Source: Viridothelium virens (lineage: Eukaryota; Ascomycota; Dothideomycetes; Trypetheliales; Trypetheliaceae). From it: 64,000 nt of DNA. A program made the position numbers and the translations under genes. The number at the start of each line of letters is the position of its first letter. The stretch's first letter is position 1. Positions 1 to 64,000 of this stretch are shown in pieces. The notes beneath the pieces are model-generated. The model was not told the origin of the DNA and ran no database searches. It saw only the letters and a program-made list of their open reading frames with translations. Location of the stretch: contig ML991834.1 of assembly GCA_010094025.1 (NCBI GenBank), positions 114,019 to 178,018 on the forward strand. Reading direction: 5' to 3'.

Positions 1-1130
1 TTATTGGCTGCCGGGCACAGCAGTTGAATGGATGTAGCGCAATCCACTCTCAGCGCCCAGAAGGCAGGGAGCCAGACCATGGCTTTTTTCTGGTAAGATT
101 GCGTCAGGCTCGTTCTGATCTCTCTTCTTTTAGTCTATCGGAGCAAGCGGAATTTTGTCGAGCGTCCCGCAGGATGAAAGCGTACATTGGAGTCCCAATC
201 AACGGTCTGGCTCAAACAAGTACCTCACAGGATTTCAACCTCCAGTCAAGTATTTCTTCCTTGTCGTAGGCGGAACAATATTTCACGTCTATCGATGGCA
301 AAAGTCGTTCAGTTGAGAGTATAAATGATGGCAGGTCATCGGCATACAAATACGATACATCATAACGAAACTGAAAATGCTGGAGACCTATTCATTGGTG
401 TTAGGCGATTCTACAAATCCGCCAGACGAGCTAGAGGCCGGTAATCAATCCCAGTGGCTTTCAAACGTCTCTGATGATTTCTTAGCATTTTCGCGTTTCA
501 CGGCCCGGAAGGCTCGTGGAGGACGGCGTGAATTCAAAAATCTGCTGCTGCTGAAGCCAGGCCTCTGCTGTTGCCTTGACGAATGTATGTTTCCTTCTAC
601 CTGTATTATCGCTTGGTCGGAAGCAAGTCAAGCTAAAATTATCATTGTGCAATGTAGTTTCTCGCACGACTGCAAAGCAGCGTCAGCTCATAGGATGTGG
701 GTATAGTCTCCTGACACGGCTTGTCTGCAAAATGCGTCTACTAAATTCCTTTTTTTTTGCTACCTCCTTGTTCGGTCAGAGGGATGTACGCCATAGGATA
801 TTGGCTGCATTTGATATAAGACCTTCTTTCAGCCTGATATTACCTCTGCCAATGAGCTACTGTTCTCTCCCCTCTCTCGCTGCAACATTACAGCCTTGCA
901 AGCCACCAACCGAGTTGTCCGATAACGCGAAAGACGCTGGTTGAATCGAGATTACTGTGAATATTAGACTACCAAGAAAAAGATTGTTTTCCAGATTTAG
1001 CCTCAGCCTCATGTAGGCTACGAGTTCATTTCGGAATCCTTCGCCCTAGAAGAAAGGACATTCCAGGCCTCTGCTGATTTCAATCTTCTCTTAGCCAACA
1101 TAGAGCTACCGCTGAGATATTCCATCAGCC
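1..1130. other. Leader region, no supported gene
   Basis: I see no gene here. Short open frames exist on both strands, the longest about 120 codons, but none resembles a known family or shows convincing exon structure. The last 100 bases are presumably the promoter and leader of the membrane protein gene that follows. Confidence 0.5.
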
Positions 1131-3086
1131 ATGGAGGCCTTCAAATCGTTTACCGCAATACTGACTTCTTTGTCACCACTGCTAGAGAAACGGCAACAAA
1201 AACGCCCTTTACAGTCACTCTACACGCCCGCGCCAAACAGCACGGCTACTAGCGATGTGAGCACCCTACCGAAATCAGGTTCAGATATGAAGATGTCTCG
1301 TAAACGATTCTGGATGAACATATTGATCCTCGGCTCGGCAATAATCCCCTTTGCTGTCCTGGTCTGGTGGATCAAGGATACCGTACAACGTCGGCCTAAT
1401 ATCTTCGGTGCTAGTTCTATTGGAGGCCGTCTTAGCTACATAGAGGCAAAAGCAATCGACTTTCTATGTAGCGCGGTACTTGCTCCGCTGATTATGGTGT
1501 TGCTCGATTATCTTTGGTTCGAGAATGCCCGTACCTCGGTTGTAAACAGACAGCAAAATGGATACCCACTTGCATCTTTGCTAGAGGCAAGCAATACATC
1601 TTCTGGAGGATTCAACCCTATCAAGTTTTCTACTCTAATGCAAGGTAAAACATGGAGGTTTTTCTTGCTCAGCTTATTAGTTCTTCTCTCAGGCATAGGC
1701 GGTAAAATGTTATCCAACTTCATCGCTTATGAGGCCTTTTCATATCCGGATGCTCAACAAGAGACACTTGAGCGAATGAATGTTAATTCTTCCAACTTCG
1801 ACTTTTCGTTTGGTCTAAGCAAAGACGAGGGATCCGGATCCGGGTTTTCCGCTTCGCTGCAATCCAATATCGCTAACCAGGTAACGGGTCTTCTTACTGG
1901 TCTTAGTTTCGAGGATGCTGTTGGAAAGTTAGGCAACGGGAGCGTATACATTGGTACCAACGCGACTGGGAAATCTCTAAATGCCATCGATACATCAGTC
2001 ATTAGCCTTACGAACGTTCCCGGTTACCGTCTATCTATTGACTGCCAGCCGCTTCAACCGGACGACTTTTACACGACACAAATGGGTGAACTCTCCTATT
2101 ATATAACACCTTCATTTACCTCTCCAGACCACTACAATACGATGTATCATGCAGAGATCCCTGGTATTATGGGCATCGCAAATCCAATTGCCCATAACGA
2201 GTTATACCAGTATGTTGCGTTTTCGCTAGATCATACACGGGCGTATCTTGGTGTGTTTACGAGTTTCAACGACTCTCAAATCACATTTCCTTCACCTTTC
2301 GGCGAGGTCAAACCAAAAGCGTTTAACATGACGTCTTCTGGCTTCAGCGGGACGAAGATTATTATGACGACCTGGGGTATCGACTGCACAATTATGCGCC
2401 AGGATGGATTGCTCAATTATACTCGCCAGGGGGCAAAGGGCTGGACCATAACCAAGACCTCTTTTTCGGGTGAGAAAACTGTATCACTGTCTTTTCTCTA
2501 TAATTGGCAAACTGCACTTAACTATCAATCACCTGGGTCGTCAATTCCAGGCATCGGACCCCCACTTGCTCGAACAGCCGGGACAATTGACAGTGGGCCC
2601 CCACTCAACTGGAGTGTGTTTGCTCTGAACTATCTTTATGCGTCTGGCGAAGTGCAGCGTATGTCGTATGAAGTGGCTTCTAGCATTTACGCAAACACTT
2701 CAGCAGACCATTACAACGTCAGTGCCACAGCTGAGGTCGGTTCTTATCGAATAACTTACATACCATTCATTCTCTTGATGGGCTTGATTAGTGTTGCCGC
2801 TGCAGCTATCATCGTCTACACTCTCGTGCTATATACACGGAATGCACCAAGTACAAAAGCAGTTTACCATCTCGACGTACTGCGCTTGATGGTTGATAGT
2901 GTCTCTGGACTAAATGAAAATATACCTGTGATAACAGACACTGGGGAAGTGGGCGAGAAAGAGTTGAAGGCATGGGCGCAGAAAGTCCAAGTCATATATT
3001 CTGAGGTTGACGAGGGCAATCACTTGATCATGCGATTACGCCCAACAGCGCCCATCCAAAAGGGAGAAGACAAAGCTTCTCTCTAA
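1131..3086 (+). CDS. Four-pass fungal membrane glycoprotein of unknown function
   Basis: Single-exon frame of 651 residues starting at an ATG in good context. Three hydrophobic segments lie at about residues 60-81, 105-128 and 174-200. They are followed by a loop of about 340 residues with many N-x-S/T sites and several cysteines, then a fourth segment at about 545-572 and a short C-terminal tail. This suggests a plasma- or vacuolar-membrane protein with one large glycosylated domain outside the cytoplasm. The layout is common in Pezizomycotina-specific uncharacterised families, but I cannot name the family or a function. The stop codon TAA overlaps by one base the ATG of the reading frame of the next, truncated gene, which looks accidental. 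Confidence 0.75.
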   Translation: MEAFKSFTAILTSLSPLLEKRQQKRPLQSLYTPAPNSTATSDVSTLPKSGSDMKMSRKRFWMNILILGSAIIPFAVLVWWIKDTVQRRPNIFGASSIGGRLSYIEAKAIDFLCSAVLAPLIMVLLDYLWFENARTSVVNRQQNGYPLASLLEASNTSSGGFNPIKFSTLMQGKTWRFFLLSLLVLLSGIGGKMLSNFIAYEAFSYPDAQQETLERMNVNSSNFDFSFGLSKDEGSGSGFSASLQSNIANQVTGLLTGLSFEDAVGKLGNGSVYIGTNATGKSLNAIDTSVISLTNVPGYRLSIDCQPLQPDDFYTTQMGELSYYITPSFTSPDHYNTMYHAEIPGIMGIANPIAHNELYQYVAFSLDHTRAYLGVFTSFNDSQITFPSPFGEVKPKAFNMTSSGFSGTKIIMTTWGIDCTIMRQDGLLNYTRQGAKGWTITKTSFSGEKTVSLSFLYNWQTALNYQSPGSSIPGIGPPLARTAGTIDSGPPLNWSVFALNYLYASGEVQRMSYEVASSIYANTSADHYNVSATAEVGSYRITYIPFILLMGLISVAAAAIIVYTLVLYTRNAPSTKAVYHLDVLRLMVDSVSGLNENIPVITDTGEVGEKELKAWAQKVQVIYSEVDEGNHLIMRLRPTAPIQKGEDKASL

Positions 3087-3959
3087 TGATATTCTCCGCC
3101 GCGGTTCTTACCTGTGTAGGTTTGGGAACTACTTTTCTACAGGCCCGGTTGCTTCGAGCTCATGGATTCGAGAGACCAACACTACGCGTGTCCTCCCAAA
3201 CCTCAACAACCCTCACAACGGAAACCTGGCTCTTTGGCCTGGTATGGGAACCAGCAATGGCAATCTTATTCAGGGTCTCGCCATCTCTACCGTCGGTGTA
3301 GTGTGAGCTTCCAATAACGAACAAACGCACCAGCTTCGAGCTTACCTTGAACGCAAATAGATCCCCTTGCCAGTTTACCGCACCATGATCTGAGTACAAC
3401 TGGTGTGTTGTGGCAAGCACGCTGCAAAGTACAGTCATTCGATCTTCTCACGTACCCTTTACTTACTCATCTGTCTCTAGCCAACCAAGAAGGTGGTGTA
3501 CCTTTCAAGGCGTCACCAGGTGATCGCGTTACGTATGATTGTGAGTGATCAGCGTGATGGCACGGGGTTTCCACGCCATGCTAACTTCTCCGCAGACGAA
3601 TACAACGATGCCACTGCTAGATATGACCAGACGGTCTCAGTAAACGGTAAAGTAATATCAACTCTATCCACAAGTATGTGTTTTCGCTACGCGATTTCGA
3701 CTCTGGAATCCACACTGACTGTACTGTAGCAAGTGATCATGCTCAGGGTTGGGGAACCGCTGTGGAGTGCCAGCAGGCAGCCTGTGGAACCGTCCCGCAG
3801 CACCAGTATATTGATAGCATACTGACATTGGACGTTGCCGATCCCAATTACAGTAAAACTCTCGCCCTTAATGATGCTTCGGGCAGTCTGACAACGGCGG
3901 ATGCTGGTATAACTTGGATTGTTGCTGACATTACGGTCCAACAGTTCACCTTCACTTAA
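3086..3959 (+). pseudogene. 5'-truncated secreted G1-peptidase-like (concanavalin-like fold) gene
   Basis: Several coding blocks joined by good introns (3429-3480, 3541-3595, 3674-3729) read as a secreted beta-sandwich protein of the peptidase G1/A4-like type. An early AVLT block is followed by one with NGNLALWPGMGTSNG and NLIQ, then YNWCVVASTLQ, GDRVTYDYEYNDA, YDQTVSVNG, GWGTAVECQ, and an end in ITVQQFTFT. No signal peptide or credible start was found. The first recognisable block begins exactly at the end of the upstream membrane protein gene, and the frame is broken between about 3130 and 3160 and again near 3300-3385. It is probably a broken copy; an unusual set of small introns is the alternative. 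The family assignment is by remembered resemblance, so it is moderate. Confidence 0.5.
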
Positions 3960-4350
3960 GCACGATTAAGGAAGTATTGGAGGCTTCAGAACAATATGAC
4001 TTTCTAGTCGATTATGTACATAGTTTTCTGGGTCCTTCGTGTTACAGTATCGATACTACCTATTTCGGCAAGCGGAGCACGGCTCAATTTAAGGCGGCAG
4101 TCACCGGAGACAGAACTACCTTAGAGGCGGTCTCGTCCCTATTCGCTAGGTGTATGTAGCCCTTGGACACTGCTGGACCATCGAATGTTATCTCTCCTTC
4201 CGATTCCATGCCACTTTGGAACGGGATTGATACAACAATCAAGTTTCCCGTAACAGTTCTTAGCTACCACTTTTCCAACGTGTTAACCCACAGCCGACAT
4301 GAAAAGCCGCGCTCCAAAATTGAGGGGCCCCCAGCAAGGTGCCATTCTCC
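3960..4350. other. Convergent intergenic region
   Basis: This lies between the 3' ends of the G1-like relic and the NYN gene. A 60-codon open frame (3977-4159) is present but resembles nothing I know. The GC content and C-richness rise sharply towards 4340. Confidence 0.4.
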
Positions 4351-6201
4351 TCACATCTCCAGCAACTCCTCCGCATACGCATCCAACTCAATCACCCGAA
4401 ACTTCCCGGGCCCCCACCCCTCCACCCAGCTTCGCTTCCGCCACGCAGCGCTGATATTCCTGCTCCAGCTCACGAGCTCGACCGACCATCCCTTCTTCAA
4501 CGCCCGCTCAACCTGCCGTAGGAAGCCCTGCGAGTACTCCGCTTCAGCCGCATCGCCCGTCGCAAGCACCATAGTGCTGGGCGGGGAGTAGTCGATAACA
4601 GATTCGCAAATCTTCAGATGCAAAATCTCATCGACGCCTTGCTCGACCCATTTCGCAGCAGTCATAGTCGGGGTTTCCTCCCCCTCCCCCTCCCCCTCCT
4701 CATCATCATCACCATCCTCATCATCATCAGAAGGCAGGTCAGAGGTATGCTGACTCCGCTGCCGCCGGTGCTGCGGCGTGCCCCTCTGGCCCCTCTGTCC
4801 CCCCGGGGATTTCGCCGCCTCGAAGAACTTCTGGCGCGCCGTAAGCTCCTTCGCCTTGTGCACCTTATCCAGCACATTAAGCTCGTACCCGATACGCGCA
4901 GCCTCATCGAAGGCGGGGACGGCAGGCGTGGAGCCGGCGAGGACGCGCTTGGCGACGGGGCGGCGGCGCTCGAGCAGCAGCGCGAGGCTACCAAATGAAA
5001 GATCGACGCGCGGGACGCGTGCGGAGAGCGGAATGCCCCGCGCGCGTTTGAGCTGGTCGTGGAAGCCGATGAAGATGTTGGATGCGTCGACGAAGACGTG
5101 GATCCCGGCCGGGTCGAAGCTGTGGTTTACGAGCAGCGAGGGAGACACGAGCGTGCGTCGGTCGGCGGGGAAGTCGGCGATTAGTTTTAGGATGAGCGCC
5201 CAGTAGCGGTCTTCGCCTGTGCGGAGGGTGAGTGGTTGGATGGTTGGGCGGCGTGGTGAAACGCGAGGGAGTGACGAGTTTGGATGGGGGCCACCTGATA
5301 CTGGAGCTGGATGTAGAATCGATTGAGAGGTCTTAGGCGTTTGAAACCCCGGTTTTGGGAGGGGTTGTTTCCACCTTTGTCGCAGCTCCTGAGTGAGTTG
5401 TTCGATAGCTGATCTTCTATTATTCGCGTGCTGTTGTATAGCGGGTAACTCCGAGCCTAGAATGGCCGAATTGCTCTCGTCTCCAACGGCAGAGCAAATT
5501 CTGGGCACTTGTATTGAAGCCGGTCGGATGCCCTCAGAAGTCGACTCAGTGTTTTTCGCGTCAACAGTTCCATTTGATGTTCTTGGCCTCAAATTATACC
5601 CGTGAGTGGCGACTGGTGTTTGAGGTACAGTATTGAGCAGATGTACACTAGCTTTCTTCGCTGGCGCTCCTTTAGTCGCTCTTCGTTCAGTCTCGGAGTC
5701 TAAATCACTAATTGCTCTGACTCTATTCAGACGCTCAGATTCAGCTCTTTCCTTGCGTCTTTGCTTCTTTCTTCGGTTTCTTTCTTGCTTAGATGTAGCG
5801 GTATAGTTCTTTGAGCCTTCACTTTCTTCCAAAGTCTGCGACGCATCATAGTCATCTGTCAGATCCTTCCATTTCACCTCCTTCGTAGTATGCCGGTATA
5901 CTGCCCCGTCAGAGGCATAGTCTTCTCTTCCTGGTAGCCGGGTAAAGTCGAAGGCTTCACCAGCCGAAACGACAGGTGTTGGAGCATCTTCTGGTGCGCC
6001 TAGGTATTCCCAGAGTCTTGAAAAGTTCCCAAGACCCGTCAACGCTTCTGTATTGTCTTTCTGATGACTTGCTACCGCGTTCTTGGCAGAATCTGGGTGG
6101 ATTGGTCGCTTCTCTAAGGGCGTAGCATGCGGTGGGTCGGTGGTATTTGACAATGAGTTGACAAGATCAAAGACGTGTGAAAAATCCCAAGAGCTTGGCA
6201 T
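4351..6201 (-). CDS. NYN-domain (PIN-like) putative ribonuclease
   Basis: Uninterrupted frame of 616 residues from an ATG at 6201. The N-terminal half is polar and low in complexity, with a KKQRRKER-type basic stretch near residues 140-160, and is probably disordered. A PIN-like NYN domain starts near residue 365 with the hallmark VFVDASN. Later acidic residues lie in GVDEILHL (about 517) and ATGDAAEAEYS (about 545). Aspartates at these three places normally bind the metal in NYN nucleases. An acidic insert coded by CCT/CAT-type repeats (4680-4732) interrupts the domain. NYN proteins act on RNA, so a ribonuclease or RNA-binding role is likely, but substrate and partners are unknown. The gene runs convergent to its left neighbour. 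Confidence 0.8.
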   Translation of the reverse strand: MPSSWDFSHVFDLVNSLSNTTDPPHATPLEKRPIHPDSAKNAVASHQKDNTEALTGLGNFSRLWEYLGAPEDAPTPVVSAGEAFDFTRLPGREDYASDGAVYRHTTKEVKWKDLTDDYDASQTLEESEGSKNYTATSKQERNRRKKQRRKERAESERLNRVRAISDLDSETERRATKGAPAKKASVHLLNTVPQTPVATHGYNLRPRTSNGTVDAKNTESTSEGIRPASIQVPRICSAVGDESNSAILGSELPAIQQHANNRRSAIEQLTQELRQRWKQPLPKPGFQTPKTSQSILHPAPVSGGPHPNSSLPRVSPRRPTIQPLTLRTGEDRYWALILKLIADFPADRRTLVSPSLLVNHSFDPAGIHVFVDASNIFIGFHDQLKRARGIPLSARVPRVDLSFGSLALLLERRRPVAKRVLAGSTPAVPAFDEAARIGYELNVLDKVHKAKELTARQKFFEAAKSPGGQRGQRGTPQHRRQRSQHTSDLPSDDDEDGDDDEEGEGEGEETPTMTAAKWVEQGVDEILHLKICESVIDYSPPSTMVLATGDAAEAEYSQGFLRQVERALKKGWSVELVSWSRNISAAWRKRSWVEGWGPGKFRVIELDAYAEELLEM

Positions 6202-6792
6202 TGGGGTCGTGAAGTGAGAACATTGGCAAGAGGGTCTTCAAATGAATGACGCAAGCAACAGAGCTGCAGCGGCGACTAAGGTAAGCGTGGTAAGGTAGGT
6301 ATACACGCGGATGACATAATTGAACAGCGGCGCACCACAATTGGGGGGCCCCTCAGCAAACAAGACTGGCAGCACTGGTTATCCACCTCTTTCAAGGATA
6401 CAGTTTATTATATAGTAATTGATGGGTTAACTTATGTGTACCGCATTTTTTGTCATCCTTGTGGTATGATACGACAGGGGTGCGATAGCCCCACGTTGAT
6501 ACGCCACCACCACCGCCACGCTCTCGATCATCTTCATTAAAGTCTTTGAATGCTCAGGCATTTGTGTTTCAATTCGAGTACTTCGCTCTGACAGATCAGC
6601 TGCCAGCAATTATCATTATCATATTACGAATATTTATTCTAGATTCGAAACCCAACTCTTGGCCATAGCCCGATGTATCAACCTTGCACGTTACGTGCCA
6701 ATGTGCAACCCACTTGAAGCCACTCTGTGCTTGACCCACCATCCGATGGGCTTTTGCTTATGTTCTCGATGTCATGCAAAAATGGTATAACT
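6202..6792. other. Intergenic region, no supported gene
   Basis: AT-richer sequence between two minus-strand genes. It holds the NYN promoter (6202-6350) and the 3' region of the secreted-protein gene. The 60-codon open frame inside it has no family resemblance. Confidence 0.4.
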
Positions 6793-7677
6793 TCAGGCGG
6801 ATTGCGTGGTTGATAATGTCTCTCTCACGGGCTCGTCCGTCAACGTGGCCACAGGTGCAGCATTCGGCGTTGTGGCAACGCAAATGCCATACACGGTATT
6901 CGCCTTCAAATCAGTCGACATTCTGTACTGAAGGGTCGTCGAGTCCTTGGTGCAGAAAGTTCCATTATTGGCGCTGCTCGTCTTCCACTCCGCCCTCTCC
7001 CAAGCGTCTTGCACCTTAGACTTGACGACGTTCCAGTCAGAGCTGAGGTCGCTAACGATATTGCGCTTCGATGCTGCGTGAGACGACCCTGGATGCTCAG
7101 CATCTGAGACTACGGTAGCAGCTGCAGCTCCAATTTTCGACCAGATGTTGCTACCACTTTGCGTGCTTAGGCCTTTCAGCTCTGATTGGATGCTATTCCA
7201 AAGTTTCGTATTGTGCTCCAGTTCGCTGATAGCGCTGGGGAGGTCCGCAGTGATGGAGTCGAATTCAGATTTAGCGTAATCGAGCACACCACTGGCACCT
7301 TGCTTCTGGTAAATGCTGGCAGCAGATGTGATCTTAGCTCCCGCTGCGACGAGCGCCGGTGTGACATTTGCGTAGACGCCCGGATGCTGACCTGCAAGAT
7401 GCTGCGCTTTAGAGGCAATCACTGCTATATCTTTTTGAACATCCGACAATAAACCATTTCCTTCAGGAACCTGCGAGGCGACATGCCCAGCAACTGACGT
7501 TATGGAGGCCGCGACGGATGCCAGTTGAGGAGGGAGTCCATTTGTTATCGCAGGACCATCCGCCCGTCGAACGATTTCCCGTCGAACGATTTTCGTGCCC
7601 GATTCACCAGGCCGAGCCAACGAGCCGGTAGTAGCCTGTAGCGCAAAAAAGCAGTAGACAAGACTTTTAGTGTGCAT
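6793..7677 (-). CDS. Small secreted protein of unknown function
   Basis: Intronless frame of 294 residues from an ATG at 7677. The first 21 residues form a typical signal peptide (positive start, hydrophobic core, small residues before the cut). Two dibasic Arg-Arg sites follow at about residues 33 and 38, as expected for Kex2 processing of a pro-region. The mature part is rich in Ala and Ser and predicted helical, with few cysteines, all near the C-terminus. It resembles no enzyme I know. A secreted, possibly effector-like or cell-wall-associated role fits, but this is inference. Confidence 0.7.
   Translation of the reverse strand: MHTKSLVYCFFALQATTGSLARPGESGTKIVRREIVRRADGPAITNGLPPQLASVAASITSVAGHVASQVPEGNGLLSDVQKDIAVIASKAQHLAGQHPGVYANVTPALVAAGAKITSAASIYQKQGASGVLDYAKSEFDSITADLPSAISELEHNTKLWNSIQSELKGLSTQSGSNIWSKIGAAAATVVSDAEHPGSSHAASKRNIVSDLSSDWNVVKSKVQDAWERAEWKTSSANNGTFCTKDSTTLQYRMSTDLKANTVYGICVATTPNAAPVATLTDEPVRETLSTTQSA
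7563..7592. repeat. 15-bp tandem duplication in the pro-region
   Basis: The unit CCCGTCGAACGATTT occurs twice head to tail. On the coding (minus) strand each copy encodes an Ile-Val-Arg-Arg stretch, so the duplication doubles the putative Kex2 site of the secreted protein. Confidence 0.8.
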
Positions 7678-8739
7678 TCTGAGTCTAGAGTATACCTGAC
7701 CGAGCCAGCGGTTATAATTGAATGTTATTCAAAACCAATCGGTAAAGCTTTCGTGAATAGATCCAGAACTTGATAACAGTAGGAGATGAAATGAAGATTG
7801 TGAAAATGGAAGATCTAAAAAGCCTTACCGGAAGGCTTGACTCAATTCAAGCAATCCAGGAGACAACTTAGGGAGTATATAAATTATGCCACAAGTCACG
7901 TACGACTTCATAGGATGAAAATGGGAAAGCACGCTAGTAGCAACCAGCAATGCACGCGAAGTGTGACACGTATTAACAATCGGTCGATACCAGAGATGAC
8001 GAAGGGGTTATCTGACAAGGTGAAGATCGTAGTGCTGCTGTTAGTAGTAGTACGGAGATGGTAGAAACAACACCAGGTGTAACATCGACTGAGTTGGAGT
8101 CTATTCGCCCATTCAATCATTCGTGAGTAGACCTGGTCCGATCAGCAGCATTGCTGGGTTATCCAACACGTCCGGGGATATCAATATATCAAAGGAGGAT
8201 TCGGCCGGGTATATTAACTGCCTTTTGCTGGACGCATCATCTCTGAACCAGTAGTTCTCCAGATCTCAAAGGGGGTGTGGCCCGGATTAGGGTACTGGTC
8301 TTGGACTTCGGGCGAATCGAGCCGCCCTGGGCCATTCCGTATTCCATCAGATCTCCATTTCAGCAGATTTGCCTTGCGAATATGCTGATAGAAACCGTGT
8401 ATCTTATGTGTTTTGTGGAACATCAAGCTTGGCCCGTCGAGGCAAAGAATTGTACATTTGAGTGTTGGCGAAAATTGCGACGGAGGCGGGGGCCTTCAAT
8501 TCTGCCACCTCGTCACTCGTCTCCCTGTCTTTCCTCGGCAATTTAAGTCTCTGAGATTATTTTGTGAAGTCAATACTGAGCAGTATTTCCTCCCTTTCTG
8601 GTCTGAATGTATTTTATCCATAGTACGGCTCTCATGTGTAAAAGCTGGTTTACAGGACTACCAATGTTTCCACTTTCTCCAAACGCAAGCAGCTTCCGCG
8701 CACAAAAGCAATGATATATACCCAGCCGTTACATCATTA
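7678..8739. other. Divergent intergenic region
   Basis: About 1 kb between the secreted-protein gene (minus) and the mitochondrial carrier (plus). Short open frames on both strands show no recognisable family. It presumably contains both promoters; no specific site could be supported. Confidence 0.4.
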
Positions 8740-9995
8740 ATGGACTTTTGGGCTGGCTACATAAGTGGAGCCGCGGGAATCTTAATAGGCAATCCACTAG
8801 GCATGTCTCGCTGGGCGTTGTGCCCTAGTTCAGCTCGAAGTGGCCCCATTTAACTCTTATCAAGCCTTTTAGATATCATCAAAACCCGTCTCCAGGCCGG
8901 TCATAACCCTTCCCTTCTATCCGCCGATCTATCAGATCGAAAGCATCTAGCCACTAAATCTGGACTTGCCTCGCGAGCCACATATGCTTCTCTATTTCGA
9001 GGTATCTGTCGCCTTCGTTTCCTCATCCCTGGTCCCCATCCCGTTCAATTGCTTACAGATCCACACCACATCAAAACAGCAATGAATGACTGATACCAAT
9101 TCCCTGTATTCACAGGTGCCGCAGCACCTATCGCAGGTTATGGCGCCCTCAACGGCATACTGTTCTTCTCCTACAACCGCACCCTGCATCTTCTGAACTC
9201 CGCCCCCACCACTTCGTCCTCCTCTTCACCCACCCCCGACTGGAAAACCTTCCTTGCAGGTGCCATCGGCGGCCTCGCTACCTTCGTCGTCTCTGCTCCA
9301 ACCGAACTCGTCAAGTGTCGCGCCCAAACCCACATCCCCCTCAACCCAGGGGCTCCCCAGCCGAACTCCTGGACTATCACGAAGCAGCTCTGGCGCGAAG
9401 GCGGTCGATGGGGTCTTCCTGGACTGTATATCGGCGGCGGGGTGACCAGCGTCCGCGATGCGGTGGGGTATGGCTTCTAGTACGTTTTCCCAACTCATAC
9501 TCTTCAATTCTAATCTCGATCTTTCGCGCGGTTCACAAGCATCGGGTGGATCCTCATGAGGAAAACCACATATTTCATGAGATGTTCTAAAAAATTTCAA
9601 GCAAATACTGACCTTCTCCTAGCTTTTGGACCTACGACACCCTCACCACTACCCTCCACTCCCCCGCCGAATCCCCACTCCGAGCTCACCTCATCACCCT
9701 ATGGTGTGGTGGCCTCGCTGGGTGCGCCACCTGGACGAGCGTCTTTCCGCTCGACGTCGTGAAGACGCGTCTCCAGGCGCAGGCTACCCAATTATCCACC
9801 ATATCATCTATCGAGGAGTCCCATGGACAGCCATTGCAACGCCCGAGCGCTTGGGCGGTCGGGCGAGTAGTGTGGCAGCAAGGAGGCTGGGCGGGGTTTT
9901 GGAGAGGGCTTGGGGTGTGCAACGTGCGGGCGTTCGTCGTGAATGCTGTGCAGTGGTCTGTGTATGAGAGCGCGATGCGCATGTTAGCGTCGTGA
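8740..9995 (+). CDS. Mitochondrial carrier family (SLC25) transporter
   Basis: Four exons: 8740-8800, 8873-9001, 9116-9479 and 9623-9995. The protein has the three repeats of the inner-membrane carrier family, each with a P-x-[DE]-x-x-[KR] signature: PLDIIKTRLQ across the first intron, PTELVKCRAQ in the middle, PLDVVKTRLQ in the last. The C-terminal block WRGLGVCNVRAFVVNAVQ resembles ornithine and carnitine/acylcarnitine carriers more than ADP/ATP carriers, but the substrate cannot be fixed. The start ATG leads directly into the first transmembrane helix, so there is no presequence, as usual. The first intron (8801-8872) begins with GC rather than GT; the GC donor is required to restore the conserved PLD. 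Confidence 0.88.
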
Positions 9996-10497
9996 TTAGT
10001 AGATACGGATCTGACTGATCAGTCAGAGAGAAAATTCAGTTTTCATTAGCATTCTGATCTGATGTGTGCTACATGGTGTAGACCTCGGTATAAAATTACA
10101 GAAAAAGGAAATTTTTTGGTGGACCGCCGCCTGTCCCGAATCCGTGAGAAATTCCATGTAGTGTACCCTATGATGGAGAGCAACCGCAGCAAGTGGGGAA
10201 ACCAGAGAAAAAGATTGGCGCAAAAGGGAGTGCATTCGTCGATCTGAGCTGAGTATGATGTCCAAACGTTCGTAACACTCGAGAGAAGTCAAGCTAGCGA
10301 GAAGAGAAAAGGCATGGACTCCCGTAACTCTAAACTAGGGTCGGGGTTCAGTCTTGAACACTCAGAAGGCAACCGCACATCGTTGAGGAGAGTCTGGAAG
10401 TGAGCTTGAACCAAGGTGAGAGTTCAAACATCCGTCCGTACTCAGGATGGCAGATCGAGTCGAGAGAAGGCCGAAGCCCGATTCCTGGTTGTTTTGC
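9996..10497. other. Convergent intergenic region
   Basis: The 3' regions of the carrier (plus) and the Gbp2-like gene (minus). I see no gene here. Confidence 0.5.
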
Positions 10498-13187
10498 TCA
10501 CATGATTTGATCCTGTGTCAAGCCTCCGGTGGCCTCCTGTCCTTCCATGGCGTCTCCATTGCCCTGGTTGGAATAACGAACGAAGCTTAGGCCGAGTGGA
10601 CGACCACCATACTGATAACCGGTGAATTTGGCTATTGAGTGTCAGTCAAGGATCGTACATAATGACTGGGTAATGAGGCAGGGCAAGGCTTACAAATCGC
10701 GGTCTCAGAATTGTCCGCACTGTCGAATTCGACAACACCAGTTCCACGAGAGCGTCCATTCTGTTCGTACTGGATTTCGGCCCGTTCGACTTTACCGATC
10801 GTTGTGAACAGTTCCACCAGATCCTCGTTGCTTGTAGACCACGGAAGCTATTCTTGTTAGCTCGATTTGCCATAGGGAGGGCGATCAATCTTACGTTGCG
10901 GACGTAGATTGTCTGGCTACGCTCTCCACCCGAAGTAGCAAAATCGGTGAAAGGATTGGGGGCAGCTGAAGCAGCGCCACCAGCATCATAACCTCCAGCA
11001 CCACCGCCCCCGTATCCGCCAGCACCGCCAGCAACACCACCAGCACCACCGCCATGGAATCCACCACGTCCACCACCAAATCCTCCTCCTCCATATCCAC
11101 CACGTCCTCCAAACCCACCTCGAGGGCCTCCGTAACCACCACGACCATAGCCGCCACCGAATCCGCCACGTCCGTAACCTCCTCCACCGAAAGAAGGAGC
11201 AGCGAAGCGATCTTCACGAACCTCGAGTGGGCGACCTTGCCATTCATACCCGTTGAACTGCATGATAGCGTTGCGTGCATCTTCCGGGCTTTCGAAAGCG
11301 ACAATTCCGGATCCCTTTGGGCGACCGTCCGGAGCGACGTGGACATCGGCGCGGATGACAGAGCCTTGGTGAGCTTGACGTAAATCAGTTAGATGATCAT
11401 ATTCGAATGCAAATCCTGTCCCTATCCGAGCGTAAAATTCCCCAAGGGTAAAGAAAGCTTACCGGCTTGACGGAAAAGATCCTTCAGATCTTGCCATCCA
11501 ACAGTAAATGGTAGCTATACGGAGTTTTAGCCAAAGAGAGTTTTCCCTATTGAACGTTCAGCAGAAAGGAAGCGGGTTATTGACGAACGTTTGCGACGTA
11601 AATTTGACGTCCACCAGCACCACCAGCACCACCACCGGCAGCACCGTAGCCACCACCGCCTCCTCCGAGTCCGCCGCGACCGGCACCTCCATCGAATCCG
11701 CCGCGGCCCGGCGCGCCTGTGAAGCGAGGTTCGGCTTCTCGGTCCTAGCCAAAGCTTCAGTCACAAAGCCTTCTTGAAGAGGAGAGGCCTCGCTGTTGAG
11801 TGTGAATAATTGAACTTACTTCACGAACGTAGACGAGTCGACCCATCAAGTTTTGATTACTGAGGGTGTTGACCGCCTGTTGGGCTTGTTCCCTTGTCGC
11901 ATATTCCACAATACTGGCTTTTGCATTAGCTGCTGAACGTGTGCGCGAGGTGTAGCAATGCTTACCCGCATCCCTACATGTTTAAGGGAACCAGTCCCAC
12001 CCGTCAACCCAGCTCCATCAAAAAAAGAACCAAAAACAAGACACAACCGGATAAACCAGTCACGATTTTGCCCACCTTCGACATTCCATTTGGAAGTAAT
12101 AACACATCCGCAAACAACACCTCCCCGGCTGAAAGGTACGTTAGTTGGTTCGAAAACAAGCCACAAGCACCATCGCAGCCCTACCTTGCCTCATGAAGTC
12201 CTTCAGGTGGTGCCATTTGACATCGTAGGATAGGTTGCCGACATAGACCCGGCGGTCTTGCTGGGAGGAATCGCGTAAGTTTTGCATCATGTGCTCTTTC
12301 GCGGCCGCGCGATCTTCGAAACTCCGGACGGGGGGAGCGTTGCGAGCGGCACCGTAAGACCCAGAATATCCTCCAGAAGCACCCTGTCCGCCGGTCATAG
12401 GAGAACGCGAACGACGGTCGTTGCGACGATAGTCCTCACGGCTTCGGGAGCGACTACGGGGTGAGTACGAACGGCGGCTGCGGCGCGGGCTGCGCGAACG
12501 ACGACGAGGAGAACGAGATCTCTCACGCTGGAGGGGGATTAGTTTCGGAGAGTCGGCACACAGGAGATGATGTGAATCAGTAATGTGTAACGGGGTTGGA
12601 TGAAGGAGAAAAAGAGGTCTGTGTTCAACTCGGCTGGATCCGACGGAGAAAGCTCGAGCCTCCGAGGTCTCAGAGAGGAGACTCGAGAGGAGGCTGAATG
12701 GAGACTTATTCCGACAGATTATGACTGAGTCCAGGTAGTTTCACTTGTTGGAAGTGAGGAAAGTGAAAGATCGGGCAACGATTTTCCGATCTGCCACGGA
12801 CGTTCACAGCGATCACTCGCTTGTCGGGCGTTTGAATGGTTCAGCCACGAATCTGATGGCGAGAGTTTGTGAAACGTTGAAAGGCTGCGATTGAGCTCGG
12901 CAGCTGGCACAGCGGCGGTGGTGGACCCCCACCTCTGAGAATTTGCTGACACGGGGGCAAGAAAGGTGTAGCTGCAAGTGAGATGTGCATCGACGATAGG
13001 AGATCAAAGAAACTTACCCCGTGGGGACGGTAGCTGTCCGAGTCTGCCAAAATCTGAAGTGAGTGCACTGGGCTAAGAAGCACCACCGGCGGCGAACGAG
13101 AGCGATGGTGGTGTAAGCCAGTCGCTGCAAGCCGGGTGCGCCAGAGCGATCCTTAGCTGGGTGGGGGAGGGGAAGGCACTTACCCAT
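10498..13187 (-). CDS. Three-RRM SR/RGG RNA-binding protein (Gbp2/Hrb1 type)
   Basis: Eleven coding exons on the minus strand: 13187-13184, 13043-13018, 12527-12185, 12128-12076, 11973-11966, 11913-11820, 11744-11589, 11514-11463, 11374-10895, 10847-10694, and the last from about 10629 to 10498. The order is a short start, an RS-rich segment (RSRSPRR-type), RRM1 (RNP2 VYVGNL, RNP1 KGCGIVEY), a GGY/RGG linker, RRM2 (IYVANL, KGSGIVAF), a long RGG/GGYGG linker and RRM3 (IYVRNLP, RGTGVVEF). This is the layout of yeast Gbp2 and Hrb1, shuttling SR proteins that bind the THO/TREX complex and quality-control mRNA export. A THO subunit gene lies 5 kb away, which is probably coincidence. The ATG exon carries only four coding bases, and the exon-5 length is 8 nt. 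Confidence 0.85.
11966..11973 (-). other. 8-nt microexon inside RRM1
   Basis: The exon GGATGCGG is flanked by AG and GTAAG. It joins an upstream exon ending in codons for Ser-Lys (intron 12075-11974) to a downstream exon starting at 11913 (intron 11965-11914). It supplies Gly-Cys-Gly of the RNP1 motif KGCGIVEY. Without it the frame and the motif are lost. Confidence 0.75.
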
Positions 13188-15824
13188 TGTAGTGAGTGGT
13201 GGATGGTGCTCAGAATGTTTGAACAGTTATGGGCTTGCCTGTTACTGCAGGATTGGCACCTGGGAAGGCACGACAGGGATTTTCAGAGGGAGGGACAGAG
13301 GAGGAGCTCCGCGGTGTGCGGCGAGCGAGTGAGTGATTTTGGCAAAGGACCAGTCAGAGTGCCTAGGTGACAAATTGAGAGTGTTAGCTAGAGCAGTGGA
13401 GCGGGTCCGGGATGCAGGTGAAGAAGAGAAGCAATGCAGTTGACGAGTTGCCTAATTTTCTGCCTTGCGCTCGAGTACCCAAAAGCACCGAAGAGCCACC
13501 CCAAGCACCCACAGCTTACTGATGCTGCTGCTGCTGCCACAGCCGGGTGCGGGTAGGGCCTCTGCGCGTAATGGCCCGGCGGGCTCGTCTGCTGCTGCTC
13601 GGGATGCACCTTTGCAGCCCACACGCTGCTCGTGCCGCTGGAGGAGGGAGCTGGGGAGGCTTGGAGATACCTACCACACGTGGAGATGCAGGAGACGCGA
13701 CGTGTGCTCCGGCAGCAACGGTGGCGTCGACCTGGTTCAAATGCTGACGGAGGTCACTGCGAGAGGCAATCCGCTCGCTGGCCAATGGTGACGCGTACCC
13801 GGGATGGGGGAGTACGGAAAAGCTGGAAGATGATGAACGGCAAACCCCAGGAAGACGGTAGCGGAGGTAGGGTAGCTCTGAGAAGCAGACGGCGGGTGTG
13901 GAGGGTCCAGCAACTGCAGAGGCGACAACCTGGTAGACAGAAAGGAAAAGGTGCAGTGCAAGCCGCTGCGCATGAGTTAGTGAGCTTTGGCTTAGCTGCC
14001 CGTGCTTGGCCTTGGCTGCTTAGCTACGGCAACGCGCGACGACCGTAAGGCTCCATGGGCTCTCGCGTGCGCACGGAACTGCATCGCGGAAGCTAACCAT
14101 CTCTGCCATGGCACAGTCTGGAAAGGCCGGCCAATCCGCGCCGCCTCGGCCGATGGCCTCATCAAAAAAATATTCCCGGCCTACCACGCCGACCCTTCAA
14201 GGTACGGAGTATTAGCACAGTACGCTTCAATCGACGGAGTTCGGAATTTGTATCGGGACCATCATCTACTGTCAAGTTCGTATGTCTGAAGACGTTCTGT
14301 GTCAATTATCCTCCAAGGACCACAATCACAGTCATCCCTCCTGTTTCTGCCGCTGCTCCGATATGCCCGAGCAGTCACGACATGCCTCCCTCCAGCAGGC
14401 TTGATCCGAGTCTATAAGCCAGCCACACCTCACGTCGGCAGCTGGACTTCCATTCATCCCGCGCTGGCTAATGCGCCTTCATCTGAATCTGGCCAGGTAC
14501 GATGGGTACTCGACGTGTTTCGAGATCCGGCAGCCTGGAACTCTCTCAATCATTAAGGGAGCTACTTTAGGCAGCAACGAGTGCCCCTCTCCTACATACA
14601 GTCTTCCGTTCCATTCACTTCCGATGGTCAGCGTGAAGACTGACTGCAGCGTTGTGTGCCGCAAACGGCGTGATTTAACCATCCATATATACATGCAATA
14701 TTATACACCTAGCGTCTCACCATCCAGACGAAATTCATGAGCGGCAGTTGCACTTTCGAAGCTCCAAATCCCAAGCCAGCCTTGCACCTCGTGAAACGTC
14801 ATCGAACGAAAATTTGACTAAAGTTTCACTCATCGACCAATCATTGCTCAAGGATAACGAAAAAAAATGTACCGGTCTGGATGTGTTTTTCGGCGAACCC
14901 TGGGTCAAAGCTCTGGATGTTCGTCGGATGCCATTGGTGCAGCAAAAATTGGATAAAGGGAGCCACATCGTGTGCTGCTTCGTACCTCGTTCCTCTCCTT
15001 CCTGAAAGATCAATGATGATACCTTGCACTCCACTTTATTGCTTTGCTTTTCCAAGGCATTGACCTCCCGTTCAACAGGTATAGATCAAGGCGCCGACTA
15101 TGCACCCTGCCTCCAGGGATAACCGCTACTTCTCTTATATGCACCTCGACTCAAACAATACCACCTTAGCCTCAATGTGGCGTCAGACACGAGATCCTTC
15201 CATGATCAATTGATGTGCATATGCAATGCAGTGTACTCGTGCAATGAAACCCTTTCAAGTTAAGAAAAAGTATTACACGGGTTTTGTAAAGCTCTTTCTG
15301 TAACGAGTGAACAGAGGATACAGAGACTACTTACCTTGGCACAATCGCTCCTGCTGAGAAAATCAAAAATTCCTCCTTGATCGACCGGACATGTAGTTCT
15401 GACTCATAATAGCCTCTTTACAATAAATTTCAAGCTTTTGTTTTCGTCTGTGCGAAATCGGTACTTATTAAGCTGAATCGCAGCCCTCAACTCTGATCAT
15501 GAACTTCGATCAGTTCGCATTGCGCAAGCGCAAAGCTATAGTATTGGATCATGACGATTTGCATACTGGAAATATCATTATCTTGGATCGAGAGTGAGTG
15601 TATTGTGACCGTCGGCCATCGCAGCGGAAGCGGTGTTTTCTGCCCCACCATGACGGTCAAGACCTTCTGCCTGCCGTGAGATCTCCATCAAACTGCTACT
15701 GAACTCGCAACCTTGTACATCGTTGCCTCCACCTCTCCATAATCTCTCATTGCGCCGGTCCTTTTGCATCCAGCTAAATCGAAGGCTCAATAAAAGCTTC
15801 TTCCAAATCCGTCGACGGTCCGCC
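13188..15824. other. Gene-poor intergenic region
   Basis: About 2.6 kb with no supported gene. The first few hundred bases are probably promoter and 5' leader of the Gbp2-like gene. A CTG run occurs near 13520. The many open frames between 13380 and 14050 on both strands reflect high GC. Frames at 14299-15063 match nothing I know. A TACGGAGTA motif sits at 14203-14211. The NEDD8 promoter lies at the right end. Confidence 0.4.
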
Positions 15825-16183
15825 ATGCAGATCAAGTAAGCTTCTTTCCCTCCCTCCCTCCCCGCATTAACTCTTTCTGACAATGCCACCTCTAGGGTTC
15901 GCACTCTCACCGGCAAAGAGATTGAGTTAGACATCGAACCCGACTACAAGGTACATCACTCTTCGCCCGTGCATCCCCAAACCGCGCAGGCTATTGACGT
16001 AGCTTGACACAGGTCTCCCGCATAAAGGAGCGAGTCGAGGAGAAAGAAGGTATCCCGCCCGTACAACAACGTCTCATCTTCGGTGGAAAACAGATGGCGG
16101 ATGATAAGACGGCGGAGGAATATGGCCTCGAGGGCGGAGCGACGTTGCATCTGGTCTTGGCACTGCGTGGTGGCTACGCTTGA
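15825..16183 (+). CDS. RUB1: NEDD8 / Rub1 ubiquitin-like modifier
   Basis: Three exons: 15825-15835, 15896-15950 and 16013-16183, giving a ubiquitin-fold protein of about 78 residues starting [18 protein letters not shown]. The tail reads LVLALRGG followed by Tyr-Ala. Alanine four residues before the di-glycine marks NEDD8, where ubiquitin has arginine. The two residues after Gly-Gly must be removed by a processing protease before activation by the Ula1-Uba3 E1. The mature protein is attached to cullins and so activates cullin-RING ubiquitin ligases. Intron 1 contains a TCCC run (15848-15863). Confidence 0.95.
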
Positions 16184-16599
16184 ATAGGCGGTGGGAAGAC
16201 ATTACCAGCGCTAAAGGAGCAAGGTGACGACAACGTGACTATCGGGATAGGAAGGAATGATGGATGGTGGGGGGCATTGGGTTGGCGATGGCGTTGCGGT
16301 TACACATGGTACCAAGGCATACACTCTGGTGGTAGAGAATACTCTGAAACGAGGGAGGGGGGTGTGGTATTCGAATGACTGGTCATGAGATTACTACCTA
16401 TGCTACGAATACACCGGGACCCAGCTGATGACACCACTGCTTATGCTCTATCCATTTAAAAAGCCGATGATAGTGTCCTTACCCTGGAAACATGCCAAGC
16501 ATTCAATTCATTCCCATCCCAGATTCCGAGGACATCCTTCGTGATACACGTCTGCCCAAACGCCCACGCTAATCAAAAGCAGAACATGATCCGAACTGC
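16184..16599. other. Convergent intergenic region
   Basis: The 3' regions of NEDD8 (plus) and elongin A (minus). I see no gene here. Confidence 0.5.
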
Positions 16600-17667
16600 T
16601 CAAACCCTTGTCTTCTTCTTCGTCACGAAGACATTCTCGAGCTTCCTCTTCCTGCTGTTGAACGGAGAGTTGACTGTCACTGGAAAGCTCTTCTCAGGCG
16701 TGTGTACCTTTTCGATGCTCGTAGGCTCAGGTGCCGTTGCCTTCGCCGATGGTGAACCTGCTGTCGCAGGAGGAGTAGTATCTCCGGTCGATGGCTTCGA
16801 ATTGTTTGGTCCCTGACCCATCTGGATCGCCTTCAGTCTTCGCTCCTTCTCCTTTGAGACTTCGAGATCCAACTGCCTCTGCATCTGTGACTTCGGAGCT
16901 CGTCCCGGCGCAAAGATCTTCACCGGCACACGTGGAGGTGAGGTTCGGCGCTTTGGCTGGAGGCCACTATGTCCAATCGTGCTCGCCATTGCAGGCTTCG
17001 GTGGAGGGAGCATTCCCTTCGGCACCTGTGTGACGCGACTCGATCGATTCGCCAGCAAATGCGTCGGTGTCGTCATTCTCCCAGAAGCGCTATCACCTCC
17101 CTTCTTCTTCATCTTTTCCAGTGCGCTCATCTTTGGTTTTGGCGCTGGGCCTCGCAGCCATCCTCCAGTTTCGCCCTTCTTCCCAGTTACGCGCCCATCT
17201 TGAAATGCTAGGTTCGAGCGATCTCCATCCCATCGGACCAGATTCGTGGCTCGACCAGTCTTTCCCGGATCCAGCGCTTTCGGGATGAATGTGCTTTTGC
17301 TTTCCTCTTTCGCGTCACGGTGCTTAGTCAACGCCTCCTGCAGCTTCTTTTCGCTTTCCTTGCGTTCCTCTGCGACGTCGTCTTGTAGCTTGTAGTATAC
17401 CTTCCGCCAATTTGTCGGCTCCTTGAAATCGCGGGTGCGCTTCTCCCAGCCGGGGATGTCAGACTTGATAAGGTGGAACCAGACTTCGCCTGTGTGGGTG
17501 CGGATTTGAGGGGAGTTCTTCTCAATGTTACGGAGTTGATCAGGATTTTCGAGTTTAAGTAAGATGGGGCGGATGAGAGGGTAGGGAGTGTCGCCGACGT
17601 CGTCGAGATGAGAGATGTTTTTGACGCAGAGACGCCGGGACATGTCGAGAAGGGAGGAGGCAGGCAT
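16600..17667 (-). CDS. ELA1: Elongin A (RNA polymerase II elongation / ubiquitin ligase subunit)
   Basis: The frame continues 22 codons upstream to 17733, but that codon is TTG, so the ATG at 17667 (MPASSLLDM) is taken, giving 355 residues. The N-terminal 110 residues match the elongin A domain: an F-box-like segment with LCVKNISHLDDVG and PYPLIRPIL, then LRNIEKNSPQI, VWFHLIKSDIP and PTNWRKVYY. The rest is basic and disordered (KMKKKGG, RKRK and KKKTR near the end, likely nuclear signals). In yeast Ela1 pairs with elongin C and cullin 3 to ubiquitinate stalled RNA polymerase II. The gene is divergent from THO subunit 7, with 504 bp between the starts. Confidence 0.88.
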   Translation of the reverse strand: MPASSLLDMSRRLCVKNISHLDDVGDTPYPLIRPILLKLENPDQLRNIEKNSPQIRTHTGEVWFHLIKSDIPGWEKRTRDFKEPTNWRKVYYKLQDDVAEERKESEKKLQEALTKHRDAKEESKSTFIPKALDPGKTGRATNLVRWDGDRSNLAFQDGRVTGKKGETGGWLRGPAPKPKMSALEKMKKKGGDSASGRMTTPTHLLANRSSRVTQVPKGMLPPPKPAMASTIGHSGLQPKRRTSPPRVPVKIFAPGRAPKSQMQRQLDLEVSKEKERRLKAIQMGQGPNNSKPSTGDTTPPATAGSPSAKATAPEPTSIEKVHTPEKSFPVTVNSPFNSRKRKLENVFVTKKKTRV

Positions 17668-18171
17668 GGTGAAAACAAATACCGAAAACCACGGTCTAGC
17701 TCTAGGATTTGTAAAAGTAGTCGATACTTTCAAACGGACACAGCGAGAATGAGAAACGCAACGCAGTGCGAGCTTCCGTCAGTAGTTGGAAGACGGTAGA
17801 CGTTATGAACGTTGGTTCGCCAAATGTAAAGAGGAAAATGCAGACATGATTGCACAAGCGAAGGCGAGTCTATATATATTCAATGGAGAAGCCGCCAAAC
17901 GCGAAAAATAGCATTGATGCATTGAGGTTCTTATTGTCCTCAGTCTGAATAGGCCGGAACAGAACAATAGAATGTCACAGGTGACGTTGGTACCACTCTA
18001 ATCACTGCGTGCACAGACCACTCCGCTCAGCGGCGCGAACCGCGCATGCTTTAAAGAATTCGTACAAGATTGAGCAACGATTGGGAATTTTCGCATTCAG
18101 TTGACTTTCCGACTCACCACCCTACCACCCTATATCGACCCGCTTTCACTCAAGAGATCTTTGAATCTACC
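17668..18171. promoter_or_regulatory. Divergent promoter region ELA1 / THO7
   Basis: 504 bp between two start codons facing away from each other. It holds the TATA-like run TATATATATT near 17871-17880. Both genes act in transcription elongation or mRNA export, so shared control is possible but not shown. Confidence 0.45.
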
Positions 18172-19379
18172 ATGCCATCATACACATATGGGCCGGTGAG
18201 GCCGGCTGAAGAAGGTTCGAAGCTCTGGCTTTGTTGCAGACGTTACATATGCTCACCAAATTTCTAGATGCACTCCACTACGAGCGTTTGATGGGCGTAG
18301 AAGAGAAGCACTTCAAGAGAATCACCAAACGTCTCCTCGACTCCCAGTCCCTCATATCTCCCACCGCCTCACTTCCCACCCCACCGCCCGACGCTTCCAC
18401 CAACGACGACGACACCTCCGCCAACACCACCGAGAACAACATCCGCCAATGGCGCGAAGACATGCTCCTCGACTTCTCCACCATCGAAGCCAGCCTCATC
18501 CGGCTGCAACTCCTCCAACGCAGCAACCACCACGAACGCGAGCGCTATGCCCGTGAAAACGAGCACATCCAGCAGACCGCCTCCACCGTGCGCACCAGCA
18601 CCGCGACGCTCCGCCTCGAGCTCGCCGACGCGCAGCACACGCTCGAGACGCGCAAGGTGTACGACGCGCTCGCGGACAAGATCACGAGCAACAAGGCGCT
18701 GAAGCCGCGCGCGGAGCAGCATGCCAGCCTCGCGAAGCTGCAGGCGGAGATTGCGGAGCTGGATCGTGAGAGTAAGGAGTATGCGCGTACGTGGCGGGAG
18801 CGGAGGGAGCAGTTTGGCAGGATTGTGGAGGAGTGTCGCCAGTTGTTGAGCTTGATTAGGGATGAGAAGGAGGAGGCGGAGAGGAAGGAGGGGATGGATG
18901 GGGGCGCTGCGGGGGATGAGCATGAGGATGGGGTGGGGAGTGGAGAGGGAAGCCGGAATGCCACGCCGAGACTTGAGGGGGGTACGCCGCGGCTAGAGGG
19001 AGGAGCCACGCCGGGGTTGGATGTGGGTGCGGCGACGCCTTCGCAGAGCGGACATCTTACGCCGTTGCAAAAGCCAATGCCGAGTAGTCGGAGTAGGTTG
19101 GTGGAGGGATCGTCGGCAGCATCGAGCAGCCGGTTGTCCTCTCCTGGTAGACAAGAGCAGGATCAACACGTCAGTGATAATGCTGATGCTGGGATGGGGG
19201 AGGTTTCAGAAAGAGAGGGAAACGGAACACCAGCGGTCGATACGGAAATGGAGGAGGGAGAAGAAGGAGAGGAAGGAGAGGAAAGGGAGGAAAGGAGAGA
19301 CGCGGAGGACGGGGAGAATCAGCAGGACAAAGCAGAGCTGGACATCAATGGGCAGGCCGAAGTCATGGACGAAAGCTGA
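18172..19379 (+). CDS. THO complex subunit 7 (Thoc7/Mft1-like)
   Basis: Two exons, 18172-18195 and 18240-19379, joined by a 44-nt intron. The first gives MPSYTYGP; the second continues with TLHMLTKFLDALHYERLM and VEEKHFKRITKRLL. The N-terminal block, the ERLMGVEEK-type motif and the following coiled coil (about residues 70-230, heptad-rich and highly charged) fit the Tho7/Mft1 family. Its members are structural subunits of THO/TREX, which couples transcription to mRNA export and prevents R-loops. The C-terminal 150 residues are acidic and low in complexity, with GGTPRLEGG-type repeats and Glu-Glu runs. Confidence 0.8.
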
Positions 19380-20182
19380 GTGTCTTGTGTCATTGAATTC
19401 ATACTTTGGATTTTTTACTCAATTAGATGTGTTTGCTAGAAAGCTTTAAGCAGCTATAAATCTGTCCGGCTCAAGGAATGTCAAGATTATGCATATATAA
19501 TCTAACCACTGCCATCGATTTGTTTTGGCTTTGCAAAAGGTGCGTTTGTTGTGCTCTCGACTTCGGATAATAATATGTGGGTGAGTGCAGCGGAGTCGTT
19601 CTGCAGAAGGCAGTGCCAAAAGAGAGCAAGGGCGCTCTGCGGAGTACGGAGTATAGTTTGTTTAAACGACTGGCTGACGGAATTAGCTTATGTTCGTGAT
19701 AGCGTCGATTCCGATCCTTGTGTTGCTTGAGATCGGAGATCCGGAGGAGCTGGGGGACCGAACAATAGATCTGTTGCATCATCTATCTTTTTGTTCCTGC
19801 AGCTCTCGCGCCTCGGCAAACAAGCTATAATCCGACAGCCTGCTTTATTGAATCAGCCAAACCTTTCAATTCCATAAACTCCACCGGGCAGCGCCATGGA
19901 GTTCAGTGCAAATACTGAGTGTCTTGGCTGATGTCATCCAACAGCTTCGCTTCATTGAACTTTCACATCTGTAAGACAGCCCTGCCATTCACTCGCCCTT
20001 CACGTCGTTTAATCCACGTGCTTTTCCCATACATGTTTTTTCATCTCAGATCTACTGCTGACTGAGACTCCCAACAACAGATTGACGCTTGCACGCTAAG
20101 GATCCTCCAAACGTAAACGACTCCTGCCACCCCAGCTGCCTCTATAAAATCTACGGTCGACCTCTACATCTTCCGAGCCACA
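19380..20182. other. Intergenic region THO7 - sterol acyltransferase
   Basis: About 800 bp of non-coding sequence with no supported gene. It contains the motif TACGGAGTA at 19645-19653 and, near the right end, a pyrimidine-rich leader typical of fungal promoters. Confidence 0.4.
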
Positions 20183-22409
20183 ATGGAAGAATTATCTCAA
20201 GCTCAAAGACCTTCTCTACATGCCAATGACACTCTTGATCGCGCTCCTCGCCTCGCTGGACAAATATCTCGAGATGGAATCGCGAACCTCGACATCGACA
20301 AAGCAAACGGCAACATCAGTCTCGACGTCCCCATAGGCACGACTCCCGACGCCGGCAGCTCCAACCCAAGCGCCGCCGAATCCATCGTCTCAGACGACGA
20401 AGACTACGACACCATGAAGATCGACCCAGACGTCCTCGTGCGCGCCGCCAAAGGCATTCCCGGTCGCCAAGCTTCTGCATCTTCCTCGTCGTCCGCCTCT
20501 GCTGCTGGCGATGAGAAACAACAGCAGAATGGCGATGCACGGAAGACGGAAAAGTCGTCGAGCCTGCAGGTCAGACTCGAGAAGACGGGTCGGAGGGGCA
20601 GATACAAGCTCACGGCCGACGACCCTCAGATCCGAGACATCATTCGGCGCGGGCTGGAGCGAGAGGCGGCGCTGGACTCGCGCAAGCAGCGGTCGAGACT
20701 CCGGGATATTATCTTCACGCGGCAGTTTACGACGTTCGACCGGCAGAATCCAGCGACGGCGGACTCGCCTTTCTTCGGCTTTTTTACGTTGTTCTGGCTC
20801 TGCTTGATCGGGATGCTCGTGCGGGTGGCGATGTATAACTGGAAGATGTATGGGAGTGTGGTTGGCAAGCAAGATATGGTCAAGATGATGTTTGATCGGG
20901 ATGTTCTGGTCCTGGGCTTGACAGATGGAGCCTTATGCGGAGCAACTGCCGTTGGGTTGGGATTGCAAAAATTGATTCTCAAAGGTTACCTAGACTGGAA
21001 TAGATCGGGCTGGATTATTCAGAACATTTGGCAGGCGGTTTACCTCGCGGCTGCTATTGGCTTCACACAATACAGGGAATGGCCGTGGACGCACACGATT
21101 TTCGTAGTACTGCATTCAATGGTGTTTCTGATGAAGCAGCACAGTTATGCTTTTTACAATGGCTATTGTGAGAACAGAGGCCCCTCTCCTTTACCCTGCG
21201 AGCTGACAATTCCTTAGTATCTTCGTTGTTTAAACGGCGCAATGCACTCGAAGAAAAGCTAGACCAATTAGAGGACATGGAACCTGATTCTGCTGCTAGT
21301 CCACCAGTCTCACCTACTCTTCGCAAGCAAGATACTTCGATGACTACTTCATCTTCAGTTGATCAAAAGACGAACGACGTGCATAGAAGGCGAAGATCTT
21401 CCGGCCACCATTTCTTCAGCGAGAAATCGGAAGTCGCTAGCGTAGCAGCAGCGCTTGAATCGGGAAGATCTCTCGATCTAAACCAAATGCACGCATTCAA
21501 AGAGATCATCAAGGCGGAAATTGACAGTTTGAGTGAGGAATTGAAAGGAAAAGCTACGAGCGAAGCGAATGCCTATCCCAAAAATCTCACCCTCTCTAAC
21601 TTCGCAGACTGGACGTGTCTCCCTACGCTTGTTTATGAGCTGGAGTACCCCCGACAAGACAAGATCAACTGGTGGTACGTTGTCGAGAAAACGGCCGCGA
21701 CGTTTGGATGCATTGGCGTCATGATGGTGATTAGCCAGGCCTACCTCTATCCACCCATGGCGGAGACGGTGAGGATGAAAGAAGCTGGTGTCACGATACA
21801 CCAACGCATGGAGGAGTTCCCATGGATATTAGGCGATATGCTATTTCCATTACTTCTGGAGCAGCTTCTAACGTGGTACGTAATATGGGTAAGCTTGACC
21901 ACATACGTAACTCTTCACGTTTCTTGGCCGCTGATAGTCTTCAGGAATGCGTACTTAACGTCTTGGCGGAGCTTACGTGCTTTGCGGATCGTGGCTTCTA
22001 TGGTGCCTGGTGGAATAGCGTGTGAGTGAATGTCGCACAAATCAGTAGTACAGCTAGCTGATTTGCAAGAAGATCCTGGGACGAATACGCTCGAGACTGG
22101 AATCGACCAGTCCATAACTTTCTTCTTCGTCACGTCTACCGCTCCTCCATCTCGGCTTTCCACGTCAGCAAAGGAACGGCCACGTTCATCACCTTCTTTA
22201 TTTCGGCATGTGTCCACGAGCTTGTCATGGCTTGTCTGTTTCGAAAAGTTCGAGGATATCTTTTTACTATGCAGCTCCTACAGGTCCCGCTAGTAAGTCT
22301 AAGCAGAACTAAGCTACTCAAAGGCAGGGTGATTTTGGGGAACGTGATTTTCTGGATTGGGCTTTTCGTTGGGCCCAGCTTCTTGACGAGCTTATATTTG
22401 ATTTTGTGA
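20183..22409 (+). CDS. ARE2: Sterol O-acyltransferase (ACAT/ARE family, MBOAT)
   Basis: Four exons: 20183-21167, 21218-21888, 21945-22021 and 22073-22409, giving 689 residues. A disordered N-terminus of about 180 residues precedes the MBOAT core, which has many membrane spans. Family blocks seen are FTTFDRQNPATADSPFFGFF, MKQHSYAFYNGYLSSL, EYPRQDKINWWYVVEK, ADRGFYGAWWNS (about residue 569) and SACVHELVMA with the catalytic histidine near residue 626. The enzyme esterifies ergosterol with fatty acyl-CoA in the ER for storage in lipid droplets. In the conserved FYxDWWN motif the aspartate is replaced by alanine. The symbol is by family; ARE1 and ARE2 cannot be told apart here. Confidence 0.9.
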
Positions 22410-22938
22410 CCTGGTAGAGGTATCGCGCAGGTCAACGGTATTGCGCAAGGGCGCAAGCCATGTATTTGTATCTGGATTGGGAAGGGCGGGGTGCATTGGT
22501 GTTTTTGGAGGGAGAATCTCGTCTATTGTCATGAATACCCCGGTCTGTTTGGGAAGCCTTTGGTGTTCTTGGCAAACGAAGCCATCTAGGCTGTAGACTA
22601 TGGGAAAAATGGATGCCTGAAGATGCTGATGTGGAATGATACGCGGCCTGTCGCACCGTGTTGTAGATTAATTCAAGATGATTTGCCCCGCCACACTGAC
22701 CAAGGTCGCGCTTTCTGCCCCTCGCGGACAAGAAGCAACGTCACCGGCCAACAGCTGAAGGCACAATTCGCAGCTTCCTACCTGCATAGCCACATCCAAA
22801 TTTACTGCGCCGCCTTACCTTATACGCCTCTAGATTTTAGAACGATTACCTCACACTCAGTTCGTCTTCGTCTCCTTGAGTGAAAAATTCACAACCCTAC
22901 AATTCCCTCTTGACCCGGAGCCCAAACCGGTCGCAAAG
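22410..22938. other. Intergenic region before fimbrin
   Basis: The 3' region of the acyltransferase and the promoter of fimbrin. I see no gene here. Confidence 0.5.
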
Positions 22939-25065
22939 ATGAATGTTCTCAAACTGCAGAGGTATGCCGTACAGGCTCTGTCCGATGGCCTGACGTTTAG
23001 CTAATTGCGTGTCCTGGACAAAGGAAATATCCTCAGTTTCAGCAAGATGAAATCTACTCCCTCGTGGACTCCTTCCGCCGCATGGATGTTGATGACAAGG
23101 GCTATGTCGAGGAAGGTGATGTGATCAAAGCAACCCAGACTTCGGAGAGGCAGCCCTACGATGTCGTACGCCAAGCACTACGAGAGGTCGAGCTTGATAG
23201 TTCGCGAAGAGTGGAGCTAGATGACTATGTCGATGTGAGCCTTCACGACTGAGGACATACCCAGCATAGAACTGACCAAGCCACGGAACAGCTCGTATCT
23301 AAACTTCGGACGTCGTCGCCAGCACAAAAGCGTATGTCAACCGGACCAACAAGATCGCGAGGATTGAGCGGTGCTCAAGCGCCTTCATCGCCTGGCGTAA
23401 CCCAGAGTGGTGGCGGAGGGGGTGGCAGAATCCAAGTCCAAGGCTCTTCGGCGAACGTCACTCATACGATCAATGAGGATGAGCGCACAGAATTTACAAG
23501 ACACATCAATGCTGTTCTGGCAGGCGATCCTGATATTGGCAATCGCCTTCCCTTCCCGACGGATACGTTTGAGATGTTCGACCAGTGCAAAGATGGTCTC
23601 GTACTTGCGAAACTCATTAATGACAGTGTACCAGACACGATTGATGAACGTGTGATGAACAGGGTCGGCAAGAAGATTTCGAAATTGAACACTTTCCAAA
23701 TGACAGAGAACAACAACATTGTAATAGAATCGGCTAAGGGTATTGGGTGTTCAGTGGTCAACATTGGTAGTCAGGATATCATTGAGGTGCGAGAGCATCT
23801 TATTCTTGGTCTGATATGGCAGATTATTCGACGTGGTCTACTGGGAAAAATCGATATCAAACTTCATCCGGAGCTCTATCGCCTCCTGGAAGAAGATGAA
23901 ACATTGGAACAATTTTTGCGATTACCGCCAGAGCAGATCCTCCTACGGTGGTTCAACTACCACCTGAAGAACGCCAAGTGGCATAGAACGTAAGCATCTC
24001 GCTCGTTCTCGCTTTGTCACACGATAAAACTGACCACCCTCCAGCGTCTCCAACTTCTCCAACGACGTCAAAGACGGCGAAAACTACACCGTCCTCCTCA
24101 ACCAACTCAAACCCGACATCTGCTCCCGCGGGCCCCTCCAAACCCGCGACCTCCTCCAGCGCGCCGAACAAGTCCTCGACAACGCAGACAAGCTCTCCTG
24201 CCGCAAATTCCTAACACCGACCTCTCTCGTCGCCGGCAACCCCAAGCTGAACCTCGCCTTCGTCGCCAACCTGTTCAACACGCACCCGGGCCTGGAGCCG
24301 ATCACAGAGGAAGAAAAAGCAGACATCGAAGACTTCGACGCGGAAGGCGAGCGCGAGGCCCGCGTCTTCACGCTGTGGCTCAACTCGCTCGACGTCCAGC
24401 CCACCGTCGTCTCCTTCTTCGACGACCTGCGCGACGGCTGCGTCCTGCTGCAGGCGTACGACAAGGTCATCCCCGGCAGCGTCAACTGGCGGCATGTGAA
24501 CAAGCCGCCGGCGAGCGGGGGCGAGCTGATGCGGTTTAAGGCGGTGGAGAATACGAACTATGCGGTCGAGTTGGGCAAGCAGAATCGCTTTAGTCTGGTC
24601 GGCATTCAGGGCGCGGATATCACGGATGGCCAGCGGACGCTGACGCTGGGTATGGTTTGGCAGCTGATGCGCCAGGATATTTTGAATACGTTGGGGAATC
24701 TGGCGCAGAGGTTGGGGAAGAGGGAGATTAGTGATTCGGATATGGTGAAGTGGGCGAACGATATGAGTAAGAAGGGGGGCAGGTCGAGCGCGATTCGTAG
24801 CTTCAAGGATGCGTCGTTGGGGAATGGCGTGTTCTTGCTGGACGTGCTGAATGGGATGAAGAGCGCGTATGTGGATTATGATCTTGTGGCATCGGGGAGG
24901 TCAGATGAGGAGGCCTATGCGAATGCCAAGTTGGCGATCAGTATTGCGCGGAAAATGGGTGCTACGATATGGTTGGTGCCGGAAGATATCTGTCAGGTTC
25001 GCAGCCGGTTGATCGTGACTTTTATTGGAAGTTTGATGGCAACGGCAGAAAAGATGAGAGGATAG
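22939..25065 (+). CDS. SAC6: Fimbrin / plastin, actin-bundling protein
   Basis: Four exons: 22939-22961, 23024-23234, 23292-23989 and 24045-25065, giving 650 residues, the usual fimbrin length. An EF-hand-like region lies at residues 10-80 (SLVDSFRRMDVDDKGYVEE). After a Gly-rich linker come four calponin-homology domains in two actin-binding pairs. Recognisable blocks are DGLVLAKLINDSVPDTIDER, GLIWQIIRRGLL, NPKLNLAFVANLFN, DGCVLLQAYDKV, FSLVGIQGADI and LGMVWQLMR. The protein crosslinks actin filaments in endocytic patches and, in hyphae, in the subapical collar. The end, ATIWLVPEDI followed by RSRLIVTFIGSLMAT, is also typical. Confidence 0.95.
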
Positions 25066-25260
25066 CGGACTGGGTCGGGAAAGGAGATTGGAGCTGCGAT
25101 GCAGTATGGGAGAGAGGTTCTGAACAACATGACTTGAGGAGTTGGAGAGGTGCGGACAAGTCATTCGTATGGTATAGCTAGCTGGCTCTTGCCTTTACCC
25201 TTTGGTCCCATTTTTGTTTCACAAAAAATTCAAGATATACCAATTTCATTCGAACTCTAA

Positions 25261-26772
25261 TCAATTCGTAGAATACGTCCCATTCGGGAACGCACATTGA
25301 TAGAAGAATCCACAATACGGAAACAACCCGTCCGGCTCCTCTCCTGCGTCGTTCAACAGCAATGCCGCAACTCCATGGGCTGGTAATGAAAATGTCATAT
25401 TCCTCACCGCCGTTCTATTTTGTGTGTGGCTCCACATATCATATACACTGTACTGCCTCCCTGCCTGAATTGCCCAGCTCTCCGTGAGGTTGAAAAACAT
25501 CTGTGCCTCAGTATCTTGAGTGTTGAGCACCATGAAGACAACGCCATAAGAAGAATTTCCGGACCAGTATTCTGCGGGATGGCTTGCATTACTGGTGAAG
25601 TCGGGATTTACGCCCCAGCGGAAAGGCGCAATGGATTCACCAACATTCGGGTCTTGATTGATTTTGATGAGGTCTTTGTTCCCCAATATTTCGATGGTCT
25701 CGTTCGTCGCATTGGTGAGATCAGTCCCAATGATAAGAGGAGACTTAAGGAGCGTCCAGGCTGTAAAATGACTCTTTGCCTCATCGTAGGTAAGGTTCCC
25801 CACTGGATTTCCCTGCCCTGTATTTCCAACTTCCATGATGTCCATATCATTGTGACTGTAGAAGTTATTGGCGAAGTAGCTGAATGAGGCCTGGTCGATA
25901 ATGCTCGCGATGCTGCTCCACCAGGGCTTGATATCGCCGTTAATACGCCAAGCCTGGGCGATCCGTGGTCCCCATAGGTAGACCTGTTCCCAACCCCATT
26001 CGCAAAGAGAGAACTCGAATGGGGGCTGTCCAGTCATGGCAGACACTTCGGCGATGGCGTTGGACATGCGCTGATAGCGGCCATACATGTTTTGTTGAGT
26101 AATGTTGTCGAACGGAATGTAACAATTGTCGTATTTGAGATAGTTGAAGCCCCAGTCTTGCCATGTCAAGAGATCTTGGACTTCGTGACCGTAGGATCCA
26201 GGGTAACCAGCACATGTTTCGTAGCCATTATCTCCGTACGCATTTGCAGAGATGCCCATGGATTTGAGTGTCGCGGTGAAGTTTTTCATGCCATTGGGGA
26301 ACTTCGAGGGATCTGTGAGAATAAGCAGATTGAACTATGGAATTGATTCAACGAACGAAGATCATCAGAGGACAAGTAAGCCCGTCTCTTATACGAATCA
26401 AGCTCGAGGCCCAACAGGAAAACGACCAGAGAAATAAAATTTGGATAGAATGTTTTGACTCAGAGTAATCGGCGTTGATACAAAAGCGAGTTGTGTTGAC
26501 AGAGGAATTTCTCTCTTACCAGCGACCATAGTCCCATTTGAGCTCCGATTTTTCAGCGTATAACAGTCATCGAGGATCATTGAATTATATCCTGCTTCCA
26601 CTAGACCCGAGTCCACCATTGCTTGTGCTTGTGCCAATGCGCTGGTTGCATTGTAATTACATGCAAAAGCATTGAATGTATCATATCCCATCTTTGGCAA
26701 CTTGCCCACGCCATTGTTTAAGGCAGAGCCAGTCCCCAGTAGCAGGGTAGTCAAGATTGCGTATCTTGACAT
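25261..26772 (-). CDS. Secreted alpha-galactosidase, glycoside hydrolase family 27
   Basis: Two exons, 26772-26520 and 26312-25261, separated by one intron of 207 nt; 434 residues. A signal peptide (about 17 residues) is followed by the GH27 start LNNGVGKLPKMGYDTFNAF and the block NSMILDDCYTLKNRSSNGT. The nucleophile aspartate sits in YLKYDNC, and the acid/base aspartate lies in RINGDIKPWW. SHFTAWTLLKSPLIIGTD is also typical. The enzyme removes terminal alpha-1,6-galactose from raffinose sugars and galactomannan outside the cell. Many N-x-S/T sites support secretion. A TATA-like TATTTAAA lies about 110 bp upstream of the start, near 26880. Confidence 0.93.
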
Positions 26773-27552
26773 GATGAATGAAGGTGCCGAAAATGATCAC
26801 AAAAGAAGGAGGTCAGAGACTGAATGTTTGAACCTACAAGAAAGGACATTTTCAATGGAGATTCCGTGGCTTCCTGGGTTTAAATAAGAGTCCCTAGTTC
26901 ACTGATGCACATATCTAGATGCCCCATGGAGGCATTGCATGTGGGGAATCTAAATTGATCAACGCAATCTCAAGTTGCTTCCCAGGAACGAGGAGCGTTA
27001 ATTGCTTGGCTTTGGTGGATTGATATTTTTCCGGCCGGCTAATGTTCGACCTTCGCGAGGGTCTCACAGATTCTAGAAAGAATTTCAGAAAATACTCTCC
27101 TACGGACCCTGCAGCATCTGCAGGTCCTACCAATTTAGTCGGGATCTTTGGTCTTTTTGGAGTGGCGAAGAACTTTACGGAATCCCGAGGGGATATCTTT
27201 GATATGGCCCGGCGATGTCTCTGCTCGTCTGCGAAATCTGGCAGGTTTGTTGGGGGCGATTAGCCAGAATCTATCAGGCAGAATGCGTCCAGATGTTTTG
27301 AAGCGAAATTCATAGATTATGAACGACGCGCGCAGAGAAGAGAAAGTTGAGATCTGTTGCTTGACATTTTGTGGGGTGCGCCATGGAGTAGCACTTGCCG
27401 AGGAAGGCAATCCCACGCGACCCTTCGGTCTAGGTAGGCGATAAAAAAAACAACTTCAAATAATCCTCGCCTAACAACAGTGTGAAGGTCATAGGCCAAG
27501 ACAATTTGCCCAAAGCAATCTCTTAGTCGATTCGCAGAACTGCCAGTACACA
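26773..27552. promoter_or_regulatory. Divergent promoter region alpha-galactosidase / UTP18
   Basis: 780 bp between two divergent start codons. Besides the TATA-like element near 26880, one match to the CreA carbon-repression consensus SYGGRG (GTGGGG, 26941-26946) occurs. A single match is expected by chance, so it is noted only because carbon repression of such enzymes is usual. Confidence 0.35.
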
Positions 27553-29463
27553 ATGCTGAAGTCTAGAGGAGGCTTAGGTTCTAATGGTCAAGAAACCTTT
27601 CAAGAACCTACGCCTCCAAGTCATGAGGAAGAAGACTCACCTTCCGATGCCGAGTCGTTTGATGGTCTTGATGATGAAGTGGATCCTACCGAGGCGGAAT
27701 TAGAAAAACTCGTCTTTGGTGACAGCATTGGCTTCAGAGATGAGATCCGAAATTTTGGTCAGCAGAACTTGGATGACGAGGATGCAGAAGGGCAAGATGG
27801 TCAAGAAGAAGATGACGATGAAGAAAACGAATTAGCTAGACTGGAAGATGCGGAGCTTTTCTTCACAGATGCAGGCCCGGCAAGCCTTACCGAAAAATCT
27901 CTCGTCCCAACGCTAGGATCCGAAGGTGAAGAATCTGGTCCAGGACAAGAACGCCTGGCATGGGAAGATAGTGATGACGAGCGAATTATGGTATCCCTTG
28001 CCACCGTCCCAAGATTACGAAAACTTCGTAATTACGAAGGCGAAGATCTCATCAGTGGAAAGGAATATACCAGAAGACTACGTCGACAATACGAGCTTCT
28101 AAATCCCACTCCCGATTGGGCCAAATTCAGTACTTCCCAACCTCCACCACGCAAACGGCGAAAGAGCAACCCCGACGCCTCCGACTCATCCTCCGAATAC
28201 TCCTCCGCGAACGAAAGCGAAATCAACATCTCCAACCTCCACCCAACCACGGCCCCCCTCGCCGAACTCCTACGCTCAACCTCCGAGCTCACCCGCTCCT
28301 CCCGCTCCTCCCACCCCCACCGCTCCTTCCGCCCCTCCGTCCTCAACATCCAACGCACGCGCGACATCAGCGGGCCCTCCCCCTCCGCCATCACAGCCCT
28401 GACCTTCCACCCTCACCTTCCCATCCTGCTCTCGTCCGGCCCCTCCTCCACCCTCTCCCTGCACCACGTCGCGCCCTCCGCGCAACCCATCCCGAACCCT
28501 CTGCTCACCTCCCTCCACCTGCGCTCCACACCGCTACGCACCATCGCATGGGACGCTTCGCCCTCGCGTCCTCCACGCATCTTTCTCGCTGCCCGCCGGC
28601 GCTACTTCCATGTCTGGGACCTTGCGGCTGGCACGCTCGAGCAGGTGACGCGCGTGTATGGGCATGCGCACGAGCAGCGGAGTATGGAGGTGCTGAAGCC
28701 GAGTCCGTGTGGGCGGTTTGTGGCGCTGTTGGGTTCGGGTAGGAAGGGCGGGGGGGTGGTGAATTTTTTGGATGCGAGGAGTTTGCAGTGGGTCGGGCAG
28801 TGTCGCGTTGAGAGCCGTGGTGGGGTGGCGGATTTTGGGTGGTGGAGAGACGGGAGTGGAGTGTGTGTGCTTGGTAGGAATGGGGAGGTGACGGAGTGGG
28901 ATGTGGAGGATGGGAGGGTGGTTGGGAGATGGGAGGATGAGGGTGCGGTGGGGGTTGCGGTCGTGGCGCTGGGGGGGTTGGATAGGAAGGGGGATGGGGA
29001 GTTGGGCGGGGATAGGTGGGTTGCGGTGGGGAGTGCGAGTGGGATTGTGAATGTGTATGATAGGAGGGCTTGGAAGGGTGGAAAGTCGAAGATAGAAAAT
29101 GGGGGGGAATTGGAAATGAGGGATGGGAATGGTGAGGAGGAAGAGCATGTCCAGCCTATGCCCCGACGGCCGAAACCGACAAAGATGCTTGATCAGCTTA
29201 CGACTGCGATCAAGTTTTTGACCTTTAACCCTGACGGACAGTTGCTGGCGATGGGGAGCCACGTGAAGGCCGACGCGTTACGGTTGGTACATCTGCCGAG
29301 CTGCACCGTCTATCGGAATTGGCCGACGGCGGGGACAAAGCTTGGAAGAATCTCGGCTGTGGCATTTGGGGAGGTGAAGACTCAGGAAGATGGAGAAGAA
29401 AATCTGTATTTGTCTGTCGCGAACGACCAAGGGCGTATAAGGTTGTGGGAAATCCGAGCATGA
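27553..29463 (+). CDS. UTP18: U3 snoRNP / SSU processome WD40 protein Utp18
   Basis: Single exon, 636 residues. The N-terminal 160 residues are very acidic (DDEDAEGQDGQEEDDDEENE). A basic segment follows (RKRRKSN), then the WD40 propeller: ALTFHPHLPILLSSG, RYFHVWDLAAGTLEQVTRVYG, AIKFLTFNPDGQLLAMGS and, at the very end, YLSVANDQGRIRLWEI. Utp18 belongs to the UtpB complex of the small-subunit processome and helps recruit the exosome cofactor Mtr4 to pre-rRNA in the nucleolus. In the middle of the frame (about 28600) base use changes from extremely C-rich to extremely G-rich. Confidence 0.9.
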   Translation: MLKSRGGLGSNGQETFQEPTPPSHEEEDSPSDAESFDGLDDEVDPTEAELEKLVFGDSIGFRDEIRNFGQQNLDDEDAEGQDGQEEDDDEENELARLEDAELFFTDAGPASLTEKSLVPTLGSEGEESGPGQERLAWEDSDDERIMVSLATVPRLRKLRNYEGEDLISGKEYTRRLRRQYELLNPTPDWAKFSTSQPPPRKRRKSNPDASDSSSEYSSANESEINISNLHPTTAPLAELLRSTSELTRSSRSSHPHRSFRPSVLNIQRTRDISGPSPSAITALTFHPHLPILLSSGPSSTLSLHHVAPSAQPIPNPLLTSLHLRSTPLRTIAWDASPSRPPRIFLAARRRYFHVWDLAAGTLEQVTRVYGHAHEQRSMEVLKPSPCGRFVALLGSGRKGGGVVNFLDARSLQWVGQCRVESRGGVADFGWWRDGSGVCVLGRNGEVTEWDVEDGRVVGRWEDEGAVGVAVVALGGLDRKGDGELGGDRWVAVGSASGIVNVYDRRAWKGGKSKIENGGELEMRDGNGEEEEHVQPMPRRPKPTKMLDQLTTAIKFLTFNPDGQLLAMGSHVKADALRLVHLPSCTVYRNWPTAGTKLGRISAVAFGEVKTQEDGEENLYLSVANDQGRIRLWEIRA

Positions 29464-29757
29464 AAAAAATAGGAATCAACATTGCGAAGACGTCTCTACA
29501 ATCAACGCTTATTTGATTGAGGCATAGTGCTGTTTTCACTCCACCAGAGCTGCGATAGCCTAGAGATATATTTGCTGTATCTCCAGGGAAGGGTCTCTGG
29601 TAATATCTATCAATCAATCGTACAAACTTCAGATTAACCTGCTGAAAATAAGGACATCAGACCTCCCTCCCAATACCACAACGCCGAACGATGACAAGTC
29701 CATAGCATATTCAGCACATTCCTCGGGAGTGGCACTCCAGCGTCATCGATTCCTACT

Positions 29758-32700
29758 TTACGCCACCCCCGTAACCCTTCTTACACTCCTCCTCGCCCCC
29801 TCACCACTAACTTGCACCCTCCCCTCCATCTCCAACGCCCTCAACGCCTCATTCACCTCCGCACTCTCCACCGCCTCCCCGCTCCCCTCTCCCACCTTTC
29901 TCAAAATCTCACTAACCCTCATACTCCCTCCCATCCTACACCCCTCATCCACCGTCTCCAACACCGCCCTCCTCAAATCCTCCTTCCGCTTCCTCTCCCC
30001 CGCACTCCCCCCCTCAGTCAATAAACCCATATCGATGAGCCCCGTCCGCGCATCCGTTGCCGCCGCCTTGATCGCGCTGCGAATCAGACGGCTCGCCTCT
30101 TGCACATCCGACGCCTCGACGACAGGCGAGAGCCGCATCTTGGCGTGCGCTTCAGACAGCCGGATCATGGATTCGAGCTGGCGCGTGGTGGCCGTGATGC
30201 GGCGCTCTGCGGCGCGGAGGTCGGCGCCGAGGGCGCGCATGGCGACGTATTGGTCGACGAGGGTTTGGGAGGCGGCGGGGGTGAGGGCTGGGTGGATGTG
30301 GGTGCGGGCGTAGGAGATGTAGGAGGTGAGGAATTCGATTGGCTGGGGGAGTGGTTAGATGGGGAGAGGAAGGTGAGGTTGTGGGTAGGGGACTTACGAG
30401 GATTTCATGGCTGCTGGCGTTCTCGGGGGTGTCTTCGAGGTACATGCCGAGTAAGTGTCGAGCCAGACGTCTGTCAGCGGATTCATTGATCTGGTCGAGG
30501 ACGAGATATACGAGATCGAAACGAGAGAGAAGTGTTGGCGGGAGATCTATGTTTTGAGGCACAGGGAGGTTGGGGTTGTATTTGCTTCCGATTGGATTTG
30601 CTGAAGCGAGAATGCTTGTTCGAGCATTGAGAGTTGTGATAATTCCGGCCTTGGCGATAGAGACCGTTTGTTGCTCCATAACTTCATGCAGTACTGAACG
30701 CGTTGATTCCGACATCTTGTCAAACTCGTCGATGCAGCAGACGCCTCCATCTGAGAGTACGAGAGCACCAGACTCGAGGACGAGTTGACGGGTCTCAGGA
30801 TCTCGAGTTACGTATGCTGTCAGACCAACAGCAGACGATCCTTTACCACTTGTATATACGCCTCGGGGCGCAATTTTGTGGACGTAAGATAGAAGTTGGG
30901 ATTTCGCTGTCGATGGATCGCCGCAAAGGAGAACATTGATATCGCCTCTGTACTTGGGGCTGCCACCCTTCTCAAAAGTCTTATTTGTACCTCCGAACAG
31001 CTGCAGTAGAATGCCTTTCTTCATATCATCCATCTCGTAGATACTAGGTGCTAATGATCGAGATAGAAGGTCGTAAACATCAGATCGAGCACCAACTTCT
31101 TTGATCTTGGCTTCCTCTTCCTCGCTGACTCTCCGAACCTCTTCAGCGGACCCCTCGACATTGTGATCGAGCTCATCTTGAAGAGTGGAAACGTCAATTC
31201 CAAGCCTCTTTTTGTCAACTTTCTGGATGTGTAGAGCATCGACATAAGTCTTGAAGATGTTCTTTACGGTCCGTTGGCGAGGGTTTATTCGGACCTGATT
31301 GCATTTGAAAATCCCCGTGATCTCGACTCGGTCACCAGCTTTGCAGATATCGACTAACTCATCATACGCGCAAAGCGATACTGAGTGAGGAGTTTGTCCA
31401 TCTGGAACATTGTCAGGTGTCTCCTGAAGTTTGATGACTTGCTTGTCAGAAAAGCCGGATCTATTATGAACAATTTGCATCGAGTTCTGAGATTTGCAAA
31501 GCTCTCGAGGACACTGTGTTGGTTCGGCGATTTTCCCCCTGTCAATGTCGACTTTCATACTATGATTGCAAACAGAGCAGCGGAAGAAGGCATCTTTCAT
31601 ATCGGGTATGATCGGTGTCGTCCGAATAACCAGTCCTTTGATACTGACGAGTTTATCCATATCTCCAGGATTGAGTTCTCGTAGGTTAATAACATTATCC
31701 AATCCGAATGGACGGACGCGATAGATTCTGCTATCAACATCGTGGACTAAGTCCGGAATTTCCTGTGGCGGCTGAACTGCACCACCCATCCGAGCATCCT
31801 GATTATCAATATCGGAGCTGGGAAGAGGGGGAATAGAGCTAGAATCGCGCGCTCGAGGTGGAGCTCTAAATTGAGCTTGTTGCTGTGACTGCTGCACTCG
31901 AAGCTCGTTCATACGCTTATTGGCGAGCTCTTCCATTACATCCTTTACGGCAACATCCATTAAAGGAATAATTTCATTTGGAAAAGCCTGGAGCTGATGC
32001 CACAGCTTTCTCGTCGGAGGATAAGCTTTCAGATTTCTTACATCGAGGTTCAGCGCAGTCTGTCCAGTTTCGAGCATTCGCTTCATGACCTCGATGTATT
32101 CCTTCTCATTGCCAGGATGGTCCGATGCAATGATGGAATTGTCCGGAAGTTCGCCATCCTTGATCATCCGGTACTTCTTTTGGTAGTTGAGAAGAAAATC
32201 TTTCGTGGCAGACATAGAATCTGCAATTGATACATTGGTTCCCCAAATGACACGGCTTGAATTTCCTCCCATGGCATCCGCATCGGAGGTGACTGGATCC
32301 AAGTTTGAGAACGTTGCTGCGTCTGATGCATCGTTGCCAGCCGGAACACCATTTTCATCAACAAAGAGACGCCGGCGCCGTCCTGTCGAGCCCGATTCAA
32401 GTATGTCGGAGTTGATATCGTGTCTTCTGCTTCGAGCTGCTGTACCTTCACCGAGTGATGAGCGTACGAATAAACCACTACTGCTGCTTCGAATATTGTT
32501 GGTGAGGTGGCCATTTGCAGCGCTGGAGCTGGAGGCATAACGGATTGGTGAAGAATCTGGAGGTGATCAGCTTCTTTAAAGCGCCTATATCGTGTGCGAA
32601 GATTCACCTCCAACTGTGAGACCAGAAGGTCGTGGTGTCCTGTCACCGTCTGTACCATCTCTATCTCGTGCCAACGGAGAACTGATATTTACCGCGTTAC

Positions 32701-32962
32701 CTGGACCAGCCACAGAACCGTTTGCTGGAGATGAGCGGAAAAACAGAGGTGATGAAGATGCTACGCCGGATTGCCGTGGTCCTGAAGGAGTTCCATTCGC
32801 GCTCTGCTGTCGCTCTGAAGCCTGCGAAGCCTCTGAACGCAATTGTTCGTCGGGGCCCAGATCCATGGGACTGCTTGCTGGGGGTTGCGAAGACCGAGGA
32901 TTTCGCGTAGGAGTCGCAGATTCGGAATTACGCAACGTGCGCCGCGAAGTGGGAGACGACAT
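29758..32962 (-). CDS. MCM4: DNA replication licensing factor MCM4 (Cdc54)
   Basis: Three exons: 32962-32608, 32556-30398 and 30342-29758, giving 1032 residues. The start is the ATG before SSPTSRRTLRN; the frame runs further upstream without an ATG. The N-terminal 200 residues are Ser/Thr/Pro-rich, the usual DDK and CDK target tail of MCM4. A zinc finger (CSVC, then CPRELC) begins near residue 444. The Walker A motif GDPSTAKSQLL lies near 662 and the MCM box IDEFDKMS near 726, followed by the arginine-finger region LLSRFDLVY. The C-terminal winged helix completes the family architecture. The protein is a subunit of the MCM2-7 helicase. It is divergent from tubulin cofactor A and convergent with Utp18. 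Confidence 0.96.
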
Positions 32963-33068
32963 GGCAACTGCCTCAATGGATGTTGGAAAGGTGGTGCGAT
33001 TTGAGGTATTAGATGAAGAAAGAGTGGTGGGCTCGGGGATGCGAATCACAAAAACCACTTAACGCGCG

Positions 33069-33081
33069 ACGCGTGACGCGT
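33069..33081. promoter_or_regulatory. Two adjacent MluI cell-cycle boxes (MCB)
   Basis: ACGCGT occurs at 33069-33074 and again at 33076-33081, one base apart. This is about 110 bp upstream of the MCM4 ATG and about 120 bp upstream of the tubulin cofactor A ATG. MBF (Mbp1-Swi6) binds this box and drives G1/S transcription of replication genes. An E2F-like TTTCTGGCGCGC follows at 33084-33095. Confidence 0.75.
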
Positions 33082-33197
33082 GTTTTCTGGCGCGCTCTAG
33101 CGCGATCTCGACGCTAAAGCGAGAAATTGCCCCGCCAATGACGCACCCAAACAAATCTTCATGTGCAGAGTCCTGCAATTGGTATCATCGCACAATC

Positions 33198-33654
33198 ATG
33201 GCACCCCCTTCGCAGCTCTCAATTGCAACGTCAGCTGTGCAGAGGCTGGTTCACGAAGAGGCCAGTTATCATAAGGAGCTCGAGCAGCAGAAGAAGCGGA
33301 TAGAAAAAGCCGAGCAAAATACTGATGATGAAAATGCGGAGTATCAACTAAAGCAAGAGGTAGAGTCTACTGTGAATACTTCAGACTTGCCCATAGGACT
33401 GATTATGCATTTTAGCGGCGAGCACTGGAAGAGACCAAGGCAGTGTTTCCCTCACTCCGTAAGCGCATTGATGAAGCAGTCGCAAAGCTTGAGCAGCAGC
33501 TTGTAAGTTTTACGAGTAAATCTTAACAGAATGTGTAACTTATATGCAGCAGGAGAGCGGAAAGGAGTCTGGAGATCCTGCACCGGTTGAAGAGATTAAT
33601 AAAGCGAAAGCCGCTGTTGTAGAAGCTAAGAAGGCTATGAGGGAAATCGCATAA
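33198..33654 (+). CDS. RBL2: Tubulin-specific chaperone A (cofactor A)
   Basis: Three exons: 33198-33359, 33416-33502 and 33550-33654, giving 117 residues. The sequence is almost wholly helical, as in the three-helix bundle of cofactor A: LSIATSAVQRLVHEEASYHK, RRALEETKAVFPSLRKRI and KAKAAVVEAKKAMREIA. It binds beta-tubulin released from the chaperonin and passes it to the tubulin-folding cofactors. It shares a 235-bp divergent promoter with MCM4. Confidence 0.92.
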
Positions 33655-34206
33655 GGCCTTTCTGGAAAACAGCTGCATTTGGTTTCAAGTCTATACAAAT
33701 GTATATGAGTATATGATACCCTGTTACGACCGACATGTCACTGTAGAAATGTTATTAAATTATGGCACAAGGAAAGGCTTCCAACCTCCAATTTGCCTCT
33801 GGGAGCCTTCCTGGTATCTTTTCTAGCTTCGCCATTCCGAAATATACGAAGGTTTTCTTAAACTCAATGCGCTGAACTTTCTCGCTACTCAGTAAAGGTA
33901 CCAATTTATAGTAAGGCGCGCTCTGCCCCTACGATAAACGTGTCTCTAGTATCACCAAGTACATACATTGTACCCCCGGCAACCACATACATTTCTAAAT
34001 GAGGATATATGCCACCAACCTTGCTCTATGCACATTAAAGCAGCACAGAAAATTGCTAAACTGATCAACGCAGCATACGCTCTGATCCAACACCAACGCT
34101 TTCTCATGGATTCCCTCAGAAACAAGTATTTACGCCCGAGCCCACAAGCTGCAACTGGAATAACTCCGCCCCCATCATCGGCGCGGGAATCATCATCGGC
34201 GCCCCG
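33655..34206. other. Convergent intergenic region
   Basis: The 3' regions of cofactor A (plus) and the Zn2Cys6 regulator (minus). A short open frame at 33968-34231 has no family resemblance. Confidence 0.4.
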
Positions 34207-36685
34207 CTATCCGACTGAATCGACGGTGTGAAAAACTCCGTGGTGGATCTGCTCAAACGCTAAACAGTTAACCAAACCCTGTCCAGGGGGAGTCAACTGC
34301 GGCAGGACCGACGACGACGACGACAACGGCAACAGCGGCGCCTGGGCCTTCGTCCTGGGACATTGCTGCTGCTGCGATGATGGAACAGAGGGGGAGGAGA
34401 CGACTGACCTCGCGAATTTCGACTCCATCATCGGCATCGGCATCGTCATCATCTCGCCCGCCTCCGGCGACTGGTGTGGGTAGTCGTCGGGCGTCGGATC
34501 GTTGACCATGCGGATGCCGCGCGAGAGGTAGTTCTCCGGGACGTGCTTGAGGTACTCGAGACCGTCGATGCCGTAGGTGCGAGAGATGTATCTCAGACGG
34601 CCGCGGACCCAACGTTTCTGGTCGGCCGGGATGCATTCAACGCGAGTGCAGACGAAGAGGGGCCAGAGGAGGAAGTAGCCCCCGACGGCTTCGGCGGCTG
34701 GATCATGTGGGTTAGTCGCGTGCTGAGGAAAGAGAGCAAGGGAAGGGCGATGTTTAAGTAGTGGCGTACCTGTCTTGGATTGGGCCATCTTCCTTGCTCG
34801 GTCTTTGATATCGTAGCCAAGGTGGAACGGGACAGTGGCGCAAACAGCATTAACCAGATCCCGGGCCGTTTTCACGGCTTTTTGATACTTTTCGCTCTGC
34901 TCGACTGCTTCCCGGCTCTGTCCTAGTCGTGCCTGGCAAGCGATGACGACAGCCTGACAGAAAATTCGCCCCATACGGTGGTTGTTGATGACGTTGGAGA
35001 CGATAAGGTCTTCGTAGACGTTCATAGGGCCTGGCCAGGCTTCCGCTTCCTCAAGATCATCTGGCATTCCTTCGAGAGTGGCAACAGTCTGATGACTCCA
35101 TCTTGGTGGTAGCGAATCGTACCAGCGTGCGAAAGCGTCGTCAAGGTCGGCAGCTGATGTCGATAGTTGGGAAAGGACGTCACGTTGATCCATGAGGCGC
35201 GGATCGGCAAAGACCTGCTTCGCTCTTTGTCGAACAGCAGGTAGTTGAATCGTGACAAACATGAGGCGTTGCGCAGTCGTAGATTCATGTTCACAGTCGC
35301 TCAACCAGCCATGCTCCGCTGGAAACTCTGTTATTGGTAAAGAATTCTGTATAGCATTGACTAACTGCAACAAGTTTTAGTCAATTGTTCGTCTTTGTTG
35401 ATGCGAAGAAAACCCCAGAATGTGAAGCCATATGAAGAGAATTGAACTTTTGGCATTTGTACAATCGGGTGACAGGTTGAACCAGGGTTGAATTTGACAG
35501 ACATACCATATGAGCTCTAACAGCGCGAAACAGATTCAATGACACTGGGTTATTGAACTGCTCAGTTCCCCTTAACTTGGCCAAAGTCACCGCTCCATTG
35601 ATGTGAGCCGACCATGCTCCTGAGGATCGTAGTTTGGAGGAAATGGTCTGGAGTACCAATCAGTCAGGATATACTCTGCTTGTTCAAGAGGAATAAAGTC
35701 CTTATGCAAAGAAACCCCTTAACACGAGAGTCTCCTATCAGAGGGAGTTCAAGGAATGGACAACAATGTAGTGATTAAGGATGCTATAAGATGGTCATAC
35801 CTCATAGAGCCCAAGGAGTAGGATTGTCAACAACATCTCGTCAGACCTGGCGATAGTAGGACTGACGATCGTATCGTTGACTTTTCGGATCGCCCTGCCA
35901 TATTCAGCGACAGCTCTATCCTTGAGGTAGGCCTTTTCAGGGAAATTAGCAAAGGCGCATAGAGCGACCGCAGTGATAGCTTTGTGCAGTGAAGTGTCAG
36001 AGCCGAGCCGATTGTAGAAAGGTAGCAAGGTGGCTAGAAAACCCCGGGTGGCATCGGTCTGCCGAGGTAAGAGGACGAAATTTCGGAAAAAGAATGCAGT
36101 TGCTTGGATTTCATCAGATATTCCAAGACCTGGTGCGAGAAGCACCTGGCCGCTCCCAATGAAGGCATTATAGGCGTCTGTATGCCAGTCGTTATGTAAG
36201 GAATTTATAATCGGTTCTAGGCTCTGGAAATCGTCCGACAATCTGGCGGTCTTTTGCGGACTTAAGCTTACTGTTAGCTGGCTTATTCCAGGGAGCACTG
36301 AGAGCTAATAGAAGGACGAAAGGGGACAACGGGAGATTAATAGCTGTTCTTGTGTGCTATGCCAATCTCAAAGGAGCCTTACACTGCATTGGTTGCTGTC
36401 TCCCTTTCACGAGATGCACCTTTCTGCGCCCTACGCTTGGTCGCAGAGGTCTCGTTGCGAAAGATCAAATCAAATTCGTCCCGGTAACCTGGACACACCC
36501 TGGCGCTCTTCTTACACTGTCCGCAAAAGGGCCTCGCTTCGTCACACTAGGGAGGTACATCAGCAAGTCGTGTCTTATGCGGTAAAATGCACCGAACTGA
36601 CGAGGCATCTGGTTGGCTAGACTACCTTGATCCTCCGGTTCCGACAAGTATTACAAGCCCTACTTGGTTTCCCAGTGTAGACCAT
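34207..36685 (-). CDS. Zn2Cys6 fungal transcription factor
   Basis: Exon 1 (36685-36626) encodes MVYTGKPSRACNTCRNRRIK. A 79-nt intron leads to exon 2 from 36546, which completes the zinc cluster with the exact spacing C-x2-C-x6-C-x6-C-x2-C-x6-C and ends in YRDEFDLIFRNE. Later coding blocks are about 36298-35795, 35659-35510, 35373-34770 and about 34700-34207; they read as the helical fungal-specific middle region (QATAFFFRNFV, SDEMLLTILLLGLYEV, SGAWSAHINGA). The junction near 36300 and two others are unresolved by eye. The C-terminal 100 residues are low in complexity (Met-Pro, Ser and Gln runs). No target is suggested by the neighbours. Confidence 0.82.
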
Positions 36686-38502
36686 GATAGGCTCTGAAGG
36701 CTGGGTCGGAGGTGACCAGAGTGGAAGGAGTTGCGGCACGGTAAGTCTCGCCTTGTGATGTGCCGTTGCGCGAACGATTGGACAATAGAGAAATGTAAGA
36801 CTATACGAGGTAAATCAAGGAGAGACTGAGAAAACGACTACAAGGCTGACAGGCACTATTATAACAGTATTCGAGCAGTGATTAGAAAGACTTTTCGATC
36901 TGAGGCTGAATTTGAGGCGATAGAACCGACTATAGGAGAGGAAGACTCAAAAGCAGATTGATTCGTTCGGACAGACATCATTTCGAGCCGACACCGCGAC
37001 GAGCCGGATGGATCTGCCCCTATAGAGAGGCCTCAAACTGACTACACAGAAGCTTTTGCTATTCACAGCCTTAGTTTGATCTTGTTTTCAGCTCACCTGG
37101 CGTCATTACTTGCAGGACGAGTTGTTAGGGGATGGGCTGTGAGAAGCAGGCTCATTACTAAGAGCTCATAGTGGTTACGGAGTACCTTTAGTGCTCAGCC
37201 ACCAAGATATCGCTTCGCTACGCTTCGCAAGGTCTGCCGTTTGCGGTAAAGTCGGCACTAATCTTGCCCAACCACCAACGTCAAGCGGCAACGCTCTAAC
37301 CACTCAATCTTGTGCTCATGAAGCGGCGACGGGTCAAGGTCAAACACCGGTTCGAAATACTACAGGACTTAACTTCAGACGCATTCGCGTACGAAGAATA
37401 TTATCTCAACATTTTTGAGCGAGTCAAATGGGAGTTTTGCTCGAGAGATAAAGGTACCCTAACACAAGCAGAGCCACAGATCATATCACCATATGAAGCT
37501 AGGTGCACAGAGCGCGGATGAGAGTGGCTATACACACTAGGAAGAATAAGGTGATAGCCATCCGTGGCACCGCTAAACCTTCCACGATGATCCTCAAGTG
37601 CTGCTTCCTCCAACAATTCGGTTGTGGCGGTATTAGGGGCATCTCTGTGACCACGCGAGTAGATCTTCATTAGCCTCGCGAGCTGAAAATATGGAGGACT
37701 CTACCACCACCACAACACCACGTTAAATGAGGTTCCTATATATGAGAATCATCGAGAAGTAATCGAGATAAGACTGTATCTGATCCCGGATTCAACCGAA
37801 GAATAGCGGATCTCCAACAAGTTATTTTCTCGACGGACTGCAGATTGAGTAAGTAGTAGTGCAGCTCATTTCACCTCCCCGAGGGTCTTCAGAGTTCACC
37901 TTGGTCGTTGCTCAAATGTTCCATATCTCGAGGAAACGGTCATTGAATGTCTCAGAGGTAGAAGAGCCTCTGGAACTCTTCCAATTGACCTTATGCTATA
38001 AGTTTTGCTACTATCCTTCATTACGAACGTCACGGACTTCCGTAAGGGGCTAGCGTCGCGAGGTTTGTAGTTTCAGAAGTGGCTATGCCTGAGGCTCTTA
38101 CTCCCGACGACTTTCATCTACTTCGCTCTTCTCTGCCGCTTTAGCACTCGCCAATTTTGCCTCTTAGAGTTAAGTGCACGAAATATCGCTACGCTCATGG
38201 CGCCTTTTGGGTTAGTCGCGCGAGTTTCAAAGAGAAGTGCCTTCGTATCCAACTTTTTTCTCAATGCCACCGCATCAATTGAGGAACGTCAGAAGGCTGT
38301 GCTTCCGCAGAAGTGCAGCAATGTACGCTTCTAAATGCTTAGCTATGTAGTGAAATAGAATATATATCTGAGGCGCCGGCTAGCCAAGAGTAAGACTTTC
38401 AAGTCAGCAACTGTCTTCATTGTTCGGAATCGATCACAAGAAAATCCTTCCTGCTTTCTCCTCTACACACCAGTCGTATCTACTCATTAATTTTCCTTTG
38501 GG
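36686..38502. other. Gene-poor region, possible relics
   Basis: About 1.8 kb without a supported gene. The left end is promoter of the Zn2Cys6 gene. Between 37190 and 38350 there are only short open frames; one at 37312-37521 looks protein-like (acidic/basic helix) but I cannot assign it. A TACGGAGTA motif lies at 37176-37184. The right end is promoter of the DUF7702-type gene. Confidence 0.4.
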
Positions 38503-39387
38503 ATGACTCTCACAGATCAGGGAAAGCTCGCTATCGCCGAGATCGTCTTCTACATACCGGCTGGCCTCTTGGCCCTCTATGATTGCTTCAAGCATGGATT
38601 CGGGCGCTCATTGGCATGGGTCTACATCATCGTCCTTTCTATACTTCGGATTGCTGGTAGCGCCATCACAATCTATACCGAAAATGCTTCCGATCCATCT
38701 ACGACATTGGTTACGACCGGCATCATCCTCGCCAGCGTCGGTCTCTCCCCGTTACTCAATGCGCTTGTATTCATGCTCAAGAGAGTGAATGAAGGCATGC
38801 AAAACAGGCGCTTGCCACCCATCCTCTTTCGGATCCTCGAAATAGTAAACATTGTTGCAGTTGTGCTTGTTGCCTATGGCGGATCTAAAGCAAACACTCC
38901 CTCGAATAGTCAAGACGATAAGAAAACAGGATTGGATATGGAAAAAGCTGGCATTATCGTCTTCCTCATTACCTTTTTCGTCACCGCTGCAGCAGCATTG
39001 GTCACATTCACATTCATTCGAAACGCCATTCCAGGAGAACGACGTCTTGTCTACTTCGGCATCGCATCCCTTCCCTTCCTTTTCGTCCGACTGGTCTATT
39101 CCACTATCGTTATCTTCGAGAATAACCAGTCGACAGTCTTTAGCATGCTTGATCCAAACATCTGGGCAGAATCCTTTATGGAAACCCTCGAGGAGTTCAT
39201 CGTGGTCCTCCTCTACCTCGCGGCTGGACTAATCACTCCTACGATCGCCCGCGACCAGGTGCAAGGTCGTACAGGAAGTAATGCACCATGGCCTTCAGGA
39301 CCAAAGTATGATGAGGAGCATCAATTGAACAACTACAACAATGTCAATCCTGCATACGCACCCCTCCCACCTACCAGTCGTTCCTAA
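38503..39387 (+). CDS. Seven-pass integral membrane protein, DUF7702 type
   Basis: Single exon, 294 residues, starting MTLTDQGKLAIAEIVFYIPA. Seven hydrophobic stretches are visible at about residues 10-28, 36-55, 67-90, 105-125, 147-170, 180-203 and 226-247, leaving a polar C-terminal tail of about 40 residues. Fungal-only families with this layout, receptor-like in shape, are annotated as DUF7702. No ligand or signalling partner is known to me, and nothing nearby suggests one. Confidence 0.78.
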   Translation: MTLTDQGKLAIAEIVFYIPAGLLALYDCFKHGFGRSLAWVYIIVLSILRIAGSAITIYTENASDPSTTLVTTGIILASVGLSPLLNALVFMLKRVNEGMQNRRLPPILFRILEIVNIVAVVLVAYGGSKANTPSNSQDDKKTGLDMEKAGIIVFLITFFVTAAAALVTFTFIRNAIPGERRLVYFGIASLPFLFVRLVYSTIVIFENNQSTVFSMLDPNIWAESFMETLEEFIVVLLYLAAGLITPTIARDQVQGRTGSNAPWPSGPKYDEEHQLNNYNNVNPAYAPLPPTSRS

Positions 39388-39966
39388 GGTGCGCCTTAGC
39401 AGTACGAAGGCATTTAAACCTCACTAGTCTCCTCTGACAAACTCGTCAATTACTCGCGAGAGTGATTTTGTTTTCTGCATTTTAATTGTTCGGCGGCAAG
39501 ATATCTGGATGGTCTCAATTACCTGGCGTGGAGTCTGGAGTGAATTGTTTTGGAAGCATGTGGATGGTTTCGTTATCCATATCAATCTAGCAGTCATGTA
39601 TAGAAATTGAAGCACTTTCGAACCTCTGACTCAATGTCTTTAGTTGTTTATAATACTTTCAGCGACTACAAAATCTGCAGGTGCGTAAGGTTGAGGACCT
39701 ATCTTCTCATGTCAAATGACGGGAATCTGGTATACAGGGATTGGGGTAGTCAGCTGCAAGAGCCGGGCGTGATGACCGCATCGGCAGTCCGGCGGAAGCT
39801 CCGATCTCGCGCCTTACAAAGTTCATTGTCGTGCCTGCGAACAATGTAAGCATAATTTGCCGAACGCAACCAAATCCGTTTCTGACATTTGGCTGGCTCC
39901 TCGCCGTGGCTCATGGCGCGAGGAAGTTTCAGCAATCAATCCGCCCAATTATTTGGGTAGCCAATC
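39388..39966. other. Intergenic region
   Basis: The 3' end of the DUF7702-type gene and the promoter of the POT1-like gene. I see no gene here. Confidence 0.5.
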
Positions 39967-42900
39967 ATGGAAGCTCTCCCAATAGCTTCACTTGCGCCTT
40001 CATTACCTTCTGTGGACGCGAAGAGCTTTAAAGGTGTCGTTACCCTCGTCTGGCCCTATTCGTCATCGACTGGACAGCTATCGCTGCTTATCGCAGAGCA
40101 GGATTTTCGACTGCGCCGTAACAAGGGTCAAGTTCGTGTACATTTCCATGGATCCAGCGCAAAGGCGGTTGCCCGCTCGGGCATTGGAATTGGAGATGTG
40201 GTTATAGTGGGTCTGGAAGGTGTCCAATGGGTTCAAGAAGCAGGAGATCACGTCAATACGCCTGGAAAGAGTGTGGATTGGGAATTAAGATATGGACAAC
40301 GGCTGGTGTTATACGCGCGAAGGGAAGAGAAGCAACTGGCGGACATAAATGTGGACGATCCAACGCCAACCCCTCAACATGAATTGTCGAAGCCATATGA
40401 GAATGGATACGTGAATGGAGATGTTCGAGATACCGATGCGAAAACACCAGCTAGAAAAAATGGCTTTTCGGTGACACCAGCTGCATGGGCTTCGCCTGCA
40501 TTTTTAAGACGCGCGCGCGTTTCTTCCGGTACCCTGATTGATTCGCCTTACGATCCTTTTACTGAGCAAGATGGTTTTCTAGAAGGCAGAGCTAGTAAAA
40601 GGCGGAAACAATGGCACGAAATCACACAATGGAAGCTCGCGGACAACCCATTGTCGCCTGGGAAGGATTTGCCGTGGGAGGATATGGAGATTGAGGATGA
40701 GGATGGGGATGAGGATGAAGATTCACCGGAAGGAACGCAGAGTCAAGTGGCAGTGTTCGAAAGCCCTCTATCAGAGTCAAGACCTGCGAGCGCGGATGTT
40801 TCCCCAGGACCCGTAATGAGGAACACCGATGTCCATGATTTCGCTTTCGGTCCCAGAAGATCTGACAACGAAGCTTCGCCTTGTGCCACTGCAGAGCCTG
40901 TTCCTATCGCTCAAGAACGCCCAATCATATCCATACAGACAGCTCTCCAACAGGCTAATGCAGCCTTTGATGCTTTCCCCAAGCCTTCTGAATCGGTCTT
41001 CCAATCGCAGACGAACGAGACGGTCGGATCGATGCCTCCGCCTTTACTACCTAATGCATTAGAAACAAAACCTCAGATCCTGTCTCCCGGACCTCTGTCA
41101 GGTGAATTAGCAAAACCGCAAACTCCGAAACTTACAGCCGTGCCTTCGTCAGCGCTTCCTTTGCCATCGCCTTTCCCCACTCAGGATCAATCTCAGTTCC
41201 CCTTCCCGCTAGCTTCAAGCTCTCAAGAATTTTTGCCCAGTCCTCTGACGAAAGGGCCACCAGATTTTGCAAGGCCAAAGACGCCAGAATTGAACCCAGT
41301 TTCATCTTGGAATCTTCCGCTCCCGTCACCATTTCCTGCTGAGGGCCAGAACGAGCCGAATAAATTTTTGGAAAATTTGCAGCTGGCGAATGAGCAATGG
41401 TCTAGTCTCGAGGCATCACAGCGTCCGGCAGGGTCATCTTCCGATCAAGCTTCCCAAATTTCCCTTCAGCCAGATAAGGACTACACGTGGAAGCCTGGCG
41501 AGCCAATTCATTTTCAGCCGCAAAATGAAGTACCCGCCACATCCTCCGAAACAGAGCATGAAAAAGTCCCTGCAATGGACGTGGCAATGCAGCCTGATGT
41601 CTTGGAACAGTCGAGCGCAGTTGCCGAAGAGCCATCGGATGGGAGCCGGCTCTCTCCATTATTTAAGCTCAGCAACCTAGATGATACTCCTGTCCAAGTA
41701 GACGAGGCGGATTTTCGGGTTTCACCGTCTGCCGAGCGCCACTCAAAGTTGGGAAGTATCATTCAGGGAGAGGAAGAAAGGGAGGATGAACAGACTGGAC
41801 CGCTGACCCCAACGCCTATTCCTGGCTCTTCGCCAAATAAGTTGCAGCTGCAGTACAGAGGTGATACACCAAGCGACGTCATTGAAATTCTCTCGGAAGA
41901 GGAATTAAGTGATAATGAACTCGAAAATGAAGACATCGATATGGGTGAGGAGGACGTCGTGGATTTTAACGAGGACGAAGAGTCCAATCAAAACGGAGGA
42001 CTTGTAGAAGTTGAACAGGTCAAGTTAGAGGAGGAAGGGGACGAAGATTCTGATGAACTAGTCGAACCACTGGAGGAATCGGAAGAAGATCTTGAGTCTT
42101 CACCCCTCCCAGAAGAGCAAAGCTTCCCTACCTATGAAGATGACAGCAATGAGGAGGTCAGTCCAGGAAGGGAGCTGGAATCTCCAGGATCAGGTCCAAG
42201 CGAAGAAGCCACGTCTAGTTCAGAGATCGCAGAAGCCAAGCAGTACTCGCGTCAAGAAGCAGGAACCCCGTCACAGGATGAGCCGCAGATCACAGATTCA
42301 GTGGCGTATCCATCGCTTGATAGCCAGCAGTTTGACCCCGTGGCTCAGCGCACAAAGATGAATTTTCCCTTTGGTCTTGACGGCAGCATTTTGTCCGACC
42401 CCGTTCCTCGAGGTGATAATGGCACCATAGCATTTGTGGAAAGGAAGGAAATTGACGAAATGGATCTGGAAGACGAAACGGATACACGTAGATCTGACGG
42501 TATCGACACATCATCTCCAAGGCAGACCACGTACGTATTTGAAGATGAATCAGGTGAAGAACAAGTATCGTATAGACATGCTGGATCTTCTTCTCCGCTT
42601 GCATCGGAGAACATCCTGGCCGACGAAGAAAGTGCTCCACTACCGATTTCTCAACATGCCAATGACCAGCTGGTTGGCGAATTTGAGAGCAGCCAAGAGA
42701 ACCTGGATGACGAGGAAACTGCCACACCGTTGGCTATACCGCAGTCTACCATCATTGATCTCGGAGTGAGTAGCGATGCTGAAGAGGTGAATGAAGAGGC
42801 TGCAAAGGCTTCGGGTCAAGGTCAGCCATCATTTGGTCAGCCGCTAAAGGAGCAAGAGTTCTTGGGTATCAGCGCTGATAGCGGGACTGGACCAGATGAA

Positions 42901-44781
42901 AATGACGGTTTGCCTGAAGAAAATATGAGAGAAGTGATCAATGATGCACCGACTCATCAACCGAGCTCGTCTCACCCCGGAGTTGAGATTATTGGTGAGA
43001 CTCAGGTGAACAACCTGCAGAATCTACTAGGTCACCCCATGACACCTGATAAAAGCCAACGCAGTGTTTCCGATTTGCAGCCAATACAGGAAAATGGTTC
43101 TTTAGACCAAGCGAGCACAGCAGTTCTGCCACCTACCCCACGATTAACGCAGCCCAGCCAAGACGTTTCCTCCGGTATTTCTTCACAGTCTTTTGCTCCA
43201 CCAGCGGTCAAGCAAAAAGCGACCACTCGCAGATCTACTCGGCTTTCATCAACTCCGGAAGCTACGACGCAACCCTCCCAGGAAAGTGAGCGTCCCTCTT
43301 CGCCCTCGTCTCAAAGAACACAAACGTCACTACGGCGCTCTGCTCGGATCTCATCGTCCATGACACCACGACCACGTACACCTGAAAGGCAAATAACATC
43401 ATCGATATCTCCACCATCCACAAAGAAGACACCAACGCGTCGCTCCGAACGCCTCTCATCAAGTCCCGCGCAAACAATGCGTGATGGCCCGCTCCCCACT
43501 TCTTCCTCACCAACGCCCTCACTTGCGACATCAGCCACAGACAAAACACCTACCCGCCGTTCAGAACGCGTCCGCCAGCGCCAGGTGCCCCGAGTCAGCG
43601 AGGTACCAGAAGTCCTGACTCCGTGGTTTGGCCCTCGTCGCTCTAGCAAAGCCCAAGGGCGCACCACCGCTGCCACACCCGCTCACCTCCCCCGAGGCGC
43701 CATCATCTCTGAAAGGGGCGAAGTCATCGTTCCTGACAGCGAAGAAACCGGGACTTCAAACACCGCAACCTCGCCCTCTGCCTCCCACACCCACGACACC
43801 CCTCCCAGGTCTTCGCGCACAACCTCCACCACCACTGGCAAATCAGCTCCGGACCGCGCTTCCGCCGCCGCTGCTGCTACACGACAAAGCAAACCTAAAC
43901 CCAAACCCGAACCCAAAAACTCCCGCCCCCCAACCTCGTCTCTCCTCTCCCAAGACCCCACCCTCGGCATCCGCACCCCCCACGCCTACTACACGCCCCT
44001 CTCCACCCTCCCCACGCTCCTCAACCCCTCCTCCTCGAACCCAGCTTCCCCACCAACCTACTCCATCCTCGCCCTCGCCGCCTCCGCGTCTTCCCCACCA
44101 CAGCGCGCCAAATCCGGCCCGCGCGACTGGTTCACGGAGTTCAGCGTCTGCGACCACTTGCTACGTCCGCGGGGTGAGAGCGTGCGGGCGAGGGTATTTC
44201 GGCCGTATAAGAGCGCGTTGCCGGCGGTGGGGAGGGGCGAGGCGGTGCTGTTGAGGGGGTTTGAGGTTAAGGGCCGGAAGGGCGGCGTCGAGCTTGTGAG
44301 TGGGGAGGGGAGTGGGTGGGTGGTGTGGAGGATGGGTTTGGGGAGAGGGAGTGGTAGTGGGAGTGGGAGTGGGAGTGGGGGCGGGAGCGGGAAGAGAGTG
44401 AGTGCAAGGAAGGCGGAGGGGAGACAGGGAGAGGGGGAGGATGGGGGTGAGGGGACGGTTTGGGCGAGGAGGAGGACGGAGAATGGGTTTGTGGTTTGGG
44501 AAGAGGAAGGCTGGGATGTGTTGGGGAGGGAGGAGATGAAGGGGCCGCCGGTGGAGTTTGGTGAGGAGGAAAGGGAGGTTGTGCGGGCGTTGAGGGAATG
44601 GTGGGTTCAGGAGGTATTGGATGAGGCGGACCAGGAGGGGGGTGAAGAGGGGAGTGAGGAAGGGGGAGATGGAGAGGCTGGCGAGTCGAAGCATGGACGA
44701 AAAAAAGGAAATGAGAGAGAGAAGAACGGAACTGTGGTGCACGAGCTCCGAGATGGTTCAGTGTATCGAGACGGGGTTTGA
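39967..44781 (+). CDS. Large POT1/Cdc13-type telomeric single-strand DNA-binding protein
   Basis: One uninterrupted frame of 1604 residues. The first 130 residues read as an OB fold (FKGVVTLVWPYSSSTGQLSL, VHFHGSSAKAVARSGIGIGD). A second OB-like domain lies at about 1335-1500 (TPLSTLPTLLN, WFTEFSVCDHLLRP, RVFRPYKSALPAVGRGEAVL). The roughly 1200 residues between are acidic, Ser/Pro-rich and clearly disordered, with SDSD-like runs, two similar PLPSPFP blocks (about 400 and 450) and four RRSxR motifs at about 1085-1200. Fungal proteins of this build are annotated as telomeric single-strand DNA-binding POT1/Cdc13. The telomere role is family inference. A Gly-Ser repeat near residue 1460 and a charged C-terminus follow. 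Confidence 0.75.
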   Translation: MEALPIASLAPSLPSVDAKSFKGVVTLVWPYSSSTGQLSLLIAEQDFRLRRNKGQVRVHFHGSSAKAVARSGIGIGDVVIVGLEGVQWVQEAGDHVNTPGKSVDWELRYGQRLVLYARREEKQLADINVDDPTPTPQHELSKPYENGYVNGDVRDTDAKTPARKNGFSVTPAAWASPAFLRRARVSSGTLIDSPYDPFTEQDGFLEGRASKRRKQWHEITQWKLADNPLSPGKDLPWEDMEIEDEDGDEDEDSPEGTQSQVAVFESPLSESRPASADVSPGPVMRNTDVHDFAFGPRRSDNEASPCATAEPVPIAQERPIISIQTALQQANAAFDAFPKPSESVFQSQTNETVGSMPPPLLPNALETKPQILSPGPLSGELAKPQTPKLTAVPSSALPLPSPFPTQDQSQFPFPLASSSQEFLPSPLTKGPPDFARPKTPELNPVSSWNLPLPSPFPAEGQNEPNKFLENLQLANEQWSSLEASQRPAGSSSDQASQISLQPDKDYTWKPGEPIHFQPQNEVPATSSETEHEKVPAMDVAMQPDVLEQSSAVAEEPSDGSRLSPLFKLSNLDDTPVQVDEADFRVSPSAERHSKLGSIIQGEEEREDEQTGPLTPTPIPGSSPNKLQLQYRGDTPSDVIEILSEEELSDNELENEDIDMGEEDVVDFNEDEESNQNGGLVEVEQVKLEEEGDEDSDELVEPLEESEEDLESSPLPEEQSFPTYEDDSNEEVSPGRELESPGSGPSEEATSSSEIAEAKQYSRQEAGTPSQDEPQITDSVAYPSLDSQQFDPVAQRTKMNFPFGLDGSILSDPVPRGDNGTIAFVERKEIDEMDLEDETDTRRSDGIDTSSPRQTTYVFEDESGEEQVSYRHAGSSSPLASENILADEESAPLPISQHANDQLVGEFESSQENLDDEETATPLAIPQSTIIDLGVSSDAEEVNEEAAKASGQGQPSFGQPLKEQEFLGISADSGTGPDENDGLPEENMREVINDAPTHQPSSSHPGVEIIGETQVNNLQNLLGHPMTPDKSQRSVSDLQPIQENGSLDQASTAVLPPTPRLTQPSQDVSSGISSQSFAPPAVKQKATTRRSTRLSSTPEATTQPSQESERPSSPSSQRTQTSLRRSARISSSMTPRPRTPERQITSSISPPSTKKTPTRRSERLSSSPAQTMRDGPLPTSSSPTPSLATSATDKTPTRRSERVRQRQVPRVSEVPEVLTPWFGPRRSSKAQGRTTAATPAHLPRGAIISERGEVIVPDSEETGTSNTATSPSASHTHDTPPRSSRTTSTTTGKSAPDRASAAAAATRQSKPKPKPEPKNSRPPTSSLLSQDPTLGIRTPHAYYTPLSTLPTLLNPSSSNPASPPTYSILALAASASSPPQRAKSGPRDWFTEFSVCDHLLRPRGESVRARVFRPYKSALPAVGRGEAVLLRGFEVKGRKGGVELVSGEGSGWVVWRMGLGRGSGSGSGSGSGGGSGKRVSARKAEGRQGEGEDGGEGTVWARRRTENGFVVWEEEGWDVLGREEMKGPPVEFGEEEREVVRALREWWVQEVLDEADQEGGEEGSEEGGDGEAGESKHGRKKGNEREKNGTVVHELRDGSVYRDGV

Positions 44782-45035
44782 GTCTTCGTATGTGGTATCA
44801 TCTAACCCAGTCGCGGACTTGCGGCTTCACTGTAGGCATAGCGTTGAGCAGCTTACTGCAAGAATATGCCTAGTGGCATTATTATATATCCAGTTCAAAT
44901 CTGAAATGCTTCTTTGATTTATCGAAAATCATCGGATATACGCTACACCCTTGCCTTCCACTGTATTTCATTTTTTCGACACCTTCGCCGTGTCCCACAG
45001 CTCGTGTTCATGATCGATGACAATTAACACTGCCT

Positions 45036-45885
45036 CTAGGGCTTCTCGTAGATCCAGTCGTGCTGAGCGAGCTTGTAGGTCTGGATCTCTTCTGGCTTGA
45101 ACCAGAGGGCGATTTCCTTCTTGGCACTCTCGACCCCGTCGGAGCCGTGGCAGACATTTCGGCCGACGTCCTAAAGATACGCCATCAGTACCGTGTATCC
45201 CGAGCTCAAGCGATGAAGGGTTGACGTACAATGGCGAAGTCACCACGGATGGTGCCAGGAGCGGAGGCGAGGGGGTTGGTTGCACCGAGGATAGAGCGAC
45301 CAGTCTTGCATGCATCACGGCCTTCCCAGACCATAGCGGCGACTGGACCGCTGCCCATGTCTGAACATGCCCGAATGATCAGTCAATCGAGAACAAAGAA
45401 ATGCCAAAGTTTGAGGAGGGAGGGAGGGAGAGGCATGGTAGGATGGGTCCGTACAGGTAATTAGGCCCTTGAAGAAAGGCTTGTCAGAGAGGTCTTCATA
45501 GTGCTTCTCGAGGTGCTCTTTAGACGGGGTGACGAGCTTGATAGCGACAAGCTTGAAGCTGCGAAAATTCGTGAGCCTTTTTAGGGGAGCTTTGGGATGT
45601 TGTGGGCTGAGCATAAAAATACCCTCGGTTTTCGAAACGCGAGATGATAGGGCCAATGAGGCCGCGCTGGATACGTCAGTATGCAATGATAGAGATCAAT
45701 GTTAGAGGAAAGGATAGAAAAGCTCATAGCAGTCCCGAAGAGGAAAATTGAGAAGAGTAGACTAACCTGAACACCATCTGGCTTCACAGCAATGAAGCTG
45801 TTGAGACGAAATTTAGTTTTGACCACCACCAAAAGAGCGTAGTGGGGCAACGAGAGGTAGCTCACGTCTGCTCAGTGGCGGCCAT
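45036..45885 (-). CDS. NDK1: Nucleoside diphosphate kinase
   Basis: Six exons: 45885-45866, 45797-45767, 45666-45623, 45558-45455, 45360-45230 and 45170-45036, giving 154 residues from [21 protein letters not shown] landmarks are [46 protein letters not shown] and the active-site histidine in NVCHGSD. The enzyme moves phosphate between nucleoside di- and triphosphates through a phosphohistidine. The frame of exon 1 stays open upstream and has another ATG at 46014 that would add 43 residues; the shorter form fits the family. G-rich runs in the intron near 45410-45435 are unremarkable. Confidence 0.95.
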
Positions 45886-46361
45886 TTCTGCTTCCTTTTC
45901 TTTTTGCTGGGCGTTGTGAATCTGTGTGAGGATTCCTCTGGTTTTGGCGTTGACCTTGCTAAAAATGGCAGGTTCGTATGGTTGCTGGTCAGAAGAATTG
46001 TTGGCCTCGGACATTGCTGGTCGGTGGGCAGAGGTGGCAGAATTGGCAGAACTGGCAGAATTGTCGGTGACGAGAACTGCTGCAGCTAGATTTAGTCTAA
46101 AACCAATTGAACCGCGGGGCACGAGAACGGAGCGGTGGAGAGGTCAAGGTCAAGAAGGTCAAGCCACACTCGGCGCTTGGCTGTGGCTGAAAGGTTGATC
46201 TGTTGTTTCAACTTCGACACCATCGACCAACACTCGCCGAGCTCCAACTCAAAACGTCTCCTCCAATTCTCCTCGACACTGGAAGGAGGAGATCCTCTCT
46301 CATTCATACCGCTCTTACCTTTCTGCTTGCAATTGCATTTCTGTGATTGCATGGCACAATC
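45886..46361. promoter_or_regulatory. Divergent promoter region NDK1 / glucosidase II alpha
   Basis: About 475 bp between the two start codons. It includes the open upstream extension of NDK exon 1 (to 46014) and a short GGCAGAATTGGCAGAACTGG-like tandem stretch near 46037-46066. No specific factor site could be supported. Confidence 0.4.
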
Positions 46362-49300
46362 ATGCGTTCTAGCAATGGTCCCTTCAATTGGACAGCTGTC
46401 TTCCTGTTTCTGAGCTGTCTTTACACTCTCTTTACACCGGCTTGTATGATTGACGCTTATGGTGTACGGATCTTCACAAGCTAATCAGATCCCGCAGTAA
46501 CGGTCAAAAAGCAAGATTTCAAAACCTGCGATCAATCCGGGTTCTGTAAACGCAATCGCGCCTATTCAGATACTGCTATAAGCCAATCCTCATCCTGGAC
46601 TTCACCCTACACTCTCGACGCTCAGTCAATTGCCTTCAAAGGTGGCCAGCTGACCGGGATTGTCCTAAAAAATCTCCCTCAAAGCGGAGAAAATCTCCGT
46701 CTACCTCTAACAATCAATTTTCTCGAGTCCGGTCTTGCTCGCGTGTCTATTGACGAAGAAAAGCGTCAGAAAGGAGAAATTGAGTTACGTCATGGCAGCA
46801 AAGCCCGTAAGGAACGGTACAATGAGGCAGAGAAATGGGCTATAGTGGGAGGACAACAACTCAGTAAGGGGGCAGCAGTGAGCAAGGACTCAGAAGAGGG
46901 GACGACAAAAGTTCTGTACGGTCCAGCAAGTGGATATGAAGCTATCATTCGGCATAGACCATTCGTTATTGACTTCAAACGTGATGGAGAGACTCACATT
47001 CAATTCAATGAGCGTGGATTGCTAAATGTTGAACACTGGCGACCAAAGATTGAGAAGGAGCCACCGAAAGAAGGGGAAGAAAATAAAGCTGAAGAGGAAC
47101 AAAAGATTGTCGACCCCGCCGAAGATGAGAGCACCTGGTGGGAAGAGACTTTTGGCGGAAACACCGACTCGAAGCCTAAGGGTCCTGAGAGCGTGGCACT
47201 CGACGTCTCTTTTCCAGGATATGAACACGTTTATGGCGTACCAGAACACACTGGACCACTGTCTCTTTTGCAGACCCGAGGTGGTGAAGGCAATCACGAC
47301 GATCCCTACAGACTATATAACTCTGATGTCTTCGAATATGAAATGGACAGCCCCATGACACTATATGGAGCCATTCCATTCATGCAAGCTCATAGGGCTG
47401 GTTCCACTGTCGGTGTTCTATGGCTTAATGCGGCGGAGACTTGGATTGATATCGTCAAATCCAAACTCTCTGCGAACCCTTTAAGTCTTGGCATTAAGGG
47501 CACGACGACCACACAAACTCACTGGTTCTCTGAAGCTGGTATTCTCGATGTATTTGTCTTTCTGGGACCTACACCACAAGCAATCTCCAAATCCTACGGC
47601 GAGCTCACAGGATATACGCAGCTCCCACAACAGTTTGCCATTGCCTATCACCAATGTCGTTGGAACTACGTCACCGATGAAGACGTCAAAGACGTTGACC
47701 GCAAGTTCGACAAGCATAGCATTCCCTACGATGTCATCTGGCTTGATATTGAGTACACCGAGGAAAAGAAATATTTCACTTGGGATGGTATGACCTTCCC
47801 TGATCCGCTTGGGATGCAGAAGCAACTCGATGAACATGAACGCAAACTCGTCGCCATCATCGATCCACACATCAAGAACACGGCCAACTACTGGGTCAAG
47901 GACGAGCTCGTCTCCAAAGATCTCGCCATCAAGAACAAAGACGGCAACATCTGGGACGGCTGGTGCTGGCCCGGCTCCTCCTACTGGGTCGACTGTTTCA
48001 ACCCCGCCGCCATCGAATGGTGGAAATCGCTCTTCACCTACGACCGCTTCAAAGGCTCCGCGCGCAACCTCTTCATCTGGAACGACATGAACGAGCCATC
48101 CGTCTTCAACGGGCCCGAGACCACGTCCCCGAAAGACAACATGCACCACGGCAACTGGGAGCACCGCGACCTGCACAACATCAACGGCCTCACCTTCGTC
48201 AACGCCACCTACGCCGCGACACTGCAACGCTCGAAATCCGAAGCGCCGCAGCGTCCCTTCATCCTCACGCGCAGCTTCTACGCCGGCTCGCAGCGCATGG
48301 GCGCCATGTGGACGGGCGACAACCAGGCCCTGTGGTCGCACCTCAAAGCCTCCCTCCCCATGGTCCTCAACAACGGCGTCTCGGGCTTTCCGTTCGCGGG
48401 CGCCGACGTCGGCGGCTTCTTCGGCAACCCGGAGAAGGACCTCCTGGTGCGCTGGTACCAGGCGGGCGCCTTCTACCCGTTCTTCCGCGCCCATGCGCAT
48501 ATTGATACGAGGAGGCGCGAGCCGTATCTAGCGGGGAGCCCGTATCGTGAGATTATCACAAAGGCGTTGAGGCTGAGGTATGCGCTGCTGCCCAGCTGGT
48601 ATACGGCGTTTCGCGAGGCGCATACCGAGGGCTGGCCGATTGTGAGGCCGAATTGGTGGGTTCATCCGAGTGATCCGGCGGGATTTGCGCTCGATAAGCA
48701 GATGTATTTGGGGAGTACGGGGTTGTTGGTTGCGCCGGTGCTGGAGGAGGGCGCGACGAGCGTGGACGTCTATCTTGCGGATGAGACGCCGTATTATGAC
48801 TACTGGGACTTTGAGCTCGTCAAGGGGCGTGGGATGCATACGCTGGATGCACCGCTGGAGAAGCTCCCGCTGCTGATGCGCGCTGGGCATGTCTTTCCGA
48901 GGCGGGATCGCCCACGGAGGAGCAGTGGGCTCATGCGGTATGACCCGTTCACGCTCGTTGTGGTGCTGGGAACCGATGCACAAGGGGCGGAGGGAACGCT
49001 GTACCTCGACGACGGCGAGTCATTCGATTATGAGCAGGGGGCTTTTATCCATCGGAAGTTTACGTATGATGCTGCCACACAAATCCTACGATCGGAGGAT
49101 ATCGGCGAAAAGGGCAAGAAGAGCGACGCGTACGCGATGAGTATGCAGGGAGTGAGAGTGGAGCGGGTGATTGTAGTAGGGGCGCCGGCAGAGTGGAAGG
49201 GGAAGGAAGAGGTGGATGTGGCGGAAGAGGGAGCGAAGGCAAGTGCTGGGACGAGAAAGGTGGATTGTGTATTCCATGAGGCGAGTGGGAAAAAAGCAGC

Positions 49301-49391
49301 ATGGGCGGTGGTACGAGATCCAAGGGTGGAAATTGGAAAGGGTTGGAAGATTGATTTTTCGAGTGGGGCCAGGGACAAGAAAGAATTGTAA
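46362..49391 (+). CDS. ROT2: Glucosidase II alpha subunit (GH31), ER glycoprotein processing
   Basis: Two exons, 46362-46443 and 46498-49391, giving 991 residues. A signal-anchor-like N-terminus (WTAVFLFLSCLYTLF) is followed by VKKQDFKTCDQSGFCKRNR, the conserved start of mature glucosidase II alpha. In the GH31 barrel the nucleophile aspartate lies in IWNDMNEPS (about residue 557), the acid/base aspartate in TGDNQALW (about 635). The ALDVSFPGYEHVYGVPEH block is also typical. The enzyme trims the two inner alpha-1,3-glucoses from N-glycans in the ER and works with a separate beta subunit. Base use switches from C-rich to G-rich near 48490. Confidence 0.95.
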
Positions 49392-49951
49392 GTTTATATG
49401 AGTGGGATAGAAGAGTCTCCGGGATGCCGAGTACGAATACCGAAGGGGGTAGGTCCGTCTTAGTGTCGTCGACCCAAGCATAGCTAAATGAATCATGTAC
49501 AACCCTTCAACCGGTGCTGATGGAGAGGTCCGAGTTGCAATGGGACACCCAAAGACAGAATTCAATAATAGTTGTGAGAGTGCCATAGTCCCAGCGAGCG
49601 TTGGTTTCGTAATTACGAGTGAAGCTGTCACTTTACACTTCGACGGACATATAAGATGATAGTCTGCAAGCGTTGAACAAGGTAAACATGATGCAATGTG
49701 ATATATGATCGACTGCCTGTGTATGTCGGAGCGTGAAATCGGGATCCCACTTGCGGAATGTGTGGCGCTTCTAAGTCCGATGTCATTAAACAAGCTGTTC
49801 CTGCACAAGGAGATGTTATAAAGTCTTTCGAACTTTGAGTGACCGCCTCAGAAAATACGATATGCGATGTATTGCGAAGGCCGACAGCTGTTTGTGGGCG
49901 AGATGCTGGCCTCTGCAATCGCATATAATTAGTTCTTGGAACAATATATAT
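49392..49951. other. Convergent intergenic region
   Basis: AT-richer sequence between the 3' ends of glucosidase II alpha and the ASCH gene. I see no gene here. Confidence 0.5.
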
Positions 49952-50449
49952 TCATTCCTTGTTATCTACTGTATGCTCCTCGCCTGGTTTCGATGGATAC
50001 AGAATTTCAAACCGCTCACATAGCACAACACTGTCTTCCCCAAACACCTCACCATTTCTTTCCCCATATCTTCCATACCAATAAAAATGGTTCTTCCGAT
50101 ATTGCTCAAATGTCCCCTCACCCTCTGCTAATCCAAAATCCTCATCCACATCCCTGAACTTGCAAGTCTTCAATTCTGTCGTCCTCATCAATGCCGAAGG
50201 CTTTCCCGCGCCGTTCAGGATGATTGAGAGGTCGCCGACGTCCCAATGTCGCGGCGAAGGGACAGGCCAGGACGTAGTAGCTGTCTTTTTACCCTGAATT
50301 GCGAGGGAAAGAAGTTCATCGGAGACATGGGGCTTGTCTTCGCCGAAATCGAAGACATCTTTGGGTTTGGGGAACTCCCTGCCCAGATATTGAGAAACTG
50401 ATTTCATGAAAGCGACGATCTCGGGACCTTCTAGGGGGAAGCGAGACAT
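49952..50449 (-). CDS. ASCH-domain protein
   Basis: The open frame extends upstream to 50551 only through a TTG codon, so the ATG at 50449 is chosen: 165 residues starting MSRFPLEGPEIVAFM. The ASCH fold signature is present: LSLAIQGKKTATTSWP, then GDLSIILNGAGKPSALMRTT, a Cys-Lys-Phe-Arg-Asp-Val stretch, AEGEGTFEQYRKNH and a final VVLCERFEI strand. ASCH domains are PUA-like; bacterial relatives bind RNA or hydrolyse modified cytidines. In fungi these small proteins are poorly studied. The compact domain with almost no flanks looks bacterial-like, so past transfer is possible but untested. Confidence 0.75.
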   Translation of the reverse strand: MSRFPLEGPEIVAFMKSVSQYLGREFPKPKDVFDFGEDKPHVSDELLSLAIQGKKTATTSWPVPSPRHWDVGDLSIILNGAGKPSALMRTTELKTCKFRDVDEDFGLAEGEGTFEQYRKNHFYWYGRYGERNGEVFGEDSVVLCERFEILYPSKPGEEHTVDNKE

Positions 50450-51209
50450 GATCGGAGTGAAGAACGTGCAGGAGGAGTCGAAAATTGCCTGTAGAATGAC
50501 CTTATCCTGTTCGTCAGGACGAAGGCGCGTATGTACGATACCTTTTGTCAAGCTATCGAAAATAAAGATCGCATCTTCATTGCTAGAAGCTGCTTATGGA
50601 TGAAAAGTCTCGCCATTGTGGCTTGCCAAGGAAAAGGTTATTTAGGCTGCTGTCGCTTGTTCCAAGTACAATAACCACTTTCACCTCCGACTCTGGGTAT
50701 TGTATACAATTTTCGCACGCCATGTATTAGACTAATGATCTGTGAGGTCAATTGTACTCACTTTATTACTTCCTATACCGCTCGGAAAAGAGTCAGCTTT
50801 AGCTTGGTAGGAGCAGAACCGTTCCTACGTTCGTCTGCCCCTTTTCTCGCCACACCGCGTTTTTCCTGAGTCAGCCACTCACGAAACAGCCACAGGGCCC
50901 CAAATCTTTGTACTTACCTATATTTTAATTCATGAATGCCATCTAGGTTGTTGCTCTAACAAAGACCACCATAAAGTGTACAAGCGTGAATTAGGTCAGC
51001 AGATTTAGAATTAAGTACAGAAGCGCCGCAATCGGGGGTTGTTCTATCGAACGTGTACGGTATCTAGTTTGAGAAAATACCACAAGCGTTCGAGTTTAAA
51101 AAAGAAAGAACGGTACATAGACAGTATACACTCTTTCGGTAGTCACAATCGGGGTTCAAAACACCAATGGACCGCTATTAAGACGATCGGCTCGCTTGTG
51201 AAGTAGGTA
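50450..51209. other. AT-rich intergenic region
   Basis: No supported gene. It is AT-rich with short repeats, and grades into the MITE on its right. Confidence 0.4.
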
Positions 51210-51624
51210 CAGTAGTTATTCGATATTACGTAATTCTATATAGCGAAATATGCGATACAACGAAAAATTTTCAGATTCTTAGCAAATTTGTATGGGAATA
51301 ACGAATTTATTTGATACTCAGAATTTTGTTATTTTCAGCCCAAATTTCGCTATATTAAATACAAATCCTGGTGTTTTTGATATAATTAGGCCTGTTTTGG
51401 CAGCTCAGCCCTACCTCTTACGTATTAGTAAGGCATAAAACTAGCCTTAAAATATCTAGTGCTGCTTTAGTGTAATCAGCTAATCTCAGCTACTTCCTGC
51501 ACCTGCGATACTAAGCCTAATTAGGAAGCCCTACCAATCACGTATCAATTCGCTACTACGAATTATTCGCTATCACGTACGTAGGGGGGCCGGATTTTTG
51601 ATACGTTATATCGAATAACTACTG
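51210..51624. mobile_element. 415-bp MITE with pogo/Tc1-mariner-like ends
   Basis: Inverted repeats flank an AT-rich, non-coding core. The left arm (51207-51232) and the reverse complement of the right arm (51602-51627) match over 26 bases with one mismatch. Taking the ends as CAGTAGTTATTCG, the element is bordered on both sides by TA, the target duplication of Tc1/mariner and pogo elements. CAGT-type ends are common for pogo relatives. There is no transposase inside, so mobilisation would need one in trans. Confidence 0.8.
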
Positions 51625-51627
51625 TAC

Positions 51628-52084
51628 GTTAAGGTGGCCAAAATAGTAGCTGACTAGGTGGGTTAGGTAGTCTTGGCGCAAAGCTTAAGGTACCTCTAGT
51701 CAACCGAATTTAGTAGTGGTCTGCCGACCTGTACACTCGATAACCAGGACACGGACGCGCTCCTCTATACTAGCCTGGAAATGCTTCACACGCACCGGTA
51801 GCACTCTCGAGGGGGTCCCGAAGTGCATGCACCAACATCTTAGCTGTTGGATTTGGTGTTGAGTCATAGCACAACGGAGCGTAGAGTCATGGCGCTCTCT
51901 ACCGCACACGCGACTCTCAACTTTCCCCTGGCAGCACAGAGCGCAACGGTTGCACTCCGACAGCTCCTCCAACTACTTTTGCCGCATGCAGCTGTGAGCG
52001 TTGACTGCGACTCCGAAAGCAAGTTTGCTCGGGCAACCACCAGACCATCGAGCACTGCAGCAATTCCGCCCTTACTTAGGCAAG
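51628..52084. other. Intergenic region and valyl-tRNA synthetase leader
   Basis: Between the MITE and the synthetase. An ATG-started open frame (from 51847, with another ATG at 51889) overlaps the synthetase start in another frame and ends at 52110. It may be an upstream ORF if the transcript starts early enough. No separate gene is supported. Confidence 0.4.
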
Positions 52085-55000
52085 ATGGCGCTGAATGCGG
52101 CATCACATAGCGTCATCGTATGTTCAATCACTACCAGTGCTCCTATCTCATCTGTCTTGGGTTTCATATCTAAAATTTCGATTTCTCTAGAGCAACAAAG
52201 CCGCACCTATCAACCCCGCAACCCCTCCTGTTGACTCCGACACCAATTCCGTCCTTGCCTCCATCAATGCCGATCCCACAGGCCAAAATGCGCCCGGCCG
52301 CGATGGTGGTGGGAAGGGCATAGACAGGAAGGTAAAGACCGAGAAGGAGCTCGAGAAGGAGCGGAAGAAAGCAGAAAAAGATGCCAAGTTTAAGACGAAA
52401 AAGGCAGCGCAAGCTGTAGCAAGCGGCGACAAGGGCGGTGAGAAGAAAGGAAAAAAGAAGGTCGACGAGGAGCAGCTTGGTGAATACGTTGAGGAGACCA
52501 AGAAAGGCGGGAAGAAGATCCTTAAGCCACTGGACAGTAGTCCCTTCACCAAGGCGTATGTCCCAAAGGTCGTAGAGTCTGCTTGGAACGACTGGTGGGA
52601 CAAAGAAGGCTTCTACAGACCCGAGTACAATGTTGAGCATCGCAGCGAACTTGCCAAGAAGAAGGGTAATTTCACAATACCCATTCCCCCACCCAACGTC
52701 ACCGGGAAACTTCACTGTGGCCACGCGCTCGCCACTGCGCTCCAGGACGTTCTTATCCGATGGCATCGTATGCAAGGCTACCAGACCCTTTACCTCCCGG
52801 GTTGCGATCATGCCGGTATCTCTACCCAATCCGTCGTAGAGAAAATGCTTTGGCGCCGCCAGAAGAAGACACGATATGATCTTGGTCGACCGAAGTTCTT
52901 GGAGACGGTCATGGAGTGGAAGAACGATCATCACGACTGGATTGTGTCTGTGTTAAAGCGCATGGGTGGCTCGTTTGACTGGACGAGGGAGGCCTTTACG
53001 ATGGATGAGAATTTATCGACCGCTGTTATAGAGACTTTCGTTTGGCTACACGAGGAAGGACTTATATATCGGTCAAACCGGCTAGTCAACTGGTGTACGC
53101 AGCTGAACACTGCCTTGTCAAATCTTGAAGTCGACAACAAGGAAATTTCTGGCCGTACTCTGCTTGATGTTCCCGGCTATGAGCGCAAGGTCGAGTTTGG
53201 TGTTCTCACGTCTTTCAAATACCCGATCGACGGCAAGAAGGGCGAGTATATCACCGTCGCAACAACCAGACCGGAAACGATGCTCGGTGATACTGCGATC
53301 GCTGTCCACCCTAATGATGATCGATACAAGCACCTCATTAAGACCGGTGCTAAGGCGAAACATCCCTTCCTCGACAGGCTCCTACCTATCATCGCCGATA
53401 ACTATGTTGACTCAGCGTTTGGTACGGGTGCCGTTAAGATTACACCTGCTCACGACCCCAACGATTTCGCCATCGGAAAACGCCACAATCTCGAGTTCAT
53501 CAATATTCTGACAGATGATGGCTGCCTCAATCACAATGGAGGCCCCTTCAAAGGTCAAAAGCGCTTCGATGCAAGATCTTCTGTTGTTGACAAACTGATG
53601 GAACTGGGGCTCTTTGTTAAGAAGGAGGATAACGCGATGAAAATTCCTCTGTGCAACAAGTGTGGGGATATTATCGAACCCCTCCAGAAGCCTCAATGGT
53701 GGATGAAAATGAAGGAGCTGAGTAAGCCCGCTATTCAAGTTGTCAAGGACGGCGAGATTAAGATACGGCCGGAGACCTCTGAGCGTGCGTATTACCAATG
53801 GATGGGGAACATTAACGATTGGTGCCTGTCTAGACAGCTCTGGTGGGGTCACCAAATCCCAGCTTACTTTGTCAGGATCCAGGGCAGAGACGATGATTCT
53901 TCCGACAACGAGCTTTGGGTTACTGGACGTACTTTAGAAGAGGCTACAAAGAAGGCTGAAGATAAGTTCCAGGGGGAAAAATTCACCCTCGAACGGGACG
54001 AGGATGTTCTCGACACTTGGTTTAGCTCGGGCCTATGGCCTTTTAGTACTCTTGGGTGGCCAAAGGAAACAAATAATTTGGAAGAGTTTTTTCCTACCTC
54101 TGTTCTGGAGACTGGCTGGGATATTTTGCCATTTTGGGTTGCCCGGATGATTTTCCTCAGTTTGAAGTTGACAGGAAAGATTCCTTTTAAGGAAGTATAT
54201 TGTCACTCCTTGATCCGTGATTCTGAAGGCCGTAAAATGAGCAAGTCCCTCGGTAACGTTGTTGATCCTATCGATATTATGACGGGTATCAGCCTCCAGG
54301 AACTTAAGGATAAGTTACGCATTGGCAACCTCGATCCTAAAGAGCTTAAAACCGCCGAGAAGTATCAGAATACTGCGTTCCCGCAGGGAATTCCCCAATG
54401 TGGCGCCGATGCACTGCGCATGGCTCTCTGCGCCTACACAACTGGAGGTGGGGATATCTCGTTTGACATTAGCGTCATCCACGGCTATCGCAAATTCTGT
54501 AACAAAATCTACCAAGCGACCAAGTACGTCCTCGGGAGGTTAGGCGAATTCACGCCGAGCAACACGGTTCAGAAGACGGGCAAAGAGAGCTTGTCTGAGC
54601 GGTGGATATTGCACAAGCTGGCAACCGCGTCGAAAGAGACCAACGAGCATTTGACGGTGAGGGATTTCTCTTTGGCCACTCAAGTTGGCTACAAATACTT
54701 CTTGAATAACCTCTGCGATGTTTTCATCGAGAACTCGAAAGCGATCCTGGAACATGGCAGCGCCGAACAGAAGGAGAGCGCCAAACAAACTCTTTACACT
54801 GCACTCGAAGGCGGTCTCCTTTTACTCCACCCTTTTATGCCATTCTTGACGGAGGAGCTCTTCCAACGCATTCCTCGCCGTCAAGACGATAGGACCCCGT
54901 CGATCACCGTAGCCAACTTCCCAGAATTCGCCACCCTCAAGGTCTTCCATAATCCGTGGGCCGAGAAGGAGTACGACTTGCTCGTCGATGTCTCAAAGGG

Positions 55001-55457
55001 TCTTCGCTCTCTCACGGCCGAGTACGCAATCAAAGACTCCGCGCAAACCTTCGTCCACCCGCTAGACGACACCACCCACTCCATCCTCCAAGCTCCGACT
55101 TCCCGCTCCTCGATTCTCTCTCTAAGCGGCAAGGCCATCAGCTCGCTCACTCTTCTCGCCCCCTCCGACCCCTCCCCCACCGGCTCCGCAGTGTACACCG
55201 TCGGCACGTCGGCAACCGTGTACCTCGACATCAAGGGCCGGATCGACATCGACAAGGAGATTGTGAAAGCGAAGGATCGACTCAAGAAGGCGAACGAAAC
55301 GGTCGAGAGACAGCGCAAGATCATGGACGAGAGTTGGAAGGCGAAGGTTAGTGAGGCTGTCAAAGAAACGGAGCGGGAGAGGTTGCGCGTGGCGGAGCTA
55401 GAGAGCGGCAATTTCGGAAAGAGTATTACGCAGTTTGAAAATTTGAAGATTGCATAG
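52085..55457 (+). CDS. VAS1: Valyl-tRNA synthetase
   Basis: Two exons, 52085-52117 and 52191-55457, giving 1099 residues. The second exon is certain; the first (MALNAASHSVI, good Kozak context) is the most likely start. A Lys/Glu-rich N-terminal extension (about residues 40-120) precedes the class Ia core. The HIGH-type motif is HCGHA near residue 186 and KMSKS lies near 693. GCDHAGISTQ, the editing-domain TTRPETMLGDTAIAVHPND and WCLSRQLWWGHQIPAY are all class-typical. A C-terminal coiled coil (DKEIVKAKDRLKKANETVER) closes the protein. Fungal VAS1 usually serves both cytosol and mitochondria through alternative starts; no clear presequence was found here. Confidence 0.95.
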
Positions 55458-56861
55458 AGTTCCGGGAAGGGGTATTTAGAAGATTGTAATTGGGGGCAGC
55501 CAGGGTGGAGGTTTATACATGTAGCCCGTTTCGCACATGTGGAACAGACGAGAGGTAACAGTTCGAATTGATGGTTGCTTATCGGGAGTGAACTAAGGTA
55601 TTCCCCAACTAATCGGGCAAGAGAGCTTAGGGTCTCAGGCACAGAAGGCTCTGTAAGGGATTTTTTCAGAGGTAGAGTAATGGCTGGATCAATATCGCAA
55701 ACTCCGTGAAAATGGTAGCCCCAATAGCTCCCAAGCTTAATTCTCTCTCGGAAACCCATGAAATGGGCCGACGATCCGCAAGGTCAGTAATACTCATTTC
55801 CTGACTCTGCATACTGCTCAGGAAAAGAGACAGTCTTGACTCTCCGGATCAGAATTAGGTATCGGACATTGGCGTCTTCGCATCTCAACACCTATTACAC
55901 TTCCCGCAACGCTTCAAGTTCCAAGACAGGATAAGAATAACGAAATCAAGAATCATTAAATTCTACCCGCACACGTACAGTATATTATAAAGTCTCATAA
56001 TTGGTCGAAAGAGAAGTTGTGTAGACCTAGTTGAGGGTGAGTGCGGAGGTGTCAATTGCTGATACGATACTTAATTTTGACCCTGAGAGGCTGGACAGTC
56101 CGCCCCTAGAGTAGCAGTTTACTGGGTCACCGTTCATTATATACGAAATCATAAAGAGAAGTCTGGACGGGAACCTTAGGTGCTTACCAGGTGAACGGCT
56201 AGGTACCCTGGAAGGGGCTGACTCAGCGCCTGGACTTACTATAGGGTACTACGTGTAGGTACCTAGCCTAGGTAGATAGTCAGTAAAGCATACCTTACCT
56301 TACCCTACCTCTTAATCAGAGCAGACACGAAATTCATAACGATACGGAAAGACACTTCTTGATAAAGTTCATAGTCACCAGCCTATAGCAGGAACGAATC
56401 GGCAGCCCTCGCTGTGAGTAGTGGCAACATTATGCGATCAAGTGCCAACTCATTTGCTGCTATAACTGCTCACTAGTTTCTCACAGCCGTCCACTAGGGG
56501 GTGGAGAAATGAGTGTCTGCCACTAGTCGTATGTTAAAACATCAATAGTCGTGAATTGACAGGGTCTATAGGTTGCATCATCCGTGAGTTGATGCGGAAA
56601 AGGGGTAGAGTAGCTCTTGTGCGGAGGGGTTAACAGGCTGCCCGACATCTGTTTCTTCAACCCCTGGTGCGTCAATACGCATGCTTGCATGGCTACTGTA
56701 TGGCCAGCAGCCATAAGGCAACGAGCAGCTAGGTCCCCGTCCATACAGTTGCCAGCAGGGCATAAGCTGAGGGACTGTACTAATAAATAGGAAGATGTAG
56801 CGTCTCCTCGCGCACTTCATCTTTTGCTTCGTTTCTACACCTATCACGGATCATAATCAGG
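55458..56861. other. Repeat-like intergenic region
   Basis: About 1.4 kb with no supported gene. The stretch 56190-56320 is built from short related words of the type AGGTACCTAG, CCTAGG and TACCTTACC. The right part is the promoter of the HET gene. Confidence 0.4.
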
Positions 56862-58163
56862 ATGAATACAACTTTCACGTACTATGAGTGTCAATTTGAT
56901 GATTCAAATTCCCAGATTCGACTTCTAGAACTCAGAAAGCCTACACCAGATCACTTCAAATGGACGTTCGAATTAGGCATTCATCCGCTACCCTCCAGAT
57001 CCAGGACTCCTCCCTTTGCAGCAATCTCTTACGAATGGGGAGGACCTGATCAAACTCGACCGATCTTTATCGGCGGAAGAGTCATGGGAGTGCAGCCGAA
57101 TCTATGGGACTGTCTCCAAGCGCTTTGTGGCTGCATACAAAGCAATCAGAACCTGCCAACCCACTTCTGGATTGATTCTATCTGCATAAACCAGAAGAAC
57201 GGATCAGAAAAGACGAACCAGATCCGATTGCTCGATGACATTTACCAGTCTGCAACATGCGTGATTAGCTGGCTCGGGAAAACCCCTCATGCGAGGGCCA
57301 TGGAGCACCTTATTGATAGATCCACGAGCCGGGAAGATATATGGGTTCGTTCCGACTTGCACCACTTGTTAAACGCGACGTACTGGACTAGAATGTGGAT
57401 AGTACAGGAGGTGGTCCTCGCACAAATGTGGTGGATACTTTGTGGTGATCGACTTATGGACGGAGATCAACTTATCGACTTTTACTCAAGACGCCCACGC
57501 CATCAGGACGACTTCCGAAAAGCGTACAATATCGTTGAGGAAAGGAATGCATTCAACGAGCGAACTATACAAAGAGGGTCTCGAAGAGGATCTCCGCTTA
57601 TACAACTACTGTGCCGCTTCTTCAATCTTCAGTCCACATACGCAGTGGATAAGATACGTGCTCTTTTAGCATTATGTTCGGATAACACTGATAAGATTAA
57701 CAAACTTCTAGAGCCCTTTGCTGATAGGTTGGAAGACTTCGGCAAGAACCCTAACGAAGCAAGCCAGGTATGCGACGAGGTAGTTCAGCTCTCTGGTCTA
57801 TCAGGGACTCATGAGTTGGGGTTGGCTCGGGAGTTAGTGGCTGGAGTGCTTGGTGCGCATTTGCCGCGCATAGCGGCTCAGCTTGACCTAATTCTCAAAG
57901 ACAAGAACGCACCACCCACAACTGCAAACAAAGCTGTTCCTGGCACTCTGAGTCCATTTACGTTCACATGCGGAAGCCAACCTCGGGCTCTCGGAAGTAG
58001 CATTTTGGACCCTTTTTCCGAGGACCCTATAAGCCAATCTGGTACGCGTCGTGCCCCAAATCCCTTTACATCCGCCAGCGATAGACGGACCCAGCTTTCT
58101 AAAAGCGGCTTTATGACAAGGCAGAACGAAGACGGATGCAAAGATGGCAGACAAAACCACTAA
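56862..58163 (+). CDS. HET-domain protein (heterokaryon incompatibility type)
   Basis: Single exon, 433 residues. The HET domain is at about residues 45-205: FAAISYEWGG, then NLWDCLQALC, FWIDSICINQKNGSEKTNQI, LLDDIYQSATCVISWLGK and WTRMWIVQEVVLA. In fungi such proteins act in nonself recognition and can trigger cell death when cells of different genotype fuse, usually together with a partner. The C-terminal half carries no recognisable repeat (no WD40, ankyrin or NACHT), so this is a short HET protein. It lies between transposon remnants, the usual setting for this fast-evolving family. Any role in incompatibility is inference. Confidence 0.88.
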   Translation: MNTTFTYYECQFDDSNSQIRLLELRKPTPDHFKWTFELGIHPLPSRSRTPPFAAISYEWGGPDQTRPIFIGGRVMGVQPNLWDCLQALCGCIQSNQNLPTHFWIDSICINQKNGSEKTNQIRLLDDIYQSATCVISWLGKTPHARAMEHLIDRSTSREDIWVRSDLHHLLNATYWTRMWIVQEVVLAQMWWILCGDRLMDGDQLIDFYSRRPRHQDDFRKAYNIVEERNAFNERTIQRGSRRGSPLIQLLCRFFNLQSTYAVDKIRALLALCSDNTDKINKLLEPFADRLEDFGKNPNEASQVCDEVVQLSGLSGTHELGLARELVAGVLGAHLPRIAAQLDLILKDKNAPPTTANKAVPGTLSPFTFTCGSQPRALGSSILDPFSEDPISQSGTRRAPNPFTSASDRRTQLSKSGFMTRQNEDGCKDGRQNH

Positions 58164-58348
58164 AGCACTGAGCACAACACGCAGGAACAGCCATCGCCAG
58201 GCGGCAGCGATCATCTTAAGGTATGATAAATATAGCAGCCGGGTCATAAAGGTAGAGGTAGCTCTATTTGGATGTATACTACGCTGGCGACCAGCTTCCT
58301 AACCACTATGAATACAGTAGGCCACCGCCTGTGCGAGTCTACCTTTTG

Positions 58349-58849
58349 CTACCATATCCGCGGCACAAAGGCTCTCCAGGGTTCTGGCCTAAAGGCATCC
58401 TCCGCGACCAGTGTCATGTCTATCTGCACTAGCGTATTTGGCTCTGGCTCTGTCGTATCTAACTCTTGTGCAACACTCTTGCCCTTCCGACCGCGTCTCC
58501 CATCGCCTTTAACTACTTTGGCAGGATCTTTCTCAGCACGCTTCGCTCGTGTCCCCTCAAGATCCGCATAGCTCGTTACCTCCACCTCATCTGGATTTGA
58601 TGATCTGGTTGATGGGCGAACCTTGGCCTGGTTATTCATCTTGGTTTGGAGTTGAATGTGGTTCTGGTCAGGGGCGTGTTGGGCAAAGGATGTTTCGGCG
58701 GTGTTGGCGAGCTTCTCTATCAGTCTCTGTTGATGCTGTCTGTTCATCTCATCATGAGGAGCTTGTTGGAATAGATCAAGTAATGCTGTAGGAACCTCTA
58801 ATGACACAGTGTCGTTACTGGTGTCCAGACTACTTCGCCTTGCAGACAC
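58349..58849 (-). pseudogene. Transposon-related relic frame
   Basis: An open stretch of 166 codons with no ATG at its upstream end (the first codon is GTG). The tail, GRRGRKGKSVAQELDTTEPE and then EPWRAFVPRIW, recalls the basic tails found next to fungal pogo-type transposases. This is recollection, not a search result. Taken together with the repeat at 58890-58916 it is best read as debris. Confidence 0.4.
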
Positions 58850-58872
58850 GATCCTCCGTCTTCGAGCCTACC

Positions 58873-58916
58873 GCCCACAGAACTGCAAAGCGTTGAGTGA
58901 AACTCGCAGCGAAGTC
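58873..58916. repeat. Diverged direct repeat, copy 1
   Basis: The 27 bases at 58890-58916 match 61218-61244 in the same orientation with two mismatches. A shared GCCCACA precedes both copies (58873-58879 and 61204-61210). On the minus strand both copies read DFAA[ST]F[TS]QR[FL]A. Confidence 0.6.
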
Positions 58917-59520
58917 CACGACCTTCAACTGCGCCGCAACACAGTGACGAATGCCCACCCATGTAGAGAGTCACCAATGATAGGCGCGACGCACTCACAG
59001 CATGTAATAGACCGCATAGTCTCCGCACCTGACTTCGACCATTCTGTCCTTGAGCTTGCTGCCGTTGATCCTTTGTTCAAGCGTGCCCCTCCGTGTTGCG
59101 GGCTCAACTTCGTCAGCCTTTCCAGCGAACATCACTTCTATGGACATCGCTTTCCCCTCCAGACCTTTTTTCCCAGCGAGGCACCACGACGGCGGACATG
59201 ATCGGATAATATAATGGTGACGGGAACAGCGATGACAGTAGCGACGCATGACAAGCGTAGGACAAGCGCAGCAGAGGGACACTAACAGCCAGGCTCTAAT
59301 TCCCAACATGTACATACATGCTCCGAAGGTACTCTATCGGATGGACGTCTGACATCGAGTTCAAACGAGTGTGCTTAAGACGCTCGACGGTCCCTCAACT
59401 CTTCTAACAATGCAATAAGGCTGCTCATCGCTCACATTGCGTACCTGGGTAACTCTTGTCTAAAACAAAAGTAATCGTTGGTGATATTGAGTTCTTAAGA
59501 AAAACATACCAATAATATTA

Positions 59521-60850
59521 TCAAGTTGCAAGTGAGATTGTAACTTCATCCCCTGTGAGAATGTTCTGCATGATGGCAACAGATGGTCCGTCGCCGTATG
59601 TCTCAATTTTAGGACCGCCCAAGTCTGGGTCCTGAAACCATTTCATCCAAACCTGGTAAAGATTCCTCTTGCGTGTAATCCTCAAGCCAGATCTACACCC
59701 ATTCACAATTTCGGATAACAGTTCATACCACCAATCATCCTGGTTCTGAGAGTATCTGGCCATGATCAGCGGAACCGTTGGTTGGCCCATAGTTTTGAGT
59801 GACTCGTAGCCTGGTCCGGATACCTTTGAATCTGAGTTGCTGGAGAACTTGGAAGCAGTCATATCATTCTCCCATCGGGCAACATGCTGATCGAATTCTT
59901 TCAGTTGTGAGTGGTATAGCTTAATAATCAGCTTGGCTTGCCAATTAAGTACCCAAAAGTGCTCAATCTGATCTGGTGTAACCTTCGTTTCATCGTTTGT
60001 CTGTACCTGATTGTCTGAGATTGCATGTAGTTAGCATATGCTCCTTCTTGTGGAATATAAGGGGGGATTACAAAGCTCGCACCCAAACACACAAGCATCA
60101 TCAGATCTCAGCTTAGCCACCACGAGCGGGAGGATTTTGGTATCCATTTGTACAAGTGCGTCCCATTGAGGACCACTGGCGAAGGCGCTACTTGAGCAAA
60201 CATGAGATGCCCTCGGCGTACTCTGGCATTGTTCAGTCCATTCATAGTAACGACCATTAAAGTTCATAACAAGGTTAGGAAATTCTGAGGCTAGAAGATC
60301 GGCCACTTTTTGTATATCTTGGAATTCTGAGTCGGATAGTGGTGCCGGAGGTCCTCCACTGCTTCCTACGGTGGTAGGGGCCGGCTTGCCAGTTTTTGTT
60401 TTAAAGTGCACAACAATATTGCCGTATGTATCTCCTATCAGACCATCTCGCGGATGAGTGATTTTGAGTTCCTCACCCAGCTTACTGCTCCATTCATTAG
60501 AGACGAGCTTGCGTGACGCATGTGTACATTCGCCATTTCTCGCGTAGCCATCGACGGAGGCCAGTTCTTCGCTGCAGGATTCAAGGTTGAAATAAGGCCC
60601 TTCCAATACTTAATAAACAAGCACGTGCTTCTCTAGATTCGAACTTACGGGAGAGAAGTTCTACAAACTGCTGTTCAGTAGTAGGTGGATTGACCCATCG
60701 GTCTTCTATTCCCAAGGCCCAGGCAATACAGTTGTAGTACCTATTAGCTAGACCTATGAGTTGACAATCGTCATAGCGTCCAGCAAGCCTAGGAAAATCT
60801 CCCACCAGCTCTTTCCAATAACCGGGAGGGATCGATTTTGGGTTACTCAT
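59521..60850 (-). CDS. DUF7689-like domain fused to a duplicated fungal module, function unknown
   Basis: Three exons: 60850-60649, about 60608-60072 (or from 60599) and 60014-59521, giving about 410 residues. The N-terminal part has YYNCIAWALGIEDRW and, after the first intron, ASRKLVSNEWSSKLGEELK, THP and DTYG. This order matches bacterial DUF7689 proteins (NCIAWA ... WTSKLG ... DIxH), a likely papain-like fold with the cysteine of NCIAW and a following histidine. Two related segments follow: GPQWDALVQMDTKILPLVVAKL and GPGYESLKTMGQPTVPLIMARY. Each belongs to a module with a conserved L-x2-M-x4-PL core; the second ends in WWYELLSEIVNG. No signal peptide or membrane segment was seen. The enzyme role is inference from the fold. 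Confidence 0.7.
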
Positions 60851-60867
60851 TATGTCCGGCGAGGGCG

Positions 60868-60899
60868 CGAGAAAGAGAGAAATAGAGAGAGAGAGAGAA
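60868..60899. repeat. GA-rich microsatellite
   Basis: An interrupted GA run lies just upstream (on the minus strand) of the start of the DUF7689-like gene. It may affect its promoter. Confidence 0.6.
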
Positions 60900-61860
60900 T
60901 TTTTGATCTCAGAGCTTTACCTGCGAGCAGAGTACTTATAGTACTGGATGAGGTTGCCAGTTCGCCCTGTAGTAAGACTGGAAAGCCATATGTGCCTAAT
61001 TCAGACGATTATTGTTCGCGCCGGATTTGGACATGCCAGACGAATTGAGCACCATACATCACTGCCAGCCAATACTTGTGTGTGCGACAGCAGCAGGGCT
61101 GAAGCCTCGTTGTAGATCACATGAAGCTTTTTCCTCGCCCTAGGCGCCGGTGATAGGGATAGAGAAATAGCATAACAAAGTCGACGCTCCGAATGCAATG
61201 TCTGCCCACAAAGCCAAGCGTTGACTGAAAGTCGCAGCGAAGTCGTTCCATAACTTCAAATCCAGCATGGCGACCACCGCAAAACGGAACGTCGCCAGAT
61301 TGCTATCGCTGATCCGCCGTGCTCCTTTAGCTCTTGCAGATCTTTCTTGGCACTCTTGCCGCTTGCGCTTCCGATCGCGTCTTCATTCCCCGCGACGGCT
61401 TTTCTCTTTGCCTCTTTCGCAGCTTCCTTGGCCTTTTTTCAGCCTTTTTGGCCCCCCTTCGCGGCCTCTTTCCCAGCATGCTCCGCTTTTGCTATCTTAG
61501 GTCTTTATCCCTTGCGCTGGTGCCGCGGGCTGTTGCGCACGGATGGTTTTTGTATGGGAATTTAGCTATTTTCGAGTCGGACATGGTTTCCCTAGTATAC
61601 GCAGCAAACCTGTGGATGAACAACGAGTCGTCGGAGCTGGGAATTCTAGTAACAGTCGAATTTTTGTTCGGGCGCGGAAGATGATTGCAACGCGGAGATT
61701 GGTGAGATTGGCCGTCCAATCTTACAACCGTGTTCATGTCCGTATAGTTGTAAAGGAGACTGCTGCCATTACGAGACAAAGGTAGCGAACCAAGAGATTT
61801 GATGGAATAGAATAAAGTGTCCGGATAAAAACAACGGCCACTCGTTCCATCCTGTCATAC
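60900..61860. other. Relic-bearing intergenic region
   Basis: No intact gene. The minus strand of 61500-61200 reads in pieces with stops, among them a basic stretch rich in Arg and Lys and then DFAATFSQRLALW, similar to 58916-58880. It is likely a diverged copy of the same transposon-linked sequence. Confidence 0.4.
61204..61244. repeat. Diverged direct repeat, copy 2
   Basis: The second copy of the repeat described at 58873-58916, 25 of 27 bases identical in its core. Confidence 0.6.
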
Positions 61861-61905
61861 GTCAGACCCGCCAGCGTTGTCAGAGAAACGCCTTATGGGT
61901 TTTCC

Positions 61906-61958
61906 CCACCACCTGCACGGTCCCACCACCTGCACACCCCAAATTGGTTCCACCACCT
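61906..61958. repeat. CCACCACCT sub-terminal repeats of the transposon
   Basis: CCACCACCTGCAC occurs at 61906-61918 and 61923-61935, and CCACCACCT again at 61950-61958. They lie just beyond the 3' end of the transposase relic, where a DNA transposon has its terminal or sub-terminal repeats. The other end of the element is outside the window. Confidence 0.5.
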
Positions 61959-62049
61959 CAGCTTTGGATGCATTTATCTCAACAATTAGAGTAGCTAGAA
62001 TAATATAAATTATATAAAAATAACGCTCTCGATTAGATGCAATTTTTGA

Positions 62050-63997
62050 GTCGCTAAAATTACTGAGAAAGCCATTGTGGAGGGCGTTGTTGGCGTTGCG
62101 AACGCCTTGAGTCCGAAGCCACTTCGGCATCATCTTGCGGGGGATCTACCTCGACCTCAACATTTTGAGGCTGATTTAACTGCGTTGGCTGCTTTCGTCT
62201 AGATCTAGCTTGGTGTTTAACCTTATTTTGGACCTGCCTGTCGATGGCTTGCTGCTGTAAAGCCTCACGTCTCTGCTGTATTTAGATTTCTCTCTGCGCA
62301 CGTCGCTCGGCCTGAGCTCGTTCACGGTTTTGACGACGTTTTGCTTTAGCTTTATGTTCCGCTTGCTTCCTAGCTTGTATTTGAAGCTGTCGCTCTTGCC
62401 TCTGATGTAGTTTTTGTGCTTTATCCTGCTCTTTTTGTGCATTAGCATTACGAATAGCCTGCACCTTTAATGGGGTGTAGATAACCGCACCGCCATGCTT
62501 GTCAGGCATCTTCATTGCCTATTAAGGTTTCCGTCACCTTTGCTCAAGCTTTATTGCCTCTTTTAGCCCTTTATTCTCGTGTTCTAGCACTTTATTCTTG
62601 ACTGACATCTTGAGAAGCTTCGCCTCGAATTTGTCAAACTCCTTTTGGAAGGATTTGCTCATTTGGATAGAGAATTCCTTTCATAATTATTGTAGAGCTG
62701 GTTAAGAGAGGTGTGTAGATAAGGCCGAACTCAATGCATTATTATTAAGTTCCTCTAATTGTGTTAATAGCTGTTCGAGAACGATGGACGGATTAAATAG
62801 ATGAAGGCCTGTCTTTCGCTATGCACTCTTGATGTTAGACGGCGAGAACGCCTTTTCAAATGCAGGCCAAAATAGACTAAAGAAGTCTGACTTCTGAAGG
62901 GTTACCAACGCCTGAAACTTCGCAAGCCAGTTATCTAGGTTTTGAGAGTAATAGGTTGCGAGAGGGCTAAATAGGCTTACGTTGAGAGGCTGAAGTTAAT
63001 GCGTTGAATGAGGTGGAAACACGGCTACAAGAATTCGATGTGCATCACAGTACTTGAGGAAGGCTTTGTCGACATGGCTACTGTGGCCATTAATGATGAG
63101 AAGCCTCATGTCGCGACCTTTTTGTGCAGTTATCTTAGTTCTCTTGTTGAACACCTCTATCAGCCAGCGAAAACCAATCTTATTGTTTGTCCAGCCCGAA
63201 GGTGAGCTCGCGAAGGCGCAGTTATGCTTCTCTGCATTAAAGTCTTGAAGCTATGTGTCTTGGATAGAAGTGGTTTGGGCCTCAAAGATAATTGTAGGTG
63301 GTAGAACTACGCCCACTATGGAGACTGAGGCAAGAACTGTCACCCACATGCGAGCGCTATTTATACCTGCTCCTTTCAAAAGACCACGTTTGTAAGCTTT
63401 CTTAGAGAATACTCTCTTTATTTTGCCTATTTGGCCGATGCAGAAACCTTTCTTGTCCATGTTGTAGATATTCTGCGGTAAAAGCCTGTATTGTTCCATT
63501 TTGGACGCTATCTACGTGGATTTTAGCCTAAAAACAACGAGTTTTGACTAACTTACTAGCTTGAAGTAGAGCTCTAGACAGTGATGATTATCTGCTCGCT
63601 TTTGTGTCAAATTAAATGTATTCAAATAGAGGCTATGTAGTTCATTAGGATGTCGCTCAATAAACCGTGGAAGCCAGTTCTTTCCAAGTGGGGTTTTAAC
63701 CATATTCTCAGTGAGATTTTGAGTTAATCTTAATGTAGGAGGAATGCCACGGTCCGAAAGTGTATTTATATACTTAACCAACTCATTCTCTTGGTGTAGT
63801 GAAAGAGCTGTCTCCTTGGTTTGATGAGCCATTGAAATTGACTGTGTGATGCCTCTATGGCGACGCGACAACGTGGTTCTGCACACGTTGAACTCCTTTG
63901 CTATTTTAGAATAATTACGACATCTCTGCGCATCTGCTGCAGCAATCGCCGACCGAAAAGCTTCAGAATCCGTGGAGTTATTCGCGTTCGAAGACAT
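62050..63997 (-). pseudogene. Degenerate pogo/Fot1-type transposase
   Basis: The coding strand begins with an ATG at 63997 and an intact DNA-binding half: a psq-type helix-turn-helix (YSKIAKEFNVCRTTLSRRHR) and a CENP-B-type domain (GKNWLPRFIERHPNEL). A likely intron (about 63546-63502, donor GTAAGT) leads to YNMDKKGFCIGQ, which holds the first DDE aspartate. Downstream parts are LLIINGHSSHVDKAF, VFPPHSTH and GGAVIYTPLKVQ, followed by a Gln/Arg/Lys-rich tail. About ten in-frame stops interrupt the catalytic and tail parts. Most fit C-to-T or G-to-A change of Trp, Gln or Arg codons. The element is therefore dead, and its far end lies beyond the window. Confidence 0.85.
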
Positions 63998-64000
63998 GGC

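Follow-up and report, generated by a model that had tools for sequence, protein, structure and literature searches.

The window, i.e. the whole 64-kb stretch of the genome of the lichen-forming fungus Viridothelium virens under study, harbours a THOC7-like gene, a calponin-homology-domain gene, a Utp18-like WD40 gene, MCM4-like and POT1-like genes, a glycoside hydrolase family 31 gene and a valyl-tRNA-synthetase gene, and the plus strand switches from C-rich to G-rich in or near each of them as well as at several further points (Table 1). ORFs were used as a proxy for genes and ORF starts as a proxy for true transcription starts. The Pfam match of the POT1-like gene lies below the cut-off, and its homologues carry PF02765; in the MCM4-like gene, exons are joined at 30398/30342 and the stop lies near 29760, with the switch at the 3' end. 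A sequence-only reading had proposed eleven switch points in the window, eight of which proved to be clear jumps and three to be weak ones; four further jumps, at 15980, 17370, 50210 and 52300, reach 0.57-0.66 and are not GC-rich. For the switch at about 24490, the arm measurement gave no left arm and the skew profile shows one from 24090.

Table 1. Switches from C-rich to G-rich on the plus strand of the window (jump size from comparison of 300-bp flanks)
Switch	Extent	Jump	GC	Gene or ORF	Remark
~4910	4290..5310	0.59	0.64	within minus-strand ORF 4354-6237	outer limits approximate
~9850	9100..10400	0.64	0.53	outside any ORF of at least 200 aa	outer limits approximate
~18640	18305..19425	0.88		THOC7-like gene, plus strand, ORF 18210-19376	
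~20500		0.38		plus-strand ORF 20117..21214	weak; GC peak at 20530
~24490	24090..25150	0.61		calponin-homology-domain gene, plus strand	
~28640	C-rich arm 28055..28640, G-rich arm 28640..29150	1.14		Utp18-like WD40 gene, plus strand, ORF 27475-29460	
~30120	plus-strand C-rich arm 29610..30120, G-rich arm 30120..30655	1.12		MCM4-like gene, minus strand	
34285-34480		0.39 (at 34285)		minus-strand ORF 34210..35376	weak; GC peak at 34430
~44170	C-rich arm 43060..44170, G-rich arm 44170..44805	1.31		POT1-like gene, plus strand, ORF 39961-44778	strongest in the window
~48500		0.47	0.63	glycoside hydrolase family 31 gene, plus strand, ORF 46485..49388	weak; GC peak at 48250
~55230	54820..55665	0.78		near 3' end of valyl-tRNA-synthetase gene, ORF end 55454	

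The detailed skew analysis covered 244 kb of the 30.7-Mb genome, including the window. When GC peaks were picked there without reference to skew (n=27), the skew jumped by more than +0.3 at 23 of them and by less than -0.3 at none; in fact, no peak had a downward jump, a single one being at 0.00. Jumps of at least 0.6 numbered 31 upward vs. 15 downward, where shuffling of 60-bp blocks led to expect about 2.4 in each direction, with a maximum of 6. The sequence-only reading had not noticed the opposite order, which is wrong as worded since upward and downward jumps are equally frequent at a threshold of at least 0.5 (43 each; 12 up and 13 down in the window alone), but downward ones become fewer at 0.7 (19 up, 5 down), and the predominance of upward jumps at GC-rich spots is borne out by the windows with a GC content of at least 0.55 (26 up vs. 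2 down). As 32 of the 43 downward jumps have an upward neighbour at 200-900 bp (random placement would give 10, maximum 20), most of them are the outer ends of arms. As a control, downward jumps detected with third positions masked displayed the mirror excess that is expected at the edges of arms (G between +0.47 and +0.51 across three settings); at the GC-rich setting, the same control (11 sites) exhibited no mirror excess (G +0.10).

At the scale of the whole genome, C-words followed by G-words exceed the reversed order about six to one at distances of 300-500 bp, with 728 vs. 122 pairs for gaps of 300-330 and 824 vs. 133 for gaps of 470-500. A check on C-run patterns returned 12 places, from which eight loci were taken, seven of them distinct and two of these seven inside stretches already analysed; a G-rich arm lies 3' of the C-run in six of the seven distinct loci (weakly in L004), L007 being without. 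The switch pattern from C-rich to G-rich is thus real and genome-wide. Strong sites, defined by a jump of 0.6 together with a GC content of 0.55 or 0.56, the weaker sites being dropped ahead of arm statistics, amount to 20 in 244 kb, i.e. about 1 per 12 kb or, if extrapolated, about 2500 genome-wide. The switch centres are GC-rich (0.66), and inspection by eye of the 20 refined centres revealed no apparent shared word beyond this GC-richness.

Regarding their extent, the arms are about 450 bp long, with medians of 460 bp upstream and 435 bp downstream (n=19), three sites having no measurable arm on one side, and their sign is the same in genes of either strand. At four-fold degenerate sites and in plus-strand letters, C 0.62/G 0.14 gives way to G 0.57/C 0.20 in plus-strand ORFs, and C 0.70/G 0.09 to G 0.52/C 0.19 in minus-strand ORFs; the return to baseline is reached by 700-1000 bp from the centre. 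Within 400 bp, C+G at these sites stands at 0.70-0.78 vs. 0.48 at 700-1000 bp, and A against T amounts to 0.03 at the switches, i.e. AT skew is absent. These figures bear directly upon replication origins, an option raised by the sequence-only reading, in which divergent forks would leave leading strands G-rich on both sides. The sign of the jump, from C to G, matches such an origin, but the skew vanishes over a distance far below replicon length, no AT skew accompanies it, and GC climbs steeply towards GC-rich centres; the option fits poorly and is regarded as quite improbable.

The switches mark a point and not a gene direction, as had been proposed, yet they are not random with respect to genes, since they lie close to ORF 3' ends. 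This nearness also holds for all 27 GC peaks (558 vs. 1029 bp, p 0.016), though less strongly than for the 20 jump sites, and no enrichment of switch sites was found at ORF 5' ends. Two-way transcription from cryptic intragenic promoters, with R-loops or transcription-coupled repair skewing each arm, would yield G-rich non-template strands on both arms and hence the observed sign, and GC-skewed, GC-rich promoters are known in mammals. Against it stand this want of enrichment at 5' ends, a T content that is not consistently higher in the G-rich arm than in the C-rich one, and a GC content that rises rather than falls, so that we deem it very improbable. The possibility that the arms are bound to genes and end at the stop codon was also considered and rejected: the G-skewed arm of the valyl-tRNA-synthetase site extends beyond the stop codon, whose position is backed by PDB comparison, and, on the 3' side, the skew carries on where the gene strand has no open frame, at 0.51 for 200-300 bp and 0.26-0.27 for 300-500 bp, with none beyond. 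A stop codon does lie close to the end of some G arms. Outside ORFs, the skew fades faster (C 0.34 vs. 0.61 at 300-400 bp), G being clearly lowered whereas A and T change less.

Within coding sequence, third positions track the arm, as the sequence-only reading had stated, and each of four comparisons (two arms, two gene strands) shows them doing so more strongly than positions 1 and 2. The skew, far from vanishing at silent sites, is strongest at four-fold degenerate ones, with the exception of the plus-strand right arm, where four-fold sites (0.49) are about level with position 1 (0.48). Read on the strand that points its 3' end towards the centre, these sites are enriched in C at the expense of all three other letters. 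At 100-450 bp (n=1756 four-fold sites), a model in which C alone is favoured improves on baseline by 460.6 log units; adding a free G term leaves the gain the same (C effect 1.48, G effect 0.01), whereas a strand-symmetric GC bias (gBGC) reaches only 195.9 log units. Two-letter asymmetries, A+C or C+T, were tried as well and fell to 176.6 and 186.2 log units, respectively. The one-letter spectrum is retained when sites are detected with third positions masked in ORFs of at least 250 aa (C 0.70 to 1.19 and G -0.04 to 0.08 over four settings, 21 to 77 sites). Neighbour dependence in the arms is moderate, C ranging over 0.53-0.67 by 5' neighbour and 0.47-0.69 by 3' neighbour. The C-only rule is not exact when broken down by distance: letting G vary freely gains a further 24.6 log units in the innermost 0-100 bp (G +0.81), then 3.7 (+0.29) over 100-250 bp and 3.9 (-0.34) over 250-450 bp. 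Less than 100 bp from the centre, A and T are at their lowest and G stays at its baseline share beside high C, as expected if cut positions were scattered.

Selection on codons or amino acids would instead hold that stretches rich in Pro, Ser and Thr, then in Gly and Glu, near protein C-termini impose the skew. This was approached by means of alignments for Utp18 and MCM4, each comprising the window's protein and 26 others hand-picked from the best 120 of 1637 and 1349 hits, respectively, and for the POT1-like protein (9 of 23 hits, P0002 lacking the region beyond the switch). Homologues outside Trypetheliales exhibit a left-right amino-acid contrast of the same sign at the Utp18 and MCM4 sites, the two tested, as well as in the POT1-like protein, which speaks for selection; part of the contrast is hence older or protein-driven. 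At conserved columns of the Utp18 C-rich arm, the changes of the window's protein even run the wrong way, with 9 towards C-coded and 13 towards G-coded residues, and in Bathelium the contrast in this arm is weaker than in outgroups. Conversely, four Trypetheliales score higher on the amino-acid index of the G arm than do the 23 remaining rows of each alignment (p 0.001 for Utp18 and 0.003 for MCM4, from rounded values and with kinship ignored). As judged from such protein comparisons, the dating of the bias appears mixed. As for selection itself, it is largely refuted already by the four-fold sites, where the skew exceeds that of positions 1 and 2 in all comparisons bar one, and the skew also runs past the valyl-tRNA-synthetase stop and into stretches where the gene strand has no open frame; it is considered extremely unlikely as the source of the pattern.

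A recombination-linked bias, the other option of the sequence-only reading, fits better and makes the best reading without being proven. The switches may be long-lived meiotic recombination hotspots, with C on the 3'-ended strand favoured during conversion or repair, a proposition that we would place just short of an even bet. The position, sign and length of the arms, the C-dominated spectrum at four-fold sites and the nearness to ORF 3' ends are observed; breakage, the choice of strand resected and the rule for mismatches are inferred. Spo11 would cut at or near the switch point, and resection would expose about 450 nt of single-stranded DNA on each side, from the top strand to the left of the cut and from the bottom strand to its right. 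These 3'-ended strands would then pair with the homologue, and mismatches would be resolved so that C on the 3'-ended strand beats A, T and G. Over many generations, the 3'-ended strand would become C-rich and the plus strand would read C-rich then G-rich, irrespective of gene direction, and most of the GC rise would simply follow from the enrichment in C. The mismatch rule might be that mispairs with C on the invading strand escape correction, while those with G opposite that strand are corrected to the donor. The genome holds a Spo11-type gene (TP6A_N match of 54.4 bits); exon-by-exon searches of the genome did not find Hop2 and Mnd1, which does not imply their absence. The inexactness of the C-only rule by distance, the faster fading of the skew outside ORFs and the amino-acid contrast shared with relatives outside the order count against the hotspot reading. 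In fission yeast, C-C mismatches often escape canonical mismatch repair (PMC4154643), and post-break mismatch resolution can be strand-directed (PMC9001825). The latter article also reports little influence of mismatch type, which weakens the proposed mismatch rule; the C-favouring hotspot reading and its bolder form below are held slightly less firmly for it, and the mutational alternative slightly more so. In a bolder form, designated C drive, conversion would be strand-directed and biased towards C only, so that almost all strong GC peaks of this fungus would be break sites and the usual gBGC enrichment would be the strand-averaged shadow of a one-strand mismatch-repair rule; this extension seems somewhat unlikely.

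Break hotspots could also act through mutation alone: error-prone repair synthesis or single-strand damage would raise the rate at which C newly arises on the 3'-facing strand (G on the other), with no conversion bias. The C-dominated spectrum and the tract-like arms agree with this, and a dCMP-inserting polymerase such as Rev1 yields a one-letter spectrum; simple fill-in by a C-inserting polymerase would, however, enrich the other strand. Strand-asymmetric mutation does flank human hotspots, but its sign, as we read the study (PMC7615360), is opposite, and mutation as the sole cause is judged unlikely, albeit far from negligible.

If the C-favouring hotspot reading were true, the bare genome sequence would show where chromosomes break, which would supply such maps for fungi in which crosses are difficult; under C drive, it would give tract lengths and strand as well. 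The mechanism of biased conversion, i.e. the mismatch, strand and end involved, would become testable from composition, with the two arms separating the two strands. Hotspots would lie near gene 3' ends rather than promoters and would be stable long enough to remodel synonymous sites. Even without a meiotic cause, an explanation is called for when almost every GC peak in the 244 kb sampled carries a mirror-symmetric and mainly one-letter bias.

Compared with known systems, gBGC shares with the switches a local rise in GC where recombination is presumed, most marked at silent sites, but favours G and C alike on each strand, whereas here C only is favoured over 100-450 bp and the two sides are mirror images; in the innermost 100 bp, G too rises relative to A and T. 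In mouse, nucleotide skew reportedly changes polarity at the centre of meiotic hotspots, in averages, as Smagulova and colleagues are said to have described in 2011. The polarity change is shared, hotspot status being a deduction in our case; unlike such averages, single sites here jump above 1, in fungal coding sequence, and no break map is needed to see them. Skew flipping at hotspot centres is therefore of a known kind; for the C-only form and its placement inside fungal genes, the literature search found no earlier description.

Around human hotspots, PMC7615360 describes a strand-asymmetric excess of C>N and A>N, scored for the forward strand, over flanks of about 2 kb, hence several substitution types over a longer range than the C gain over about 450 bp seen here. 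Given these mouse and human precedents, the statement that no element of this kind had been described is only partly right. As we read it, the human asymmetry, which concerns new mutations, would lower C on the 3'-ended strand, a sign opposite to that seen here and a point against the hotspot reading too.

Closer in taxonomy, Zymoseptoria tritici belongs to the same fungal class, and according to PMC5844332, its 2578 mapped hotspots, a number similar to the roughly 2500 extrapolated here, are commonly exonic (1435 of 2578) with no significant enrichment near transcription starts. It differs in that GC-biased conversion is described there as extremely weak or none, which counts against the hotspot reading; the word skew occurs nowhere in the main text, and the parts of PMC5844332 searched make no mention of a gene-3' preference. 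In Arabidopsis and birds, breaks or recombination also occur near transcription termination sites, as stated in a review (PMC6237102), where these hotspots are nucleosome-depleted, AT-rich, and outside genes or at both of their ends, unlike the V. virens switches, which are GC-rich points inside coding sequence and near 3' ends only.

Eleven points had been proposed in the window at which the plus strand turns from C-rich to G-rich; eight of them stand, with jumps in skew, (G-C)/(G+C), of 0.59 to 1.31 over 300-bp flanks, and the other three are weaker (0.38 to 0.47). The window occupies the final 64 kb of a contig 178 kb long; the assembly (30.7 Mb, 175 contigs) is from what we take to be a lichen-forming fungus (Dothideomycetes, Trypetheliales); the DNA read comprised the window and 180 kb from three contigs (244 kb in total), and pattern counts covered the whole assembly. 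Across the 244 kb, jumps of at least 0.6 were upward in 31 cases and downward in 15, against about 2.4 of each direction, with a maximum of 6, when 60-bp blocks were shuffled. The sequence-only reading had seen no downward jumps, which is not borne out at a threshold of at least 0.5 (43 upward, 43 downward); at high GC the counts are 26 upward and 2 downward. Most downward jumps are the outer edges of arms, i.e. of the two stretches flanking a switch, and 32 of the 43 have an upward jump 200-900 bp away, against an expectation of 10. The cleanest test, made without any use of skew, relied on GC-content peaks (at least 0.59 over 600 bp): of the 27, none was downward and 23 were upward by more than 0.3, one having a jump of 0.00. 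Within the window, positions 12400-14000 form a GC-rich stretch (0.55-0.61) whose skew stays positive over a long distance and whose GC peak, at 13850, shows no switch (jump 0.00). The strong switches at 28640 and 30120 are 1.5 kb apart, one each in convergent Utp18-like and MCM4-like genes.

In the average of 19 strong sites, GC content increases from 0.50 to a central 0.66, the share of C peaks at 0.49 on the left and that of G at 0.50 on the right, and AT skew stays near zero because A and T drop together. Within 100 bp of the centre, A and T are lowest and G is at its baseline share alongside high C. In gene orientation, the median arm length over 19 sites is 460 bp on the upstream side and 435 bp on the downstream side; at three sites, one side had no measurable arm. 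At four-fold degenerate sites, the C share is nearly flat at 0.53-0.61 over 0-500 bp from the centre, falls to 0.36 at 500-700 bp and is at the baseline of 0.24 by 700-1000 bp. The sign of the skew on the plus strand is identical for genes of either direction. Three tandem-repeat arrays (five of the nine repeat rows of the window) lie on three arms, at 28280-28347, 44298-44392 and 19251-19299, with units including CCCGCTCCT, GAGTGGGGAGGG and GAGGAAGGA, which suggests repeat expansion within arms.

Each arm was read on the strand that points its 3' end towards the centre; over 1756 four-fold sites at 100-450 bp, this gives C 0.58, A 0.14, T 0.15 and G 0.13. A model favouring C alone attains 460.6 log units there, as does one with C and G free, in which the G effect is 0.01; a model favouring G and C equally attains 195.9. 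The C-only rule is inexact by distance: the G effect (and the gain from a free G term) is +0.81 (24.6 log units) at 0-100 bp, +0.29 (3.7) at 100-250 bp and -0.34 (3.9) at 250-450 bp; strand mixing close to the centre could produce such a dependence. Since sites had been chosen by skew, detection was rerun with all third positions in ORFs of at least 250 aa hidden: under four settings, C alone remained nearly enough (G -0.04 to 0.08; the G term adding at most 2.2 log units). Outside ORFs the pattern is blunter, with C raised, G clearly lowered and A and T less altered. What can safely be said of the arms is that C leads and that G roughly equals A and T or lies under them.

The order also emerges from word pairs counted over the whole genome (table below). 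A second pair, CCTCC...GGTGG, gave 3674 vs. 2496 at gap 150-180, both strands summed. Among seven C-run places sampled genome-wide, one was without a switch and one was weak. At L007, a locus on contig C52, no G-rich arm clearly pairs, within 1.2 kb, with a long strongly C-rich stretch (skew to -0.84).

Genome-wide counts of CCTCNCC...GGNGAGG and of its reversed order, by gap
Gap	CCTCNCC...GGNGAGG	Reversed order
40-70	77	61
150-180	243	95
300-330	728	122
470-500	824	133

Regarding genes, represented here by ORFs, 12 of the 21 GC peaks inside them fall in plus-strand genes and 9 in minus-strand genes. Switches lie close to ORF 3' ends: the median distance for 20 jump sites is 318 bp vs. 1045 expected (p 0.0005), and the distances are 558 vs. 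1029 bp when the 27 GC peaks are taken together (p 0.016), the 21 in ORFs giving 357 vs. 718 bp (p 0.007). No nearness to 5' ends was found for the same jump sites and peaks.

A strand-resolved bias, mirror-symmetric over about 450 bp to either side of a point, is most likely the trace of meiotic breaks. A process acting on both 3'-ended single strands flanking a break would leave a mirrored bias, and slightly scattered cut positions could give the A/T minimum and baseline G within 100 bp of the centre. Under the conversion proposed here, a G opposite the invading strand would be corrected to the donor, giving C, and mismatches in which the invading strand carries C would tend to escape correction; extending this escape from C-C to C-A and C-T mismatches is our own proposal. 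For C-C mismatches, reported work on fission yeast supports escape and also has a short-patch pathway repairing them (PMC4154643). Strong sites number 20 in 244 kb, about 1 per 12 kb, and Zymoseptoria, of the same class, has a comparable number of hotspots, more than half of them in exons, with no significant enrichment near transcription starts (PMC5844332). Its gBGC (GC-biased gene conversion) is extremely weak or none, which counts against the reading given here. The main rival places the bias in mutation during repair synthesis instead of conversion. For human hotspots, PMC7615360 reports new mutations of the types C>N and A>N (forward strand); as we read it, this sign is opposite to the one here and counts against the meiotic-break reading. 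So do the earlier fading of skew outside ORFs, the two discordant C-run places, and the amino-acid contrast shared by proteins from other orders at both tested sites (Utp18, MCM4). In the G-rich arm, four Trypetheliales show this contrast more strongly than other orders. A further point against is that in the C-rich arm of Utp18, changes at conserved columns show no lean to C (9 towards C-coded and 13 towards G-coded residues).

In keeping with the meiotic reading, a Spo11-type gene with several exons is present (L027, contig C75). An exon-by-exon search of the whole assembly gave no match to Hop2 (PF07106) or Mnd1 (PF03962), which does not imply their absence. A single HORMA-domain match (L028, contig C29; 91.5 bits) carries six internal stops.

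Among the titles and abstract openings listed on hotspot skew, fungal GC skew and biased conversion, fungal hotspots, asymmetry between strands at meiotic breaks, and Spo11 in connection with GC skew, none describes the pattern; the passages of two gerbil papers that use "GC skew" designate GC richness. Smagulova et al. in 2011 reportedly saw skew flip at mouse hotspot centres, a feature of the same kind as the switches here.

Concerning relatives, a window protein has a 99% match in a Trypethelium eluteriae assembly, covering 36% of the query region (100% when aligned); in Trypethelium subeluteriae, Utp18 and MCM4 match the window proteins at 91% and 96%. These matches place the source in Trypethelium, with T. 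eluteriae the likeliest species. Of 88 conserved columns matching the C-rich arm, 44 differ in the Utp18 of Bathelium mastoideum (P0147), because the gene model is shifted or because the sequence has changed fast; the three other Trypetheliales rows differ at 16 to 22 of 90.
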